64,000 bases of DNA from Candidatus Helarchaeota archaeon. Lineage in GTDB: Archaea > Asgardarchaeota > Lokiarchaeia > Helarchaeales > HEL-GB-A. Positions 1 through 64,000 of the stretch are shown here, in pieces (within the stretch, counting starts at the first letter, position 1; every line of letters starts with the position of its first letter). The stretch lies in assembly GCA_013375455.1 (NCBI GenBank), contig JABXJT010000017.1, positions 1 to 64,000 of the forward strand, in the 5' to 3' direction. The position numbers and the translations under genes are program-made. Under the pieces are notes generated by a model. It was not told the origin of the DNA. It did not search any database and saw nothing but the letters and a program-made list of their open reading frames with translations.

Positions 1-28
1 TTTATAATTTTATTCCGTGCTCGATTTT

Positions 29-54
29 CGTGATTCATAGAATCACGTCCTTTT
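29..54 (+). terminator. Hairpin plus T-run, probable terminator
   Basis: A perfect 8-bp stem (CGTGATTC / GAATCACG, loop ATA) at 29-47 is followed by a T-rich tract. It probably ends transcription of a gene lying left of the window. The remaining bases up to 147 show no gene. Confidence 0.5.
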
Positions 55-147
55 TGACATGTTCATGCTAAAATTCAAAATATTAGAGGAAAAAGTAGAT
101 ATTAATAAGTAAGAAAATTGAACGAAGCAACATTGAAGTCGATGTAG

Positions 148-1782
148 ATGGGACTCATTGCAGGGATAGCCTCGCGGGATCGCAGTGATATTTCGGATTT
201 GCTCTATAAAATGACGATGAAATTACGGCATAGGGGAAATTCCTCTTTTTCTGCGTGTAAAAAGGGAATGAATGGCTGGGAACCCTTAATTTGTGAAAAA
301 CCCGAAGAAATTTTGACATTAAAAACGCCATTCGGGGTTGTTGGACGCCATTTAATATTAGATGAGGAGGAAGAAACCATTCCCTATTCGGACTGTTCGC
401 GTATGAGATTTCTATTATTGGATGGTCGATTTTTCAATGTAGCAGGGATAAACAGAAAGTTACGCAAGGAGCACGGGGGACCTCTTAAAAATTCAGGACT
501 GATCCTTCATTGGATTGAAGAGTTACAGGCAAACATTTTAAATTTTTTCGAAGTGTTTGGTAAAATATATGAATTCATTCAGGGAATGTTTGCAGGAACT
601 CTCTTCTTGCAAGAAAATGTATTTATTTTTCGGGATTTAGTGGGAATTAAGCCGTTATATCTCTATTCAGGACCGAAATATGTTGCTTTTGCGTCGGAGA
701 AAAAAGCCCTATGGGGTGCCGGATTTAAACAAGGGATTCAGCCGCTTCGTCCGGGAAGGGTCGTGCGAGTGGCCGAAAAAGGATTTACAACGCACTTCCA
801 AGCTGAGTTCAAGCGTGAGAGCATTGGGGCAGGGAAACTAAATTTTTATGGGGAAATGCTCTTAAAATTATTGAAAGACAACTTGAAGCGATTAGTACCC
901 AGAAACCCTTTTTATTTATTACTATCAGGGGGAATAGATAGTAGTCTCTTAGCTGCCCTTTTAATGGAGATGGATGCGAACTTTAATTCGCTCGTGATAG
1001 GGAGTAAGAAATCGAAGGATCTTCATGCAGCTCAGCAAGCAGCAGAAAGTTTAGGTCTCTCGTTGGAAACCCTAGAATTTGACGTACAAACGCTAGAACG
1101 AATCATTCCATTGCTAATATACCATCTAGAAAGTCGGGATGAAAAGAAGCTGAATATTGCCTTCCCATTATTTCATGCAGCCGAATATCTCCATAAAAAA
1201 AATCATAACGTGATATTGACGGGTCAGGGGGCGGATGAGTTGTTCGGTGGCTACGAGCGCCACGAGACCCAGTTTCAGAAAAATCCGAACGAGTTACCTG
1301 ATCTACTGTGGGACGATATCGAAAACTTGTATCTCGGGAATCTTCAGCGGGATGATGCAGCTTCAATGGCGAGTACCGTGGAACTACGGCTTCCATATTT
1401 AACTCGAAACCTGATCGAACAAGCAATGCAGATTCCGCCCTCATTAAAAATACAACCCCCCATCCGTAAATATGTATTACGAGACCTTGGAAAAAGGGTG
1501 GGTTTACCTAAAACGATCACGCAAAAACCAAAGCGAGCGATCCAATTCAGCTCGGGTTCGTATGACACCCTGAAAAAATTAGCGCGGCGCCATGGATTTT
1601 CGAAAGATTTCGTGCTCAAAAAGGGATTTTTTAGTCCCACTCAATTATATCTCGATTCCTTAGCACATCTCCTTGGATTTCCAAATACGGACCCCAAAGT
1701 CATAAAATTTGTAGAAACCACGAAAATAGACTGGCCAGAGTCAATCCAGAAATATGAGAATCGCGTAAATACAATCATTTAA
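148..1782 (+). CDS. Asparagine synthetase-like protein lacking the glutaminase cysteine
   Basis: A 544-residue member of the glutamine-hydrolysing asparagine synthase family. The N-terminal half is a class II glutamine amidotransferase-like domain; the C-terminal half is an ATP-pyrophosphatase synthetase domain with the PP-loop SGGIDSS near residue 260 and GQGADELFGGYER near residue 358. Family members begin Met-Cys-Gly, where Cys2 is the glutaminase nucleophile. This protein begins Met-Gly-Leu-Ile-Ala-Gly, so the nucleophile is Gly. Inference: it either uses free ammonia or another nitrogen donor, or amidates or adenylates another substrate. The synthetase motifs look intact, so it is probably an active enzyme. 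A HAD hydrolase follows 43 bp downstream on the same strand. Confidence 0.8.
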   Translation: MGLIAGIASRDRSDISDLLYKMTMKLRHRGNSSFSACKKGMNGWEPLICEKPEEILTLKTPFGVVGRHLILDEEEETIPYSDCSRMRFLLLDGRFFNVAGINRKLRKEHGGPLKNSGLILHWIEELQANILNFFEVFGKIYEFIQGMFAGTLFLQENVFIFRDLVGIKPLYLYSGPKYVAFASEKKALWGAGFKQGIQPLRPGRVVRVAEKGFTTHFQAEFKRESIGAGKLNFYGEMLLKLLKDNLKRLVPRNPFYLLLSGGIDSSLLAALLMEMDANFNSLVIGSKKSKDLHAAQQAAESLGLSLETLEFDVQTLERIIPLLIYHLESRDEKKLNIAFPLFHAAEYLHKKNHNVILTGQGADELFGGYERHETQFQKNPNELPDLLWDDIENLYLGNLQRDDAASMASTVELRLPYLTRNLIEQAMQIPPSLKIQPPIRKYVLRDLGKRVGLPKTITQKPKRAIQFSSGSYDTLKKLARRHGFSKDFVLKKGFFSPTQLYLDSLAHLLGFPNTDPKVIKFVETTKIDWPESIQKYENRVNTII

Positions 1783-1825
1783 AATTCATGTTTTCCTAAA
1801 TTGTATAAAAATAGCTAGCAACCCG

Positions 1826-2620
1826 GTGGCACGCGTGGTCCTCATTTTTGATTTGGATGGGGTATTGGTGAGATCGACCTTTTTTTCAGATATTTTAATG
1901 AAGATGATTTGTCAAAAGTGTGAGGACCATGATATTAATATTGAGCGGACCACGGTCTTTCAAGAAGTTCTGCGCCGGTTTGTGACAAAGCTGAATGCGG
2001 ATGATAAAATTCCCGCGTATGATTGGGATTTGCTTGTAAAAGAATATTTAGACGAGTATGACGTGTCTTGGACCTGTGAAATCGAGGATTTTTTTAATTC
2101 TGACGAGATCGTGAAATATTCAACCTTGTACAGGGATGTAGGAATTTTAGATTGGCTTGCAGAAAAGGGTTATGAAATGGTGATTGTAACGAATGGGTTA
2201 CACAAATACCAGGACAGCGTGGTAAAGAAATTAGGATTGCAAAAATTTTTCAAAAAGATAGTCATGCCCGATCCAGGCAAGCTCGAATTCGTGAAACCCT
2301 ACCCCGATATATTCAAAAACGCTACTGAAGGCTTTCAGGAACCTCACACCATGATTGGTGATAGTCTTTATTTTGACATATATGGAGCCAAACAAGCAGG
2401 CTATAAAGCGATCTGGTTGATGCGGAGGCTTCCTAGGAAGTATAAAGAATTACCAATTCAAGCACGAACCGAAAAAGTTAATCAAAATGAGAAATATCTG
2501 CTGAATAACATCTTTCGTGGAGCTTCGTTCTTGAAGGTCACGCCCGAGCAGCTCAACATCGATGCGTTCAAGCCAGATCATGTCATCCGGAATTTAAACG
2601 AATTGAAAGAACTATTATAA
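1826..2620 (+). CDS. HAD-superfamily hydrolase
   Basis: A 264-residue haloacid dehalogenase-like hydrolase, probably a phosphatase. Motif I is DLDGV at residues 9-13 (Asp9 nucleophile, Asp11 acid/base). Motif II is the VTNG segment near residue 120. Motif IV is GDSLYFDIYGAKQAGY near residue 177, where magnesium would bind. The start is GTG; no earlier in-frame start is better placed. The substrate cannot be read from the sequence. It sits just after the asparagine-synthetase-like gene and may share its transcript. Confidence 0.8.
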   Translation: MARVVLIFDLDGVLVRSTFFSDILMKMICQKCEDHDINIERTTVFQEVLRRFVTKLNADDKIPAYDWDLLVKEYLDEYDVSWTCEIEDFFNSDEIVKYSTLYRDVGILDWLAEKGYEMVIVTNGLHKYQDSVVKKLGLQKFFKKIVMPDPGKLEFVKPYPDIFKNATEGFQEPHTMIGDSLYFDIYGAKQAGYKAIWLMRRLPRKYKELPIQARTEKVNQNEKYLLNNIFRGASFLKVTPEQLNIDAFKPDHVIRNLNELKELL

Positions 2621-2700
2621 AAGGAAGGATATACCTACTTACTCCTTTGCTTAGCTTTTTATAAAAGGGAGAAGGATAAGGATTAGAGTGGGATGTAAAG

Positions 2701-3078
2701 ATGAAGACGGAAATTGAAATAATTGGGGAAATGCTGTTTGCCACGTATTACTCCAAGGAACCTGAAGAACGGGAAAAACTCACGAAAGATTGGAACAGAA
2801 CGTTTCTCATTACCATAAAGGACCAAGGAACACTCGTAGCGTCGATTAAGGATGGAGAAATTAGCGTCAAGGCGGTTGCAGAGGATGAAGAGGAACCTGA
2901 GGTGGATTTTGAAATGGAAGCCGACGTGGAAACTCTCACCAAATTAACGATTTATTCGAGTTATGGGATAAAGGACTGGTTCAAACGCTTTGGAAATATA
3001 ATCATTCGAAGAGTAAAATATCGGCCCTTCAGAAAGATGCGGGATGTAATCCGTCTTGCAAAAATAATGGGGGTTTAA
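2701..3078 (+). CDS. Small protein of possible SCP2-like fold, upstream of the GTPase
   Basis: A 125-residue soluble protein with alternating beta strands, an acidic central stretch (EDEEEPEVDFEME, about residues 61-73) and a basic C-terminal helix. The order (charged strand pairs, then a helix with a G-x-I-x-I-like stretch) is reminiscent of sterol-carrier-protein-2-type domains, but I do not recognise the family with certainty. It ends 3 bp before the GTPase gene and is therefore probably co-transcribed and functionally linked with it. No signal peptide or membrane segment is visible. Confidence 0.55.
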   Translation: MKTEIEIIGEMLFATYYSKEPEEREKLTKDWNRTFLITIKDQGTLVASIKDGEISVKAVAEDEEEPEVDFEMEADVETLTKLTIYSSYGIKDWFKRFGNIIIRRVKYRPFRKMRDVIRLAKIMGV

Positions 3079-3081
3079 CTC

Positions 3082-3609
3082 ATGAATTCCCAAAAGAAAG
3101 AGAAAATAATTATTGTTGGATTAGATAACGCAGGAAAATCAACCATACTTCTCACACTCAAGCGGCGAACTAATCTTCCCTTCATCGCCGAATTGGAACC
3201 GACAAAGGGTATCGTGACTGAACAATTCGAGACTCCCGAGTGTGTATATCATTGTTGGGATTTCGGGGGACAAGCGAGTTTTCGAGAGTCCTATTTAAAA
3301 AAACCAGAAGTATTTGCCGAAACTGATAAGTTAATATATGTCATTGACATACAAGATGATGCTCGATTTGAACAATCCTTGAATTACCTGGGAGAAATTT
3401 TGGATCTAATGAAGCAGATGGGTGAAAAAAGCAAGTTCAGCATTTTTTTACACAAATTTGATCCGGAATTGTTAGAATCTGACGAGTATAAGCAGCGGAG
3501 TAAGGAATTGAGAAAGAAACTCCGAAATATCTCTAAAGAATATGACATTCCCATTAATGTCTATCATACAACTATTTATACCGTTTTTCAAAGGATACAG
3601 GTAATGTGA
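3082..3609 (+). CDS. Arf/Rag-like small GTPase
   Basis: A 175-residue Ras-superfamily GTPase. Visible elements are the P-loop GLDNAGKS (residues 13-20), switch I Thr41 in PTKG, switch II WDFGGQ (59-64) and a G4 motif HKFD (124-127). The DNAGKS P-loop and WDFGGQ are Arf-like, whereas HKxD in place of NKxD is typical of Rag/Gtr GTPases. No N-terminal amphipathic helix or C-terminal prenylation motif is seen. The gene lies between a small unknown protein and a longin-like protein, a pairing common in Asgard archaea, where such GTPases are abundant. Inference: it works as a switch with the longin partner. Confidence 0.9.
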   Translation: MNSQKKEKIIIVGLDNAGKSTILLTLKRRTNLPFIAELEPTKGIVTEQFETPECVYHCWDFGGQASFRESYLKKPEVFAETDKLIYVIDIQDDARFEQSLNYLGEILDLMKQMGEKSKFSIFLHKFDPELLESDEYKQRSKELRKKLRNISKEYDIPINVYHTTIYTVFQRIQVM

Positions 3610-3644
3610 AAAGAATGTAGAGAAGAGCAAGGTGATTTATCCGA

Positions 3645-4073
3645 ATGGGTAGGATATCTGAGATTTGGATCATTAATGAAGCGGGAATTCCTCTATTCAA
3701 TAGGAGCATTGAGGAAAAAATAGACGTTTTATTATTTGGTGGATTCCTTAGCGCTATTCAAACATTCATCAAATCGTCCTTTCAGGAGGAAAAACTGGAT
3801 AGGTTAGTTCTCGGGGATTCCAAACTCACTTTTTTCTACATTGAGGAGTACCATATTTTCATTGTAATTAGGACTCATAAGAAAGTAAAGGATAAAGATA
3901 TTGACAAATTTCTAGAATTAATAAAGGATTTGTTTATTTCAAACTATAAAGATAAGTTAGAGCAAGAACGTTATGATATGGCTGATTTTAGTGGCTTTAA
4001 TGAAGTATTAGAAGAGAAATTTGATGAAGGAGCCGTAGTAAAACGAATGAAAAATTGGTTTGCGGAAGTATAA
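3645..4073 (+). CDS. Longin/roadblock-like protein, GTPase partner
   Basis: A 142-residue protein beginning with a strand typical of longin-type domains (ISEIWIINEAGIPLFNRS), followed by a helix and the strand pair LTFFYIEEYHIFIVIRTH. This order (beta-beta-alpha-beta-beta-beta-alpha) matches longin/roadblock-type folds that bind small GTPases. No membrane segment is present. It follows the GTPase gene by 35 bp on the same strand. Inference: a GTPase regulator or scaffold, comparable to eukaryotic Mon1/Ragulator-type longin and roadblock proteins. The fold call rests on pattern only. Confidence 0.65.
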   Translation: MGRISEIWIINEAGIPLFNRSIEEKIDVLLFGGFLSAIQTFIKSSFQEEKLDRLVLGDSKLTFFYIEEYHIFIVIRTHKKVKDKDIDKFLELIKDLFISNYKDKLEQERYDMADFSGFNEVLEEKFDEGAVVKRMKNWFAEV

Positions 4074-4085
4074 AAAGCTTTAAAA

Positions 4086-4106
4086 AATTTAATCTTTTAT
4101 TAAATT
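4086..4106. terminator. AT-rich hairpin between convergent genes
   Basis: AATTTAAT and ATTAAATT form a perfect 8-bp stem around CTTTT, exactly between the convergent longin and zinc-ribbon genes and overlapping the latter's stop codon. It could end transcription from both sides. Confidence 0.35.
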
Positions 4107-4332
4107 ATTCTTCACGAAGATATTGATCTTCACATTCGGGGCATTCGGGTTCTCTTAACGCATTTTCGGGAGGACCAGACCAGCTGCATGAGGGGCACTC
4201 CAATAGGTCACCTTTCTTCATCATTCGATATAAGGGGCTGTGTCCCGTGGCACAGTCAGGGCAGACTGGAACATGTTTGAGCTCCTCTTTCTGTCCCGCC
4301 CAATCACATCGCGTACATTTATAGGTGGTCAT
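4105..4332 (-). CDS. Double zinc-ribbon small protein
   Basis: A 75-residue protein built of two zinc-ribbon repeats: CTRCDW..CPDC in the N-terminal half and CPSCSW..CPEC in the C-terminal half. Each repeat has two CxxC pairs about 18 residues apart. The Trp-Ala/Ser-Gly following the first pair is repeated. Such proteins bind zinc and often act as adaptors or nucleic-acid-binding modules; no specific role can be assigned. It is convergent with the longin gene. Confidence 0.75.
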   Translation of the reverse strand: MTTYKCTRCDWAGQKEELKHVPVCPDCATGHSPLYRMMKKGDLLECPSCSWSGPPENALREPECPECEDQYLREE

Positions 4333-4431
4333 GAAATCACCAGTTATCTAATTACTGGATTACAATATATAATTATTCCGTTCCTTTCTGACCTTTGACA
4401 TTTTTTAAGGATTAGTCACGTATATAGTATT

Positions 4432-4522
4432 GAGAGTCAACCAATGTGCTTGCATTTTGATACCACTTGAACCCATAGGTAGTGGGGGCGCAAGCTTCTT
4501 TTTGACTCTCAACCCCACTACC
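4432..4522 (+). ncRNA. Candidate structured leader RNA with mutually exclusive or pseudoknotted stems
   Basis: Three perfect complementary blocks lie in 91 bases. GAGAGTCAA 4432-4440 pairs with 4502-4510 (9 bp). GCTTGC 4448-4453 pairs with GCAAGC 4490-4495 (6 bp). GGTAGTGGGG 4478-4487, inside the loop of the first stem, pairs with CCCCACTACC 4513-4522 (10 bp). The last stem crosses the first, so the RNA forms either a pseudoknot or a two-state switch. It lies 60 bp upstream of the SWIM gene start, as a 5' leader would. Confidence 0.5.
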
Positions 4523-4581
4523 GCTAAGTTCATTAAACTTTTAATCATGAATTATTTTCAAGTGCTATTCTGAGGGTTTAA

Positions 4582-5550
4582 ATGAGTCTAAGTAATCCAA
4601 CTATTGATTTTAAATTAAAGGCGTTGCTTGCATCAAAAACTAAAGAGCATCTTCTTCAAATCATCAAGGATTATAACGAGTATTGTAAAGCTAATGACTT
4701 AAAGGAAAACATACTTAGGGGATATTCTAAAAAACCATATAATACGAAGGAGGGACTAATCGATTTCCTCTTGGAACGTCTTTCGGACGAGGAAAAGGGG
4801 GGGATTCTCCAAAAAATTGAAAAAACCTACATTGAAGATTTGTTCAAAGCAGCGCAGGCGTATTTTCAGGATGAAAATCAAAGAGAAAAGCTACAAACTA
4901 TCACTCCCTTAAAAAATGGACTCAATTTAAAATTTAAAGGATGGCAATGGGAAAACGAAATCACGTTGGAGTTATCTTCGAATGATTCTCTAGCTAATTA
5001 TGATTGCACCTGTCGAACAGGGAGAATGGAAGGATTCTGTCCTCACCTTTCCACGGGAATTCTCGCATTATTGAAGGAGGGGAAATTTGATCAGGAGACC
5101 TTCCCTTTTGAGATTCCAGCCTCTGTACTGAAGGAGATCCAGCAGTTAGAGGTGGAGAGGAAACTATTTGAGGATGTTGATGTCGAGAAGGCTGACATCG
5201 TTTTAGGAGATGATTATTTAATTTCAGTAGATGGAAGCCTAGTCACGATGAAATGGGGAGGAAGCCGAGCAGGAAAAACCACGAAAGACGTGACAATGGA
5301 GAAGAAACCCATATCGGTTGAATTATGGGTGGCTAAAAAGGTCGTAGAAAAAATTATTGCCCCCTTGAAAGACCACATTCAACCTCGAGAGGTCTTTAAA
5401 GATGATTTTGGAGTAGTTCCGGTAATACTAGAAAACGAAAAGTTAGTAAAGAAACTTATAACCAAATTTGACATAAAAAATAAGGAAAATGACACGAATC
5501 TACCAATAACAGAAGAAGGATTAGAAAAGTTCTTAAAAAAACACCTCTAA
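4582..5550 (+). CDS. SWIM zinc-finger protein
   Basis: A 322-residue protein with a SWIM-type zinc-binding motif: Cys142-x-Cys144, then Cys153-x-His155 (CxC-x8-CxH), in a segment running YDCTCRTGRMEGFCPHL. SWIM domains mediate DNA or protein contacts and occur beside SNF2 helicases or alone. Here the N-terminal 100 residues are helical and charged, and the C-terminal part (about 190-322) is a mixed alpha/beta region I do not recognise. No helicase gene is adjacent. A structured leader precedes the start, suggesting control at the RNA level. The product is probably nuclear-acid-associated, but this is inference. Confidence 0.75.
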   Translation: MSLSNPTIDFKLKALLASKTKEHLLQIIKDYNEYCKANDLKENILRGYSKKPYNTKEGLIDFLLERLSDEEKGGILQKIEKTYIEDLFKAAQAYFQDENQREKLQTITPLKNGLNLKFKGWQWENEITLELSSNDSLANYDCTCRTGRMEGFCPHLSTGILALLKEGKFDQETFPFEIPASVLKEIQQLEVERKLFEDVDVEKADIVLGDDYLISVDGSLVTMKWGGSRAGKTTKDVTMEKKPISVELWVAKKVVEKIIAPLKDHIQPREVFKDDFGVVPVILENEKLVKKLITKFDIKNKENDTNLPITEEGLEKFLKKHL

Positions 5551-5684
5551 ACCTTCAAATCTCCCTGATATTTTTGGTTGTTTGAAATAAAAAGGAAATT
5601 TAATAAATAACTTTTAAAAAGTTCTAATAAATTTACCATTAGATAACTAAATAGAACTAATTTTAAAATAGAAATGGTGATATT

Positions 5685-6863
5685 TTGGAAGGAAAAGAAA
5701 TAATCATGGGAAATGCTGCCTTCGTTGAAGGCACTCTCGCTGCAGGATGCAGATTTTTTGCCGGTTATCCAATTACTCCTCAGAATGAAATCCCTGAACG
5801 AATGAGTTGGCGAATGCCCCAAGAGGGTGGGGTGATGATGCAGATGGAAGATGAATTGGCTTCCATTGCAGCAGTGATTGGAGCATCAGCCGCTGGAACT
5901 AAGGCATGTACTAGCACATCAGGTCCTGGATTTAGTTTGATGCAGGAATGCGTTAGTTGGGCAGCAGCCATTGAACTTCCACTCGTAATTTCGGATGTTC
6001 AGCGTACTGGTCCAGGTTCCGGCATTGTAAGCCTACCACATCATAGCGATGTAATGCAAGCGCACTATGGGGGAAATGGAGATTATATCTTACCAACCTA
6101 TGCTCCAAATTCATGCCAGGAATTGTTTGATTTTGCGATCGAAGCCTTCAATACATCAGAGATCTACCGGGTTCCAGTGGTAGTTCTGTCTGATCCCTGG
6201 CTTGGACATCTATATGAAGTGCTCGAATATCCAACTCCCGAGAAATTAAAAGAATGGGTGATTCCCAGAAAGCTACCTGAGGGTGATCCTCAATCATGGA
6301 TTCCATTTACGCGCAAAGATAAAAAGACAGGGGAATTTATTATTACACCGGTGTTTCAGTTAGGCACCAAATACATGCCTTGGTGGGTTCCAAGCGTTTC
6401 ACACAACCCTATGGGACTTCCCATTGAAGGTGACACGATGATGCAGGATGAAGTCCCATCATATGCAATGGTGGAAGCAGTAAACGATAAAATTTTGAAA
6501 AATGAAGAGAAACTTGTTCAAACTGAGGAATACAAAACGGATGATGCTGATGTCGTAATAGTATGTTATGGTCTTCCGGCAAGAGCGGCGAAACGAGCCG
6601 TAATAGACTTACGAGAAGAAGGGGTGAAAGTTGGACTCCTTCGCTTCAAAACCTTGTGGCCCTTCCCGGCAAAGAAAATGACTGAAATCGCACAAGCGGT
6701 GAAAAAATTTGTGGTTCCTGAATTAAACTGGGGACAATTGTTTATTGAAATTGAGCGGTACGCTGCAAAAGAAGGGGCGAAAGCTTGGTTATTAAAGCAA
6801 ATTTCAATTTTACACGAACCAAAAGAAATTGTAGATAAGGTTAAGGAGGTAATGGCACTATGA
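5685..6863 (+). CDS. 2-oxoacid:ferredoxin oxidoreductase, alpha subunit (VorB/KorA type)
   Basis: A 392-residue alpha subunit of a CoA-acylating 2-oxoacid:ferredoxin oxidoreductase, which converts a 2-oxoacid plus CoA to an acyl-CoA, CO2 and reduced ferredoxin. It has the pyrimidine-binding domain with GYPITPQNEIPERM (about 26-39), the conserved glutamate region MQMEDELAS, the TSGPG loop and the C-terminal transketolase-like domain. The resemblance is closest to VorB-like alpha chains, but substrate (2-oxoisovalerate, 2-oxoglutarate, other) cannot be fixed. The start is TTG preceded by GGTGA; an ATG seven codons later is the alternative. It overlaps the beta gene by 4 bp. Confidence 0.9.
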   Translation: MEGKEIIMGNAAFVEGTLAAGCRFFAGYPITPQNEIPERMSWRMPQEGGVMMQMEDELASIAAVIGASAAGTKACTSTSGPGFSLMQECVSWAAAIELPLVISDVQRTGPGSGIVSLPHHSDVMQAHYGGNGDYILPTYAPNSCQELFDFAIEAFNTSEIYRVPVVVLSDPWLGHLYEVLEYPTPEKLKEWVIPRKLPEGDPQSWIPFTRKDKKTGEFIITPVFQLGTKYMPWWVPSVSHNPMGLPIEGDTMMQDEVPSYAMVEAVNDKILKNEEKLVQTEEYKTDDADVVIVCYGLPARAAKRAVIDLREEGVKVGLLRFKTLWPFPAKKMTEIAQAVKKFVVPELNWGQLFIEIERYAAKEGAKAWLLKQISILHEPKEIVDKVKEVMAL

Positions 6864-7717
6864 GCTTGATGCCGCCACCAGAAGAAAAACCAGGCGCCCC
6901 CATGGGCAAGTTAACTATGACCGGGAAAATGCTCGGACAACCAGTACACATTTTCTGTAGAGGTTGTGGTTATGGAGCTATTGCGCAGAATGTTTGCCGA
7001 CTTTTCGCTGAAGAAAAATATGAATTGACGAAATATCCGTTTTTCGTGGGAGTCGGGTGCTATTCAGCAATTCCTATTGTCTTACCAGGATACTCCTTGA
7101 TGACATTACACGGGCGAACCGTTTGTACTGCAACAGGAGCGAAATTAGTGAGACCTGAGATCAAACCAATTTGCATTGCAGGAGATGGCGATTTACTCTC
7201 CATCGGCACAAATCATTTCATTCATGGTTGTCGGCGGAATATTGACATGATGGTTATTTTGTTGCATAATAAAGTCTATGGGATGACGGGAGGACAGGCA
7301 GCTCCAACGACCCCCATGGGTGCGAAGGCAACGACGGCGAAATGGGGATACATTGAACCAAATATTAATGCGATTGAGCTAGCTCGTGTAGCAGGTGCGA
7401 GTTTTATCGCACGATGGACAATCGCACAGCCTCGTCAGTATATCAACAGTATGAAAAAGGCGCTTAAACACAAAGGATTTTCGTTAGTGGAGATAATCTC
7501 ACCCTGTCCAACCTATTTCGGGCGCAAAAATGATTTTCCCGAACCGTTGGATCTTTTCAATTATTATAAAAACAGGTCCATAACAATTAAGAAAGCAGTA
7601 GATATGAGCGCAAAGGAACTGGAGGAGAAAATAGTCGTTGGTGAATTTGTTGAGGAAGATAGGCCTGAAATGACTGATGTGTATCATGAACTGATCGAGC
7701 GAGTGAGGTTGAAATAA
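6860..7717 (+). CDS. 2-oxoacid:ferredoxin oxidoreductase, beta subunit (TPP-binding)
   Basis: A 285-residue thiamine-pyrophosphate-binding subunit. CRGCGYG near residue 34 is the conserved start of the family's TPP/cluster region, and the TPP-Mg motif is GDGD..(about 108-111) with a downstream Asn in LLHNKVYGMTGGQ. It forms the active site together with the alpha chain. Overlapping start and stop codons (ATGA) with alpha, and a 0-bp junction with gamma, show a tight operon. No [4Fe-4S] delta/ferredoxin subunit gene is present in this operon. Confidence 0.92.
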   Translation: MSLMPPPEEKPGAPMGKLTMTGKMLGQPVHIFCRGCGYGAIAQNVCRLFAEEKYELTKYPFFVGVGCYSAIPIVLPGYSLMTLHGRTVCTATGAKLVRPEIKPICIAGDGDLLSIGTNHFIHGCRRNIDMMVILLHNKVYGMTGGQAAPTTPMGAKATTAKWGYIEPNINAIELARVAGASFIARWTIAQPRQYINSMKKALKHKGFSLVEIISPCPTYFGRKNDFPEPLDLFNYYKNRSITIKKAVDMSAKELEEKIVVGEFVEEDRPEMTDVYHELIERVRLK

Positions 7718-8281
7718 ATGGCACGTAGTGAAATCCGATGCATTGGGTATGGAGGACAAGGAGTCATTACTTTAAGTAAGATGATAGCGTATGCAGCGGT
7801 TGTCGATAATAAAGAGGCAGTCCAAACGGAGGCTTATGGTCCTGCTAGCCGAGGAGGATCCTGCTGGGCAGAAGTGGTTGTCGATGACGAACGGGCAATT
7901 GATTACCCGAGGGCGATTCTTCCACAGTATTATATTATTCTCTCGCAACCTGGGGCGAATCGCTATGGTAAGAAATTCTGCAATAAACCGGGCGTAACTA
8001 CAATCATAGACCCATTAACGGTAACCAAATGGCGGGCGCGCAAGGGAAAGACCTACCAAATTCAAGCACAGCAGATTGCCACGGTGGAGTTCAAAGTCCC
8101 CGTGGTTGCGAATACACTATTATTCGGGGCCTTCATGGAAATAACGGGATTGGTTTCCAAGGACGCCGCAATAAAAACAATTAAAAAGTTCGTGCCGGCA
8201 AAAGCCTACGATCTAAATCTAAAAGCCTTTGAGAAAGGTATCGCCTTGGTCAAAGATGAGAAGGCGAAGGAAGATAACTAA
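7718..8281 (+). CDS. 2-oxoacid:ferredoxin oxidoreductase, gamma subunit
   Basis: A 187-residue gamma subunit with the family signature IRCIGYGGQGVITLSKM at the N terminus and EAYGPASRGG near residue 40, which contribute to CoA binding and subunit contact. It completes an alpha-beta-gamma set. The usual fourth ferredoxin-like subunit is not encoded before or after it (the next gene is on the other strand), so electrons would pass to a ferredoxin encoded elsewhere. A T-rich tract follows the stop codon and may end the operon. Confidence 0.9.
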   Translation: MARSEIRCIGYGGQGVITLSKMIAYAAVVDNKEAVQTEAYGPASRGGSCWAEVVVDDERAIDYPRAILPQYYIILSQPGANRYGKKFCNKPGVTTIIDPLTVTKWRARKGKTYQIQAQQIATVEFKVPVVANTLLFGAFMEITGLVSKDAAIKTIKKFVPAKAYDLNLKAFEKGIALVKDEKAKEDN

Positions 8282-8353
8282 TTTTTCCGATCTTATTTAT
8301 TTTTATTCATTTTTCGTAGCTGTATCTAAACCCACATTTTTTTCATTCAATAA

Positions 8354-8686
8354 TTACTCTGATTTATTTACTAATTGCATTAATTGAACGATTTTTTGCT
8401 CATCTATTTCATCTAGAGAGAAAATTTTGATGTGTCTCATCGTTTTTCCAGTGCCCTCGAAGAGAGATTTTTCTTCCTTTGACAACCCCTTAATAGCGAA
8501 TCCTAAATGGACCTTGTTCTTAAACGCACCTATATAAAACATATCCTCATACCATGGTGCGCCATTTTTAAAAGTCTCATTGATTTCGGGGTATGTCTTC
8601 AAAATGATTTCACGCAATTTTGCAGCGATCTCTCGCTGGGGGGATTTTTGTTTTTCAATATACTTAGTAACTTCTTCATGCACCAT
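8354..8686 (-). CDS. DUF1801 (YdhG-like) family protein
   Basis: A protein of about 110 residues matching the DUF1801/YdhG-type pattern: an N-terminal helix with YIEKQKSP, the central strand FKNGAPWYE, then KNKVHLGFAIKG and a C-terminal TGKTMRHIKI segment. The ATG at 8686 is chosen because a strong GGAGG lies 5 bases upstream; the longer form would start at a TTG overlapping this ribosome binding site. The family is related to frataxin-like folds and its cellular function is not established. It is a single gene with no obvious partner. Confidence 0.75.
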   Translation of the reverse strand: MVHEEVTKYIEKQKSPQREIAAKLREIILKTYPEINETFKNGAPWYEDMFYIGAFKNKVHLGFAIKGLSKEEKSLFEGTGKTMRHIKIFSLDEIDEQKIVQLMQLVNKSE

Positions 8687-8717
8687 GAAAACCTCCAAAA
8701 TTAGAATTTAAAAAGAT

Positions 8718-9536
8718 TTAAAGATGGCTGTCTAACCAGTCACCAAGATCTTTAAGGACAATCTTTCTATCTTCTTCGAGCTCATTATATACTTCGTGAT
8801 AGAGACCATCATAGATTTTTACGGTCGTTTCAGCGTTTGTAAATAAAGAAGCCAATTCTTCGACCCCTAACATTAATTTATCTGCGCCACCGCTTTGGAA
8901 AAGTGTAGGAATTTTGATTTGGTTCACCAATTTATTGGCTTTCTTAAATACTTTTATTAATTCGACGCCTAACCTTACAGTAGGTTTCTTAAAGACCAAC
9001 GGATCGTCTTGATAAGCTTTTACGACCTCAGGATCACGAGAAATATCCTTTGATACGTCAACAGTTAGTGGGGCCTTTTTAGGGATGAACAAGTTTAAGA
9101 ATTTGGCAAGCCCTTTGATAATTGCACTTTTACCAGCTTCTTTCATCCCAGATCCTGAAAGAACCAAACCTTTTATCCCCTCAGGGTATTTAGCACAAAA
9201 TAATCGAGCAATCGCAGATCCCATTGAATGACCTATCATGAAATGTGGCAGATTTGGTTCTTTGCCTCTAATTAAATCAAAAAAAACTTTTTGATTTTCA
9301 ATATAGTGTTCATATTTTTCAATATAGGCAATATTTTCGGCTCCTTGATTCTCCGAACTGCAGACCACGTATCCGCGTGGTACTAACTCATTTACCACAT
9401 TGCTCAAGCGCCCAGGGTGACTGGCATAGCCACACACAAACTGAACAACCGCTTTTGGAGGCTCTTCTGGATACCACATTTGATAACGTATCGTTAAATC
9501 ATTAATTCCCTTAAAAGAATCTTCAATGTGTTTCAT
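8718..9536 (-). CDS. Alpha/beta hydrolase, monoacylglycerol-lipase-like
   Basis: A hydrolase of about 272 residues with the nucleophile elbow GHSMGS, an oxyanion region around QFVCGYASHPGR, the acid segment LFQSGGADKL and a catalytic His in YDGLYHEVYNE near the C terminus, consistent with a Ser-Asp-His triad. It resembles the lysophospholipase/monoacylglycerol lipase (serine aminopeptidase S33) group. The ATG at 9536 is favoured because GGTGA lies 7 bases upstream; a longer form would add nine residues. No signal peptide is seen, so it is probably cytosolic. Confidence 0.85.
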   Translation of the reverse strand: MKHIEDSFKGINDLTIRYQMWYPEEPPKAVVQFVCGYASHPGRLSNVVNELVPRGYVVCSSENQGAENIAYIEKYEHYIENQKVFFDLIRGKEPNLPHFMIGHSMGSAIARLFCAKYPEGIKGLVLSGSGMKEAGKSAIIKGLAKFLNLFIPKKAPLTVDVSKDISRDPEVVKAYQDDPLVFKKPTVRLGVELIKVFKKANKLVNQIKIPTLFQSGGADKLMLGVEELASLFTNAETTVKIYDGLYHEVYNELEEDRKIVLKDLGDWLDSHL

Positions 9537-9623
9537 TTTATCATCACCAATAAATAAATTCAAGTGCTGATTACTTAGAAGGGTAATTAAATCACAATTA
9601 TAAAACTTTTAAAGGTGAGTGCG

Positions 9624-10961
9624 ATGAGCCTACAAGACGTTTTTGATGAAATCGAGAATTCCAAGGAAAAAGCTTTAACCACTCTGAAAAATATTGTTCG
9701 AATTCCAAGTATTTCAGCCCAAAGTAAAGGCGTGGAGTGTTCAGATGCTCTTTTAGAGTTATTAAAAAAAGAAATTGGGTTTGAAACCAAAAAAGTTGCG
9801 ACTTCAGGGTATCCTGTCGTGTATGCGGAAAAGATGGGTGCGGAAAAAACATTAATCTTCTATGACCATTACGACGTACAGCCGCCAGACCCCTTGGATG
9901 ATTGGGACTCGCCACCCTTCGAACCGGATATTCGTGATGGAAAAATGTTTGGAAGGGGTGTGGAGGATAATAAAGGAAATATTATTGCCAGAATTTTTGC
10001 AATTAAGGCATATCAAGACATTTTTGGGAGATTGCCGCTTAATGTCAAATTTGTAATTGAAGGGCAAGAGGAAATTGGATCTCCATATCTCCACGAATTC
10101 GTGAATAGTCATCCAGATTTGGTGCAGGCGGACTTCTGCATCTGGGAAAGTGGTCATCGGAATGCAGAGCGGCGACAGCAAATTTGGTTGGGCGTTAAAG
10201 GCATTCTTTATTTAAATCTAATGGTTAGTACCGCTAAGCGAGACGTACATTCTAGTTGGGGGGGCGTGGTTAATTCGCCTGCTTGGGAACTTGTCTGGGC
10301 GTTGAGCTCTTTGAAAAATGAAGACCAATTAATTCTCTTGGAAGGATTTTATGATGACGTTCAACCACCTATAAAAGAGGAGTTAAATAATCTAGAAAAC
10401 ATTCCCTTTGATGAAAAGGGCCACATTGAAGACTTTGGCATTAAAAATTTTATAAAAACGGGAAATGATTTGAAAAAAGATTATTATTACACACCTTCAC
10501 TAACGATTGATGGACTAGATAGTGGGTACCAAGGTCCAGGGGCAAAAACGATAATTCCTGCAGAAGCCAAGGCAAAAATCGACTTTCGGCTGGTTCCCAA
10601 TCAAGATCCAAATGATATCCTTGAGAAATTCAAAAAACATCTACAAAAGCATCATTTTAAAAACATGAAAATAACCTCTTCACACGGTTATCCTCCCGCA
10701 AGAACCGCGCTCTCATCAAAATACGTGAGTCTCGTTCAAAAAACGGGCGAAACCATCTATGGGAGTCCACTCATCGTGCATCCCACGACTGCGGGGAGCG
10801 GACCAATGTTTCTTTTCATCAATAAAATGGACTGTCTTTCTTTTGGTTGCGGACATGCTAATAGCCTGGTCCATGCCCCAAATGAAAGCATCATCATTGA
10901 AGATTTATTATTGAACATGCAGCATTTAGCCACGGTTTTCCATGCATTCAAAACAAAATAA
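9624..10961 (+). CDS. M20-family metallopeptidase (dipeptidase-like)
   Basis: A di-zinc M20 peptidase of about 445 residues. Metal ligands and catalytic residues are visible in YDHYDVQP (about 85-92), GRGVEDNKG (about 110-118) and EGQEEIGS (about 147-154), with a His near the C terminus in FGCGHANSLVHAPNE. A dimerisation domain interrupts the catalytic domain, as usual for the family. It most resembles cytosolic non-specific dipeptidases. The start is taken at ATG 9624, preceded by AAAGGTGA, rather than the upstream GTG within that binding site. It is a monocistronic gene divergent from the hydrolase. Confidence 0.88.
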   Translation: MSLQDVFDEIENSKEKALTTLKNIVRIPSISAQSKGVECSDALLELLKKEIGFETKKVATSGYPVVYAEKMGAEKTLIFYDHYDVQPPDPLDDWDSPPFEPDIRDGKMFGRGVEDNKGNIIARIFAIKAYQDIFGRLPLNVKFVIEGQEEIGSPYLHEFVNSHPDLVQADFCIWESGHRNAERRQQIWLGVKGILYLNLMVSTAKRDVHSSWGGVVNSPAWELVWALSSLKNEDQLILLEGFYDDVQPPIKEELNNLENIPFDEKGHIEDFGIKNFIKTGNDLKKDYYYTPSLTIDGLDSGYQGPGAKTIIPAEAKAKIDFRLVPNQDPNDILEKFKKHLQKHHFKNMKITSSHGYPPARTALSSKYVSLVQKTGETIYGSPLIVHPTTAGSGPMFLFINKMDCLSFGCGHANSLVHAPNESIIIEDLLLNMQHLATVFHAFKTK

Positions 10962-10993
10962 GCATTATAATATTCGTTTAGCAAGTAAAAAAA

Positions 10994-11638
10994 TTAGGAA
11001 GATGCTTTGGCATCTTTATAGGCGTCATGACCCATCTTGAGAGCTTTGAGGTTTTCTTCAATCCCATATTTGAAGCGTTTTTTGATGGCTTTTTCCATAT
11101 CTTCGTAAGAGAATGGTAGTTTTCCGGTGGCTAATGCGGCGCCCGTTATGATGAGGTTCATTTTTTGAAAATCACCGAATGCTTCGCGGGCCATTTCATT
11201 CCCGTTCATTACAATGACATCGGGAGAGCAGTCTTTCAGCATATCAACCATTGTTTGGAGTTCAGGGTAAGGTGAGCCATCAACAACACATGTCATGGGC
11301 TTGATAATATAGGAATTGAGGATGATACTGGTTTTTTCCGATACTACACTAAGGCTCCGCATGGCTTCCACTGGTTCAAGTCCTATATATACGTCCGCCT
11401 CACCTGCAGGAATCAAAACCGAATGGACTGATCTTCGTTCGTCAAATTCCTCGGTTGGCTCTGTGACTGCAAAGCGGATTGTTGAATTTACAGTTCCTTC
11501 CCGTTGGGCGGCACCTCGAGTTTCGGTGCCAGTCACAACAATGTTGGGGTTATCTAAAACCGCTTGTTTGAATAGCATCCCCATTGTTATGGACCCTTGA
11601 CCACCAACACCAACGATCATCACGTTTACTTTCTTCAT
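10994..11638 (-). CDS. iorB: Indolepyruvate ferredoxin oxidoreductase, beta subunit
   Basis: A 214-residue IorB subunit, homologous to the gamma domain of 2-oxoacid oxidoreductases, beginning MIVGVGGQGSITMGML with TRGAAQREGTV near residue 45. With IorA it converts arylpyruvates, formed by transamination of aromatic amino acids, to aryl-acetyl-CoA while reducing ferredoxin. The gene follows iorA by 7 bp with a GAGTGAG ribosome binding site. The pathway could run towards amino acid degradation or, in reverse, synthesis. Confidence 0.92.
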   Translation of the reverse strand: MKKVNVMIVGVGGQGSITMGMLFKQAVLDNPNIVVTGTETRGAAQREGTVNSTIRFAVTEPTEEFDERRSVHSVLIPAGEADVYIGLEPVEAMRSLSVVSEKTSIILNSYIIKPMTCVVDGSPYPELQTMVDMLKDCSPDVIVMNGNEMAREAFGDFQKMNLIITGAALATGKLPFSYEDMEKAIKKRFKYGIEENLKALKMGHDAYKDAKASS

Positions 11639-11645
11639 TTTTCAC

Positions 11646-13586
11646 TCACTCCAGATGAATATTAACCTCGGTTTTTGTAATGCCTGCATTCGGACAGATT
11701 TCATAGCAAACACCGCAGTGAGTGCATCGTGGCTCTTCAATGTAAATGATTTCCTCCCCATTTTCTATTTTTAAGAGAATGGCAGGACATGCCAACTTTT
11801 GAAGGCATTCTTTACAGTTCTGACACCGCTCTTCGTCGATATAATAATAAACACGCGCGAGCTGCCCTTCTTTCTCTCGCACCAAGCGTCTAAATCGCCG
11901 ATCACTTTGAACAGAGCACTCTTGATCTGAAATGATAATTCTAAAGCCATGTCGTTTCATTCCATCTTTGATGGTCTCGATCAATTGTAGCGTGTAATAG
12001 GGGTCAACGGTCCGCACCCATTTGCAACCGAACGCTTTTACGACATCTTTTATTTGTACGGGTGTCATGGGCTCACGGTTGCTAGATAATCCAGTACTTG
12101 GGGTAGGCTGATGGCCAGTCATTCCGACCCAATGGTTCTCCATTATCATTAACATCATATCAGCGTCATTATAGACGGCATTAAGGACTCCGGTCATGCC
12201 CGAATGGAAAAAAGTCCCATCACCAATGAAGGCAAAGACATTCTGATCAGACTTGTGAGCAATACCTTGAGCCACACCAACACCAGCACCCATGCAAATT
12301 ACCCAATCGCAGAGCGCAAAGGGCGAACGGACACCTAGCGTGTTGCAGCCAATATCGCCTCCAAAGACACCAACTCCGTCTGTTGCTTTTTTCATTGCAT
12401 AAAAGGTTGCCCGATGAGGACATCCTGGACAGAACGTGGGTTCCCGAGGTGGTATTGTAGATCTACCTCTCTGGGCTTTCTTCATGATCGTTTTAAACCG
12501 GTCACCCAATTCGATACCTAAGATTTTTGCCAGTCCTATTTGAACATCATCAACATTTAATTCACTTGCAGCTGCGAACGTATCCTTTCCATGCAATTCA
12601 ACCTGAATTCCGGCATCGAAGAGAATTTCTTTTACTTCATTTTCTAAGAACCCTAATAATTCCTCCACGATAATAAGCTTCTCCAAGTTGTGATCTTTCG
12701 CAAACTTCTCGATTTCGGGAGGTGATAGTGGGTAGATAATGCCTAATTTCAATACCGGAATGTCATAAATCCCTAAAAGATCCAAAGCTTCCAAGACATA
12801 TCCAAAGGAGGTCCCAGACGTTATGATTCCAGTAGTGGAGGTCCCTTCTAAGACCCGGTTGATCTCGAGACGATCCATTCGCTTTTTCATTTTTTTGATA
12901 ATTTTCAGGAGGTTCTTTTTATTTTGGATTGAAACTACCTGTGCATTGACAAATCGACTAATTGCAGCTTTAAATTCACCCTTATCCTGGGCAGGTTTGA
13001 TGTCGCCTAGCTTAATCGTTCCTACAGAATGGCAGACACGGCTCGAGGGATAAAGAAGAACAGGTATATTATATTGTTCTGAGATTTCGAACGATTTCAA
13101 TAGATATTCATAAGCCTCCTGAACATTTGCGGGTTCCAAAATGGGCATGTTGACGTGATATCCAAACCACCGGTCATCCTGTTCTGACTGCGAGCTGTAT
13201 GACCCAGGGTCAGAGGCACAAATGATGACTAACCCACCTGTCTTGCTAGTTCCAGATTGAGCAATCGTATGAAGCGGATCAGACGCCACGTTTAGCCCTA
13301 CATGTTTCATCGTGCATAAGGACCGAATGCCTATCCAAGATGCACCTGCAGCGCCTTCAATGGCAGCTGCTTCATTGATAGAATATTCAAAGTAGAAATT
13401 TGGAATGTCCTTGGCTAGATATGAGAGGGCGTCCCCAATCTCTGAGGCAGGGGTTCCAGGATATGTTGAAGAAAAACCGACACCTGCTTCTACCGCAGCT
13501 CTGGTCATTGCTTCATTACCCATAACCAGGATTTTTGCACCTGGTTCATCTACAAGCAATTCTTTGCTAATTTTCAATCCCTCCAC
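11646..13586 (-). CDS. iorA: Indolepyruvate ferredoxin oxidoreductase, alpha subunit
   Basis: A 646-residue IorA. The N-terminal pyrimidine-binding domain carries GFSSTYPGTPASEIGDAL, the middle TPP domain has CPGCPHR and GDGTFFHSGM, and the C terminus holds an 8Fe ferredoxin domain with CQNCKECLQKLACPA and CTHCGVCYEICP. The enzyme oxidises aryl pyruvates to aryl-acetyl-CoA. The first cysteine cluster has the CxxCxxC-x5-C spacing seen in IorA. GTG start, 3 bp after the stop of the MetV-like gene, so the three genes (MetV-like, iorA, iorB) form one operon. Confidence 0.94.
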   Translation of the reverse strand: MEGLKISKELLVDEPGAKILVMGNEAMTRAAVEAGVGFSSTYPGTPASEIGDALSYLAKDIPNFYFEYSINEAAAIEGAAGASWIGIRSLCTMKHVGLNVASDPLHTIAQSGTSKTGGLVIICASDPGSYSSQSEQDDRWFGYHVNMPILEPANVQEAYEYLLKSFEISEQYNIPVLLYPSSRVCHSVGTIKLGDIKPAQDKGEFKAAISRFVNAQVVSIQNKKNLLKIIKKMKKRMDRLEINRVLEGTSTTGIITSGTSFGYVLEALDLLGIYDIPVLKLGIIYPLSPPEIEKFAKDHNLEKLIIVEELLGFLENEVKEILFDAGIQVELHGKDTFAAASELNVDDVQIGLAKILGIELGDRFKTIMKKAQRGRSTIPPREPTFCPGCPHRATFYAMKKATDGVGVFGGDIGCNTLGVRSPFALCDWVICMGAGVGVAQGIAHKSDQNVFAFIGDGTFFHSGMTGVLNAVYNDADMMLMIMENHWVGMTGHQPTPSTGLSSNREPMTPVQIKDVVKAFGCKWVRTVDPYYTLQLIETIKDGMKRHGFRIIISDQECSVQSDRRFRRLVREKEGQLARVYYYIDEERCQNCKECLQKLACPAILLKIENGEEIIYIEEPRCTHCGVCYEICPNAGITKTEVNIHLE

Positions 13587-13589
13587 TTA

Positions 13590-14144
13590 TTAGGCTTCGA
13601 TTTTCCTTACTTCGCCTTTCTCCAATTTCTGGGATCCGCACTGGTCACAATATTTTGCATCCCAGGTACAGGCACGACCGCAATCTTGACAAACCATTGG
13701 AATAACTACTGGACAGGAATAATCATGTTCGACGAGCACGCAGTTATCGCACCCACAACATAATTCATAATAGCGTCCGAGGCGCTCAATTTGCCCCATA
13801 AAGAGCGTGTTATTCGCAGGAATAACGGGCTTTTCACTAACCTTATAAAGATCTTGCGCACCCAAACCACATGCCATGCTCAGAATGGCATCAGCCTGTC
13901 CAAGCTCTTCTTCGATGAATTTTAGATCCCGTTTCACGACCCGCGTGTCGCATGGATTCTGGCACATCAATGTTCCAACGATTTCATGGTCAGCGGATAA
14001 TTTCTCAGCCATCTCTTTAACTTGTTCAGATCCACCAGTTTGACAGATCGATGAACAATCTTGGCATCCAATGATAACTAATTTCTTATAATCCTTCAGC
14101 ATTTCTTTAACTTCTTCAAACGGTTTTGGTTGAGTTATAATCAT
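13590..14144 (-). CDS. MetV-like Fe-S/zinc protein (MTHFR C-terminal family)
   Basis: A 184-residue cysteine-rich protein of the methylenetetrahydrofolate reductase C-terminal family (MetV-like). Conserved features are IGCQDCSSICQTGGSEQV (about 25-42), LMCQNPCDTR, the MACGLGAQ segment, a CCGCDNCV cluster, and a C-terminal zinc ribbon CQDCGRAC..KYCDQCG. In acetogens MetV is partner of MetF. Here no metF is present and the gene heads the iorAB operon instead, so it is more likely an electron-transfer or docking partner of the oxidoreductase. ATG start behind GGTGAAGAG. Confidence 0.75.
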   Translation of the reverse strand: MIITQPKPFEEVKEMLKDYKKLVIIGCQDCSSICQTGGSEQVKEMAEKLSADHEIVGTLMCQNPCDTRVVKRDLKFIEEELGQADAILSMACGLGAQDLYKVSEKPVIPANNTLFMGQIERLGRYYELCCGCDNCVLVEHDYSCPVVIPMVCQDCGRACTWDAKYCDQCGSQKLEKGEVRKIEA

Positions 14145-14190
14145 AGCTCTTCACCTTTTTTTTATTATTTCTTCCTTCTTCCGGTTGAAC

Positions 14191-14281
14191 ACCTTACATT
14201 TTGCTCTGAATTCTCTCAATTTAGTAAAAAACTTCTTAGGGAGCACCCGCTCCGCTTCAGTGTCGCAACCAAATGTAAGGT
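14191..14281 (-). ncRNA. Candidate structured leader of the iorAB operon
   Basis: ACCTTACATTT at 14191-14201 and AAATGTAAGGT at 14271-14281 form a perfect 11-bp closing stem. Inside it are nested CTGAA/TTCAG (14206-14210 with 14256-14260) and a GC-rich hairpin GGAGC/GCTCC (14240-14244 with 14249-14253). On the minus strand the element ends 46 bases before the ATG of the MetV-like gene, the position of a riboswitch or attenuator. I do not recognise a known class. Confidence 0.45.
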
Positions 14282-14380
14282 TGTAATAAAGTAATTAATA
14301 ATCTATAAAAAAAATGGATTTATGTAACTTTTGATGACCTTTAAATAATTCCAGATCTTCCGTCCCATACACTTAAGGAA

Positions 14381-14776
14381 TTACCAGACTTCAAATTTCA
14401 AATCTTCTACTTCTTTGAAATGTTCATCTCGTGATACTAGAATCAATTGATATTGTATAGCAATTGCAGAAATCCAAATATCATTTTCAGGAATGGGACG
14501 TCCTTTATTATATAGTTTTACTTTAATAGCAGCATAGAATTTAGCTGTTTCTGTATTTACACCTAATATTATGTTTGTGGCAGAGAAATCCTCAATTTGC
14601 TTAAGGTTCTGGTTTTTTTCCTTTGATTTTTCTGCCCCATAATAGAGTTCTCCTATAACAATACAGGGAATAAAAATTTCCTCTGCTTGAGTAAAATGTT
14701 CTTGGATTGCTGTATCTTCTGCGAAATGGGCGATTATTATATTTGTATCTAGTAAATATTTACCATTCAGGGACAT
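14381..14776 (-). CDS. vapC: PIN-domain ribonuclease toxin (VapC-like)
   Basis: A 131-residue PIN-domain protein. Acidic metal-binding residues are visible: Asp in LLDTNIIIAH, Glu in VIGELYYG, Asp in ENDIWISAIA and a last Asp in LVSRDEHF. VapC toxins cleave RNA, commonly initiator tRNA or rRNA, and are neutralised by a small partner encoded just upstream. Its start overlaps the end of that partner gene by 17 bp, the usual toxin-antitoxin arrangement. Confidence 0.88.
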   Translation of the reverse strand: MSLNGKYLLDTNIIIAHFAEDTAIQEHFTQAEEIFIPCIVIGELYYGAEKSKEKNQNLKQIEDFSATNIILGVNTETAKFYAAIKVKLYNKGRPIPENDIWISAIAIQYQLILVSRDEHFKEVEDLKFEVW

Positions 14777-14999
14777 CTACTCTTTCACAACCCTCCGCAA
14801 TGGCTTCCTTCATAGTCTGTAGGTCTTCTTGTGAAATACAACCCGCAAATCTAAGAAGTTGTTTTCCTGGAATACCTTTAGGTAATTTTTGAGTTAATGA
14901 ATCCATAAATTCTAATACTTTTTGCTGAAGCTTGTGTGGTAATGCATTAATTCGCTCTAGTATCTCTTTTTTTAACGATGATGGTCCCATACTTGACAT
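14760..14999 (-). CDS. VapB-like antitoxin
   Basis: A 79-residue small protein upstream of and overlapping the PIN toxin. It has a helical N-terminal half (LKKEILERINALPHKLQQKV) resembling DUF2281-type antitoxins and a C-terminal tail with a KGIPGKQLLRFAG motif that would occupy the toxin groove. Two ATG codons are possible (14999, or 14990 three codons later). The antitoxin role is inferred from size, overlap and order. Confidence 0.7.
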   Translation of the reverse strand: MSSMGPSSLKKEILERINALPHKLQQKVLEFMDSLTQKLPKGIPGKQLLRFAGCISQEDLQTMKEAIAEGCERVDVPEW

Positions 15000-15190
15000 C
15001 TCAACAATTGATTCGAAAAATCTAATTTAAAATCCTAAAATAACTAGAACTTTCTTTTCTCTTCAATAATGTACTATGTCATTATCTTTTAAATTTGTTA
15101 ATTATTTTTAAGAGTTCGATCAATGAAATAGTAGTTTAAAATTTTAAAAAAAATAATTAAATGAATAATAATCAACCCGGTGGGAAAAAA

Positions 15191-16054
15191 ATGGATGAGT
15201 GGCAGCATGAATATGTGGAAACGAATGGCATTCGCATGCATTATATGACCTTTGGAAAGGGTCCCTTGATGGTGCTTCTCCACGGCTTCCCTGAATTTTG
15301 GTACTCCTGGAGATTTCAAATTGGGGAACTCGGGAAATATTTCAAAGTAGTGGCACCAGATTTACGGGGTTATAATAAAACCGACAAGCCAGAAGGCGTG
15401 AAAAATTATAAAATTGGCATATTAATTCAAGATATTCTCGGTCTCGTGGAAAATTTGGGGGAAAAAAGAGCGGTCATCGTAGGACATGACTGGGGAGGCG
15501 CGCTTGCCTGGGAGTTTGCGAGAAATTTCCCTGAAGCGACTGAAAAATTGATAGTTTTGAACTGTCCCCCTATCAACATTCTCACTCATGAAATAGCCTC
15601 AAATGAGAAACAGCGGAAGCGGAGCGAATATATATTTTTCTTTCAACAACCTGAAGTTCCAGAGAAAACATTAAGCGATAACAACTATGCCATGCTGAAA
15701 TATACATTGAAGGATATGGCAATCAACAAGAAACTATGGGATAAAGAGACATTAGCGAAATATGTAGAAGCTCTGAAAATGCCAGCCTTGAGATGTGGTA
15801 TTAATTATTACCGAGCGGCAGTTCAATATCCACTCAGGGCGAAACAAACGCGATTAAAAGTCAGATGCCCAACACTCGTTATTTGGGGTCAACGAGACAA
15901 AGCGTTGGGAGTGGAACTGACCCGACACTTTCCTAGCATTGTAGAAGGCCCCTATACGATTAAATTCATACCAGATGTTGGGCATTGGGTGCAACAAGAA
16001 GCACCAGAACTGGTGAATGAATACATCCTAGAATTTCTGGGAGTTAAAGTTTAG
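15191..16054 (+). CDS. Epoxide-hydrolase-like alpha/beta hydrolase
   Basis: A hydrolase of about 287 residues. It has the oxyanion motif HGFPEFWYSWR, the nucleophile elbow GHDWGG with Asp as nucleophile, an acid residue after LVIWGQRDKALG, and a His in DVGHWVQQEAPE. Asp in the nucleophile elbow and HGFPE are typical of soluble epoxide hydrolases and the related dehalogenases. The ATG at 15191 is favoured because GGTGGG precedes it by 6 bases; an ATG ten codons upstream is possible. The physiological substrate is unknown. Confidence 0.85.
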   Translation: MDEWQHEYVETNGIRMHYMTFGKGPLMVLLHGFPEFWYSWRFQIGELGKYFKVVAPDLRGYNKTDKPEGVKNYKIGILIQDILGLVENLGEKRAVIVGHDWGGALAWEFARNFPEATEKLIVLNCPPINILTHEIASNEKQRKRSEYIFFFQQPEVPEKTLSDNNYAMLKYTLKDMAINKKLWDKETLAKYVEALKMPALRCGINYYRAAVQYPLRAKQTRLKVRCPTLVIWGQRDKALGVELTRHFPSIVEGPYTIKFIPDVGHWVQQEAPELVNEYILEFLGVKV

Positions 16055-16093
16055 TAAGATTTGAAGATTTGAAAAGTAGAAGCAATTATTAAA

Positions 16094-18022
16094 ATGACAT
16101 CAAATAATTCAACTCCGGATGAAAAGTCGTTTCTTAAGAACACGTTAACCATTATTCGGCACGCATTATTTTACGCGGGCTCAATCGGAGTATTTCTTGT
16201 TTCACTTATAGCCTTCCTAATTTTATTTGGAATTCCGACCTGGAGAGTATTCTATGTGTTTGAGGAACTGATTTATTTAGGTGAGGTGGATGAGCTTTTG
16301 ACTCTTTTTATGGGGAACTGTTTCTTCTTGCTGCTCTCGGGAATTGGGACCTACTTTGCAGTTAAAAAAGTGATCAGACGATTGAAGAAAAGACGGTATA
16401 AAGTTAAAAGACTTCTGAGAATTTTCACCATCATCACCTTAGTCTTCGCAATTGGATTCCTGATTATAATTGATTATTATAACGTGGAAATCCATCAATA
16501 CAAACGACAGAATAAAATTCAAGTCACGATTATCACCCAGGGGCATGCAGATGTTGCGCTTCGATATACAGAGTTGTATCTTAAGCATTATCCACTAGAT
16601 GCCGAATCATATTACATCCAAGCCCTGGCATATACTCAGCTTAATCGTTTGGGCGATGCAATGAATGCAATTTCAAAAGCTGAGGTGTTAGGGCTCACTT
16701 TCGATCGATTTCTTGCAGGGCCCCGTAACTTGTTTTCTGATCTATACAATTATTCTGCATTTAAGACCTATGCGAGCGCTAAAAATATCACGTTAATTCA
16801 CGGACCCGTGTTAGGAAATGTACGACCAAATAACGTTTCTGTATGGATTCGAACTACTGATGAAGTCAATGTTTCTGTCCGTGTCTCTAAATTTATGAAC
16901 ATGTCCAGTCCAATCACATCTGCATTAGAGAGAACTAATGCATCCCGGGATTTTACGGCGATAATTGAAGTGAATGGATTAGAAAATAATACCATATATT
17001 ATTATGAATTAAATATCAATGGAACTACGCATTCAATCATCCCTACACCATCTTTTAAGACCGCTCAAACTTATGGAGCTGGGACCCAGTTCAAAATCGG
17101 GTTCGGCGGTGGAGCGGGATACAATCCTCCGAACGAACGCATGTGGAATACTATTTTAACCAGGGATCTTCAGGCATTTTTCTTTTTGGGTGATAATATC
17201 TATATAGATGCACCGGAAGTACCCGAGACCCAGCGCTATTGTTACTATCGCCGGCAATCCAAACCTGAATACAAAAATCTTACAGCATCTACTCCTATCT
17301 ACGCAATTTGGGATGACCATGATTTTGGAATGGATGATTGTACAAGTTCGCTTGAGTTAGACAACCCCCCGTGGAAATTATCAGTTTTAGATGTATTCAA
17401 AGAAAATTGGGTTAATCCATTTTATGGAAATGGGAGTGTAAATCCTGGTGTATTTTTCAATTTCACTATAGGGGATGTGGATTTCATGATGCTCGATTGC
17501 AGGTTTTATCGCCAAGATCCTTCGGAATTCGATACGCCATCGATGTTGGGGCCTGGTCAAAAACAATGGCTGTTCCAGACTTTGAATCAAACAAATGGAA
17601 CGTTCAAGGTACTGGTAAGTTCGGTTCCTTGGGCCCCTGGAGCCAAACAAGTTGCTTTTAAAGCAAAAGACACCTGGGATGGGTTTCCTAGTGAGCGTGA
17701 AGAAATCTTTTCCTTCATTGAACAGAATACAATTGAAGGTGTTATATTAATATCTGCCGATCGGCACCGATCTGATGCCTGGCGGATTGAGCGGGAGACT
17801 GGGTATCCCTTATACGAATTTATGAGCTCGAAACTAACGAATTTACACACACATAACGTGCTAAAAGAATCACTATTCGGCTATAATGAGAAACAATCAT
17901 TCGGGCTCGTATCATTTGATACCCTGCAAGCAGACCCAGAGGTAACCTATCAAATCGTAAATATAGATAATGAAGTGATCCATAGTCTTACCTTAAAAAA
18001 AAGTGATTTGACTTTCTCATGA
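16094..18022 (+). CDS. Membrane-anchored PhoD-type phosphodiesterase/phosphatase
   Basis: A 642-residue protein. Three hydrophobic segments lie at about residues 22-48, 70-92 and 108-130, followed by a short TPR-like helical region (about 145-200). Then comes a PhoD-family domain: the N-terminal fibronectin-like part begins GPVLGNVRPNNVSVWIRT, and the metallophosphatase core shows FLGDNIYID, AIWDDHDFGMDD and ISADRHRSD. PhoD enzymes are metal-dependent phosphatases or phosphodiesterases. The anchor plus many N-glycosylation-like NxT/S sites in the PhoD part suggest an external catalytic domain. Its stop overlaps the convergent ACD-like gene by 6 bp. Confidence 0.85.
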   Translation: MTSNNSTPDEKSFLKNTLTIIRHALFYAGSIGVFLVSLIAFLILFGIPTWRVFYVFEELIYLGEVDELLTLFMGNCFFLLLSGIGTYFAVKKVIRRLKKRRYKVKRLLRIFTIITLVFAIGFLIIIDYYNVEIHQYKRQNKIQVTIITQGHADVALRYTELYLKHYPLDAESYYIQALAYTQLNRLGDAMNAISKAEVLGLTFDRFLAGPRNLFSDLYNYSAFKTYASAKNITLIHGPVLGNVRPNNVSVWIRTTDEVNVSVRVSKFMNMSSPITSALERTNASRDFTAIIEVNGLENNTIYYYELNINGTTHSIIPTPSFKTAQTYGAGTQFKIGFGGGAGYNPPNERMWNTILTRDLQAFFFLGDNIYIDAPEVPETQRYCYYRRQSKPEYKNLTASTPIYAIWDDHDFGMDDCTSSLELDNPPWKLSVLDVFKENWVNPFYGNGSVNPGVFFNFTIGDVDFMMLDCRFYRQDPSEFDTPSMLGPGQKQWLFQTLNQTNGTFKVLVSSVPWAPGAKQVAFKAKDTWDGFPSEREEIFSFIEQNTIEGVILISADRHRSDAWRIERETGYPLYEFMSSKLTNLHTHNVLKESLFGYNEKQSFGLVSFDTLQADPEVTYQIVNIDNEVIHSLTLKKSDLTFS

Positions 18023-19489
18023 ATCTAATTTTTGCCGATATTGGGCATATTGCCACATAAGGCTCATTATTCTTGGGGCAACTTCCGGGAGAAAAACAGG
18101 CAGACCACGAGATTGTACAAATTCAATTAAAGAATCGGATCGTGTGAGAAAAAGGTTTGTAAATAGAATCGGGATTTTCGCTCTTCGTCCAATTCGCAGC
18201 AAAGTCTTGAATAAATCGAACATTATCACACGGGTTGCTTCAATCATGTCTTCATTAAACTGCTTCTTAATTGGATCTAAAATTGGATTATCGCTTTCAA
18301 CAAAGTAGTTAAACCATTTTTCCATTGAGAAAATTCCATAATAGATGAGTGAATCCACTTCTCCAGATCGAGTAAGAAGTTTAGGAACTTTCACGTAAAA
18401 ATTGTCCCATGTCATATCGAAAGTAATATCGATGGGGTTTTTTACAGAAGCGGTGAACGGTAGAATGGAATTCAATTTATCTTGAAGAGACTCAGAAAGT
18501 AAAGGGACTTCCAAATTGTGTTTTTCACAGAGATCAGCGATTGTAGTTCCAGGTCCGCCTCCAACAGTAACGACACCTACTCGAGGGCCTTTTGGAAGGG
18601 GTTGCATCGTCACGGCTTGAAGAAAATTGAGCATTTCCGTGGGACTATCAGTTACCAGAATTCCAGCTTGTTTTAGAGCAGGATTCAGGACTGCTGTAGG
18701 TGTGGATATTGTACCTGTATGAGATAATGCGGCTCGCATCCCAGCTTCTCCGTGTCCAATGGGAGCTGCAATAATAGGTTTTTGTTGCGAGGTTCGCTTC
18801 GCTACTTTAATAAATTCTTTAGGACGTCGTAATCCTTCAAGATAGAGTCCAATTGCACTGATTTCAGGGTCTTCAGCAAAGGCTTCGAGGAAATCAACCA
18901 TATCAGTATTCGCTTCATTTCCTACAGAAACAATTTTTGATATGCCAAGGCGGAGATTTTCTTCAATTGTGAAGAGAATGTGGCATGCCCAGGACCCGGA
19001 ATGCGAAATTATGCCCACCTTGCCAGGAGGAGGAGGGAGAGGAACTGGGGTACAATTCAAATCACTTCCTGGGACGATAACTCCGATACAATTTGGCCCT
19101 AATATGTAAATTCCGTGTTTGGTAGCAACTTCTTGCAATTTTTCGCGTCCTTCCAGATTACCAATTTCGGAGAACCCTGCGGTTACGCAAATAGCATGGT
19201 GAATGCCTTTTTTACCACATTCTTCAAGAAGTTGAGGGACAACCCGTGTAGGTGCAACGATAAGCGCAAGATCTATTGGTTCAGGAACATCTACAGCTGA
19301 TTTATAGGTATCAAATCCTAAAATTTTTGATTCGCGAGGGTGAATCAAATAAATTTTCCCCTTATAACCGCCCGATAAGAGATTAAAAAGGTGCATATTT
19401 GCAAATTTGAAGGGAATATTAGAATTACCGTAAATAGCGATTGATTTTGGATAAAAAAAGGTTTTCAATTCTTCGTATTTCTCTGACAT
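18017..19489 (-). CDS. ADP-forming acyl-CoA synthetase alpha-like subunit
   Basis: A 490-residue protein with the CoA-binding domain (FFYPKSIAIYGNSN), a succinyl-CoA-synthetase-like domain (GPNCIGVIVPG, IISHSGSW) and a second ligase-CoA domain; AALSHTGTIS carries the His expected to be phosphorylated. ADP-forming acetyl/acyl-CoA synthetases turn an acyl-CoA, ADP and phosphate into acid, CoA and ATP. No ATP-grasp beta chain is fused or adjacent, so a beta subunit must be elsewhere, or the protein has another role. It could conserve energy from the acyl-CoA products of the oxidoreductases encoded nearby. Confidence 0.85.
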   Translation of the reverse strand: MSEKYEELKTFFYPKSIAIYGNSNIPFKFANMHLFNLLSGGYKGKIYLIHPRESKILGFDTYKSAVDVPEPIDLALIVAPTRVVPQLLEECGKKGIHHAICVTAGFSEIGNLEGREKLQEVATKHGIYILGPNCIGVIVPGSDLNCTPVPLPPPPGKVGIISHSGSWACHILFTIEENLRLGISKIVSVGNEANTDMVDFLEAFAEDPEISAIGLYLEGLRRPKEFIKVAKRTSQQKPIIAAPIGHGEAGMRAALSHTGTISTPTAVLNPALKQAGILVTDSPTEMLNFLQAVTMQPLPKGPRVGVVTVGGGPGTTIADLCEKHNLEVPLLSESLQDKLNSILPFTASVKNPIDITFDMTWDNFYVKVPKLLTRSGEVDSLIYYGIFSMEKWFNYFVESDNPILDPIKKQFNEDMIEATRVIMFDLFKTLLRIGRRAKIPILFTNLFLTRSDSLIEFVQSRGLPVFLPEVAPRIMSLMWQYAQYRQKLDS

Positions 19490-19616
19490 TACTTGAACCT
19501 TCCAGTTATCTTACGCTTAAAACCAATATATAAAAGATTAAAAATACAACCCTAAACCGCTGAAAAGAGTACAAATATTATAAAAGGTAGATTTTGAAAT
19601 TAGGATAGATATTAAG

Positions 19617-20726
19617 ATGGATAAAAAGAGAATGCAAATGAAGAATCAGAGCACTTCAAAAGATTCAAAGAAGCTGCTTGAGTATATAAATAAGCTTGCG
19701 CCGGAATATACCGTGAAATTTACGCATGTCTGTGGCACGCACGAACAAGTGCTCAGTCAATATGGCATCCGATCGGTACTTCCAAAAATGGTGCAATTGA
19801 TAGCAGGGCCTGGTTGCCCCGTTTGTGTCGTCCCAGCTCAAGATATCGACGAAGCGATTGAACTTGCTAAAAGGGAAAATGTGATGTTAACAACATTTGG
19901 CGATATGTCCAGGGTTCCTGCTAGTCGGTTGTCATTATATGATTCAAGAACTGAAGGTGCTGATGTTCGGGTCGTTTATAGTCCGCTAGATGCTGTAAAT
20001 TTGGCAAAAGAAAATCCTGAGAAGGAGATAGTCTTCTTTGCCGTAGGTTTCGAGACGACAGTGGCCCCAATTGCTGCTGAATTACTCCAATCCCCACCCG
20101 AAAATTTTTCGATCCTCTGCTCCCATCGCTTGATTCCACCAGCCATGCATCTCCTGATGGGAATAGGGGAACTCCATATTGATGGGTTTCTCTGTCCAGG
20201 ACACGTAGCGACAATTATAGGAGTAAAACCATTTGAATTGATAACGCAAGCGTATCATATTCCGACCGTCGTGAGTGGATTTGAACCCACTGATGTATTA
20301 ATGTCCATAGCAATCCTGTTAAAGCAGTTGAAAGAAGAGAAGGCAGAAGCAGCTAATCAATATACACGGTTTGTGAAGTATGAGGGAAATGAAAAGGCGC
20401 AAAAGATGATATCCCAAGTGTTTGATCCATATAGTGCGCAATGGCGGGGAATTGGACGCGTCCGGGATGGCGGGTACGAGGTCAAGGAAGAACTTGAACA
20501 TCTTAACGCGCGGAAGAAGTTTAATCTCAAACCTAAAAAAGGAATTGATATTAAACCCGGCTGTATTTGTCATTTAATCGTGCTTGGAAAAGAAACCCCG
20601 GATGAATGCAAGTTATTTGGAAAGGAATGCACCCCCAATCATCCCTACGGTCCTTGCATGGTTTCGCGAGAGGGTACTTGCAATATCTGGCATAAATATG
20701 GGAAAATTGATTTTTTCGCTGATTAA
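19617..20726 (+). CDS. hypD: [NiFe]-hydrogenase maturation protein HypD
   Basis: A 369-residue HypD, the Fe-S scaffold on which the Fe(CN)2CO group of [NiFe]-hydrogenases is assembled with HypC. Signatures are FTHVCGTHE (about 36-44), AGPGCPVCVVP, TFGDMSRVP and GFETT, and the C-terminal [4Fe-4S]-binding cysteines CICHLI..C..C..NHPYGPCMVS..CNIWHKYG. ATG start behind a weak purine stretch; two later ATGs (codons 6 and 8) are possible. It is followed 11 bp later by hypF. Confidence 0.95.
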   Translation: MDKKRMQMKNQSTSKDSKKLLEYINKLAPEYTVKFTHVCGTHEQVLSQYGIRSVLPKMVQLIAGPGCPVCVVPAQDIDEAIELAKRENVMLTTFGDMSRVPASRLSLYDSRTEGADVRVVYSPLDAVNLAKENPEKEIVFFAVGFETTVAPIAAELLQSPPENFSILCSHRLIPPAMHLLMGIGELHIDGFLCPGHVATIIGVKPFELITQAYHIPTVVSGFEPTDVLMSIAILLKQLKEEKAEAANQYTRFVKYEGNEKAQKMISQVFDPYSAQWRGIGRVRDGGYEVKEELEHLNARKKFNLKPKKGIDIKPGCICHLIVLGKETPDECKLFGKECTPNHPYGPCMVSREGTCNIWHKYGKIDFFAD

Positions 20727-20737
20727 AGGGAATTGCA

Positions 20738-23065
20738 ATGAAAGGCGTTCTCCACGTTACGGGCATCGTACAAGGGGTGGGATTCCGACCATTCATTTAT
20801 CGCTTGGCAAAGCGATACGGACTCAATGGTTTCGTTTTAAACATGGGGAATTTTGGGGTAAAGATAGAAGTTGAGGGCGAAGAGCAGGCGATAGAAAAAT
20901 TTATAGAAAGTATTCGGAGAGACCACTCGAAAATTGCAAGGATTGATGAAATCGAAATTGAATGGATTGATAAGGCGCCAGAATATTCAAAATTTGAGAT
21001 TTTAACGAGTGTTAAAAAGCCGGGGGATTTGATAGTTCTTCCGCCTGATGTGGCCATTTGTAATGATTGTCTGGCTGAGTTTCACGACCCTAAAAAGTTT
21101 CCTACACGGTATTACCAGTATCCTTTCATCGCATGTTCCGTCTGTGGACCGCGTTATACGACAGTCGTGGATTTACCATACGATCGACTCCTTACGACCA
21201 TGGATAAATTTCCATTTTGCGATGATTGTGCGCGAGAGTATCAAGATCCAGAGGATAGGCGCTATCACGCCCAAACATATGCCTGTCAAGCTTGTGGTCC
21301 TAAATTTACCTTATATGATAATAATGGAGAGTTAATAGAAAGTCAAGAACCTTTCTTAGAGGGCGCGACCTTAATAAATGAAGGAAAGATTTTGTCTTTG
21401 ATGGGAATCGGAGGAGTTCATCTAGTTTGCAAACCAGAAGATGATATCGTCCTGGAGTTAAGAAGGCGAAAAAGAAAAAGAAAGTATAAACCATTCGCAA
21501 TAATGTCACCATCGCTAGAAAAAATCAGGACTTTTGCTATTATAAATCCAATAGAGGAAGAATTACTCACATCTTTTCGGCGTCCCATCGTACTGCTTCA
21601 ACAGAACGAGATTTATTATTTATCAAAAGAAGTAGCACCTGGATTAACGAATATAGGAGTTTTTTTACCTTATTCCGGCATCCATTATCTCCTATTTCAG
21701 AAGTATGAGTTTCCTGCCTTGATTATGACGAGTGGAAATATTTCCAACCTCCCGATGGCCATTAATCGGGAGAACGTTATCAAAGATTTGAAGACTCTTG
21801 CTGATTATTTTCTTTTACACGATCGCCCCATCTATCAGCGGGCAGATGATTCTGTAGTTAGAATAGTGGGGGATAAATATGCAATCATTCGTCGATCTAG
21901 AGGATATGTGCCTGAACACATAGACATTCCTTTCGATACGAAGGGGCTGCAAGTTATTGCCTACGGCCCTGAGCTTCATTCTACCGGGGCAGTCCTAAAA
22001 AAGAGCAGATGCTTCCCAACACAACATATTGGGGATGTTACAAGCCTAGAATTGATGGACTTTTTAGACTCTTCAGTTTCACATCTTATGAAATTATTAC
22101 GCATTGAGAAACCAAACGCGATAGTTTGTGATAAGAATCCGATATTTCTTTCCACTCAGCTAGCTAAGCGGAAAGTGGAAGAATATGGGTGTAATATGTT
22201 CCAAATTCAACATCATCATGCCCATCTCTTGGGGTTAATGGCAGAATATGGGGTGCAACCTGAAGGTGAAATCATTGGAATTGCGCTCGATGGGGTAGGA
22301 TACGGAAAGGAGGGAGAAGTATGGGGTGGAGAAATCTTCTTATCAAAATATGATAAATTCAAATCATTAGCGCAATTGCAGCTACAACCAATGCCAGGCG
22401 GCGATCGCTGTGTCTATTTTCCTGTTAGAATGTTAGCTGCAATGTTATCAAGCAATCTTTCCCAAACCGAATTAGAAGACATAATCAGAAAGAATTATCT
22501 TAACGGATTACCTCATCATGAAAATGAATTAAAAGCGCTTCTCTCCCAATTGAGTTCAAAAAATCAATTATATTATACCTCAGGAATGGGAAGGGTTTTA
22601 GATGCGCTATCAGCCTTGCTTCAAGTCTGTAATGAACGAACGTACGAGGGAGAACCTGCAATTCGGCTAGAACACTTTGCATTGCGGGGAGATCCACTAG
22701 CGTTTAATTTTAAGATTCCCCTGTCACGAACTCAGAAAATTTGGATTAATACTTCAGAAGTGATTATGCAAGCATTGGAATATGTGGAAGCAGGGGAAAA
22801 TCCCAAAGACATCGCTGCGTCTGCACAATACAACTTGGCAATAGAAATTGCAAATGTTGCAATTGAGCTTGCTCAAGATAGGGGAATTAATCAAATTGGT
22901 TTTAGTGGTGGCGTTGCATATAATGCAGCAATCACCTTGACAATCAAAAATCAGGTGGAAGCAGCTGGATTATCATTTCTGCAACATGAAAAAATTCCCC
23001 CAGGCGATGCTGGAGTAAGCACGGGACAATGCGTTTTTGGTGCTATCAAATTACTTCACAAATAA
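20738..23065 (+). CDS. hypF: Carbamoyltransferase HypF
   Basis: A 775-residue HypF, which converts carbamoyl phosphate to the thiocarbamate on HypE that becomes the hydrogenase cyanide ligands. Domains in order: acylphosphatase (1-90, GIVQGVGFRPFIYRLA), two C4 zinc fingers (about 108-190, CNDC..CSVCGP and CDDC..CQACGP), a YrdC-like domain (about 200-385, containing KRKRKYKPFAIM) and a Kae1-like domain (about 405-775, QHHHAHLLG, ALDGVGYG, GFSGGVAYN). Full length for the family. Operon with hypD. Confidence 0.95.
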   Translation: MKGVLHVTGIVQGVGFRPFIYRLAKRYGLNGFVLNMGNFGVKIEVEGEEQAIEKFIESIRRDHSKIARIDEIEIEWIDKAPEYSKFEILTSVKKPGDLIVLPPDVAICNDCLAEFHDPKKFPTRYYQYPFIACSVCGPRYTTVVDLPYDRLLTTMDKFPFCDDCAREYQDPEDRRYHAQTYACQACGPKFTLYDNNGELIESQEPFLEGATLINEGKILSLMGIGGVHLVCKPEDDIVLELRRRKRKRKYKPFAIMSPSLEKIRTFAIINPIEEELLTSFRRPIVLLQQNEIYYLSKEVAPGLTNIGVFLPYSGIHYLLFQKYEFPALIMTSGNISNLPMAINRENVIKDLKTLADYFLLHDRPIYQRADDSVVRIVGDKYAIIRRSRGYVPEHIDIPFDTKGLQVIAYGPELHSTGAVLKKSRCFPTQHIGDVTSLELMDFLDSSVSHLMKLLRIEKPNAIVCDKNPIFLSTQLAKRKVEEYGCNMFQIQHHHAHLLGLMAEYGVQPEGEIIGIALDGVGYGKEGEVWGGEIFLSKYDKFKSLAQLQLQPMPGGDRCVYFPVRMLAAMLSSNLSQTELEDIIRKNYLNGLPHHENELKALLSQLSSKNQLYYTSGMGRVLDALSALLQVCNERTYEGEPAIRLEHFALRGDPLAFNFKIPLSRTQKIWINTSEVIMQALEYVEAGENPKDIAASAQYNLAIEIANVAIELAQDRGINQIGFSGGVAYNAAITLTIKNQVEAAGLSFLQHEKIPPGDAGVSTGQCVFGAIKLLHK

Positions 23066-23081
23066 TTTAAAATCTGAAAAT

Positions 23082-24122
23082 TTAACAAACCCGAGGGATT
23101 GGCTCGCCATAGGGCATTTCGACAATGCGATGCCCGCCAATTTTTGTTTCTAAAATGACTAATCCTGACCTTTCAGATTTAGCTGTACCTATGATTGCTG
23201 CATCCTTTCCATACTTTGTTTTTTTTATTGCGTTTAAGACATTATTCGCATCATCTTCTCTGACTCCAATTAATGCCTTTCCCTCGCAAGTCACTTCAAA
23301 AGGATCAATGCCAAGCATCTCGCTTGCCGCGTGTACTGCTTCTTTTATGGGGATTTGATCTTCTTTTAACCAAATGCTCACTTTGGACTTTTCGGCGAAT
23401 TCGTTTAATGCAGCAGCAATACCGCCACGAGTTGGATCTTTCATTGCCGTAACTTTGCCTGCCTGTAATGCTGCTTGAATCGTGTCCACGAGCGGGGCAG
23501 TATCTGAAATCAATTCAGTCTCAAATTCTAGACCTTCACGATGGGCCATAATAGCGATTCCATGATCACCGATTGAGCCTGTTAGGATGATTTTATCACC
23601 GGGCTTCAGCCCTGAATCCATGACAATTTGATCTTTTTTAACGATTCCCAAGCCGAAAGTGGAAATGAGAATTTGATCGATATTGCCCTTAGGAATTACT
23701 TTGAAATCACCTGCAATGATAGCAATGCGAGCTTCTTTAGCAGTTTCGTTCATAGTCTCTAAAATTTCTTTTAATTTTTGGGTTTCAAAGCCTTCTTCAA
23801 CAACGATCGTGTCAGCAATTGCGAGTGGAGTCCCTCCCATCATTAGAATATCATTTACAGTTCCTGCAATTGCTAGTTTACCAATATTTCCGCCGGGATA
23901 AAATATGGGATGCACTGCATGCGCATCACCAGCGAAGATGATCTGGTGATCCTGTAACGGGACGCTACCACCATCGTCCAATTCTTTGAGGCCAATCCCA
24001 TCAGGAACATTTTTTTCTGTGATGATATTTGATATTAATTGAATGATTTCACCCATCACGCTGCCGCCTGCGCCATGTGCCAACGAAATTCGTTCTGGAA
24101 GCTTATTTTTAGCATTAGCCAC
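23082..24122 (-). CDS. hypE: Hydrogenase maturation protein HypE
   Basis: A 346-residue HypE, the ATP-dependent dehydratase that turns the C-terminal S-carboxamide into a thiocyanate. The N-terminal SLAHGAGGSVMGEII, the GDAHAVHP loop, and the obligatory C-terminal Pro-Arg-Val-Cys end are all present. GTG start preceded by GTGAT. It is convergent with hypF (17 bp between stops) and shares its strand with hypC. Confidence 0.95.
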   Translation of the reverse strand: MANAKNKLPERISLAHGAGGSVMGEIIQLISNIITEKNVPDGIGLKELDDGGSVPLQDHQIIFAGDAHAVHPIFYPGGNIGKLAIAGTVNDILMMGGTPLAIADTIVVEEGFETQKLKEILETMNETAKEARIAIIAGDFKVIPKGNIDQILISTFGLGIVKKDQIVMDSGLKPGDKIILTGSIGDHGIAIMAHREGLEFETELISDTAPLVDTIQAALQAGKVTAMKDPTRGGIAAALNEFAEKSKVSIWLKEDQIPIKEAVHAASEMLGIDPFEVTCEGKALIGVREDDANNVLNAIKKTKYGKDAAIIGTAKSERSGLVILETKIGGHRIVEMPYGEPIPRVC

Positions 24123-24220
24123 TTTTAATCACGTTCTAATTTCTGCTCTTACTACAAAAATATAGTATTATTAGATTTTTTAATGTGGCTTTCTGATGAG
24201 TGAAAGTAAAAGAAGAAGAT

Positions 24221-24448
24221 TTATTCAAGACTTTCGGCGAGTTCCTGAAAGAGTTTCAAGCGTTCTTTTGCTTCCTCTTCATGTAATTTTTCAATTGCAT
24301 ACCCCGCGTGGACAATAACGTAATCGCCGCTGGAGACCGATTCCAATAAGGAAATCCCCACGCGTTTTGTAACCCCTCCAAAATCAACCTTGGCATAATC
24401 CCCTGTCTCATCGATCTCAAGCACCTTTCCCGGAATTGCTAGACACAT
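24221..24448 (-). CDS. hypC: Hydrogenase maturation chaperone HypC
   Basis: A 75-residue HypC/HupF chaperone starting MCLAIPGKVLEID, with the essential Cys2 and the conserved YVIVHAGYAIEKL segment. It carries the iron centre with HypD and delivers it to the large subunit. It lies 98 bp upstream of hypE on the same strand. No hydrogenase structural gene, HypA or HypB occurs in the window. Confidence 0.95.
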   Translation of the reverse strand: MCLAIPGKVLEIDETGDYAKVDFGGVTKRVGISLLESVSSGDYVIVHAGYAIEKLHEEEAKERLKLFQELAESLE

Positions 24449-24564
24449 CTCAAAAACCTAGATTTATTTTTTTCAATTTAAATAGTCACATTAACTAACA
24501 AAAATTTTTTTACCTAAAACCTTGTTGGTTACATATCAAGAAATCGCGAACCGAGGGAAAGGTA

Positions 24565-25251
24565 ATGGACGATGAGAATCCTTTTAATATTTGTACGTGG
24601 GATGTGAACGCAGATTGCGACAGTTGTTATGTCAAAGAAAAGTTAAATTGTAAATTTGACCGAAAATTTTTAGCAGGGTTTATAACTTATGTTATTCCCT
24701 TCTTCTTTTGTAGTATTTTCGGTATGATTTACACCGCAATTGTAACGGGAATTTGGTGGTTATTAATCGGGTATGGAATTTTTCTCGTGCTGTTTTTTAC
24801 TGTAATTGAGATGCGAATTCTCTGTCGACATTGTCCCTACTACGCGAAAGAAGGGAAGACTATCCATTGTCACGCCAATGAAGGGTTACCACGCCTTTGG
24901 AAGTACGATCCCACACCACTTAGTCGCGTCGAGAAATTGGCTTTTTTGGCATGCTTAGGTTTCTTGGGATTCTTTCCCATTTTTACCGAAATTTATGGAA
25001 TATGGTATATATCGATGAATTACGCGATTTATGGTTTTTACGCACTCTTAGGCCTGATTGGAATCGCAGTTGCATCTTTAATTACAGTTCTTGCATGGCT
25101 TTCTAACCTTCAAATTTTCTATTGTCCATCTTGTATAAACTTCAGTTGCCCACTCAATCGAGTTCCCGAAGATGATGTTAATGCGTATTTAGAGAAAAAC
25201 CCTATCATGAAAGATGCTTGGGAAAAGTACGGTTATAGACTAAAGAAATAG
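24565..25251 (+). CDS. Cysteine-rich integral membrane protein, unknown function
   Basis: A 228-residue protein with two pairs of hydrophobic segments (about 35-57, 58-82, 130-155 and 160-185) and cysteine clusters on the same predicted side: CTWDVNADCDSCYVKEKLNC at the N terminus, CRHCPYY between the pairs, and CPSCINFSCP after the last helix. The cysteine spacing suggests metal or Fe-S binding at a membrane face. I do not recognise the family. ATG start behind GAGGGAAAGG. It lies beside hyp genes, but a hydrogenase link is only positional. Confidence 0.65.
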   Translation: MDDENPFNICTWDVNADCDSCYVKEKLNCKFDRKFLAGFITYVIPFFFCSIFGMIYTAIVTGIWWLLIGYGIFLVLFFTVIEMRILCRHCPYYAKEGKTIHCHANEGLPRLWKYDPTPLSRVEKLAFLACLGFLGFFPIFTEIYGIWYISMNYAIYGFYALLGLIGIAVASLITVLAWLSNLQIFYCPSCINFSCPLNRVPEDDVNAYLEKNPIMKDAWEKYGYRLKK

Positions 25252-25262
25252 AGAGGTTATTT

Positions 25263-26345
25263 TTATACATTCATCCCCCGAGCTGAAATATCCCATATGC
25301 CGATAATTTCTCCGTTTTGAATGACATGAAAGAAATCATAAAGATTAACTGTCGTGCAAATATGGGCGGTGATTGCTTCAATTTTATCGCCGATGTTAAG
25401 TTCAACTTTTGAGCTGCAAGTACATTGGCAATGTTCCTCTGAAAGAGCTCCAAGGCTGACTTTTCGTCCATATCCTTTGAATTCAGGGTTGCCCTTATCA
25501 ATCGTGATTGCTTTCAACCCCATATCTAAAGTAATTATACCCTTCACGGGTTTATTTTTCACGGTGGTTAAGACGGTTAAAGCAATATCAAAATCAGGAA
25601 CTAATGAATGGTAATGATGATCCTGAAATATATAGGAACCTGGCTGAATTTCAGTCACGCCTGGGTACGTTCCAGTGATATTGTACGTTCCCGTCCCACC
25701 GCCAGTTATAACATTACAGTCAATGCCATTTTCTTCAATTAATTCTTTCGTTTCAACCACATTTTTCATACAGGCCTTTGTCTGGGCCTCTTTTTGGTCG
25801 AAATCCTTGATGTACATTAAATGCCCCTCATACGCCTGTAATCCATGTAATTTAAGATGTGTTGATTTTTCAATTAATTTAGCCAATTCTAAGGCAGCAT
25901 CGCCAGGCAGAACTCCAGACCGATCCATCCCCACGTTCAAATCAATTAACACTTCCAATTCCACATTTCGTTTACTTGCAGCCTGGTTCAAATCTTCCAC
26001 GTTTTTCTTGGTATCTACAATGACCATAGTCCTTGTGAAGGTATTTAAGTTCAGAACGCGTTGAATTTTCTCTGGGCTGATAACTTCATTTGCTAATAAA
26101 ATATCATTTACTCCACACGCCGCAAATACTTCAGCTTCGCTCACTTTTGCCACGCAAATGCCTCGTGCGCCTGCAGCGAGTTGCATGTGAGCAATGATTG
26201 GGCACTTATGCGTTTTCACGTGAGGACGAAGGTTAATGCCTCTATTTTTTGTAAATTCAGCCATTTTTTTGATATTTCGCTGTAAAATATCATAATCAAC
26301 GACCAAGGCCGGTGTGGAAACCTTTTCCTTCCAAGATTCACTCAT
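25263..26345 (-). CDS. D-threonine aldolase / D-serine dehydratase-like PLP enzyme
   Basis: A 360-residue enzyme with the alanine-racemase-type PLP barrel: the PLP lysine is in RPHVKTHKCP (about 42-51), followed by the TGGGTGTYNI phosphate-binding loop near residue 220. The C-terminal domain contains AHICTTVNLYD, with the His-x-Cys that binds zinc in eukaryotic-type D-serine dehydratase (DSD1). Substrate may be a D-amino acid or D-threo-3-hydroxy amino acid. It ends close to the membrane protein gene (convergent). Confidence 0.85.
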   Translation of the reverse strand: MSESWKEKVSTPALVVDYDILQRNIKKMAEFTKNRGINLRPHVKTHKCPIIAHMQLAAGARGICVAKVSEAEVFAACGVNDILLANEVISPEKIQRVLNLNTFTRTMVIVDTKKNVEDLNQAASKRNVELEVLIDLNVGMDRSGVLPGDAALELAKLIEKSTHLKLHGLQAYEGHLMYIKDFDQKEAQTKACMKNVVETKELIEENGIDCNVITGGGTGTYNITGTYPGVTEIQPGSYIFQDHHYHSLVPDFDIALTVLTTVKNKPVKGIITLDMGLKAITIDKGNPEFKGYGRKVSLGALSEEHCQCTCSSKVELNIGDKIEAITAHICTTVNLYDFFHVIQNGEIIGIWDISARGMNV

Positions 26346-26478
26346 TCAGCATACCTCTTAGATTAAATTTCAAATCGTTTTTTTTAAAAGGAAGACTCTA
26401 CTTACTTTGAATGCTTGAAAATAGGAAAAAGGTTAATTAATTTTTTTAAAAACGAGTTAGTCCAATTTAGGTTCATTG

Positions 26479-26820
26479 TCAATGGGTTTTTTTACAACCG
26501 AACTCTTCATGCATCATCGTGCATAACCCACAAATTTCATTTACGAGCGAGTCGGGAGTAGCCGATTTGGTTGCGATGGCTTCAGTAAGAGCGAGTAGCT
26601 TTTCTTTAACTTGTGGATATTTTTGGATTAATTCAGAGCCGATGATCCCTCGTTCGCCATGAAGATAATAACTTACTGAGGCTTGAGTAATCCCTAACTT
26701 CTCAGCTATCTTACTTTGGCTTAATTTGTATGTATGGTTTAATTCTTTCACGATGAATGCTTTAAAGGAGGGTAATACGTCCCGTACTATAATTTCGCAT
26801 GGAAATTGCACGATTCTCAT
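26479..26820 (-). CDS. HTH regulator with cysteine cluster, paralog 1
   Basis: A regulator of about 113 residues. An N-terminal PCEIIVRDVLPSFKAFIVKEL is followed by an XRE-like HTH (SQSKIAEKLGITQASVSYYLHG) and a C-terminal cysteine group (CGLCTMMHEEFGC), which could hold an Fe-S cluster or sense redox or sulfide. A paralog lies at 36593-36973. The start is set at ATG 26820 rather than 36 bases upstream, because the operator palindrome at 26838-26848 would otherwise fall inside the coding region; it then sits 18 bases before the ATG, suggesting autoregulation. Resembles the archaeal COG2522 group. Confidence 0.8.
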   Translation of the reverse strand: MRIVQFPCEIIVRDVLPSFKAFIVKELNHTYKLSQSKIAEKLGITQASVSYYLHGERGIIGSELIQKYPQVKEKLLALTEAIATKSATPDSLVNEICGLCTMMHEEFGCKKTH

Positions 26821-26837
26821 CTTGTCAAGATCGCTTA

Positions 26838-26848
26838 TAACACTGTTA
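26838..26848. promoter_or_regulatory. TAACANTGTTA operator, HTH regulator 1
   Basis: TAACACTGTTA, a perfect match to the window's recurring palindrome, 18 bases before the ATG of HTH regulator 1. Confidence 0.7.
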
Positions 26849-27094
26849 AAATACACAGGTTCACAAATATAAAAACTTCGTGTAATAATTACCTATAAAT
26901 ACGGACGACTTTTATACGACAAGAATTGTAAGAAAGTGATTCAATTCTTTTGAAAGATATATCGATTTTCTTTAAATGTCTATTTCAATGATTCATCCAA
27001 CACTTGAATTTTCCCGAAAATTATAAGTTCCTTTATGCATGAAAGATGCGTGTTGCAAAGGAATGATATTTATTTGCGTTTTGGTCATTGATTA

Positions 27095-27514
27095 TTAAAT
27101 ACTCCTGGAAATTCTAGATAACGGATGCCCTTTTGCTTTCATTTCAAGTTCGTGGAACCACCCAAAAGGAAGACGTATAGTTGTATACCCTTTAAGTTGC
27201 AAAATAGAACTTATTTCTTTTAGAGAATTTAATCCAAACTGCGGAGAACTTAATTCTCCAAAGAGATGTGCAAAAGGGAGGATAACAATATTTGAAACTT
27301 TAAGTTGATTAGATATTTTTTCTATTTCAATTATGCTTTTTTCTATGAATATGGGATTTGTTTCATCCCTTTTTTCTATGCTAATAAAGAGAACTAATGC
27401 ATTTTCAATTTTATCTTCTTTTTGCCTATCCGTTGGTTCTTCAAATACTTTGGAGCGGCCCCTTTTAGTTACTTTGAACCAAAAATACTCCACGTGAAAA
27501 GACAGAAATCTCAT
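27095..27514 (-). CDS. Free-standing archaeal threonyl-tRNA synthetase editing domain
   Basis: A 139-residue protein that corresponds over its whole length to the N-terminal editing domain of archaeal ThrRS, a D-aminoacyl-tRNA deacylase-like fold that hydrolyses Ser-tRNA(Thr). Matching blocks are ALVLFISIEKRDETNP (about 40-55), VSNIVILPFAHLFGELSSP (about 74-92), LPFGWFHELEMKAKGHPLS and the terminal SRISRSI. No catalytic ThrRS domain follows: the frame ends with this domain. It lies 67 bp after cysK. It may act in trans on Ser-tRNA(Thr), or hydrolyse another misacylated tRNA. Confidence 0.88.
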   Translation of the reverse strand: MRFLSFHVEYFWFKVTKRGRSKVFEEPTDRQKEDKIENALVLFISIEKRDETNPIFIEKSIIEIEKISNQLKVSNIVILPFAHLFGELSSPQFGLNSLKEISSILQLKGYTTIRLPFGWFHELEMKAKGHPLSRISRSI

Positions 27515-27581
27515 TTTACCACGCTCAAAATAAAAATATATTGGTATTTCTGCGACTATCGCGCAAAAACCATCATTGTTT

Positions 27582-28520
27582 CTATATGTTGTATAATTCA
27601 GTCGTTAGATAACGTTCTCCTGTATCAGGAAGTACAACAACTATTGTATGTTCTTCCTGAAATTCTTTGGCTACCTCCAATGCCGCCCAAGCTGCTGCAC
27701 CTGAAGATATTCCAGAGAAAATTCCTTCCAATAAGGCTAACTTTCTGGCGGTTTTTGCTGCATTATCGTATGAAACTGTAATTACCCGATCATATATTGC
27801 TGTGTTGAGCACTTCTGGAATGAAACCAGCTCCAATTCCTTGTATTTTGTGGCCTCCGGGTTTACCTCCAGATAAAACTGGGGAATCAATTGGTTCGACT
27901 GCAAATATCTTAATATGTTGCCCTATTTTTTCTTTTAGAACTTCTCCAACACCTGTGATCGTGCCTCCAGTACCTATACCTGCCACGAACGCATCAATGT
28001 TTCCCCCGGTATCGTCTATAATTTCTTGGGCAGTTGTAGTTCTATGAATTTCCGGATTTGCCTTATTTTTAAATTGTTGCGGTATGAATACATTTCCTTC
28101 CGGTTTTGCCAATTCTTCTGCTTTTTCCACTGCGCCTTTCATTCCTTTTGCAGGATCAGTTAAAACTAAATTTGCACCAAATGCCTTCAATATTTTCCGT
28201 CGTTCCAATGACATGCTTGAGGGCATAGTTAGAGTCAATTTATAGCCTTTAGCTGCTGCAACAAGAGCTAAAGCTATCCCTGTATTCCCCGAGGTGGGTT
28301 CTATAATGTGATCTCCCTTTTTAATGATGCCCGCCTCTTCTGCAGCCTCTACCATTGACATTCCGATTCTATCCTTGACGCTTCCTCCAGGATTGAACGC
28401 CTCGATCTTCGCTAGAATAGTAGGTTTTAGCCCTTCATTTATTTTATTCAGTCTAACAAGGGGGGTTCGTCCAATAGTTTCAATTATATTATTATATACC
28501 TTTTTATATACCTTCGCCAA
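27582..28520 (-). CDS. cysK: Cysteine synthase (O-acetylserine sulfhydrylase family)
   Basis: A 312-residue fold-type II PLP enzyme. The PLP lysine is in [11 protein letters not shown] (about 44-54), the substrate loop is [11 protein letters not shown] (about 75-85) and the phosphate loop is [10 protein letters not shown] (near 184). It makes cysteine from O-acetylserine and sulfide, or from a carrier-bound thiocarboxylate as in CysM-type enzymes. TTG start inside the end of cysE (17-bp overlap). It is last of the sulfur operon that begins with the threonine synthase. Confidence 0.93.
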
Positions 28521-29337
28521 AAAACATCAACTCCTTAAAATCTTTTCTTTTTTTCTCTCCTTTTAATTCAATCATCTCATCTTCTAATTCGAGAAGGCGA
28601 TCTCTTAATTTTTTAATTACCTCCGCAACGGGATCTGGAAGATCTCCATGTTCTAAATCTATCTTTGGAATTTTCTTCCCATTTCGAGCGACTATTCGCC
28701 CAGGAACTCCAACTACTACGGAATTATCAGGAACGTCTTTCGTTACAACAGAGTTGGCACCAATTCTAACATTGTCACCAATTTTAACAGGCCCTAATAC
28801 TTTAGCACCCGTTCCAATAACCACATTGTTTCCAACAGTGGGATGCCTTTTAACTTGATCTGAGCTAGTCCCGCCTAACGTAACATTCTGATAGATCGTT
28901 ACATTATCACCGATCTTAGCTGTTTCACCAATAACTGTTCCGCTACCATGATCAATAAAGAAATCCTTTCCAATCTCAGCTCCAGGATGAATCTCGATCC
29001 CTGTAATTTGCCTTGCAATGTGAGAAAGATATCGGGGGACAAAGGGAAGTCCGATTTCCCAGAAGAAATGAGCCACTCTATGTAAAAGAATAGCTTGAGT
29101 ACCAGGATAGGACGTAAGGACTTCTACTATACTTCTAGCAGCTGGGTCTTTTTGAAAAGCCGTACGCACATCTGACCCAAAGGAATCTAAAATAGATTCA
29201 AGGTGTTTCTTAATTTTTTCAAAATCCGTTTCCTTTATACCAAACTCCAAATTCAACAAGCATTTTGCACAAAACTCACTTTTTTCCTTTGCGGATAATT
29301 TATCTCCACATCCTAGGCATGCTAAACTTTGCTCCAA
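28504..29337 (-). CDS. cysE: Serine O-acetyltransferase with N-terminal zinc finger
   Basis: A 277-residue CysE. The C-terminal two thirds are left-handed beta-helix hexapeptide repeats ([43 protein letters not shown]), with the catalytic His in DHGSG. The first 30 residues contain [15 protein letters not shown], a four-Cys zinc finger not found in the usual enzyme. It acetylates serine for cysteine synthesis. TTG start preceded by GGTGA. Confidence 0.92.
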
Positions 29338-29377
29338 TTTTATCTCACCAATTCCTACATCAATTACTAAGGTAATC

Positions 29378-29617
29378 TTAATACTTTTTTATCACAATTT
29401 TCCACTCATTTTCATTTATTGGATTGACACTAACAATCTCACCTAGATTCTGTTCTTTCACGCTACGTGGTATGTTTTCCACGGCTGGGGGGTAATCAAC
29501 AATCACTTCTAGAATACTATGCTCGTCAATTTCTTCTAAATTAAGTTTAGTCAATACAAACGTGTATGGGCATACTTCACCCGTTAAATTAATCGTTTTA
29601 ACATTACTAATCGTCAT
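29378..29617 (-). CDS. TusA-like sulfur carrier protein
   Basis: A small protein of about 79 residues with the TusA/SirA fold pattern and the sulfur-carrying Cys in [13 protein letters not shown] (the family's CPxP motif with Thr instead of the second Pro). TusA proteins relay persulfide sulfur between enzymes. ATG 29617 is chosen behind GAGTGAG; a TTG six codons upstream overlaps the stop of the ThiF-like gene. Its place between the E1-like and cysE genes suggests delivery of sulfur to the carrier protein or to the cysteine synthase. Confidence 0.85.
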
Positions 29618-29631
29618 TTTACTCACTCTTT

Positions 29632-30441
29632 TCAAGTTTCACATGTTTCACCTTTATAATAATCAAAAATCTTCAGTAAATCTACAGAATCTTTACCGCA
29701 GGCTTTACAATTTTCAGATTTTTGGATAGTAACCTTTTGAAAATCTAAATTTGCAATGTCTATCGATAAAAGGCCATTAGTAATGAGTTTCCCAAATTTG
29801 AGGAGATATTTAATTACCTCACTTGCTTGGATGGACCCAATAATCCCCGGAACTGCACCGAAAACTCCTGCTTGAGAGCAGCTAGGAACCATGCCAGGGG
29901 GTGGTGGGGCAGCAAAAATACACCGGTAACAAGCAGTTTTTTTTGGGATGACCGTTAATATTTGCCCGTCATACTTGAGAATCCCAGCAATCGTAAAGGG
30001 AACCTCTTCGATAATGCAGGCATCATTAATAATATATTTCGTGGCGAAATTATCAGAGCCATCAATGACATAATCGTAATGTTTGATAATTTCTCGAGCA
30101 TTCTTTGGGGAAAGTCGGGTTTCAATTGTTTGAACGGTGATATTCGGATTTATGGCCCTTAGTTTCTCTGCCACAGAAAGCGTCTTGGGTCGACCGATAT
30201 CCTTAGTGAAATGCAAAATTTGTCGTTGTAAATTACTTACATCTACTTCATCGAAGTCTAATATTCCTAATTTTCCAATCCCCGCTGCTGCAAGATATAC
30301 AGACGCAGGACAACCCAATCCCCCAGCTCCCACAATAAGAACGGAGGATTCTCTCAATTTCTTTTGTCCTTTTCCGCCCACTTCCTTCATAACGATTTGC
30401 CTACTATACCTTCGGATCTCTTCTTCGGTAAATCCAAACAT
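29632..30441 (-). CDS. ThiF/MoeB-family E1-like adenylyltransferase
   Basis: A 269-residue E1-like enzyme. The nucleotide loop is VGAGGLGCPASVYLAAAGIG (about 37-56), with the DFDEVDVSNLQRQ switch and ATP arginine region; zinc-binding Cys pairs are CYRC (about 170) and CKAC (about 245), and a likely catalytic Cys lies in PSCSQAGVFG. Such enzymes adenylate the Gly-Gly end of MoaD/ThiS carriers, priming thiocarboxylate formation. No rhodanese domain is fused, but a TusA gene follows. It overlaps the DUF169 gene by 55 bp. Confidence 0.9.
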   Translation of the reverse strand: MFGFTEEEIRRYSRQIVMKEVGGKGQKKLRESSVLIVGAGGLGCPASVYLAAAGIGKLGILDFDEVDVSNLQRQILHFTKDIGRPKTLSVAEKLRAINPNITVQTIETRLSPKNAREIIKHYDYVIDGSDNFATKYIINDACIIEEVPFTIAGILKYDGQILTVIPKKTACYRCIFAAPPPPGMVPSCSQAGVFGAVPGIIGSIQASEVIKYLLKFGKLITNGLLSIDIANLDFQKVTIQKSENCKACGKDSVDLLKIFDYYKGETCET

Positions 30442-31094
30442 TCATTCACCTCACTTTTTTTTAAATTGGTTTCAAATTCTTGCATTTTCTCGGCTTTTTT
30501 GAGAGCGGCATAGAGGTCTTCAAAAAGATGGAATGGTATCCCGAAAACTAATTCATTATCTGTATATCCTGAAAAGATTCGCGCGCCATGGCAAAGCATT
30601 GATAGATTCGGGGTTTTTTCTGTAATAGTATGAGCCACAATCTCGCCGCAGACTGCCATAGATGCTCCAAAAGTAGCTCCAACTTTTCTTTTTGATATTC
30701 TACGCAGCGCACCTACTAAAATCATGGCTTGTTTCGCATTCACGATGAACGCGATGGAATCTATTGGATATTTTAAGTAGTTTACGGGGGCAAGAACGAC
30801 AGATTTTGTGGTGGCTGGCTTTATTCGAGGATTGAAATCAACGTATTCCGGCTCTGTAAATCCTAAACAAATATACGGTGTATAACAATCTGGATCTTCA
30901 TCAGCCTTAAGCACTATTTTTTTTCCTTGGGCAGCAAGGCGGACATAATAACAAAACCGTTTCTTACAATTGATAACTTGAAAAGATTGATCCCAAGAGG
31001 ATTCATTATTTTGAACGATTTTGATTCCAACTGGATAATAATCCGCAATCAAGATCTTCTGAATGTGCTTAATTTTAAAGCTGAGAGAATCCAT
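30387..31094 (-). CDS. DUF169 family protein
   Basis: A 235-residue protein of the DUF169 (COG2043) family. Its pattern includes DYYPVGIKIV, a Cys pair in CKKRFCYYVRLAAQGK, DPDCYTPYICLGF and the C-terminal CGEIVAHTI..LSMLCHGAR..SGYTDNELVFGIP. The conserved cysteines may bind a metal. Function is not established; here it lies between a MoaD-like carrier and its E1, suggesting a role in the same sulfur-transfer route. Both neighbours are in the same operon. Confidence 0.82.
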   Translation of the reverse strand: MDSLSFKIKHIQKILIADYYPVGIKIVQNNESSWDQSFQVINCKKRFCYYVRLAAQGKKIVLKADEDPDCYTPYICLGFTEPEYVDFNPRIKPATTKSVVLAPVNYLKYPIDSIAFIVNAKQAMILVGALRRISKRKVGATFGASMAVCGEIVAHTITEKTPNLSMLCHGARIFSGYTDNELVFGIPFHLFEDLYAALKKAEKMQEFETNLKKSEVNECLDLPKKRSEGIVGKSL

Positions 31095-31124
31095 TAGTCA
31101 TAACTCATCCTTTATCTATTATTT

Positions 31125-31409
31125 TTAGCCTCCCGCTGCAGCTGGTAGTAATGATATCTCATCTCCGTCAGTCAGGCTAGTTTCAAGTCCTTCAAGATGT
31201 CTAATATCTTTTCTGTTCACTGCTACAATTATATATCTTTTAATTTTGCCTGAATTTTTATCGAAAATTCTATTTTTCAGGGTTTCACCATAAATTGTGA
31301 AAATTTTTCCCAAGGCGTCTTGTACTGTTCCATCGATGTCAATTTCGATCGTATTGGATTGGGTTATATCTTGAAGAGATGAAAAAAATAGGAATTTAAC
31401 TTTCGACAA
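31125..31409 (-). CDS. MoaD/ThiS-like ubiquitin-fold sulfur carrier
   Basis: A 94-residue beta-grasp protein ending in Ala-Ala-Ala-Gly-Gly. The Gly-Gly tail is adenylated by an E1 and converted to a thiocarboxylate. The pattern VKFLFFSSLQDIT at the start and ISLLPAAAGG at the end fits MoaD/SAMP-like carriers. It overlaps the threonine synthase gene by 14 bp and is followed by DUF169 and the E1 gene, so it is most likely the sulfur donor for the cluster's amino acid synthesis (by analogy to actinobacterial CysO) rather than molybdopterin synthesis. Confidence 0.88.
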   Translation of the reverse strand: MSKVKFLFFSSLQDITQSNTIEIDIDGTVQDALGKIFTIYGETLKNRIFDKNSGKIKRYIIVAVNRKDIRHLEGLETSLTDGDEISLLPAAAGG

Positions 31410-32664
31410 GAATCACATCCTCCTTATAGTGAGTATAATTTTTTAATGCCTCTATTGTGGGTTTAATTATTGGGATTTCTTGGATTAAGTTCGTAATAGT
31501 TTGATGTGCTTTGAATCCGTTTCCAGTTATGAGCACTACGACGCTTTCATCTTTGGCAATTTCACCCTGTTCGACCAACTTGATTAAACCAGCTAAAGTA
31601 ACGCCACCAGCAGGCTCCGTGTAAATGCCCTCTTTTTTAGCTAGCAATTTAATGGCATCAGTTATTTCTAAATCCGTCGGAGCGGCAGCAGAGCCTTTAG
31701 TCGAATTAATGATGTTGATGGCCTCGTATCCACTCGCAGGATTTCCTATCGCTAAACTCTTGGCTATGGTTTGGGGTTTTTCAATTGGAAAGATGTCATT
31801 TTTTGTGTGGCGTGACGTGACAATCGGCGCACAGCCTACAGGTTGGGCACCTGAAATACGAGTTCCGTTTGTTTTAGTGAACCCTATTGTATCTAATTCA
31901 TATAACGCTCTATAAACAGAGCATAATAATGCCCCACTACCCATGGGAATGATGATATTATCCGGCGGGGTCCAATTTAACTGTTCACAAACTTCGAAAG
32001 CAATTGTCTTGGATCCTTCCGTATAATAGGGGCGAACATTTATGTTTAGAAGACCCCAGTTGAAAGTTTCAGCAGCAAGAACACCTAATCGATTGGCATC
32101 ATCATAAGTTCCTTCGATTCCAACAATATTAGCTCCGTGGATTGCCGTCTGCGTAATTTTACTGCTCTCAATGGTAGACGGCACAAAAATATAGCAGGGA
32201 ACACCTGCTTTAGCAGCGTGAGCTGCCGTTGAAGCTGCCAAATTCCCAGTGGAGGCACAGCCGACGGTATGAATTCCTAATTCCAAGCATTTCGAGACTC
32301 CAACTGAGGCTGGACGGTCTTTGAATGATAATGTAGGATTGATCGTATCGTTTTTGACATACAATTCTCTCAATCCTAACTCAGCACCTAAATTTTCACA
32401 GCGCTGTAACGGCGTGCCCCCATCATTTAAGGACACTATATGAGTCGAGTCTGTAAGGGGGAGTAGTTCTATATAGCGCCAATGATTAAAAATCCGGGTT
32501 CTTAGGTCTTCTTTTGAAATTTGTTCTTTAATGACTTCAAAATCATATTTAACTTTTAAGGGACTCCAACATTCTTTACAAATTGTATGTAATTCAAGGG
32601 GATATGTTGCGCCACATTCTGGACACTCTAATGCAATTACTCTTTCTGAACTCGTTTTTATCAC
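31396..32664 (-). CDS. Threonine synthase-like PLP enzyme
   Basis: A 422-residue fold-type II PLP enzyme. An N-terminal C4 zinc ribbon (CPEC..CKEC, residues 14-34) precedes the catalytic core with the PLP lysine in NPTLSFKDRPASVG (about 108-121), CASTGNLAAS, and the IPMGSGALL loop. Threonine synthase uses O-phosphohomoserine. As first gene of a sulfur-carrier operon it might instead make a thiol product such as homocysteine (O-phosphohomoserine plus carrier sulfur) or cysteate. GTG start within a GGTGAT sequence. An operator lies 26 bp upstream. Confidence 0.85.
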   Translation of the reverse strand: MIKTSSERVIALECPECGATYPLELHTICKECWSPLKVKYDFEVIKEQISKEDLRTRIFNHWRYIELLPLTDSTHIVSLNDGGTPLQRCENLGAELGLRELYVKNDTINPTLSFKDRPASVGVSKCLELGIHTVGCASTGNLAASTAAHAAKAGVPCYIFVPSTIESSKITQTAIHGANIVGIEGTYDDANRLGVLAAETFNWGLLNINVRPYYTEGSKTIAFEVCEQLNWTPPDNIIIPMGSGALLCSVYRALYELDTIGFTKTNGTRISGAQPVGCAPIVTSRHTKNDIFPIEKPQTIAKSLAIGNPASGYEAINIINSTKGSAAAPTDLEITDAIKLLAKKEGIYTEPAGGVTLAGLIKLVEQGEIAKDESVVVLITGNGFKAHQTITNLIQEIPIIKPTIEALKNYTHYKEDVILVES

Positions 32665-32689
32665 CTACATTATTACTATGGGTCATACA

Positions 32690-32700
32690 TAACAATGTTA
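32690..32700. promoter_or_regulatory. TAACANTGTTA operator, sulfur operon
   Basis: TAACAATGTTA, a perfect palindrome copy, 25 bases upstream of the GTG start of the threonine synthase-like gene. Confidence 0.75.
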
Positions 32701-32805
32701 ATTATTATTCTCGAAAAACATTTATAAATGTGACGCATATTTCTACCCTAGAAATATTACCGCCACACATAATTTGGCAATAGTTATATTGTCACTTTAC
32801 ATAAT

Positions 32806-32816
32806 TAACATTGTTA
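32806..32816. promoter_or_regulatory. TAACANTGTTA operator, substrate-binding-like gene
   Basis: TAACATTGTTA, a perfect copy, 53 bases before the ATG of the substrate-binding-like gene. Together with the site at 32690 it frames the divergent promoter region. Confidence 0.75.
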
Positions 32817-32869
32817 TAATTGTTTATTTGTAATAATTACCAAGAATTAATCAAAATCGGTTGGAAAAA

Positions 32870-33832
32870 ATGTCTGATTTTAATGATTTAAAAAAACTCC
32901 GAATAGGATTTCTTTCAACCATTTATCATACATCATTTATTTTAATGTGTAATAATTGGATTGAGAAGAAGCTGGGAATTGAAGCTGAATGGGAATTACA
33001 CGGGACGGGTCCAAGTATAATTGGGAATTTTTTAAACAAAAAATTAGATATTGGATATATCGGATTACCACCCACAATTATTGGGATAGATAAAGGAGCT
33101 ACTATCAAATGTGTTGCAGGTGGTCATGTTGAAGGAACGATAATGGTAGCATTTGATCATTTTAAAGCTTATCATGAGGTTAATCAAAATTTAAATGAGT
33201 TATTTCACCAATTTCAAAATAAGGTCATTGCCGTTCCAAAAAAAGGATCAATTCACGATGTAATCCTACGGAATTTAATTAACCAGCTTGGAATGGAGGA
33301 TGCAATTCAAATATTGAATTATGATATTGCCGATTTTATCTTAATAGACATGCTGGAGAATCAAGTAGATGGAGCAGTTGGGACGCCGGCATTAGCTGCT
33401 TTTTTGGCGCAACATCTTAACACGAAAACCATTATTTCTACCACAAATTTGTGGCCTTATAACCCAAGTTACGGGATTGTATGTAGTGATTCTTTGATCA
33501 ATGTTCATCCTGAAATTGTTGAAGCTTTCATCGAGCTACATCGAGATGCCTGTAAGGCATTACGAGAGACTCCCAAGCGAATTGCTAAATTAGTTGAAGA
33601 TGAGATTGAATTAATCAAAGAAGATTTTATCTTAGAAACTTTTAAAATCTCTCCGAAATATTGTGCTGCATTGCCACCAGAATATGTAAACTCTACAATG
33701 AAATTTGTAGAAACACTCCGTGAATTAGGCTATATTGAGATGAATTTAGGAAAAGCAGTAATTTTTGATTTTACATTTATAGAAAGAGTTCATCCTGAAA
33801 AACATCATTATGAAGAAGGGATTAAAGCCTGA
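32870..33832 (+). CDS. Cytosolic NMT1/SsuA-like substrate-binding protein
   Basis: A protein of about 320 residues with the type II periplasmic-binding fold of NMT1/THI5/SsuA-like proteins: LRIGFLSTIYHTSFILMCNNW, NFLNKKLDIGYIGLPPTIIG, and an ENQVDGAVGTPALAAFLAQ hinge segment. No signal peptide or lipobox and no adjacent ABC permease or ATPase: it appears to be cytosolic. It may bind a sulfonate, a thiazole/pyrimidine intermediate, or another small ligand. ATG 32870 is used rather than the TTG three codons upstream. Overlaps the next gene by 23 bp. Confidence 0.78.
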   Translation: MSDFNDLKKLRIGFLSTIYHTSFILMCNNWIEKKLGIEAEWELHGTGPSIIGNFLNKKLDIGYIGLPPTIIGIDKGATIKCVAGGHVEGTIMVAFDHFKAYHEVNQNLNELFHQFQNKVIAVPKKGSIHDVILRNLINQLGMEDAIQILNYDIADFILIDMLENQVDGAVGTPALAAFLAQHLNTKTIISTTNLWPYNPSYGIVCSDSLINVHPEIVEAFIELHRDACKALRETPKRIAKLVEDEIELIKEDFILETFKISPKYCAALPPEYVNSTMKFVETLRELGYIEMNLGKAVIFDFTFIERVHPEKHHYEEGIKA

Positions 33833-34667
33833 CAGGGTGTTATATCTGAGAATTTACTTATATCAAGACTGCGATGAATCTAATGTCCACTTAGAAGAGT
33901 TACAGAAATTCATTGAAAAAAAATTTGGGTTTTCAGAGATTTTTCTTCGAGGAAAATTCATAGATTTTCATAATAAAGACGTAAAAATAGAAGACCTTGC
34001 AAAGGAATTGGCTGCAATTAGGGTAAAGGATATTTATCAGCCGCACGTTGAATATACTCCATTTTATGGAGAAATAGACTTTGAAAGACGATTTTTAATT
34101 GGTAAAATTGTAAAAATTAAAGGAATTTTATATGACGGTCTGAAATTATTGTTATTATATTGGGATTTACTTCCAATAAATGAGAGAACATCAAATAAGA
34201 TTCATATTGCGATAACGAATAGGTTGTTCGGGACATTTTTTGAAGAAGATGGACGCTACCACATAAGATCAATCTTATGTAGCAGATTATCACTAATTTC
34301 TACCGCTGGAATAATTGAGGGACCTGCGAAACCACGATTATTTTACAAGTTGAAGCATCAAAGCTCGGCGATGGGCACGAACCTTCCAATAGAGGTATTT
34401 AAACAACAGTTTAAAGGACAATTTATAGATTATGATGACCCAAATCTGACGGAAATTCTAAAGGGGTATGTCAGCCAAGCACTATTTTTTAATTTGACAG
34501 GAGAACCCTTTTGCTCTGATAAGACCTGTCGATTATTTAATGCGCACTGGCAAGCTGAACTAATAGATGCCCAATTAGGCCATAGAAAATTTTGCGAACC
34601 ACATCAAAAATTTTTGGAAAATTTCGTGATAAAGGCGAACCATTCCAAAATTGATAAAAAATATTAA
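33810..34667 (+). CDS. Putative zinc metalloprotein (DUF6775-like)
   Basis: A 285-residue protein with IHIAITNRLFGTFFEEDGRYHIRS, SLISTAGIIEGPAKPRLFY and a C-terminal Cys/His-rich region CSDKTC..NAHWQAELI..GHRKFCEPHQ, which looks like a metal-binding site. This arrangement recalls the archaeal DUF6775 group of putative metallopeptidases, but there is no HExxH. The start lies inside the end of the substrate-binding-like gene, so the two are translationally coupled and probably act together. Function unknown. Confidence 0.6.
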   Translation: MKKGLKPDRVLYLRIYLYQDCDESNVHLEELQKFIEKKFGFSEIFLRGKFIDFHNKDVKIEDLAKELAAIRVKDIYQPHVEYTPFYGEIDFERRFLIGKIVKIKGILYDGLKLLLLYWDLLPINERTSNKIHIAITNRLFGTFFEEDGRYHIRSILCSRLSLISTAGIIEGPAKPRLFYKLKHQSSAMGTNLPIEVFKQQFKGQFIDYDDPNLTEILKGYVSQALFFNLTGEPFCSDKTCRLFNAHWQAELIDAQLGHRKFCEPHQKFLENFVIKANHSKIDKKY

Positions 34668-35536
34668 AGCAGTGGCGATGGCGGCTTTCTAATGGCATCT
34701 TTTTTAACGTAGATGACGGGGGGATTCTCCAGCATTTCCTTATCTCGGAGATCTAAAACTGTTTTACCCAGCTGAGAAAAAGCATAAACTGGAAGAATGG
34801 TTCCGAATTTTTTCACGTGTTTGTTTTTCGGTTCAAGAATCTGACGAATGAATTTGGAAGAACACCCATGTGAAATATCGGATTTAATTATGAACTTTTC
34901 GTCTTTTTGAGTTACACCTGTCACGTGTATCAAAACGATTAACAACTGAATTGCTTTTTCTTTCTCAATGGTGCGTAGAATCTCAACACTCTTTAATTCG
35001 TGTCCTGCGATGGTTACTCCAATTTTTTTATAACCTAGTTCTATTGATTTTTCGACGCCTTTGACTTGATCGGTGCCTGCTTCTTCCTTATCCACGATGT
35101 GAGCCCCTAATTTTTCTAATTTTTTAATTATTTTTGGCATGGGAAACGTGCTAATCAGGGCAGGGCTCACCATTCCTATTCCTTGAATCACGTATTTATC
35201 AGAAGAGATTATGGATCCTGCACCTTCACAAGGGACAACCGCTGCCTCAATGATTTTTTTATCCATTGCAGTCATAAGACACTCGCTGGCGCCATAACCA
35301 ATTCCTTGTAATTTTAATCGCAGAATTCTCCTGTTTTTACATAATCCATAAGTTTTAATTTTCCATTGCATGCTTTTGATGATGTCGGCTTTATTTAATA
35401 TTTCTGAATGCCAACCGGCATATTCTCTAATGGGGCAATATTGTATTAAAGGGTCTTTAACTGAGACAACCTTGCCAGTCTCATCAACTTCAACTCTGGC
35501 CTTAGCGCATTCCCACACGTGTATTTTCTTGGGCAT
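34664..35536 (-). CDS. Methanogenesis marker 8-like protein (DUF2099)
   Basis: A protein of about 290 residues of the DUF2099 family, known as methanogenesis marker 8. Diagnostic segments are GKVVSVKDPLIQYCPI, GYGASECLMTAMDKKIIEAAV, CEGAGSIISS, IQGIGMVSPALISTFPMPKI and AGTDQVKGVEKSIELGYKKI. Its role is not established. No mcr gene is present, so here it is decoupled from methanogenesis. ATG 35536 is chosen; a TTG four codons upstream is possible. Stop overlaps the DUF6775-like stop by 4 bp; the start is 24 bp after thi4. Confidence 0.85.
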   Translation of the reverse strand: MPKKIHVWECAKARVEVDETGKVVSVKDPLIQYCPIREYAGWHSEILNKADIIKSMQWKIKTYGLCKNRRILRLKLQGIGYGASECLMTAMDKKIIEAAVVPCEGAGSIISSDKYVIQGIGMVSPALISTFPMPKIIKKLEKLGAHIVDKEEAGTDQVKGVEKSIELGYKKIGVTIAGHELKSVEILRTIEKEKAIQLLIVLIHVTGVTQKDEKFIIKSDISHGCSSKFIRQILEPKNKHVKKFGTILPVYAFSQLGKTVLDLRDKEMLENPPVIYVKKDAIRKPPSPLL

Positions 35537-35560
35537 GATTGCTATCAATCCAAAAAAGGC

Positions 35561-36346
35561 TCAAACTACTAATTCTTTCAATTTTTCAAGCACGATTTCA
35601 GCAGCTTTTTTCCCTGATAACAACATTGCACCGAATGTTGGCCCCATCCGGGGAAGTCCATAGGTAGTTGAAACTGCCATACCTGTGACAATCAAGCCAG
35701 GGTGTACTTCACCTGTATGCTCAACAACTAAATCCTCTGATTGCTCCACGAACATTGCACCCATCCCTGCCATTTTCAGAACACCACGATCTTCAAGGGC
35801 TTTGACAACCCATGCATCGTGTCCAGTCGCATCTATGACGTATTTTGCTTCTATGGCAATGGGATCGACGCACGTAATCTCGCGAGGGAGTGCTGAAACA
35901 GGTGTCCAATTTATGACAATTCCTGCAACTCTGGAATTCTCACGTACAACAATATCATCAAATTTACACATGTTAAAGATGGTCACGCCCGCATCAGAGG
36001 CAGCGGCGATTAGTTTAGAACAAGCCTGTGGACCAGTCGTGTAATAGAGGCCAGGCATGTATTCTTTATAAGAAACATTAAGTTCATCGAAAACTTCATG
36101 AGCGGGAGCGCGAACAGTGACCGTGTTCATTAGAAATCCACCAATCCAGAACCCGCCACCTAGATAGTTGTTTCGCTCAACAATTAAGGTTTTTACACCT
36201 TTACTGGCGAGTTCCTTCCCTGCCATAAGCCCAGCTGGACCAGCACCAACGATAATCACATCATTTTCCGCATGTTCTTCTAAATCTCTTCCGAAGATTG
36301 TAACAATCGCTCGCGTTACATCTTTTTCTCCTACTTTAGCAAACAT
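35561..36346 (-). CDS. thi4: Thi4 thiazole synthase with an active-site Cys
   Basis: A 261-residue Thi4 family enzyme that builds the thiazole of thiamine from NAD and glycine. It has the NAD/FAD loop [17 protein letters not shown] (about 30-46), [20 protein letters not shown] and IDATGHDAW. At the position of yeast Cys205 (followed by x-D-P) it has EITCVDP, i.e. a Cys, as in suicidal eukaryotic Thi4, whereas methanogen enzymes that use free sulfide have His. Two operators lie 29 and 41 bp upstream. Confidence 0.9.
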
Positions 36347-36375
36347 CCGATAATCAACTCAAATTCTCTTGATAA

Positions 36376-36398
36376 TAACAGTGTTTATAACACTGTTA
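36376..36398. promoter_or_regulatory. Tandem TAACANTGTTA operators, thi4
   Basis: TAACAGTGTTT (36376-36386, one mismatch) and TAACACTGTTA (36388-36398, perfect) lie one base apart, 12 bp centre to centre, 29 bases before the thi4 ATG. The spacing suggests cooperative binding of two dimers. Confidence 0.75.
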
Positions 36399-36592
36399 AT
36401 TGATATTAAAAATCATAATTAAAAGATTTTGATCTCAAATGTATTAGAAAAAAGAAAAAAATTAGTGTTAAAACGAGAGTTCTAAAGAATTAGAGTTTTT
36501 ATTTACATTTTCATTTTTTCTCAAAATTAAATGGAACGAAACAAGCTCGTTGCCTCATAACAACTTTAAATGAAAATATGGGTGCTAGCTCT

Positions 36593-36973
36593 TTATTTAC
36601 AGAAGGGTATTTTATCACAATCCAAAATGGAGGCAGGGTCTACTCCTTCAAGGTATTTTTCTACGAATTTAGGGCGAATCATCATACAAATAATACAAAT
36701 TTCTTTTATGACCTCCATATCAGACATTTTATTTCCTATAAGCTTCTCAATTAAGTCCTGTACTGATTTAAATGCTGGTTGCTCTCTTACAATCTCAAGC
36801 CCTCTTGCTCCACGTTCTCCACGCAAGTAATGACTTACAGAGGGTTGTGTAAGCCCTAATAAACTAGCAATTTCGTTTTGATTTTTTCCATATTTTTCGT
36901 GTAATTCCTGAACTATCACGGCCCTTACTGCAGGTATGATTAGTTTAACATTAATTTCACATGGAGTTTTCAT
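36593..36973 (-). CDS. HTH regulator with cysteine cluster, paralog 2
   Basis: A 126-residue paralog of the regulator at 26479-26820: TPCEINVKLIIPAVRAVIVQEL, an XRE-like HTH (NQNEIASLLGLTQPSVSHYLRG) and C-terminal cysteines CIICMM and a final DCDKIPFC. The conserved N-terminal Pro-Cys-Glu-Ile and C-terminal Cys pairs in both paralogs suggest a metal- or Fe-S-sensing switch. It lies upstream of the first hdr operon and downstream of thi4. Divergent ends from both; an imperfect operator (37071-37081) sits 98 bp upstream. Confidence 0.82.
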   Translation of the reverse strand: MKTPCEINVKLIIPAVRAVIVQELHEKYGKNQNEIASLLGLTQPSVSHYLRGERGARGLEIVREQPAFKSVQDLIEKLIGNKMSDMEVIKEICIICMMIRPKFVEKYLEGVDPASILDCDKIPFCK

Positions 36974-37070
36974 AATATCTTCATCTTTTCATTATAACTT
37001 GTTTGTAACTTTTTTTTGTCGATTGTGGTCATTATTTATGAAGTTATTCCACCTTCATAATTGATAAGGA

Positions 37071-37081
37071 TAACGATGTTA
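37071..37081. promoter_or_regulatory. Imperfect TAACANTGTTA operator, HTH regulator 2
   Basis: TAACGATGTTA, one mismatch to the palindrome, 97 bases upstream of the ATG of HTH regulator 2. Confidence 0.5.
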
Positions 37082-37186
37082 TAAAGTTTTATGTAACTTA
37101 AATGCAAAATTCTTTGATGGTACCTCCTACAATGCTAACATTACTGTTCGAAAATTGGTAATTGCAACAAAATAATAAAAAAAAGA

Positions 37187-40100
37187 TCAAGGCTTCATTG
37201 TAATACTCTCAATTTGGGACATAATTTCTGAATCGGTAAAATGAACTAATTCTGAGGCTCCTCGAGGACAAAATGAAGCGCAAACGCCACATCCATGGCA
37301 TTTTATGGGATCAATAGCAGAAATTTTCTTTTCGCCTCTATTTACGATAGATAATGCGTTAAAAGGACAAACTTCAGTGCATATTCCACATCCAATACAA
37401 ATATTAGGATTAATTCTGGGTTTAATCCCTTCAAGTTCTATTTCCTCTTTAGATAGGTAACTACAGGCTCTTGATACGGCTCCTTTGGCTTGGATGATTG
37501 TTTCATCAATAAACTTTGGGGAATGAGCAAATCCACAAATGAAAATTCCATCTTCAGGAGAATCCAGGGGGCGCAATTTTGTATGAGTCTCTAAGAAAAA
37601 TTGAGACTCATCTAAGGGCAATCTTAGTTGGTTTATTAAATTCTCATCGACATTTGGAAGTATTCCAGCACTTAAAATCAATAAATCTGTTTTTATCTTG
37701 ACTATTTTCTGAAATATATTATCAAATACCGAAATAATAATGTTATTATTCTCATAATTAAGGATTGGTTGATTGTCTAGTGTAAATCTTATAAATTTAA
37801 CACCTAGCTCTCTCACTTTTCGATAATATTCTTCTCTAAATCCACAAGTTCGAGTTTCTCTACATAATATATAAATATCGATTTCGGGGTTCAAATTTTT
37901 TGCTGCAATAGCATTTTTTTGTGCTTCAAAACAACAGATTTTACTACAGTAATTTCTTTCTTCGCACTTTGTACCAATACATTGAATCATCACAACATTT
38001 TTGATATTTTCTAAATTTTTATTAAAAATCCTTTCTTCTAGTTCTATTTGGGTTAAAACTCTATCGTCTTTTCCATAATTATATTCAATAGGTGTATATT
38101 CTTTCCCGCCAGTAGCTATTATAATAGTCCCAGCTTTTATTTGTTCAATATGTCCATTAGAAGTAACCGTTGCAGAGAACTGTCCGAGAGAACCGCCAAT
38201 TTCATTAATTTCAGTATTTAAAAAAACTTCAATTTTCTCATTTGAGTTAATTTGGTTTTTTAGCATTTCAAGATGGGATGCTAAATCCTCTCCACTTGCT
38301 AGAAATTTTATTTTATTGGCTATTCCACCTAATTCGGAAGATTTTTCTAAGAGATAGGCTTTAAACCCCTGATTTGCCAATTCTAAGGCAGCCGTCATCC
38401 CAGCTATTCCTCCTCCAATTATTATCCCTGCTTGGACGATTTTTACTTTATAATTATAGAGAGGTTCTTGTAATCCAGCTTTGGCAACTGCCATCGCTAC
38501 CAAATCTTTCGCTTTTTCAATTGCACTTTGTGGATCTAATTGATGCACCCATGATACATGTTCACGTATATTAGCCATTGACAAAAGATAAAAATTAAGC
38601 CCCGCTTCTCTTATGGTATTTTGAAATAATGGTTCATGAGTTCTTGGAGTACATGCCGCAATAACCAAACGATTCAAATTTTTTTCTTTGATTATTTCTT
38701 TAATTCTATTCTGACCATCCTGAGAGCAGGCAATTAAATTATCTTCAGCACAAATGACATTAGGCAAAGTTTTAGTAAAGGCTACTATCTCTTTTATATT
38801 TACAAACGATCCGATATTAATTCCACAATGGCAAATGAAAACTCCAATTCTGGGTTTTAACTCTGATACATTTATTTCAATTGGATGTTCTTCTGGCGTG
38901 ATTAATGTATTTCTTTCAGAAGAAAGTAATGTTGAAGCGGAAGAGGCAGCGGCACTGGCTTCTGCTACAGTAGCTGGGATATCTTTAGGACTTTTAAAAG
39001 TTCCACATACAAATATTCCTTCTTTTGATGTTTTTACGGGTTCAAGAACGGTCGTATCACAAAAATTGTAATCATTTAATTTGATCCCAAAAACTTGACT
39101 CAATTCTTTATATTGATCTGAGCAAGCAAAGCCAACGGATAAAACCACCAGATCAAATTCTTCATCTATTATATTTTGATTTGCATCTTGATATCTAATC
39201 TCTAATTTTTCACCTTTTTGTTTAATAGTTGTAACTCGAGTTTTAGAGAATTTAATTCCCATTTTTCCTGCATTAGTGAAATACTTTTCAAAACCCTTTC
39301 CGGATGCCCGAATATCCATGTTAAAAATATAACATTGTATATCAGGATTATATTCTTTGGCAAGAAGAGCTTCTTTTATTGCATACATGCAACAGACAGA
39401 GGAACAGTAGTTATGACCTATTGAAATATCTCTAGAACCTATGCATTGTAACCACGCAATTTTTTTGGCTGGTTTTCCATCATAAGGCCTTAATATATGA
39501 CCATCAAATGGTCCTGAAGGACTTAAAATCCTTTCAAATTCAACACTGGTAATTATGTTTGGAAATTTTCTATACCCATATACCTTTTTTAAAGTAGGAT
39601 TAAAAGTTTCAGCGCCAAGTGCTAAAATGATTGATCCCACATTAATCTCTATGATTTCTTCCCTCTGATTAAAATCTATAGCTTTTACTTCACAAGATTT
39701 AGCACAGAAACCGCATCCTAAACAAAATTCTTTATTGATAGAAAAAGTACTCAAAAGTGGGTGAGAATATCTCATAGAAATGCAACTTTTTGTTCTTAAT
39801 TCAGCATCATATTCATTAGGTATTTCAATTGGGCATGAGAGTGAGCAAATTCCACAACCAGTGCATTTGGACAAATCAATAAATCGTGGATTCTTTTTGA
39901 TTGTCACTTTAAAATTTCCTGCAGTCCCCTCAACTTTTACAACTTCACTATACGATAGAATCGATACATGTGGATGGCGTTCTATTGAAATTAAATAATT
40001 CATTATGCCTCCAATAGCTGTTAATTTTTCCATATTTTCAATGCAACATTTATCTAATTGACTCATTATGCCTCCAATCGACGTTAATTTTTCCACGAGA

Positions 40101-40192
40101 TAAACTTTAAACCCAGAATCGGCTAGTTCTAGTGAAGCATGCATTCCTGAAATGCCACCCCCCACAACTAGTACGGATCCTACTTTTGTCAT
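37187..40192 (-). CDS. Double HdrA-like flavoprotein, copy 1 (motif altered)
   Basis: A 1001-residue fusion of two HdrA-like halves. The first FAD loop is VLVVGGGISGMH (8-19), ferredoxin clusters CTGCGICSLSCP and CLGCGFCAKSC follow (about 110-180), the second FAD loop is IIIGGGIAGMTA (about 595), and the C terminus has CIGCGICTEVCP and CHGCGVCASFCP. HdrA bifurcates electrons in HdrABC complexes. Residues 47-70 differ from the three paralogs: the motif FPTNDCAMC is replaced by a repeat of an upstream VEKLTSIGGIM-like segment (33-43 and 54-64). The frame is otherwise intact. Operon with MvhD-like, HdrB and HdrC upstream. Confidence 0.88.
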   Translation of the reverse strand: MTKVGSVLVVGGGISGMHASLELADSGFKVYLVEKLTSIGGIMSQLDKCCIENMEKLTAIGGIMNYLISIERHPHVSILSYSEVVKVEGTAGNFKVTIKKNPRFIDLSKCTGCGICSLSCPIEIPNEYDAELRTKSCISMRYSHPLLSTFSINKEFCLGCGFCAKSCEVKAIDFNQREEIIEINVGSIILALGAETFNPTLKKVYGYRKFPNIITSVEFERILSPSGPFDGHILRPYDGKPAKKIAWLQCIGSRDISIGHNYCSSVCCMYAIKEALLAKEYNPDIQCYIFNMDIRASGKGFEKYFTNAGKMGIKFSKTRVTTIKQKGEKLEIRYQDANQNIIDEEFDLVVLSVGFACSDQYKELSQVFGIKLNDYNFCDTTVLEPVKTSKEGIFVCGTFKSPKDIPATVAEASAAASSASTLLSSERNTLITPEEHPIEINVSELKPRIGVFICHCGINIGSFVNIKEIVAFTKTLPNVICAEDNLIACSQDGQNRIKEIIKEKNLNRLVIAACTPRTHEPLFQNTIREAGLNFYLLSMANIREHVSWVHQLDPQSAIEKAKDLVAMAVAKAGLQEPLYNYKVKIVQAGIIIGGGIAGMTAALELANQGFKAYLLEKSSELGGIANKIKFLASGEDLASHLEMLKNQINSNEKIEVFLNTEINEIGGSLGQFSATVTSNGHIEQIKAGTIIIATGGKEYTPIEYNYGKDDRVLTQIELEERIFNKNLENIKNVVMIQCIGTKCEERNYCSKICCFEAQKNAIAAKNLNPEIDIYILCRETRTCGFREEYYRKVRELGVKFIRFTLDNQPILNYENNNIIISVFDNIFQKIVKIKTDLLILSAGILPNVDENLINQLRLPLDESQFFLETHTKLRPLDSPEDGIFICGFAHSPKFIDETIIQAKGAVSRACSYLSKEEIELEGIKPRINPNICIGCGICTEVCPFNALSIVNRGEKKISAIDPIKCHGCGVCASFCPRGASELVHFTDSEIMSQIESITMKP
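40001..40095 (-). repeat. 32-bp internal direct repeat in HdrA copy 1
   Basis: 40001-40032 and 40064-40095 match at 29 of 32 bases. They encode residues 54-64 and 33-43. The paralogs have this sequence once. The second copy occupies the place of the conserved Cys motif. Confidence 0.9.
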
Positions 40193-40193
40193 T

Positions 40194-40949
40194 TTAATAC
40201 CCCTTTATCATAAATTTAGCATCCTGATTAATCATTTTTAACTGAATTTTTTGTCGGGTTTTCAATGCTAATAGATGTTTCATCGCTATATCAGGTGAAA
40301 GTGAAAGTTTTTTGGCAATATCTATTGTAGTAAGTGGTTTTTCACTAACTAGATTGATGATTCTTTTCCTTATTATTTCAGCATCCAGAATTTTATCGAT
40401 TAACCCTAAAAACTTTTCTTCTGAAATTTTCTCATCATAAACATTTCCAAATTTGACTAATTCCCTACTTTTTCCAAATAACCAATTAACATAAGAATCA
40501 GTACAAATATCTTTTAAAATTTTTAATTCATCTTGTAGCAAGTTCTTATCATCCATAGTCATAGGGCCTATCTCTGCAATCAGATTAGTGTAATTGTTTA
40601 TTATATGTCGAACTCTTTCTGTTTCTGAGGCTGAAATCCATTTATAGTCGATTCGATTAAAATTAATTCCAACTTTTTCTATTAGTTTTTTTACAAAGAA
40701 AACCTTGTACATTGCAATATAATTATCAGAAACATTTTGACAATCAATGGGATAACAACACGTAACCAAAATACCATCAGCATCCGAGCTTAAAGCTTTT
40801 ACTAAAAGATATGGATCGATTTTATCACTACAGGTTACTTTCTTTATTCGAATTTTAGGAGCATATTGCAATCCTGAAATTTCTATGAGATCTTCATCAG
40901 AATGAGGACACAAATTACAAAAATATGTAAGAATCGTTAGTTCAGACAT
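40194..40949 (-). CDS. MvhD-like protein with C-terminal winged helix, divergent
   Basis: A 251-residue protein. Residues 1-140 are MvhD-like, the [2Fe-2S] subunit linking hydrogenase or dehydrogenase to HdrA; the cysteines remain (FCNLCPH, TCSDKIDP, CCYPIDCQN) but flanking residues differ from the canonical NWCSYAGADL, CSGRIDP, GCHPADCHY of its paralog at 50587. Residues about 195-251 form a winged-helix-like domain (TTIDIAKKLSLSPDIAMKHLLAL). Two bp upstream of HdrA copy 1. It is either a specialised partner of that HdrA or partly degenerate. Confidence 0.78.
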   Translation of the reverse strand: MSELTILTYFCNLCPHSDEDLIEISGLQYAPKIRIKKVTCSDKIDPYLLVKALSSDADGILVTCCYPIDCQNVSDNYIAMYKVFFVKKLIEKVGINFNRIDYKWISASETERVRHIINNYTNLIAEIGPMTMDDKNLLQDELKILKDICTDSYVNWLFGKSRELVKFGNVYDEKISEEKFLGLIDKILDAEIIRKRIINLVSEKPLTTIDIAKKLSLSPDIAMKHLLALKTRQKIQLKMINQDAKFMIKGY

Positions 40950-40965
40950 TCATTTCCATCCTAAT

Positions 40966-41841
40966 CTAAGCTTTCATTTTTGCCATAATCTTTTTTGGTT
41001 TTATTCTATGGAGATTCATCCCAATACTTTTTAATTCAAGTCCAAAAGCAATGCCTAAAACTTCAGTTAAGTGAAGCGGGGCAACTTGATATTGTTCTTT
41101 ATATTTTCTTTGAATGTCAAATTGACCTAAATCAAACGTGAAATAACAGGTTGGGCACGCTAAAACCAACCCATCTAAATCTAATGTTTTCAATGCAATT
41201 AATTTCTGGCGGGGAATTTCTAACGTTGCAGTATCATTTACCCCTTGAAGTCCAGCACCACAACAAGTATATTTCCCATCATACTCTACTGTTTTTGCGC
41301 CCAAAGCCTCAACAATTTCATCCATAGAACGAGGAAATTCAGGATCATCAAATTTAACGACTTCATGTGGCCGTATTAAATGGCATCCGTAAAAAGTGGC
41401 GAATACCATATCAGATAATGGTCTTTTAACATTCTCTTTGATTTTTTCAAGACCAATATCTTCATATAAAACCTGTACAAAATGTTTTACTTCAATCGTT
41501 CCTTTAAATTCCTTTCCAATTTCGTTTAATATGTCGTTAATTGCGATTCTATCTTCTTCATCTTCTTTTAAATGGGCATTTACTTTTTTTAGATTCTTAA
41601 AACATCCACTACAAAGAGTTATTATGTCCAAATTTTTCTCTTCTGCTAGACATAGATTCCTTGCGGCTAAGGCGTATGCCGTATTCACTTGAACAGAAGA
41701 GACTATCGTAGGGGCGCAACAATGAAAGTTAGGTTCATTTTCAAATTCAACACCTAATATTTCAAATATACGTGCTGCTGAAGCTTCAAAACCTGGATCC
41801 TTAGCTAAAACTGTACATCCTGGAAATAAAATATATTTCAT
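40966..41841 (-). CDS. HdrB-like subunit, block A
   Basis: A 291-residue heterodisulfide reductase B-like protein with the two CCG-type cysteine-rich domains that hold the noncubane [4Fe-4S] clusters of HdrB: CTVLAK..NFHCCAP..LCSGCFKNL and YGCHLIRPHEV..YTCCGAGL..ACPTCYFTF. The ATG at 41841 is used, preceded by AAGTGATT; the longer start is an ATT-Lys-Met reading upstream. It overlaps no other domain. It would reduce a disulfide or other sulfur substrate fed by HdrA. Confidence 0.9.
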   Translation of the reverse strand: MKYILFPGCTVLAKDPGFEASAARIFEILGVEFENEPNFHCCAPTIVSSVQVNTAYALAARNLCLAEEKNLDIITLCSGCFKNLKKVNAHLKEDEEDRIAINDILNEIGKEFKGTIEVKHFVQVLYEDIGLEKIKENVKRPLSDMVFATFYGCHLIRPHEVVKFDDPEFPRSMDEIVEALGAKTVEYDGKYTCCGAGLQGVNDTATLEIPRQKLIALKTLDLDGLVLACPTCYFTFDLGQFDIQRKYKEQYQVAPLHLTEVLGIAFGLELKSIGMNLHRIKPKKIMAKMKA

Positions 41842-41842
41842 T

Positions 41843-42415
41843 TTAATCACTTGATTTCGTTTTCAATAAAATAAAATCAGATTTTTCAAATATTTGATTT
41901 ATTTCATTTATTATATCATTTGAAAGTTTTCCAATTCTAGGTAAATTTAGTCTTTCTCTTTTAACCTCGGTTGCTTCTGGAACTTCGACTATACGACCTG
42001 TCGATTTTATTGCGTTGATAGCATATTTAACATTCATAGGAACTATTCCTCTTTCAGCGGCCATGTTTCTCAATGTTATCCAAATAATTGGCAATTTTAC
42101 TCCTTGAGGACATCTTTCAGCACAACAATAACATTCTGAGCATAACCATATCGAATCATCATTTAGAACTTCTTCTTTTAATCCAAAAATAATTTTCCGA
42201 ATTAATCTTTTAGTATTCTGGCCAAAATCTGTAACAGTACAACCCGTTACACAAGTTCCACACTGAAAACAATAATACACGTTCTGGTTGCTCAATTTTT
42301 TAACTTCTTCCGGAAAAGAGCGGTCAAAACTTTCTGCATCAAGGATTTCAGGAAATATATCTTCGCTACTCACTTTTTCTTCATCTTTCAGCATTTCTCC
42401 CGCCTCTATTATCAC
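41843..42415 (-). CDS. HdrC-like Fe-S subunit, block A
   Basis: A 190-residue HdrC-like ferredoxin protein with clusters CFQCGTCVTGC and CSECYCCAERCPQG, and a C-terminal helical region shared with the copy at 52240. HdrC carries electrons between HdrA and HdrB. First gene of the block A operon. Imperfect operator copies lie 35-110 bp upstream. Confidence 0.9.
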   Translation of the reverse strand: MIIEAGEMLKDEEKVSSEDIFPEILDAESFDRSFPEEVKKLSNQNVYYCFQCGTCVTGCTVTDFGQNTKRLIRKIIFGLKEEVLNDDSIWLCSECYCCAERCPQGVKLPIIWITLRNMAAERGIVPMNVKYAINAIKSTGRIVEVPEATEVKRERLNLPRIGKLSNDIINEINQIFEKSDFILLKTKSSD

Positions 42416-42793
42416 ATTATGTAGCGAGGTTGCCTATTAAATTGCAAAATAACGCTATTAATTAAAACAATGTTATACTCAAAAATTAAGGAAAATAGTT
42501 AATAAATTCTGCTATAACACTGTAATTTTAAATGCTTTCATTAGCAACGACGTCCTGCGTATTAAAGAGCATAGATTGGTTATAAAGCAACAAAATAATT
42601 TCCCTATTAAAATATTGGAGAGAAGTACATGATTTTTAGTGTGAGAATTTAGCTAATGATACTAGAAATTACAAATGATCTCGTTATTCAAGAAGTTGTT
42701 TGAGTGAGCTTTTAGTATATAATATGAAATGTATATTAAATTTCCCTCATCTTCCTAGAGTATCCTGGGAAAGGTATTCATCATTTTTACTTA
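42416..42793. other. Intergenic region upstream of hdr block A, with imperfect operators
   Basis: A 378-bp gap without a gene. Near the hdrC start it holds TAACGCTATTA (42450-42460, two mismatches), AAACAATGTTA (42465-42475, one) and TAACACTGTAA (42515-42525, one), the control region of block A. The rest, towards the end of ubiA, shows nothing recognisable. Confidence 0.6.
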
Positions 42794-43786
42794 TCAGAGG
42801 ACGAAAAAAACGTCTGCAACTTGTAGCGCAAGAATGGCACCCAAGCCGAGAGAAATAGCAATTAATCCTGTCATATAAAAGGCGGTTTTAGGAGTTGGCC
42901 TTCGATATAAAATGTAATATGAAATATAAGTTAAACAACCGGTGAGCAATAGTCCTATAAGAATGGGTAAATCAATTTTAAGATGGGAATAGGTATTAAA
43001 ATCAAAATAGATTTTAAGTTCTATAGAGCTCATTGCTATAAATATTAAGGTTAATGCGATAAATCCAATTTTTGCATATTTTTCAAGGCCAACCGTTACT
43101 ACTGTTGTCTTGACATTAGCTGCTTTATCAGCTTCATAATCGATCATAGGCGTTGGATATACAATGATGAAGGTGAGCATGCAGCTAATAGGAACCACAA
43201 ACCAACCGTACATCGAAATTAAACCAGTAAAATCAGAATAAATAAACCAACCATATACACTACCAATCATTCCAAAAGCCAAGACATTAATTAAAATATC
43301 TAACCCTGTTTTTGCTTTAAACCTGAATGGTGGGGTAGTATAAAGAATTCCTGCCCCCACACCCAGCATCGCAAGAAAAAGATGAATGATCGATAAAAAT
43401 ACAGATAAAATTATACCTAAACTAAAAAATATTAAGGCACTAACCAAACCAACCCATTTTGGCAATAAATTTCTATCGAAAATGTGGGGTAAACTCTTTT
43501 TTCGAGGATTTAATCTATCGGTTTCTACATCATAGTATGAATCTAAAGCAAAAAATCCACAACCCATAAAGAATCCAACGAGAATTGGTATGATTAGAGC
43601 AAATAATGAAGGAAGACTACTGAATCCTAAACTTATGTATGAAAAAATAGCCCCCGCCACAAATGGCGCTGAAAAACCAATGCTAATATATATGCGATAC
43701 AAATGAATTAAATAAAATATTTTTCGTAATAAACTAATTTCATTCACATTAATTTGGCTATCGTCATTCAAGTTTTCAGTTACCAT
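42794..43786 (-). CDS. UbiA-family prenyltransferase
   Basis: A 330-residue integral membrane protein with eight to nine hydrophobic segments and two Asp-rich motifs: DSYYDVETDRLN (about 103-114) for prenyl-diphosphate binding and DYEADKAANVKTT (about 215-227) as second motif. UbiA enzymes attach isoprenoid chains to aromatic, phospholipid or porphyrin acceptors; the acceptor here is unknown. It sits between the hdr genes with its own perfect operator, so it may make a quinone-like or lipid partner for the Hdr complexes. That link is inference. Confidence 0.85.
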   Translation of the reverse strand: MVTENLNDDSQINVNEISLLRKIFYLIHLYRIYISIGFSAPFVAGAIFSYISLGFSSLPSLFALIIPILVGFFMGCGFFALDSYYDVETDRLNPRKKSLPHIFDRNLLPKWVGLVSALIFFSLGIILSVFLSIIHLFLAMLGVGAGILYTTPPFRFKAKTGLDILINVLAFGMIGSVYGWFIYSDFTGLISMYGWFVVPISCMLTFIIVYPTPMIDYEADKAANVKTTVVTVGLEKYAKIGFIALTLIFIAMSSIELKIYFDFNTYSHLKIDLPILIGLLLTGCLTYISYYILYRRPTPKTAFYMTGLIAISLGLGAILALQVADVFFVL

Positions 43787-43836
43787 TCATCTCATCCTTT
43801 GAATTCAAATTCACTAAAAAGATTGTTAGGAGATCA

Positions 43837-43847
43837 TAACAATGTTA
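43837..43847. promoter_or_regulatory. TAACANTGTTA operator, ubiA
   Basis: TAACAATGTTA, perfect, inside a longer ATAACAATGTTAT palindrome, 50 bp upstream of the UbiA-family gene's ATG. Confidence 0.75.
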
Positions 43848-44042
43848 TTATTAAAAATTTTCCATTACCTTGAAATTTCTTAATCGTTCCATTACGATTC
43901 AATGTTCAAACCTTAAAGAAATTTTAAAATAAAAGAATATTTTATTGTTATCATCGTGTTCGATTCAAATATAGGATATAGTAAAAAAATTGAAAGGAAA
44001 CAGCATAGGCTTTTTAAAAACAATGCTATTGCCTAAAAAATA

Positions 44043-44506
44043 ATGGAGGGAAAATAATCACGAAAAATATCGGAATTGTAAGTAAAAATTTAGAAAAAAA
44101 ATCAGAATTCGAACCATTAATATCATTTTTCGTTTGTAAATGGTGCGCTTACTCTGCAGCCGATTTGGCTGGTTCTAACCGACTACAATATCCCCCTAAT
44201 ATCAGAATCTTTATACTTCCATGTAGTGGGAAAATGGATATAATTTATGCGCTGAAAGCTTTTGAAAGAGGGATTGACGGCGTTTTGGTTTGTGGTTGTC
44301 CAAAAGATAAATGCCATAATGTTGATGGAAATGAAAAATCGAAGCAGATAGTTCAAATGGTCAAAAATATTTCAAAAAATATCGGAATTGATCCAAGCAG
44401 AATTGAAATGCATTTGATATCCGCAAGAAAATCGACAAAATTTGTAGAAATTGTTGAAAATTTTGTAGAACAAATAAGAAAACTTGGTCCAATTAAACCC
44501 AAATAA
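44043..44506 (+). CDS. Small MvhD/VhuD-like protein, Cys form, needs a -1 frameshift
   Basis: A protein of about 154 residues: CKWCAYSAADLAG, LPCSGKMDI and VCGCPKDKCHNVDGN are the [2Fe-2S]-binding elements of MvhD. The frame has no ATG/GTG/TTG ahead of the first Cys motif. However an ATG at 44043 reads ATG-GAG-GGA-AAA-TAA; a -1 slip on G-GGA-AAA (44048-44054) enters the MvhD frame. The N terminus is then 22 residues long up to Phe-Glu-Pro-Leu, exactly as in the Sec paralog at 58292. So the gene is read by frameshifting, or a base is missing in the A run (real or sequencing), or it starts at a non-AUG codon behind GGAGGG. Confidence 0.7.
44048..44057 (+). other. Possible -1 slippery heptamer followed by a stop
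   Basis: G-GGA-AAA (X-XXY-YYZ form) in the ATG frame, immediately before TAA at 44055-44057. No clear downstream stem-loop or pseudoknot was found by eye. Confidence 0.45.
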
Positions 44507-44534
44507 TAAGTATTGATAAGAAAATCAAAAAATA

Positions 44535-47534
44535 TTAGCGATTGAGATTAATACTCTGAATTTGGGAAATAATTTCCGAATCATTAAAATGTACTAATTC
44601 TGAAGCCCCACGCGGGCAGGATGCGGCACAGGCACCACATCCATGGCACTTCGTTGGAGTACAATATGCTATTTTTCTTTCACCGATTGATATTAGTGAT
44701 AAAGCATCGAAAGGACATTGTTCCGTGCAAATACCGCAGCCAACACAAATATCAGGATTAATTCTCGGCTTGATTCCCTCTAATTCAATTTCATCTTTGG
44801 ACATAAATGTGCAGGCCCTTGATACTGCACCTTTGGCTTGGGCGATTGTTTCATCGATGAATTTTGGAGAATGGGCCACTCCGCACAGGTATAATCCATT
44901 AGCAGAAAAATCAATGGGCCGGAGTTTCGTGTGGGCTTCCAAGAAGAATTGAAACTCATCCAAGGGTAGTTTTAATTGTGTCGTTAAATTTTCATCAACA
45001 TTTGGAACAATTCCAGCACTTAAAACCAATAAATCAGGTTTTATTTTTATGGTTTTCTTGAAAATATAGTCAAACACTAAAATTATAAGTTTCCCTTCCT
45101 CATATTTAAGAACTGGTTGTTTATTTGGCGTAAATCTTATGAATTTAACTCCCATTTCCCGAGCTTTTCGATAATATTCTTCTCTAAAACCATAGCTTCT
45201 AATGTCCCTATATAGTACATACATATCGATATTAGGGTTTAATTGTTTAACTGCAATTGCATTTTTTAGTGCTTCCGAGCAACAAACCCTGCTACAATAG
45301 TTCCTCTCCTCACATCTCGAGCCAATACATTGAATCATCACGATAGTTTTGGTATCGCCCAAATTTTTATTGTAGATCCGCTCTTCTAATTCTAACTGCG
45401 TTAAAACCCTATCATCTTTTCCGTAATTATACTCAGTAGGTGTATATTCTTTCCCACCAGTAGCGATTATGATCGTCCCAGCTTCAATTTGTTCTGTTTT
45501 TCCATTTGATGAAATTGTTGCAGAAAAATTTCCAATCGAACCGCCAATTTCTTTAATTTCAGCATCTAAGAAAACTTTAACTTTATCATTTGAGTGAAGT
45601 TGGTTTTTCAGTGTTTCAATATGGGATGTTAAATCCTCTCCATTAGCTAAGAATTTTATTTTTTTTGCAATTCCACCGAGTTCAGGCGATTTTTCAATTA
45701 AATAGGCTTGATAACCTTGTCGTGCCAATTGTAAGGCAGCACTCATTCCAGCTATTCCGCCTCCAATTACAATCCCCGCTTGGATCATTTTTATCGTATA
45801 ATTATAAAGAGGTTCTTGTAATCGAGCTTTGGCAACTGCCATCGCCACCAAATCCTTCGCTTTTTCAGTTGCAGTTTTTGGATCGGCCCGATGGACCCAG
45901 GAGACGTGTTCTCGAATATTTGCCATTGAGAAAAGGTAAAAATTGAGGCCAGCTTCTCTAATGGTATTTTGGAATAGAGGTTCATGCGTACGGGGGGTGC
46001 AGGATGCCACGACCACACGGTTTAAATCATATTCTTCAATTAAATCTTTCATTTTATCTTGCGTGTCCTGCGAACATGTATACAAATTCCTTTCAGCATG
46101 CACGACGTTTGGCAATTTTTTAGCAAATTCAACGACTTCAGGCACGTTTACGATCGAACCGATATTAATTCCACAATGGCAGATGAATACGCCAATTCTG
46201 GGTTCTTGTTTGGAAATATCTTTTTCGGGAGGAAATTCTACGGGAGTGATCAGAGTATTTCTTGCAGTTGAAAGTAAAGCAGATGCCTCAGAAGCAGCGC
46301 CACTTGCTTCTGCAACGGTATCTGGAATATCCTTTGGACTTTTAAAAGTTCCACAGACATAAATACCTTCTTTTGATGTTTCCACGGGTGTAAGGGTGTT
46401 CGTACCGCAATAATTAAATCGATTTAAATCGATGCCAAAAATTTCACTATATTTCTTGTACGTCTCAGTACAAGCAAACCCGACTGAGAGAACGACCATA
46501 TCGAATAATTCATCGACAATATTTTGATTTTCATCCTCATATCGTATTTCTAGCATTCCGACCTTTTGTTTAACACTTGAAACGCGTGTTTTAATGAATC
46601 GCACTCCATTAATTTTTTCTGCATTAACATAATATTTCTCGAAACCTTTTCCAAATGCCCGGATATCCATGTAAAATATCGTAGGCTCGATGTTGGGGTC
46701 GTGTTCTCTTGCGATGACGGCTTCCTTAATTGCGTACATGCAGCAAACGGACGAGCAGAAGTCATTCCCTATTGAGATATCTCTGGATCCGATACATTGC
46801 AACCAAGCTATTTTTTTAGGGGGCATTCCATCGGACGGTCTTAATACGTGCCCATCAAACGGTCCAGAGGCACTTAGAATCCTCTCGAATTCAAGACTGG
46901 TCACGACATTCGGAAGTCTATCATACCCAAATTCTTTCTTTATGAGAGGATCAAAAATCTTAGCGCCCGGTGCCAAGATAATCGCACCAACATTGAGTTC
47001 AATAAATTCTTCTTCCTGTTCATAATTGACAGCATTAGCCTCGCATAATTGAGTGCAGAGTCCGCAGCCTAAGCAAAAATTCTTATCGATTGCTGAAACT
47101 TTTGGAATTGCTTGCGGATATCTCACGGAAATACAACTTTTTATTCGCAACCCAGCATCGTAATCGTTCAATACTTCGATTGGACATAAAGTTGAGCACG
47201 TTCCACAGCCGGTACATTTAGTGACATCGATATAACTGGCCTTTTTACGAAGAGTCACCTTAAAATTTCCTGCGGATCCTTCAACTTTATCGACATCAGC
47301 ATACGAAATGATTTCTATGTTAGGATGGCGTCCAGTAGCGACGAGTTTTGGACTCACAATGCACATAGCACAATCGTTCGTGGGGAATGTTTTGTCAAGT
47401 TGACTCATTATGCCTCCAATAGCTGATAAGGTCTCCACGACGTAGACTTTATATCCAGAATCGGCTAGATCTAGGGAGGTTTGCATTCCAGCAATGCCAC
47501 CACCAACAACTAGCACAGCACCGACTTTTGACAT
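44535..47534 (-). CDS. Double HdrA-like flavoprotein, copy 2
   Basis: A 999-residue protein with the layout FAD (GGGIAGMQ, 11-18), the conserved TFPTNDCAMC (49-58), ferredoxin cysteines from residue 107 (CTGCGTCSTLCP) and CLGCGLCTQLC, a second FAD domain (GGGIAGMS, about 594), and C-terminal CVGCGICTEQCP and CHGCGACAASCP. It is last in the long operon that runs from HdrA copy 4, 48 bp after HdrA copy 3, with which it shares most of its length. Bifurcates electrons between a donor (FrhB/MvhD), ferredoxin and a sulfur substrate. Confidence 0.9.
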   Translation of the reverse strand: MSKVGAVLVVGGGIAGMQTSLDLADSGYKVYVVETLSAIGGIMSQLDKTFPTNDCAMCIVSPKLVATGRHPNIEIISYADVDKVEGSAGNFKVTLRKKASYIDVTKCTGCGTCSTLCPIEVLNDYDAGLRIKSCISVRYPQAIPKVSAIDKNFCLGCGLCTQLCEANAVNYEQEEEFIELNVGAIILAPGAKIFDPLIKKEFGYDRLPNVVTSLEFERILSASGPFDGHVLRPSDGMPPKKIAWLQCIGSRDISIGNDFCSSVCCMYAIKEAVIAREHDPNIEPTIFYMDIRAFGKGFEKYYVNAEKINGVRFIKTRVSSVKQKVGMLEIRYEDENQNIVDELFDMVVLSVGFACTETYKKYSEIFGIDLNRFNYCGTNTLTPVETSKEGIYVCGTFKSPKDIPDTVAEASGAASEASALLSTARNTLITPVEFPPEKDISKQEPRIGVFICHCGINIGSIVNVPEVVEFAKKLPNVVHAERNLYTCSQDTQDKMKDLIEEYDLNRVVVASCTPRTHEPLFQNTIREAGLNFYLFSMANIREHVSWVHRADPKTATEKAKDLVAMAVAKARLQEPLYNYTIKMIQAGIVIGGGIAGMSAALQLARQGYQAYLIEKSPELGGIAKKIKFLANGEDLTSHIETLKNQLHSNDKVKVFLDAEIKEIGGSIGNFSATISSNGKTEQIEAGTIIIATGGKEYTPTEYNYGKDDRVLTQLELEERIYNKNLGDTKTIVMIQCIGSRCEERNYCSRVCCSEALKNAIAVKQLNPNIDMYVLYRDIRSYGFREEYYRKAREMGVKFIRFTPNKQPVLKYEEGKLIILVFDYIFKKTIKIKPDLLVLSAGIVPNVDENLTTQLKLPLDEFQFFLEAHTKLRPIDFSANGLYLCGVAHSPKFIDETIAQAKGAVSRACTFMSKDEIELEGIKPRINPDICVGCGICTEQCPFDALSLISIGERKIAYCTPTKCHGCGACAASCPRGASELVHFNDSEIISQIQSINLNR

Positions 47535-47582
47535 GTAACTTCTTCACCTAAATTCATTTTTATTATTTGAACCTAGTTCATT

Positions 47583-50500
47583 TCAACCATTTGAAATTAA
47601 ACCCATCTTTACCTGAGAAATGATCTCACCGTCGGTAAAATGTGGCATGGATATTGCTCTTTGAGGGCAACTTGATGCACAAGTTCCACAGCCCTTACAA
47701 TTAGCTTTATTATTATTAGCTCTTTTTCCTGCTTCAGTCTTCTCCAAAGCCATCGCTTCATACGGACAGACACTTTCACATAGTCCGCACCCAAGGCATT
47801 TTTCCTGATCCACGCGCGCATAGATTCCTTCTAATTCAATCTCCTCTTTAGAGAGGAACGTGCAGGCTCTTGATACTGCTCCCTTGGCTTGGGCAATGGT
47901 TTCATCAATGAACTTTGGGGAATGGGCTAATCCACAAAGAAAGATGCCATCGTTAGCGAAATCGAGGGGTCGGAGCTTCATATGAGCTTCCAAGAAGAAC
48001 TCATTCTCATCCAGGGGTATTTTCAGTTGAGTGTTTAAGTCTTTATCAATATTTGGGAGGATTGCGCTACTTAATATTAGAAGACCAGGTTTTAATGCTA
48101 ATTTTCTTCCAAGAATTTTGTCTTTAATATATAAGACTAGTTTACTATCCTTGTGTTCAAGAACGGGTTCATTTTCATCATCAAATCTAATAAATTTCAC
48201 GCCTAATTCGCGTGCCCTTCGATACAAGAACTCTCTGAAACCGTAGCTCCTGATATCCTTGTTTAAAATGTAAACATTTATTCCCGAATCTGCTTCCTTC
48301 AGTGCTATTGCATTTTTCAAGGCCTCAGCACAACAAACGCGACTGCAATAATTTCTTTCCTCGCACCGCGAACCGACACATTGTATCATAACTACATTCT
48401 TGATATTTTTCAAATCTTTATTGAAAATCCGTTCTTCCAGTTCTGATTGAGTTAAAACTCTTTCATCCTTTCCATAATTGTATTCAGTTGGGAGATATTC
48501 CGTGCCCCCCGTAGCTACGATAATAATCCCCGCCTCAATTTGTTCGGTTTCGCCTCTAGAAGTTACGGTTGCCGAGAAACTTCCAACCGATCCGCCAATT
48601 TCATCAATTTTTGCATCTAGAAACACTTTAATCTTTTCATTTGAGTTGAGTTGATTTTTAAGCAATTCTATGCAGGATGCAGGAGATGTTCCATCAGCTA
48701 AATATTTAATTTTGTTCACTAAACCCCCTAATTCAGAACTTTTTTCAATTAAATATGCCTGAAAGCCTTGTCTAGCTATTTCCAAGGCGGCAGTCATCCC
48801 AGCGATTCCTCCGCCAATCACTATTCCGGACTGAGTCATCTTTACATAAACATTGTAAATGGGTTCTTGTAGGGCGGCTTTTCCGGCTGCCATTGCAACC
48901 AAATATTTTGCTTTTGCAGTAGCACCTACAGGATCTGATCGATGCACCCAAGAACAATGTTCGCGGATATTTGCCATTGAAAAGAGATAAAAATTCAAAC
49001 CTGCTTCTCTTATGGTATTTTGAAATAAAGGTTCGTGGGTTCTTGGGCTACATGAGGCGACTACGACTCGGTTAATATTTTTCTCTTTAATTATTTTTTT
49101 AATTTTTTCTTGAGTATCGGGAGAACACGTATATAAATTCCTTTCAGCGTGAACAACATTTGGTAATGTCTTGGCAAATTCGACGACTTCAGGCACGTTC
49201 ACAACTGCCCCAATATTGATACCACAATGACAAATGAATACTCCAACCCTAGGTTCTTCTTCTGAAATATCTGTTTCAGGCGGATATTCTTTTTGAACCG
49301 TCAAGGTATTTCTTTGGGTAGCCAGCAAGGAGGATGCTTCTGCAGCGGCACCACTCGCTTCTGCCACGGTATCTGGAATATCTTTGGGACTTTTTAAAGT
49401 GCCGCATACAAATATCCCTTCTTTACTTGTTCTCAGTGGTGCAAAGGTACCTGTATCGATAAAATTATATTCATTTAGTTTAACTCCGAAGATTTCTTCT
49501 AGTTTCTTATATTCTTCGGGGCAGGAAAATCCAATAGAGAGAACTATCATATCAAAATTTTCATCGATAATATCTCCATTTTCATCTTCAAATCTAATTT
49601 GAAGCGCGTCACCGTGTTGTTTAATCTGTGAAACGCGTGCTCTGGTGAATTTAACCCCGTTAATTTTTCCTGCATTAACATAATATTTCTCGAATCCTTT
49701 CCCAAATGCACGCATATCCATAAAAAAGATGTGCGGCTCAATATTCGGATCGTGTTCTCGCGCAATAATGGCTTCTTTAACTGAATACATGCAGCAGACA
49801 GAGGAGCAATAGTTTTTACCAATAGATTCATCTCTGGAGCCCAAACAATTTAGCCACGCAATTTTTTTAGGCGGCATTCCATCGGAAGGTTTGAGGACAT
49901 GCCCATCAAAAGGGCCAGAAGCACTAAGAAGTCTCTCAAATTCGAGACTAGTTAATACATTCGGAAGCCTTCCATACCCATATGATTTCTTTATTTTAGG
50001 GTCAGTTGGTTCAGCTCCTATTGCTAAAATAATCGATCCAACATTCAACTTCAATTCTTTTTCACTTTGCGTGTAATCGATAGCCTCAGCTTCGCAAAGT
50101 TGGCTACATAAACCACATCCTAGGCAGAAGTCTTTATCAATTGCCGAAACTTTCGGAATTGCTTGCGGATATCGCACGTAAATGCAACTTCTTTCTCTTA
50201 ATCCAGCATCATAATCATTAATCACTTCAATGGGACAGATGAGCTCGCAACTTGCACATCCTGTACATTTGGTTGTATCTATGTAGCGAGGTTTTTGGAG
50301 GATCGTGACCTCAAAATTTCCCGCCTCGCCCTCAACTTTTTGAATTTCAGAATAGGTAATAACTTCAATATTATGATGGCGTCCTGTTGAAACCAATTTT
50401 GGAGCCATAATGCACATTGCGCAATCATTCGTAGGAAATGTTTTATCTAACTGGCTCATTATGCCTCCAATCGCTGTTAATTTTTCCAAAATATAAACTT

Positions 50501-50585
50501 TAAACCCTGAGTTGGCGAGATCCAGAGAGGCCTGCATTCCTGCAATACCTCCCCCAACAACTAATACAGACCCTAATTTTGACAT
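47583..50585 (-). CDS. Double HdrA-like flavoprotein, copy 3
   Basis: A 1000-residue protein with the copy 2 layout: FAD loop GGGIAGMQA, TFPTNDCAMC, CTGCASCELICP and CLGCGLCSQLC, a second FAD domain (VIGGGIAGMTA), then CLGCGLCESVCP and CKGCGTCASSCP. This copy belongs to block B, directly downstream of hdrC, hdrB and mvhD-wHTH, and is presumably the main HdrA of that unit. It shares its overall sequence with copy 1, which has lost the NDCAMC motif. Confidence 0.9.
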   Translation of the reverse strand: MSKLGSVLVVGGGIAGMQASLDLANSGFKVYILEKLTAIGGIMSQLDKTFPTNDCAMCIMAPKLVSTGRHHNIEVITYSEIQKVEGEAGNFEVTILQKPRYIDTTKCTGCASCELICPIEVINDYDAGLRERSCIYVRYPQAIPKVSAIDKDFCLGCGLCSQLCEAEAIDYTQSEKELKLNVGSIILAIGAEPTDPKIKKSYGYGRLPNVLTSLEFERLLSASGPFDGHVLKPSDGMPPKKIAWLNCLGSRDESIGKNYCSSVCCMYSVKEAIIAREHDPNIEPHIFFMDMRAFGKGFEKYYVNAGKINGVKFTRARVSQIKQHGDALQIRFEDENGDIIDENFDMIVLSIGFSCPEEYKKLEEIFGVKLNEYNFIDTGTFAPLRTSKEGIFVCGTLKSPKDIPDTVAEASGAAAEASSLLATQRNTLTVQKEYPPETDISEEEPRVGVFICHCGINIGAVVNVPEVVEFAKTLPNVVHAERNLYTCSPDTQEKIKKIIKEKNINRVVVASCSPRTHEPLFQNTIREAGLNFYLFSMANIREHCSWVHRSDPVGATAKAKYLVAMAAGKAALQEPIYNVYVKMTQSGIVIGGGIAGMTAALEIARQGFQAYLIEKSSELGGLVNKIKYLADGTSPASCIELLKNQLNSNEKIKVFLDAKIDEIGGSVGSFSATVTSRGETEQIEAGIIIVATGGTEYLPTEYNYGKDERVLTQSELEERIFNKDLKNIKNVVMIQCVGSRCEERNYCSRVCCAEALKNAIALKEADSGINVYILNKDIRSYGFREFLYRRARELGVKFIRFDDENEPVLEHKDSKLVLYIKDKILGRKLALKPGLLILSSAILPNIDKDLNTQLKIPLDENEFFLEAHMKLRPLDFANDGIFLCGLAHSPKFIDETIAQAKGAVSRACTFLSKEEIELEGIYARVDQEKCLGCGLCESVCPYEAMALEKTEAGKRANNNKANCKGCGTCASSCPQRAISMPHFTDGEIISQVKMGLISNG

Positions 50586-50586
50586 T

Positions 50587-51342
50587 TTAATCCTCTATTA
50601 CAGCGAATTTGGCATCATGTCCAACCATTACTAATTGAACTTTTTGTTTGGTTTTTAAAGCTAGTAAATGTTTCATAATGAGTTCAGTTGGTATTGTAAG
50701 ATCTTCAGCAATATCTATTGCGGTCTTCGGCTCATCTCTGATTGAGTGAATTATCCTCTGTCTTACAATTTCCGCATCAATAATTTTGTCTATTAATTCT
50801 ATGTATTCTTCTTCGGGCATCGTTTCATTATACACATTTCCCAATTCTATTAATTGTCGGCTTTTTCCGACTAACCAGCGAAAATTAAAATCAGCACAAA
50901 TAGCCTGTATGATTTCTAATTCTTGTTCTAATTTTTCCTTCGATTCCAATGATATTGGACCTAACTTTGAAGTGAGTTCCGAGTAATTAGTCATCGTATT
51001 TCGAAATTTCTCAGCTTCAGAAGCAGAAATCCATTCCAACATGATTCGATCTGGATTAATTCCAATCTTTTCTAACAGTTTTTTAACAAAGAGAATTTTG
51101 TACCTAGCATTATAATTACCTGAAATGTAGTGACAATCAGCAGGATGACAACCTGTTACCAATACGCCATCGGCACCTAATCGCAACGCTTCAATTAAAA
51201 AATATGGATCTATTCGACCACTACACATCACTCGTATTATTCGGATATGTGGAGGGTACTGTAATCTTGAGACCCCAGCGAGATCTGCACCTGCATATGA
51301 GCACCAATTACAAGTAAAAGCAAAAAGCTTTGGTTCAGACAA
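50587..51342 (-). CDS. MvhD-like protein with C-terminal winged helix, canonical
   Basis: A 251-residue protein. Its MvhD part has the canonical CNWCSYAGADLAG, MCSGRIDP and GCHPADCHY motifs for one [2Fe-2S] cluster; the C-terminal 55 residues (TAIDIAEDLTIPTELIMKHLLAL) look like a winged helix. Known role of MvhD: electron entry to HdrA. The extra domain may dock to a partner or bind DNA. One base separates it from HdrA copy 3. Confidence 0.88.
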   Translation of the reverse strand: MSEPKLFAFTCNWCSYAGADLAGVSRLQYPPHIRIIRVMCSGRIDPYFLIEALRLGADGVLVTGCHPADCHYISGNYNARYKILFVKKLLEKIGINPDRIMLEWISASEAEKFRNTMTNYSELTSKLGPISLESKEKLEQELEIIQAICADFNFRWLVGKSRQLIELGNVYNETMPEEEYIELIDKIIDAEIVRQRIIHSIRDEPKTAIDIAEDLTIPTELIMKHLLALKTKQKVQLVMVGHDAKFAVIED

Positions 51343-51357
51343 TTTCTATTACACTCC

Positions 51358-52233
51358 TTATTCACTAATTTTAGCCATAATCTTTTTAGGTTTAATCCGG
51401 TGGAGATTCAATCCTAGACCTTTGGGATTAAGTCCAAAAGCTATTCCTAATAGTTCAGTTAAGTGGATCGGAGCAATTTGGTATTGTTCCTTATATTTCC
51501 GTTGGATGTCAAACTGGCCTAAATCAAACGTGAAATAACACATTGGGCAGGCTAAAACGAGACCATCCACGTCTAATTCTTTTAGAGAAATTAATTTCTG
51601 ACGAGGAATTTCATCGGCAGCCTTGTCATCGACGCCCTTGAGCGAACCACCACAACAAACGTATTTTCCTTCATATTCCACGGTTTTCGCACCTAGTAAT
51701 TCAACAATTTCATCAATAGACCGAGGAATTTCAGGGTCATCGAATTCCACCACGCTATGGGGTCGTATTAAATGGCATCCATAGAATGTGCCGAAAACCA
51801 TATCGGTTAATGGTCTTTTAATATTAGCCTGGATTTTCTCACGGATTTTATCTTCATTTATTACTTGTACAAAATGTTTCACTTCGATTGTTCCCTTAAA
51901 TTCTTTTCCAATTTCTTTTAGAATCTCATTGATTTTCTTTCGATCCGCTTCATCTTCTTTCAAATGTTTATTAGCTTTCTTTAGATTCTTAAAGCACCCA
52001 TTACAGAGAGTAATAATATCTAAATTTCGTTCTTCGGCGAGACAAAGGTTTCTGGCAGCTAATGCTAAAGCAGTATCATAAGAAACAGAGGAAACGACTA
52101 CAGGCGCACAACAATGAAAATTTGGTTCACGCTCAATTTGAATTCCCAAAATTTCGCACACTTGTATGAATGAAGCTTCAAAACTTGGGTCCTTGGCTAA
52201 TACGGTGCAACCAGGGAAAAATAAAAACTTCAT
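51358..52233 (-). CDS. HdrB-like subunit, block B
   Basis: A 291-residue HdrB-like protein with two cysteine-rich domains: CTVLAK, FHCCAPVVVSS, LCNGCFKNL, then YGCHLIRPH, VCCGGSL and ACPMCYFTF. The first CCG is CCA in this protein and in block A. It would hold noncubane clusters that cleave a disulfide. Between hdrC (6 bp upstream) and mvhD. Confidence 0.92.
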   Translation of the reverse strand: MKFLFFPGCTVLAKDPSFEASFIQVCEILGIQIEREPNFHCCAPVVVSSVSYDTALALAARNLCLAEERNLDIITLCNGCFKNLKKANKHLKEDEADRKKINEILKEIGKEFKGTIEVKHFVQVINEDKIREKIQANIKRPLTDMVFGTFYGCHLIRPHSVVEFDDPEIPRSIDEIVELLGAKTVEYEGKYVCCGGSLKGVDDKAADEIPRQKLISLKELDVDGLVLACPMCYFTFDLGQFDIQRKYKEQYQIAPIHLTELLGIAFGLNPKGLGLNLHRIKPKKIMAKISE

Positions 52234-52239
52234 TATTAA

Positions 52240-52815
52240 TCACTCCTTTTTTTTCATTGGGAAATCTGTATTTTCGAAAATTTGGTCTATTTCCTTTAAG
52301 ACATCACCTGGAACAGGACCGACTCTTGGTAAATTTAGTTTTTCTCTTCTAACCTCTACTGCTTCTGGAACCTCTGTCACTCGACCAGTTGTCTTGATTG
52401 CATTTGCAGCAAATTTTATGTGTGTGGGAATAATTCCTTTTTTAGCTGCCATATTGCGCAAAGTTATCCATATTGCTGGTAATTCTACTCCTTGCGGGCA
52501 TCTTTCCGCGCAAAAATAGCATTCCGTGCATAACCAAATAATATTATCATTTAAAACTTCATCCCTTAATCCGAAAATAATTTTTCGGATTAATTTCTTC
52601 GTATTCTGACCAAAATCTGTTACGGGGCAGCCCGACACGCAAGTTCCACACTGATAGCAATAATACACGTTCTGGTGGCTCAATTCCTTAACTTCATCCG
52701 GAAAAGTGTAGTCAAGAGTATCATCGTCGAGGATTTCTACTAATTCTTCTTTACTAGATGCTTTAGGTCCTTCAAATTCTTCTTTCATAGGTGCTTTGCT
52801 TTCTTCATTTTCCAC
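52240..52815 (-). CDS. HdrC-like Fe-S subunit, block B
   Basis: A ferredoxin-type protein of about 191 residues with CYQCGTCVSGCPVTDF and CTECYFCAERCPQG. The GTG at 52815 is favoured, since GGGTGAG lies just upstream; a GTG three codons earlier falls inside that site. Its N-terminal 50 residues are acidic and variable. Second half shared with the block A copy. Confidence 0.9.
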   Translation of the reverse strand: MENEESKAPMKEEFEGPKASSKEELVEILDDDTLDYTFPDEVKELSHQNVYYCYQCGTCVSGCPVTDFGQNTKKLIRKIIFGLRDEVLNDNIIWLCTECYFCAERCPQGVELPAIWITLRNMAAKKGIIPTHIKFAANAIKTTGRVTEVPEAVEVRREKLNLPRVGPVPGDVLKEIDQIFENTDFPMKKKE

Positions 52816-52836
52816 AAATCTCACCCTTCATTTTTT

Positions 52837-53700
52837 TTAAACATTTACTTTATTTAGAATACCATTAAGTTGGTTTATGCGTTCATTCAACGCCAAATCT
52901 TGTGGGTTATAACCCATTGCCAAACCAATAAGGTCTGGCAAATAAATAGTACTAATTTGAATTCGGCCATCATTTTCTTTTAAATCGTTTATGGCCTTAT
53001 TGAATCGATTGAAACAATAAGGGCAATTTACAATGATGGCGTCGACATCAAGTTTTTTCAGACTTTCTATGATATTATAGTTGAATTTTGTTTCAATTTC
53101 TGATAAACAACTTACAAGGCCCCCACAGCACGAATATTTATCTTTATAATTTATATTCTGGGCTCCTGTAATTTCTATAATTTTATCTAAACCTGAAATA
53201 TATGAAAAATCAAAAATATCTTTCAATTGACTTCTAAGATGGCATCCCAAGAAAGATACGACTTTTAAATCATTAAGGGGTTTTTTAACATATTTTTTAA
53301 TTTCTTCTAATCCAACAAATTCCGTTAGAATTTGCAATAGATTCTTAATTTCAGTGGATCCTTTAAATTCTTTTCCAAAATTCTTTAGAATTGAATTTAC
53401 GTTGTTTCTTAATTTAGAATTATTTTTTAAGAGATTATTCGCATTATTAAGAGTTTTAAAACACCAACTACAAAGAGTAAAAATAGGCTTGTTTCTCTCT
53501 TCACCAATGCAAATATTTCGTGCATTTAAAATTATACCAGAAGTCGTATCTAATGAGGATACGAGAGTAGGACCACAACAACTGAAATTCTGCTCATCTA
53601 AAACTGAAACCTTTAGTTCTTTTAATATTAACTTAGTAGAATATTCAAAATACGGATCAGCCGTAAGTACTTTGCAACCGGGAAACAGTAAGTACTCCAT
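52837..53700 (-). CDS. Additional divergent HdrB-like subunit
   Basis: A protein of about 287 residues of the HdrB family with complete cysteine motifs (CKVLTAD, FSCCGPTLVSS, LCSWCFKTL; LGCHLRS, YSCCGGLVS, NCPYCFNRF), but little similarity outside them to the block A and B copies. ATG 53700 is preceded by GGTG. It has no HdrC of its own and lies between HdrA copy 4 and hdrC of block B, so it may give HdrA copy 4 a different substrate. Confidence 0.85.
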   Translation of the reverse strand: MEYLLFPGCKVLTADPYFEYSTKLILKELKVSVLDEQNFSCCGPTLVSSLDTTSGIILNARNICIGEERNKPIFTLCSWCFKTLNNANNLLKNNSKLRNNVNSILKNFGKEFKGSTEIKNLLQILTEFVGLEEIKKYVKKPLNDLKVVSFLGCHLRSQLKDIFDFSYISGLDKIIEITGAQNINYKDKYSCCGGLVSCLSEIETKFNYNIIESLKKLDVDAIIVNCPYCFNRFNKAINDLKENDGRIQISTIYLPDLIGLAMGYNPQDLALNERINQLNGILNKVNV

Positions 53701-53721
53701 TTTAACAAACACCAATCATAA

Positions 53722-56700
53722 TCATACAACGAGGCCCGCTTTAAGTTGGGAAATTATTTCTTTATCGGTAAAATGCGGAATTGTTATTGCACGTTGAGGG
53801 CAACTCGATCCGCAGGTTCCACATCCTTTACACATTGTTGAAATTACTTCGGCTCTCTTCCCCGATTCAGTCTTGTTTATGATAATTGCTTCAAAGGGAC
53901 ATACTGATGAGCATAAACCACAACCGATACAGAGGTCTTTGGATATTTCAGCAGTTATGGGTTCACCTTTAATTCTTACCTTGCTAAGTAGAGTGCATGC
54001 TCTCCCAGCAGCTCCCATTGCTTGAGAAATTGATTCATTTACTCCTCTTGGTGAATGGGCTAACCCACAGACAAAAATTCCGGCAGTGCTGAAATCATTG
54101 GGTCTTAACTTAACGTGAGCTTCCAAAAAGAAGCCATGCTTGCCCAAGGGTACTTTCAACATTTTTGAGAGAATTTCATTACCTTCATTCGGAATTATGG
54201 CAGCGCTGAGCACCAGATAATTTGGCTTCATTTTAATATATCTTTTAATTACATTATCAAAGACAGATACTACTAACTTACCATTTTCTTCAGTAACCTC
54301 TGGTAATTGTGAGTCGTTATAATGAATGAAAATGACACCCAACTCTCTCGCTTTTCGATAAAGTTCTTCTTTAAATTGATATGTCGTTATTTCCTTGTAA
54401 ATTATCACGACTCTTGTCCTAGGATTTTGGGTTTTTATTCTAATTGCGTTTTTGATTGCCTTAGTACAACATACGCGACTACAATAAGGACGTTCTTCAA
54501 TTCTCGATCCAATACATTGGATCATCATTACCAACCTTGCATCTAGCTTATCTTCTGCAAGAAGTTTTTCTAATTCGGATTGTAAAATGACTTTATCATT
54601 CTTTCCAAATAAATACTCAGTCGGAGTGTATTCCTTGGCACCCGTGGCGACAATTATTGTTCCATTTTTAAGTTGTTGAGTTTCGTGTGTGTCATTATTT
54701 TCTATTGTGATAGTGAAATTTCCCACATACCCCTCAATTGATTTTATTTCACTATTCAAAAATGTCTGAATCATTTCGTGATTTTTAACATTTTCAATCA
54801 TGCTTTGTAAGAATTTCTGTGTATCTTCAAAATTTTCATTATAAAATATTTTAGTATTCATATTTCCTCCAAATTTTTTTTCTTGCTCAATTAAATAAAC
54901 GGGAAATCCTTGATCTGCGACTTCTAAGGCGGCAGTTAAACCTGCTATTCCGCCACCGATTACAGCACATTTTTGAATCATATCATTAATGGGCTCTTCT
55001 AAAGGTCTTATTAAAGCGGCTTTCGCTGCGGCCATAGCGACTAAATTTTTTGCTTTTTCCGTTGCTTTTTCTGGTGCATCTGGATGAACCCAAGAACAAT
55101 GTTCTCTGATATTCGCCATTTCAAATAGGTATCTATTCAACCCTGCCTCTCGAATTGAACTTTGGAATAAAGGTTCATGAGTTCTTGGGGTGCATGATGC
55201 AACCACTACTTTATTCAAATTGTATTCCTTGACAATTTCCTGAATTCGAGTCGTGGAATCGCTCGAACACATGTATAGATTATCTTCAGCAAAAACAACA
55301 TTTGGGAGTGTCTTTGCATATTCGGTGACCTCTTTTACATCAACAACGCGAGCGATGTTAATCCCACAATGGCATATAAAAACCCCAATTCGTGGTTCAG
55401 TTTCATCGAATTCAAGTTCTGGTGGGAATTCTTTTACGGTACTTAACGCGTATCTTTGGTCTGAAACGATGCTGGTTGCCTCTACCGCTGCCCCACTTGC
55501 TTGAATAATAGTGTCAGGGATGTCTTGGGGTCCTTGACAACCTCCAGTTAAGTAAATTCCAGGGCGTGATGATTTGATTTCATAAAAATCTTGAGTATCA
55601 CAAAAGCCGTATTGATTCAAATCTATATTTAAGATTTTACTTAAATTATCTAATGATTTAGAAGGTTTTAAGCCAGTAGATAAGACAAGAATATCAAAAT
55701 CTTTCTCTTCGATCGCCTCATCTTCACGCTCGTACCTTATAATTATCTTATTTTCAACCTGGTTTATGGATCCTATACGACACCTAGTGAAAACAATGCC
55801 CAGTTCCTCTGCTTTTTGCTGATATTCATAAAACCCTTTCCCAAAATTTCGCATATCCATAAAATAAATGACACATTCAATCTCGGGATGGTGATCCTTC
55901 ACGATAATTGCTTGTTTAATTGCATACATACAGCAGACAGAGGAACAGTAACTCATATTGAACCTTTCATCTCGGGACCCAAAACATTGGAGCCAAGCGA
56001 TCTGTTTTGGAATTTGATTATCTGATGGCTTAACGATATGCCCGCCGTAGGGACCAGATGCACTCATAACTCTTTCAAATTCTAAACTTGTCATTATATT
56101 GGGGTTGTGAATGTATTGGAATTGTCTTTGAAGTGCGGGATCAAAAAGATCATAACCGATTGCAACTATTATAGAACCAACTTTAAGTTCTTCGAATTTC
56201 TCTTTATCTTCATAATTAATTGCTTGAGCCTCGCAATTTTTCTCACAAACCTTACAAACACCTTTAGTTAAATAGAGGCACTCTTTCGCATCAATCAGAT
56301 AGACCGGGGGTATCGCTTGCGGAAACGGGATGTGGATGCTCTTGCGCATATCCAGGTTCATATTAAATTCATCTTTCACCTTTTTTGGACATTTCTCTGC
56401 ACAGGTTCCACAATTTCTACATTTTTCTTCATCAACATATCTTGGTTTTCTGACGACCTTTACTGTAAAATTACCTGCTTCACCAGATACACCTGCAACG
56501 ACCGAATACGTTAACAACTCGATATTGGGATGATTTGCAACTTCCACCATTTTTGGGGCTAGAATGCACATCGAACAATCATTTGTTGGAAATGTTTTAT
56601 CTAATTGCGCCATGTGACCTCCGATACTTGCAGATTTCTCGACAATATAAACTTTAAAGCCCATTTCTGCGCAATCTAACGCTGCTTGAATTCCGGCTAT

Positions 56701-56742
56701 GCCTCCGCCAATTACTAAAACTGCGCCGACTGCCTCTCTCAA
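53722..56742 (-). CDS. Double HdrA-like flavoprotein, copy 4
   Basis: A 1006-residue protein, the most distant of the four: FAD loop VIGGGIAGIQA, TFPTNDCSMC, CRNCGTCAEKCP, then an unusual cluster CLYLTKGVCKVCEKNC, a second FAD domain (AVIGGGIAGLTA), and C-terminal CIGCGLCSSVCP and CKGCGTCGSSCP. TTG start without a clear binding site. First gene of the seven-gene operon (copy 4, HdrB-like, hdrC, hdrB, mvhD-wHTH, copy 3, copy 2). Double operator 61 bp upstream. Confidence 0.9.
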   Translation of the reverse strand: MREAVGAVLVIGGGIAGIQAALDCAEMGFKVYIVEKSASIGGHMAQLDKTFPTNDCSMCILAPKMVEVANHPNIELLTYSVVAGVSGEAGNFTVKVVRKPRYVDEEKCRNCGTCAEKCPKKVKDEFNMNLDMRKSIHIPFPQAIPPVYLIDAKECLYLTKGVCKVCEKNCEAQAINYEDKEKFEELKVGSIIVAIGYDLFDPALQRQFQYIHNPNIMTSLEFERVMSASGPYGGHIVKPSDNQIPKQIAWLQCFGSRDERFNMSYCSSVCCMYAIKQAIIVKDHHPEIECVIYFMDMRNFGKGFYEYQQKAEELGIVFTRCRIGSINQVENKIIIRYEREDEAIEEKDFDILVLSTGLKPSKSLDNLSKILNIDLNQYGFCDTQDFYEIKSSRPGIYLTGGCQGPQDIPDTIIQASGAAVEATSIVSDQRYALSTVKEFPPELEFDETEPRIGVFICHCGINIARVVDVKEVTEYAKTLPNVVFAEDNLYMCSSDSTTRIQEIVKEYNLNKVVVASCTPRTHEPLFQSSIREAGLNRYLFEMANIREHCSWVHPDAPEKATEKAKNLVAMAAAKAALIRPLEEPINDMIQKCAVIGGGIAGLTAALEVADQGFPVYLIEQEKKFGGNMNTKIFYNENFEDTQKFLQSMIENVKNHEMIQTFLNSEIKSIEGYVGNFTITIENNDTHETQQLKNGTIIVATGAKEYTPTEYLFGKNDKVILQSELEKLLAEDKLDARLVMMIQCIGSRIEERPYCSRVCCTKAIKNAIRIKTQNPRTRVVIIYKEITTYQFKEELYRKARELGVIFIHYNDSQLPEVTEENGKLVVSVFDNVIKRYIKMKPNYLVLSAAIIPNEGNEILSKMLKVPLGKHGFFLEAHVKLRPNDFSTAGIFVCGLAHSPRGVNESISQAMGAAGRACTLLSKVRIKGEPITAEISKDLCIGCGLCSSVCPFEAIIINKTESGKRAEVISTMCKGCGTCGSSCPQRAITIPHFTDKEIISQLKAGLVV

Positions 56743-56802
56743 TATAATCGCGACCAGTCATCGAATAACATCAATACATAACGTAAATAAACTAGTGTTA
56801 TA

Positions 56803-56826
56803 AAACATTGTCATAAAACAATGTTA
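56803..56826. promoter_or_regulatory. Double operator of the long hdr operon
   Basis: AAACATTGTCA (56803-56813, two mismatches) and AAACAATGTTA (56816-56826, one mismatch), 13 bp centre to centre. The 24-bp unit read on the minus strand is almost the same as the unit at 57060. Confidence 0.7.
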
Positions 56827-57059
56827 TACTAGATTTATAAATTTATCATAAAAAACAAGAGCGTTTAGTAGATGTATTCTTACGTAAGACATTCAACATT
56901 TTTGAGTAATGAAGTAAATTATATTTTAAAATTTTGGAAAAAAATAAAGCTTTTTGAAGCTTCTAATTCCCCATTTTCATCTGCATAGTTTTATTTTATG
57001 AGAAAAGCGTAGATATTTAAAAAATCTTGTTCTTTCTGATAAATTTTATAAGTCTATTA

Positions 57060-57083
57060 TAACATTGTTTTATGACATTGTTA
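57060..57083. promoter_or_regulatory. Double operator of frhB-vhuD
   Basis: TAACATTGTTT (57060-57070, one mismatch) and TGACATTGTTA (57073-57083, one mismatch), 13 bp apart, ending 46 bases before the frhB-like ATG. Confidence 0.7.
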
Positions 57084-57129
57084 TTAAAAGTCCCAATTTC
57101 AATTGCCTAATTTAATTGAAAAGTGAAAA

Positions 57130-58287
57130 ATGGTGGCATCTACCGATAAGATTGCTGCAGAAGGAGATGAATTTAAAACCTTTAAAGATCTTATCAAAGA
57201 AGTTCATGCAAAAGGAATATGCGGACAATGTGGAGGATGCGTTTCGTTTTGTTCTGCGTCAGAATTCAGTGCTATTAAAATGGGAGAAAATGGGATTCCA
57301 GTTTTTGATAACGAAGAAAATTGTGTTAAATGTGGATTATGTTATTTAATTTGCCCTCAAATTGATGCACTCAATCAGGAATTAAAAGAGAAATTTGAAT
57401 GGAAATTTCCTATCGGGAAAGTACGTCGAATTGCGTCAGCAAGAAACACGGACCCGCAAATTGTTGAAGTTGCAACGGATGGTGGCGTAGTCACAGGAAT
57501 TTTGATGTATTTACTCGAGAAAAAATTAATAGATGGGGTAATTGCATCCAAAAAAATAGCTCCATTTAAACGCGTAGCTGCCATCATTAAAACGAAGAAG
57601 GAATTATTGGATACCGTTGGGACCAGGGTATGCGACCTTACCCAGATGGATCAAGAGTTAGGCAACTATTCTACTTATTCACCAATTAGTTTTGAATTAA
57701 AAAAATATATGCACAAAGATATATTAAGGCTGGCCGTCGTTGGAACACCGTGCCAAATTCACACGATTAGAAAGATGCAGATTTTGGGCGTGATACCTGC
57801 ACACATTATTAAATATATGCTTGGATTATTCTGCACTGAAAATTTTTATTTTACTGAAAAAACTCGGAAGAAATTTGAAGAAAAACACAAATTTCGCTTT
57901 GAAGATATTAAAAAAATGAATTTAAAGGAAGAATTAAGCATATATCTTAAAGATGGAAGAGTTGTTCGGATTCCTTTTAGTGAATTAGATGAGATAATGA
58001 GGGCTGCCTGTAGGGCGTGTGATGATTTTTCAAATGAATATGCAGATTTGTCATTTGGAGGATTGACCTCCCCGGAGGGATATACTACTACAATTTTAAA
58101 GACGAAAACGGGAGAAGATATTTATTATGGGGCATTACATTCGGGTTACATTGAAGAAAATGAGGAATTAAATAAACAAGTCGAAAAATCTAAAATGTTG
58201 GTTAAAATAATTAATTTCTCAAAATATAAAAGAAAGAGAGCAGCAGATTTTTTGAAACAAGTTAATAGAGAAAAAAATAATAGTTAA
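57130..58287 (+). CDS. FrhB-like F420/NAD(P)-type oxidoreductase beta subunit
   Basis: A 385-residue FrhB/FdhB-family flavoprotein. An N-terminal two-cluster ferredoxin (CGQCGGCVSFC, CVKCGLCYLICP) leads into the flavin domain with TDGGVVTGILMYLL, VVGTPCQIHTIRKM and CRACDDFSNEYADLSFGG. Family members pass electrons between F420, or in related enzymes NAD(P) or other donors, and Fe-S partners. Followed after 4 bp by a VhuD-like selenoprotein, so this pair is likely the electron input module of the Hdr complexes. Confidence 0.85.
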   Translation: MVASTDKIAAEGDEFKTFKDLIKEVHAKGICGQCGGCVSFCSASEFSAIKMGENGIPVFDNEENCVKCGLCYLICPQIDALNQELKEKFEWKFPIGKVRRIASARNTDPQIVEVATDGGVVTGILMYLLEKKLIDGVIASKKIAPFKRVAAIIKTKKELLDTVGTRVCDLTQMDQELGNYSTYSPISFELKKYMHKDILRLAVVGTPCQIHTIRKMQILGVIPAHIIKYMLGLFCTENFYFTEKTRKKFEEKHKFRFEDIKKMNLKEELSIYLKDGRVVRIPFSELDEIMRAACRACDDFSNEYADLSFGGLTSPEGYTTTILKTKTGEDIYYGALHSGYIEENEELNKQVEKSKMLVKIINFSKYKRKRAADFLKQVNREKNNS

Positions 58288-58291
58288 TAAA

Positions 58292-58759
58292 ATGGAGGTT
58301 AAAAAAATAGCAGGCAATAGCGAAATAATGAGTGAGAAGAAAGAAGAAGTAGCAAAATTTGAACCATTGATAACTTTTTTCGTTTGCAAGTGGTGTACAT
58401 ACGCAGCTGCCGATTTGGCAGGTTCTAGCAGACTTCAATATCCCCCTAATATCAGAATAGTCATGCTGCCGTGTACCGGAAAAATGGATGTTGTATATGC
58501 ACTAAAAGCTTTTGAACAAGGCATTGATGGCGTCCTTGTATCTGGCTGACTCAAGGAGCAATGCCACTATGTGGATGGCAACTTTAAATCCGAAAGGAGG
58601 ATAAAAATGGTCAAGAACATCTTGGAATCAATCGGAATCAATCCGGAACGCATAGAAATGCATTTTATTTCCGCTAGCATGTCCACAACATTCGTAAAAG
58701 TAATTGAAGATTTTGTAAAAAGATTAAAGGAACTGGGTCCGATAAAACCGAAAAAATGA
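58292..58759 (+). CDS. VhuD/MvhD-like selenoprotein with in-frame UGA (Sec)
   Basis: A 155-residue small MvhD-like protein read through an in-frame TGA at 58547-58549. CKWCTYAAADLAG and LPCTGKMDV precede it; the reading VSG-(TGA)-LKEQCHYVDGN aligns with VCGCPKDKCHNVDGN of the paralog at 44043, so the TGA replaces a Cys ligand position. The frame stays open for 69 more codons with paralog-like sequence. VhuD of some methanogens is a known selenoprotein at this site. ATG start, 4 bp after the FrhB-like gene. Ends at TGA 58757-58759. Confidence 0.85.
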
Positions 58760-58815
58760 TCTTTATAGAGAAAGTTTAGCTATAAAGTGATACCTTTGCA
58801 AGAGGTTTCGGTTTT
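58744..58815 (+). promoter_or_regulatory. Candidate SECIS element
   Basis: P1: AAAACCGAA (58744-58752) pairs with TTCGGTTTT (58807-58815). P2: CTTTATAG (58761-58768) pairs with CTATAAAG (58780-58787) around an 11-base loop containing AAA. At the base of P2, TGAT (58757-58760) faces TGAT (58788-58791), able to form the tandem sheared G-A pairs of a kink-turn core as in eukaryotic SECIS. P3: ACCTTT with AGAGGT (58792-58806). The 5' TGA is also the stop codon. The Cys paralog lacks any such structure after its stop. Confidence 0.6.
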
Positions 58816-58817
58816 TA

Positions 58818-58877
58818 CTTCTTCTTTCTCTGCCAAATTCTCAAAATTTTTGAAGGTAGAGGAATATAGTTAAGAAG
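58818..58877 (+). other. Second stable hairpin after the selenoprotein gene
   Basis: CTTCTT/AAGAAG (58818-58823, 58872-58877), CTCTGCC/GGTAGAG (58828-58834, 58855-58861) and an apical TCAAA/TTTGA stem (58841-58845, 58849-58853). It may be a transcript end, an alternative SECIS, or the leader of the next gene, which starts at 58897. Confidence 0.35.
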
Positions 58878-58896
58878 AGGAGAAGCCATAAGATAG

Positions 58897-60225
58897 ATGG
58901 AGCTTTATATATTGAAGAGATATAAAAAGAAATTTATTGATTCCATCCTCAAAGGAACTTCTCTAACTAAATTATTTTCGATTGTTTTAGGATTTTTTGT
59001 ACGACGTGAAGGAAAAAAATTCCAAGTACTGGATGAAAATATAAAAGAATCAGATTTAGTGCCTTCTCGTTCAAATGGTTATGACAAGGCTTCACTTTAT
59101 GTGCACATTCCATTCTGCAGGACCCTATGTCCTTATTGCTCTTTCAATAGATACCGATTTAAAGAAGATCAAGCACGAATATATTTTGAAAATCTTAATA
59201 AAGAGCTTGATCTTTACATTCAGAGAGGCTATAAATTTTCAAGCGTATATTTTGGGGGTGGAACTCCTACAATTAAGATGGATGGATTACTTGAGTTCAT
59301 TGATCATCTGAAAGAAAACAATGACATTCGGGAAATTTCTGTTGAATCCACCCCACGAGAAATCAATGAGGAGAGCGTAAATCAGTTAAAAGCGGCGGGA
59401 GTTAATAGGATATCAGTTGGCGTACAAAGTTTTGATAGGGGTATAATGAAGGTCATTGGTAGGCTTATTATTGGTAAAAATGTAAGAGAAAAAATTCAGC
59501 TTGCAAAGGATAAATTTGATACTCTTAACCTCGATTTGATGTTCAATTTCCCTACCCAGACAATTGAACACCTTAAAACAGACTTGGAAATTTTGAAATC
59601 AATGAAAAATGATTTTAATCAAGTAACTTTTTATCCCCTAATGCCTTCGCCGCATAAAAAAGTTTCTTTAGAGCGAAGGTTCAATCGTATCAATACATCA
59701 CGAGAAAGGAAGTTTTATGAGATCATTCAAAGAACGCTCCTTTCTGAGGGATATCGCCCTTCAACTGTTTGGTGTTTTTCGTATGGCGAAACAATTATTG
59801 ACGAATATATAATCGAATATGATGATTATATCGGCCTGGGATCCGGGTCTGTAAGTCTCCTTGATGGGACTTTTTATGTTAATTCGTTTTCATTGGACAG
59901 GTATGATAAATTTCTAACAAAAAATAAATTGCCCATCATACGGTGGAAAAAATTAACAAAGCATGAACAGTTTCGGTATTATTTCCTTACAAAACTCTTT
60001 GGAATGGAAATTAACACGAATAAATTCTATCAAAAATTTAAAAGGGACATTCATGAAGAATTGATAAAGGAAATTTTTTTCCTCAAGTTCATCGGATTAA
60101 TTCGGGAGAAAAAGGGGATCATTCAAGTGACAGAAAGGGGAATGTATTACGTGAACATGCTGATGCGAGAATTTTATGGTTCCTTGAATGCATTGAGAGA
60201 ATTTTGTATTGAAAATCAAGTTTAA
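58897..60225 (+). CDS. HemN/HemW-like radical SAM protein
   Basis: A 442-residue radical SAM protein. The [4Fe-4S]-binding motif is CRTLCPYCSF (CxxxCxxC, about 75-84), then VYFGGGTPT, GVNRISVGVQSF and LDLMFNFPTQT, all typical of oxygen-independent coproporphyrinogen oxidase and HemW-like proteins. A C-terminal HemN-type domain follows (about 330-440). The first 60 residues are an extension not usual in HemW. Its gene precedes the lipoate module; the reaction is not certain (haem transfer or another porphyrin or radical reaction). Confidence 0.85.
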   Translation: MELYILKRYKKKFIDSILKGTSLTKLFSIVLGFFVRREGKKFQVLDENIKESDLVPSRSNGYDKASLYVHIPFCRTLCPYCSFNRYRFKEDQARIYFENLNKELDLYIQRGYKFSSVYFGGGTPTIKMDGLLEFIDHLKENNDIREISVESTPREINEESVNQLKAAGVNRISVGVQSFDRGIMKVIGRLIIGKNVREKIQLAKDKFDTLNLDLMFNFPTQTIEHLKTDLEILKSMKNDFNQVTFYPLMPSPHKKVSLERRFNRINTSRERKFYEIIQRTLLSEGYRPSTVWCFSYGETIIDEYIIEYDDYIGLGSGSVSLLDGTFYVNSFSLDRYDKFLTKNKLPIIRWKKLTKHEQFRYYFLTKLFGMEINTNKFYQKFKRDIHEELIKEIFFLKFIGLIREKKGIIQVTERGMYYVNMLMREFYGSLNALREFCIENQV

Positions 60226-60299
60226 AAGGTAAAGTTTTGTAGCTTGTAACCTAAGATTTATAATAATTCATTGAAACGAAGAAATCGAAGTGAAGTATT

Positions 60300-61301
60300 C
60301 TGAATGAGTGGAGGCTCCTCCGGCTGGAGAAATTACCGGGGTTAACGACTCAGACAATTTGGCATGCTTGTGGCCTTTATGCAGATATGAATCAAGATAT
60401 GAACATCATAATCCTAACAGAACCCACTGAAAAATTTGTATGTTGCGGGCAATCACAAAATGTTTCTGCCGAGATAGATGTTAAGTTCTGTAAAAAAAAT
60501 AATATAGGATATACGAGAAGGATTGCAGGGGGTACTACCGTATTTTTGGATGAAAATCAAATTTTTTATAATGTAATCCTATATGGTTATAATTTCCCCA
60601 CACCACTTAAAGCTCTATATAAGAAATCTTTAAAGGGTCCTATAGACTTTTACAACTCATTGAAATTAGAGGCATTCTTAAATAACTATAATGAAATATC
60701 TGTGGAAAATCGAAAAATTTCTGGGATAGGAGCATATTGTTTAGAAAAAACAGGTCTTGTCGTGGGAAACATCATTTTAGATTTTGATTATGATATGTGT
60801 GTTAAAGCGTTAAGATTTCCATCGGAGAATTTTAAATCTCTTTTTAGAAGATACCTCGAAAATTCAGTAACTTCAATTAAAAGGGAACTGCAAAAGGAGA
60901 TTCCGAAGGATGAAATTTATGATGGGTTAATTTCCACCTTTGAAAAGAATTTGAATATTAAATTAGTTGAAGATAAATTAACAAATTGGGAAATCAAAAA
61001 GAATAAAGAATTAGAAAAAGAATATCAAACTGAAAAATGGTTAAATCCGCATCGTGAGGATATGAAAAAAGAAAAAATATTTGTTAAAATAAGAAAAGGG
61101 CAATTCATTTTTCATTACACCCCATTAAGTGCAGAATTTGTAATTGAAAATAAAAAAATAACAGAGATAATCTGCGATTCTTCTTTGAAAGAAGTTTCAA
61201 CTTTAAAAGGGATTAATATTGATGAGATCTCCGAAAAAAATAGTCTTTTTCGAGATCTTAAAAAGAATCTGCTCAAATTCCAGGTTCTATCTGAAAATTA
61301 A
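60300..61301 (+). CDS. Lipoate-protein ligase A-like enzyme, non-ATG start or missing base
   Basis: About 333 residues in the LplA/BPL fold: RRIAGGTTVFLDENQIFYNV is the lipoyl-adenylate motif, and RKISGIGAYCL contains the catalytic Lys. The first ATG in frame (60387) would delete the family's opening strand, yet the upstream codons read NEWRLLRLEKLPGLTTQT, fitting the usual LplA N terminus. A CTG at 60300 precedes it. Alternatively an ATG at 60304 with one G missing (ATG-AGTGG for ATG-GAG-TGG) would give MEWRLLRLE. A residue-260 to 333 accessory domain is present. Confidence 0.8.
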   Translation: MNEWRLLRLEKLPGLTTQTIWHACGLYADMNQDMNIIILTEPTEKFVCCGQSQNVSAEIDVKFCKKNNIGYTRRIAGGTTVFLDENQIFYNVILYGYNFPTPLKALYKKSLKGPIDFYNSLKLEAFLNNYNEISVENRKISGIGAYCLEKTGLVVGNIILDFDYDMCVKALRFPSENFKSLFRRYLENSVTSIKRELQKEIPKDEIYDGLISTFEKNLNIKLVEDKLTNWEIKKNKELEKEYQTEKWLNPHREDMKKEKIFVKIRKGQFIFHYTPLSAEFVIENKKITEIICDSSLKEVSTLKGINIDEISEKNSLFRDLKKNLLKFQVLSEN

Positions 61302-61337
61302 TAAGGTTAAATTAGATTTAAAATTTAAATATTCCTT

Positions 61338-61348
61338 TAACAATGTTA
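61338..61348. promoter_or_regulatory. TAACANTGTTA operator, lipS pair
   Basis: TAACAATGTTA, a perfect copy, 21 bases upstream of the first radical SAM gene of the lipoate module. Confidence 0.75.
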
Positions 61349-61369
61349 TGTTTGTCTAACTGAACAGAG

Positions 61370-62512
61370 ATGAAAAACTTGTCGGAATCCAACGATTTGA
61401 ATGCTTCTTCTGAAAGCCCAGATTACCTACAAACCAGTCTCGCGGCAGCAATGACCTTAGGCTTTAAGAAAGGCAAATTTTATCGAGATGCTAAGTTATA
61501 TTGCGTTAATCTCCTGTTGACATATCTAAAAGGCTGTAGGGCATCGTGCGCCTTTTGTGGATTAAGCAAGTCAAGACAGATTGAAGGCAAGGAGAGCGAC
61601 AAGACGTTTATAAGAGTGGATTGGCCGGTATATAAACTCGGCCTAATAATAGATGCTTTGAATTCAGAAAGATGCGACCATGTAGAACGTGTATGTGTGT
61701 CGATGGTTACTAACACGCGTGCAGTAGAGGATTTATTGATTGTTAATAACCGAATTAAAAAAGAGACCAAAAAATTGTTATCTTCTTTAATTGCACCAAC
61801 AATGATTAATAAAAGTTGGTTATTAAACCTCAAAAAATCAGGTACTGACAAGGTTGGCGTGGCTATTGATTGCGCAACACCTGATTTATTTAAGCAATTA
61901 CGGGGTTTAGGAGTTAATGGTCCGCACAAATGGGATAGATATTGGGAGATCGTGGATGAGAGCCTCACAGTTTTCAAGAAAGGAAATGTGGGAATTCATC
62001 TAATTGTGGGGCTCGGAGAAACGGAAGACGAAATGGCATATCTTTTTCAAAGAATTTATGATAGGGGCGCAAAAATTCACCTATTTTCATTTTTCCCAGA
62101 ACCGAATTCATTGCTTCAATCTGAGAAACAACCAGGAATAGGACATTATAGGCGAATTGAGCTATTAAGATATTTGATATCCATGAATTTGGTTCATTAT
62201 GAAAATTTAACGTTCAATTCAAATCGCCAGATCATTGATTTTGGGATTGATAATAAATTATTGGAGGAAGTCATTCAAGAGGGGAAGGCATTTAAGACAA
62301 GTGGATGTCCTGGTAGTACTTTAGAGGTGGCTTGCAACAGACCCTTTGCTAATTCAACCCCATTTCAGGCATATATGGGAGAGTGTCGCAATTTTCCTTT
62401 CGATCCTAATCCTGGAGACATCGAGTTGATTAAAAAGCAATTATTGGACTATTCTGGTGCCCATATCTCGACTATTGAGGAGGCTGAAATAATAGCAAAG
62501 GATGATGCTTAA
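61370..62512 (+). CDS. Radical SAM protein, LipS-type lipoyl synthase component (a)
   Basis: A 380-residue radical SAM enzyme with the cluster motif CRASCAFCGL (about 59-68) and a second Cys group in the C-terminal part (SGCPG..CNRPFANSTP..YMGECRNFPF), which may hold an auxiliary [4Fe-4S] cluster serving as sulfur donor. This is the pattern of LipS1/LipS2, the two-protein lipoyl synthase of some archaea and bacteria. It overlaps the next gene by 11 bp. Which of the two subunits it is cannot be decided by eye. Confidence 0.78.
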   Translation: MKNLSESNDLNASSESPDYLQTSLAAAMTLGFKKGKFYRDAKLYCVNLLLTYLKGCRASCAFCGLSKSRQIEGKESDKTFIRVDWPVYKLGLIIDALNSERCDHVERVCVSMVTNTRAVEDLLIVNNRIKKETKKLLSSLIAPTMINKSWLLNLKKSGTDKVGVAIDCATPDLFKQLRGLGVNGPHKWDRYWEIVDESLTVFKKGNVGIHLIVGLGETEDEMAYLFQRIYDRGAKIHLFSFFPEPNSLLQSEKQPGIGHYRRIELLRYLISMNLVHYENLTFNSNRQIIDFGIDNKLLEEVIQEGKAFKTSGCPGSTLEVACNRPFANSTPFQAYMGECRNFPFDPNPGDIELIKKQLLDYSGAHISTIEEAEIIAKDDA

Positions 62513-63527
62513 AATTCTCACAAATTATGAGATCAAAGATTTGCTTGAATGCACCGAGAAGGAATTCGAAAAATATCAGATTGATGCATTAAAAGTAAAA
62601 GTAAAAAATTTTGATCGAACCTTGTGGTGTTATGCCCCTTCATTGCTAACTTATTCCATTGATCAATTCGTTAGTACCAATAAAAATAAGTTTATCCCCA
62701 TTTCGATAACGGGGACTAGATGTCAACTTCAGTGTGATCATTGTAAATCAAAAATCCTAGATTCAATGTATCCAGCAGAAACTCCAGAAGCATTAAATGC
62801 AATTGTGAAGGATTTTGTAGAGAATAAGGGATGTAAAGGAGTACTCTTATCGGGAGGAGCAACCCTGGAGGGGACAGTTCCATTTACTAAATTCATCGAG
62901 ACAATCAAAAAAATTAAAGAAAAATTCGGAATCACATTGATCATTCACTCTGGATTAATAACTAAAGAATTTGCAGAAGCGTTATCGAAAGCAAATGTAG
63001 ATGCTGTTATGTTGGACGTGATTGGGCATGATGAAACAATCCAAAAAATTTACCACCTCAGAAAAAACGTAAACCATTTTGCGCAGTCTTTAAAATATTT
63101 GGCTGAATATGCGATTCCTTTTGTTCCCCACGTGATTCTCGGTTTGGATTATGGGGAAATAAAAGGGGAGGTAGCTGCGCTAGAATTAATTAAACAATAT
63201 AATCCTGATGCGTTGGTCCTCGTGGTCCTGATGCCCCTCGAAGGAACCCCAATGGCAAATGTAAAACCAGTTCCACCTAAAAAATTGGCTAGACTCATTA
63301 CACTAGCAAGATTAATGTTTCCTAAAATTCCTGTAATGCTCGGATGTGCCCGGCCTAAGGGAGATCATAAAGTAGAGACAGACGTCATAGCAATCCAGTC
63401 TGGTATTAACGGTATTGCATATCCATGCCAAGAGGCAGTAGATTACGCACTCGATAATAATTATGAATTAATATTTAGTGAATTATGCTGCTCTTTAGTT
63501 TATAGAGACATTTCAATGGGCAAGTAA
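62502..63527 (+). CDS. Radical SAM protein, LipS-type lipoyl synthase component (b)
   Basis: A 341-residue radical SAM protein: CQLQCDHCKS (CxxxCxxC, about 75-84), GVLLSGGATLEG, VMLDVIGHDETIQKIY, VLGLDYGEIKGE and the C-terminal CSRP-like LGCARPKGDHKVETDV..ELCCSLV, with Cys residues suited to an auxiliary cluster. Paired with the preceding gene and followed by a lipoate ligase, it fits LipS1/LipS2. The two proteins would insert two sulfurs into an octanoylated carrier protein. Confidence 0.78.
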   Translation: MMLKILTNYEIKDLLECTEKEFEKYQIDALKVKVKNFDRTLWCYAPSLLTYSIDQFVSTNKNKFIPISITGTRCQLQCDHCKSKILDSMYPAETPEALNAIVKDFVENKGCKGVLLSGGATLEGTVPFTKFIETIKKIKEKFGITLIIHSGLITKEFAEALSKANVDAVMLDVIGHDETIQKIYHLRKNVNHFAQSLKYLAEYAIPFVPHVILGLDYGEIKGEVAALELIKQYNPDALVLVVLMPLEGTPMANVKPVPPKKLARLITLARLMFPKIPVMLGCARPKGDHKVETDVIAIQSGINGIAYPCQEAVDYALDNNYELIFSELCCSLVYRDISMGK

Positions 63528-63528
63528 C

Positions 63529-64000
63529 ATGAAGACGTACAGAATTATTCGGGATTCAGAGTATCCAGCACCCCAAGGCCTTGCGATTGATGAGGCGCTG
63601 TTGAAGAGTGTAGACCGAGGTTTGGAGCCCGATACGATCAGATTTTATTACTTTTCGCCTCCAGCGGTTGTTGTGGGATTAAACCAAGATGTTACTTCGG
63701 TTAATCTTGAATATATACGAAAGAAACAAATGAGTTTTGGAAGACGATTAACTGGAGGAGGAGCAATAATAATTGGGTGTCCAAATTATTCTTCACAAAT
63801 GGGAATTTCTTTTTTGATAAAGTTAGATTCGGATATTCCTTCGAAACTCTCTCACAAATTTAAACACTTTAGTTGGATAATATTGGACGTGTTGAAAAAT
63901 CTAGGACTTCAGCCTAAATATAATAAAAATTCGGATATAACTATAAAAGAGAAAAAAATTGTAGGGAACGGCATATATATGGCCGAAAATGCGCTTCTTT
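63529..64000 (+). CDS. Lipoate-protein ligase-like enzyme, cut by the window end
   Basis: ATG 63529 lies one base after the radical SAM gene's stop. The 157 codons present read MKTYRIIRDSEYPAPQG, DTIRFYYFSPPAVVVGLNQD and GRRLTGGGAIII, the LplA/sLplAB-type N-terminal domain (RRLTGGGA is the lipoate-AMP motif). It is partial at the 3' end. As the second ligase of the module it would attach octanoate or lipoate for LipS1/LipS2. The apo-carrier (GcvH or LbpA-like) is not in the window. Confidence 0.8.
   Translation, partial: MKTYRIIRDSEYPAPQGLAIDEALLKSVDRGLEPDTIRFYYFSPPAVVVGLNQDVTSVNLEYIRKKQMSFGRRLTGGGAIIIGCPNYSSQMGISFLIKLDSDIPSKLSHKFKHFSWIILDVLKNLGLQPKYNKNSDITIKEKKIVGNGIYMAENALL

Follow-up and report, generated by a model that had tools for sequence, protein, structure and literature searches.

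Little is known, to our knowledge, about how genes are controlled in Asgard archaea. The Helarchaeota DNA analyzed here, a stretch of 64,000 nt referred to as the window, raises the question of whether one 11-bp palindrome, TAACANTGTTA, places sulfur-relay, thiazole, Hdr, and lipoate genes under a single control, as an earlier note on this DNA had proposed, and which protein would bind it. The six perfect copies that had been claimed are all present in the window, against 0.07 expected, and none of 100 shuffles reached six. At up to one mismatch, 15 copies are found where 2.92 are expected (again, 0 of 100 shuffles reached 15), and 13 of the 15 are intergenic in a window that, by a hand-picked gene list, is 91% coding (binomial P about 1e-12); the in-gene copies, at 28767 and 37735, each carry one mismatch. 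All six perfect copies are intergenic and lie 17–53 bp upstream of starts, in keeping with the claim that the sites precede genes, and the window scan found no copy with 0–1 mismatch upstream of position 26838, which bears out the remark that none was noticed in the first 26 kb.

The sites and the genes that follow them are arranged as follows. The perfect copy at 26838..26848 lies 17 bp before the gene for HTH regulator 1 (HTH1; 26479..26820, minus strand, probable start ATG at 26820), and that at 32690..32700 lies 25 bp before ThrC in a minus-strand sulfur operon (27582..32664) encoding ThrC-like, ThiS, DUF169, ThiF, TusA, CysE, and CysK proteins. A third perfect copy (32806..32816) is found 53 bp before the gene for an SsuA/NMT1-like substrate-binding protein (SBP; 32870..33832, plus strand). 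The minus-strand run 34664..36346, which comprises thi4 (35561–36346) and a methanogenesis marker 8-like gene (34664–35548; 208.3 bits, under the cut-off of 232.7), is preceded by a tandem pair with a 12-bp step (36376 and 36388, spanning 36376..36398), in which the perfect copy at 36388 is 41 bp from the thi4 start and a TATA-like sequence sits between the two copies. HTH regulator 2 (HTH2; 36593..36973, minus strand) has a one-mismatch copy of marginal score 97 bp upstream (37071..37081). Two one-mismatch copies, at 49 bp (42465..42475) and, with a marginal score, at 99 bp (42515..42525), precede hdr block A (HdrC, HdrB, FlpD, HdrA; 37187..42415, minus strand), and a perfect copy (43837..43847) lies 50 bp before the gene for a UbiA-family prenyltransferase (42794..43786, minus strand). 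The minus-strand hdr block B (HdrA, HdrB, HdrC, HdrB, FlpD, HdrA, HdrA; 44535..56742), read as one operon, follows at 60 bp a tandem pair (56803..56826; 13-bp step) made up of 56803 with two mismatches and 56816 with one, positioned 3' of TTTATAAA; no operator lies ahead of the two inner HdrA genes of this block, and the genes at 44535–47534 and 47583–50585 are putatively assigned to HdrA by length, position, and matches common to HdrA-like genes. On the plus strand, a pair at 57060 and 57073 (57060..57083; 13-bp step), 3' of TTTATAAG, lies 46 bp before FrhB and FlpD (57130..58768), the FlpD frame reading through an in-frame TGA, and the sixth perfect copy (61338..61348) is 21 bp before the LipS2-like and LipS1 lipoyl synthase genes (61370..63527; LipS1 at 242.9 bits, above its cut-off of 230, and LipS2 at 207, below its cut-off of 270). 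Such tandem pairs with a 12–13-bp step, three in the window, are expected 0.01 times. A selenium switch between FlpD paralogues of Sec and Cys type was also weighed and rejected, as the strong pair is found ahead of the Sec-type gene and the Cys-type gene is preceded by no more than the weak site at 44018..44028.

The credibility of each site was judged with a matrix built from 14 window sites, which were picked from the earlier list and by start distances and include 56803 with its two mismatches. Sorting by score left 12 clear sites, two marginal ones (37071 and 42515, equaled or beaten by non-site positions three times and once, respectively, in leave-one-out scoring), and two that are noise. 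The latter, 44018 (two mismatches, 11.0 bits) and 42450 (two mismatches, below 9 bits), are not credible because in-gene matches, which reach 13.6 and 11.6 bits, score as high or higher. Thus, the mismatched copies that the earlier note had listed hold at 42465 and in the hdr/frhB divergent region, are marginal at 37071 and 42515, and fall away at 44018 and 42450.

That HTH1 and HTH2 are the likely binders, as had been suggested, is supported by the recurrence of the palindrome before HTH genes across the phylum. In the window, the copy before HTH1 is perfect to TAACANTGTTA, and that before HTH2 is perfect to TAACnnnGTTA and one mismatch from TAACANTGTTA. We collected upstream regions from loci found by blastp, among the matches whose DNA was retrieved, leaving out the HTH loci L038, L042, and L052, for which under 60 bp of upstream sequence was available. 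Among 45 stand-alone HTH genes, a set to which the window contributes two and non-Asgard records another two, TAACnnnGTTA occurs perfectly within 150 bp upstream in 18 (shuffles 0.2, maximum 1) and at up to one mismatch in 29 (shuffles 4.77, maximum 10); in the other 16, the best match has two or three mismatches. The two non-Asgard homologues, L002 and L003, have the same upstream match, with two mismatches. Frames of fused length, sorted from the stand-alone ones by length and matching ThiN (PF10120) in both of the two tested, carry TAACnnnGTTA perfectly in 3 of 28 cases and at up to one mismatch in 17. After clustering at 80%, perfect copies precede 17 of 49 HTH genes versus 4 of 131 other genes in the related loci (Fisher P 6e-8), with near-perfect copies before 17 of these 131. 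Further, both HTH genes of the relative G001 are preceded by a perfect copy, which for the HTH2-type gene lies 96–97 bp upstream (with this gene broken across two contigs, the 39 N-terminal residues are what is seen beside the site), and the HTH gene of the relative G004 is preceded by a one-mismatch copy. Most likely, TAACnnnGTTA is the autoregulatory operator of this HTH family, with ANT as its center in Helarchaeota.

The proteins themselves (113 aa for HTH1 and 126 aa for HTH2) score 24.0 and 22.2 bits, respectively, against Pfam HTH_3 (PF01381; cut-off 23), their best Pfam match, and neither has a ThiN match. One profile recovered the N-terminal HTH of PCE/CxxC type in HTH1 and HTH2 and in ThiN-fused homologues; we take the stand-alone family to be COG2522. 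Across 52 homologues, Cys-93 and Cys-96 are invariant and Cys-5 nearly so, which suggests a thiol, metal, or Fe-S sensor. Secondary structure assignment (DSSP) of the HTH2 model gave helices only, as opposed to the winged helix of ArsR-type proteins. A sequence search of solved structures returned two weak matches, and because Foldseek matched no solved structure at an E value of 0.001 or better, the dimer geometry considered below is assumed.

We consider it likely that TAACANTGTTA is the operator of HTH1, HTH2, or both, through which the protein would repress its own gene together with genes for sulfur relay, cysteine, cofactors, and thiol/Fe-S electron transfer. HTH1 and HTH2 are small proteins that stand alone and are related to the DNA-binding portion of HTH-ThiN regulators; they would bind the palindrome, probably as a dimer, with two adjacent dimers at the tandem pairs. 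Protein sitting on a TATA-like box or 3' to it may then block the start of transcription, and loss of a ligand or oxidation at the PCE/CxxC cysteines may release it. At 5 of 11 operator-bearing promoters (ThrC, HTH1, HdrA, FrhB, and LipS2), the operator is 3' of a TATA-like box, called by pattern alone, an arrangement that suits repression; at the other six, no clear TATA box is seen 5' of the operator. An activator or a dual-acting protein in place of a repressor would fit the more distant sites, namely that of HTH2 at 97 bp and the second of hdr block A at 99 bp, but a protein bound at the five promoters just named would cover the start point, and we regard activation as the less likely mode, if the strongest of the alternatives.

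We then asked how much of the regulon is shared with relatives. Applied to 1.70 of the 5.8 Mb of G004, a relative bearing mcrA, the window-site matrix gave eight intergenic matches of at least 16 bits, whereas 60 permuted matrices gave a mean of 0.87 and a maximum of 4; at 12 bits or more, the 20 intergenic matches are no more than permuted matrices can give (mean 12.2, maximum 27). On contig C11 of G004, 14 of 15 intergenic matches of at least 12 bits are confined to 37.7–96.7 kb (one site, at 87314, extends a few bases into a called start and is in-gene in one tally and intergenic in the other; a longest-frame script was used to call genes in relatives, which makes their starts approximate). 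Sites of this cluster stand at the HTH gene, at SBP/ThrC-ThiS-DUF169-ThiF-TusA, at CysE-CysK, at MMP8, and at redox genes, with relatives in the window for ThrC (75%), SBP (67%), CysE/CysK (70/71%), HTH (46%), and MMP8 (43%). The order ThrC-ThiS-DUF169-ThiF-TusA is identical in both, and CysE-CysK forms a separate operator-bearing run in G004. Because the matrix of window sites finds this second operator cluster, we conclude that the sulfur core of the regulon is conserved in one distant relative. Elsewhere in G004, a perfect site (C3:28856) precedes, on the same strand, a 160-aa gene, a 546-aa gene, and then HdrA, and is the sole hint of a shared Hdr link.

The remaining members behave differently. 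No credible site lies directly upstream of the FlpD, LipS2, or Thi4 loci of G001 and G004 (the best site at the two Thi4 orthologues scores 9.7 bits), so the membership of these genes is established for the window only. Scanned at up to one mismatch over about 1.5 kb on each side, 26 FlpD and 10 LipS2-type loci in relatives gave a single intergenic match, before a 79-aa frame. For mcrA as a possible further target, the retrieved flanks of five loci held nothing that scores 9 bits or higher. Perfect copies show no excess over a reversed-pattern control in G001 (12 versus 13) or G004 (11 versus 19), and at least one is found in 59 of 60 related genomes, some of which exceed the control without a Helarchaeota-type HTH; the tandem-pair pattern is absent from G001–G004, with looser pairs present in G004. 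What reveals the signal in relatives is solely the position of sites between genes, their clustering, and the identity of the genes. Overall, the proposal of one control over sulfur relay, thiazole, Hdr, and lipoate genes is upheld insofar as the operator is common to many window promoters and the sulfur core recurs in G004, and is curtailed insofar as the FlpD, LipS2, and Thi4 sites are not general.

Could the operator belong to another regulator, encoded elsewhere, with the HTH genes as mere targets? The word need not belong to a single protein: gel shifts show TAACATTGTTA to be bound by MtvA, an antitoxin encoded on a plasmid, according to the part of PMC11826091 consulted. However, many Asgard genomes have related palindromes ahead of their own HTH genes, and the 220-bp upstream regions of 29 ThrC homologues (G004 excluded) hold no perfect TAACANTGTTA and two copies with one mismatch, and we judge another owner of the operator to be unlikely. 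A reading in which the genes form, in essence, a thiamine regulon, under a ThiR-like regulator of thi4, ThiS, ThiF, and the NMT1/THI5-like protein, draws on the HTH part common to HTH-ThiN proteins, the palindrome before frames of fused length, the presence of thi4 in the window, and the ThiN genes located in operator-led runs of G004 and G001. Against this, HTH1 and HTH2 are without the ThiN sensor, CysE, CysK, TusA, Hdr, FrhB, LipS, and UbiA are not thiamine genes, and the Thi4 orthologues of both relatives are without a credible site, which makes this reading improbable. A repeat, structural, or replication element with no regulatory role would account for the clustering of sites in about 35 kb of the window and about 60 kb of G004, but flanking sequence differs among most sites and, in a distant genome whose genes are ordered differently, the sites again precede homologous genes, so we give this next to no weight.

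Repression by HTH1 and/or HTH2 thus being preferred, a broader proposal can be made tentatively. Stand-alone and ThiN-fused archaeal regulators might share a self-regulating TAACnnnGTTA operator with a lineage-specific center, and the cysteine-bearing stand-alone branch of mcrA-bearing Helarchaeota might have become a sulfur/thiol or Fe-S switch that couples sulfur carriers, along with the synthesis of cysteine and lipoate, to electron transfer by heterodisulfide reductase. The result would provide a large group of uncharacterized archaeal regulators with an operator rule and would connect, at the level of regulation, sulfur supply with Hdr electron-transfer genes, whose archaeal carriers are proposed, in the part of PMC6478937 consulted, to be hydrocarbon oxidizers. 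Since the operator, its two candidate binders, and the genes concerned are all specified, a gel shift is possible without growing the organism. The regulon was not described in the literature on Helarchaeota transcriptional regulators (searched by title) or on COG2522, in a search that covered few subscription journals, and among the matches listed for the motif letters, one use as an operator was seen, that of MtvA.

In that case, an autoregulator of a bacterial toxin-antitoxin system on plasmid pPAD8 that the consulted part of PMC11826091 compares with MazE, the gel-shift operator is the identical 11-mer; the coincidence with the window is probably convergent. SurR of Thermococcales resembles the present system in outline, being one archaeal regulator with a CxxC that controls sulfur and electron-transfer operons and its own gene. 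SurR, as described in the part of PMC12162507 consulted, is an ArsR-related winged helix protein with GTTn3AAC-type sites and a CxxC in its N-terminal DNA-binding domain, whereas HTH1 and HTH2 are HTH_3-like, the core of the window operator is AACn3GTT, and their CxxC is C-terminal. The archaeal thiamine regulator ThiR (HTH-ThiN; a name assigned to the fused proteins here from the domain pair) is homologous to HTH1 and HTH2 in its N-terminal part, PCE and CxxC cysteines included, and the fused-length frames share the upstream TAACnnnGTTA; HTH1 and HTH2 differ in being without the ThiN domain and in that many of their putative targets are sulfur and redox genes.

We identified the genes of the window by family matches as two small HTH proteins (HTH1, 26479..26820, and HTH2, 36593..36973, both on the minus strand; their group is presumably the one usually labelled COG2522), a sulfur run in the order ThrC-ThiS-DUF169-ThiF-TusA-CysE-CysK, an SsuA/NMT1-like protein, a DUF6775 protein, an MMP8-like protein, Thi4, HdrA/B/C with FlpD, UbiA, FrhB, a lipoate-ligase-like protein and LipS2-like and LipS1 proteins (61370..63527). 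Genes of other kinds, e.g. for Por subunits, HypD and HypF, occupy the first 26 kb. The palindrome TAACANTGTTA is present in six perfect copies (0.07 expected), at the positions where the earlier note had placed them (26838, 32690, 32806, 36388, 43837 and 61338), and in 15 copies with up to one mismatch (2.92 expected); 13 of the 15 fall between genes, although coding sequence fills 91% of the window. A 17-bp symmetric matrix built from 14 sites (the 13 intergenic copies and 56803) had the consensus TTATAACAnTGTTATAA. When each site was scored with itself left out of the matrix, 12 exceeded every non-site position, the exceptions being 37071 and 42515; sites also claimed at 44018 and 42450 scored indistinguishably from noise. 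Tandem operator pairs with a 12-13-bp step occur at three places, and the TATA-operator-pair layout is nearly identical at the promoters of hdr block B (44535..56742) and FrhB (57130..58768).

Several features of these genes were noted separately. The ThrC-like gene overlaps the ThiS gene (31125-32664), with ThiF and TusA after them, and ThiS also adjoins ThrC in two further genomes of Asgard archaea. This hints that (homo)cysteine is made in a thiocarboxylate-dependent way. Four HdrA-type frames of ~1000 amino acids each lie within 20 kb (37187-56742), two of them assigned to HdrA from length, position and shared hits. The FlpD frame at 58292-58768 meets an in-frame TGA and gives a full-length FlpD if this is read as selenocysteine (U86); its paralogue at 44165 has Cys at this position, and FlpD-like sequence (44060-44165) precedes the first ATG/GTG/TTG of that frame.

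Among the matches listed, the first named HTH homologues came from Candidatus Helarchaeota, and the best-matching genome locus was that of Hel_GB_A (G001). Its HTH1 orthologue (71% identity) has a perfect copy 66 bp upstream and its HTH2-type gene one 96-97 bp upstream, near the spacing of HTH2 itself; the HTH gene of an mcrA-bearing relative (G004) has TAACAGTGATA 47 bp upstream. The latter gene is divergent from NadA, quinolinate synthase (L102 1170-2700), and the HTH2-type gene of G001 (L112) adjoins a gene with a NadA-like start. An HTH match was present in 95 of 227 Asgard genomes, and 76 upstream regions were taken, nearly all from these genomes and with those of the window's two genes and two non-Asgard loci among them; three were left out as too short. 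Within 150 bp upstream of stand-alone HTH genes, the looser form TAACnnnGTTA was perfect in 18/45 (0.2 in shuffles, maximum 1) and within one mismatch in 29/45 (4.77, maximum 10); for frames counted as fused to ThiN by length, two of which were tested for this domain and both matched it, the figures were 3/28 (0.1) and 17/28 (1.89). After clustering of relatives, HTH genes exceeded other genes in related loci for perfect matches (17/49 versus 4/131) and at up to one mismatch (31/49 versus 17/131), a comparison whose P value is a guide only because the genomes are still related. The palindrome centre varies among lineages (e.g. GGT, GGC, TCC and AAT), and this speaks against plain descent of a single unaltered sequence.

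The matrix from the window sites only was run over 1.70 Mb of G004, with permuted matrices as the control. Intergenic matches numbered 8 at ≥16 bits (permuted mean 0.87, maximum 4), 13 at ≥14 bits (3.6, maximum 9) and 20 at ≥12 bits, the last inside the control range (12.2, maximum 27). Contig C11 has 15 intergenic matches of ≥12 bits, all but one of them (14) at 37.7-96.7 kb; the genes that they precede include an NAD(P)H-disulfide-oxidoreductase-like gene, a ferredoxin-AIRS-ThiN-CysE-CysK run, a 2-hydroxyacyl-CoA-dehydratase-like gene, an MMP8/ThiI-like divergent pair, a geranylgeranyl-reductase-like gene (four sites) and, with its site 338 bp off, a DsrE-cysteine desulfurase-like-NifU run. 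Between the divergent SBP and ThrC genes G004 also bears a site, as the window does; ThrC is 75% identical and the arrangement is the same in a different surrounding gene order. In G001, a GlcD/TfrB-like/double-cubane-like run has three upstream sites, one perfect, and other genes with upstream sites include CO dehydrogenase and a metal ATPase.

The earlier note had joined sulfur relay, thiazole, Hdr and lipoate genes under one control. The sulfur/cysteine part is kept in G004, but in G001 and G004 no credible site lies directly upstream of the loci for FlpD, LipS2 and Thi4; five mcrA loci likewise had no credible operator directly upstream. We therefore conclude that the conserved core is probable HTH autoregulation, sulfur relay and cysteine supply, and that operator control of Hdr and lipoate genes may be special to the window's organism. 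Helarchaeota are described as possessing an enzyme like methyl-CoM reductase, together with hdrABC for recycling the CoM-CoB heterodisulfide (PMC6478937). The Hdr exception is a perfect intergenic site in G004 (C3:28856; L099 8856), 122 bp before a 160-aa gene that is followed on one strand by a 546-aa gene, a gap of ~250 bp and an HdrA-like gene. Bare counts of the perfect motif were not raised in G001 or G004 against a reversed-pattern control; 7 of 12 perfect sites in G001 are intergenic, 3 are in genes and 2 are doubtful (start or frame calls), and 4/11 are intergenic in G004. Upstream of 29 ThrC homologues from other genomes, only two sites reach ≤1 mismatch. In G001 (L108, C162), LipS2 (73%) and LipS1 (61%) are divergent from a 190-aa frame with a Thi4-like start, with no operator between them.

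Homologue alignment showed that C93 and C96 of the HTH family are invariant and C5 near-invariant; the PCE and CxxC pattern is found in HTH-ThiN proteins too. AlphaFold models HTH2 as a helical protein (mean pLDDT 86), and sequence and Foldseek searches of structures gave no close solved relative. At 5 of the 11 operator-bearing promoters shown, the operator has a TATA-like sequence on its 5' side, and at thi4 the TATA-like sequence stands between the two copies of a pair, a placement that suits a repressor. The cysteines and the target genes suggest that the regulator might be released by a signal of redox state, metal, Fe-S or sulfur.

HTH-ThiN regulators are kin of HTH1 and HTH2, but the window proteins have no sensor domain. 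SurR (PMC12162507) is alike in role but differs in protein fold and site. The word of the window operator is also bound by MtvA, which is encoded on a Pseudomonas plasmid (PMC11826091); with no kinship implied, this case shows that such a word can serve as an operator.
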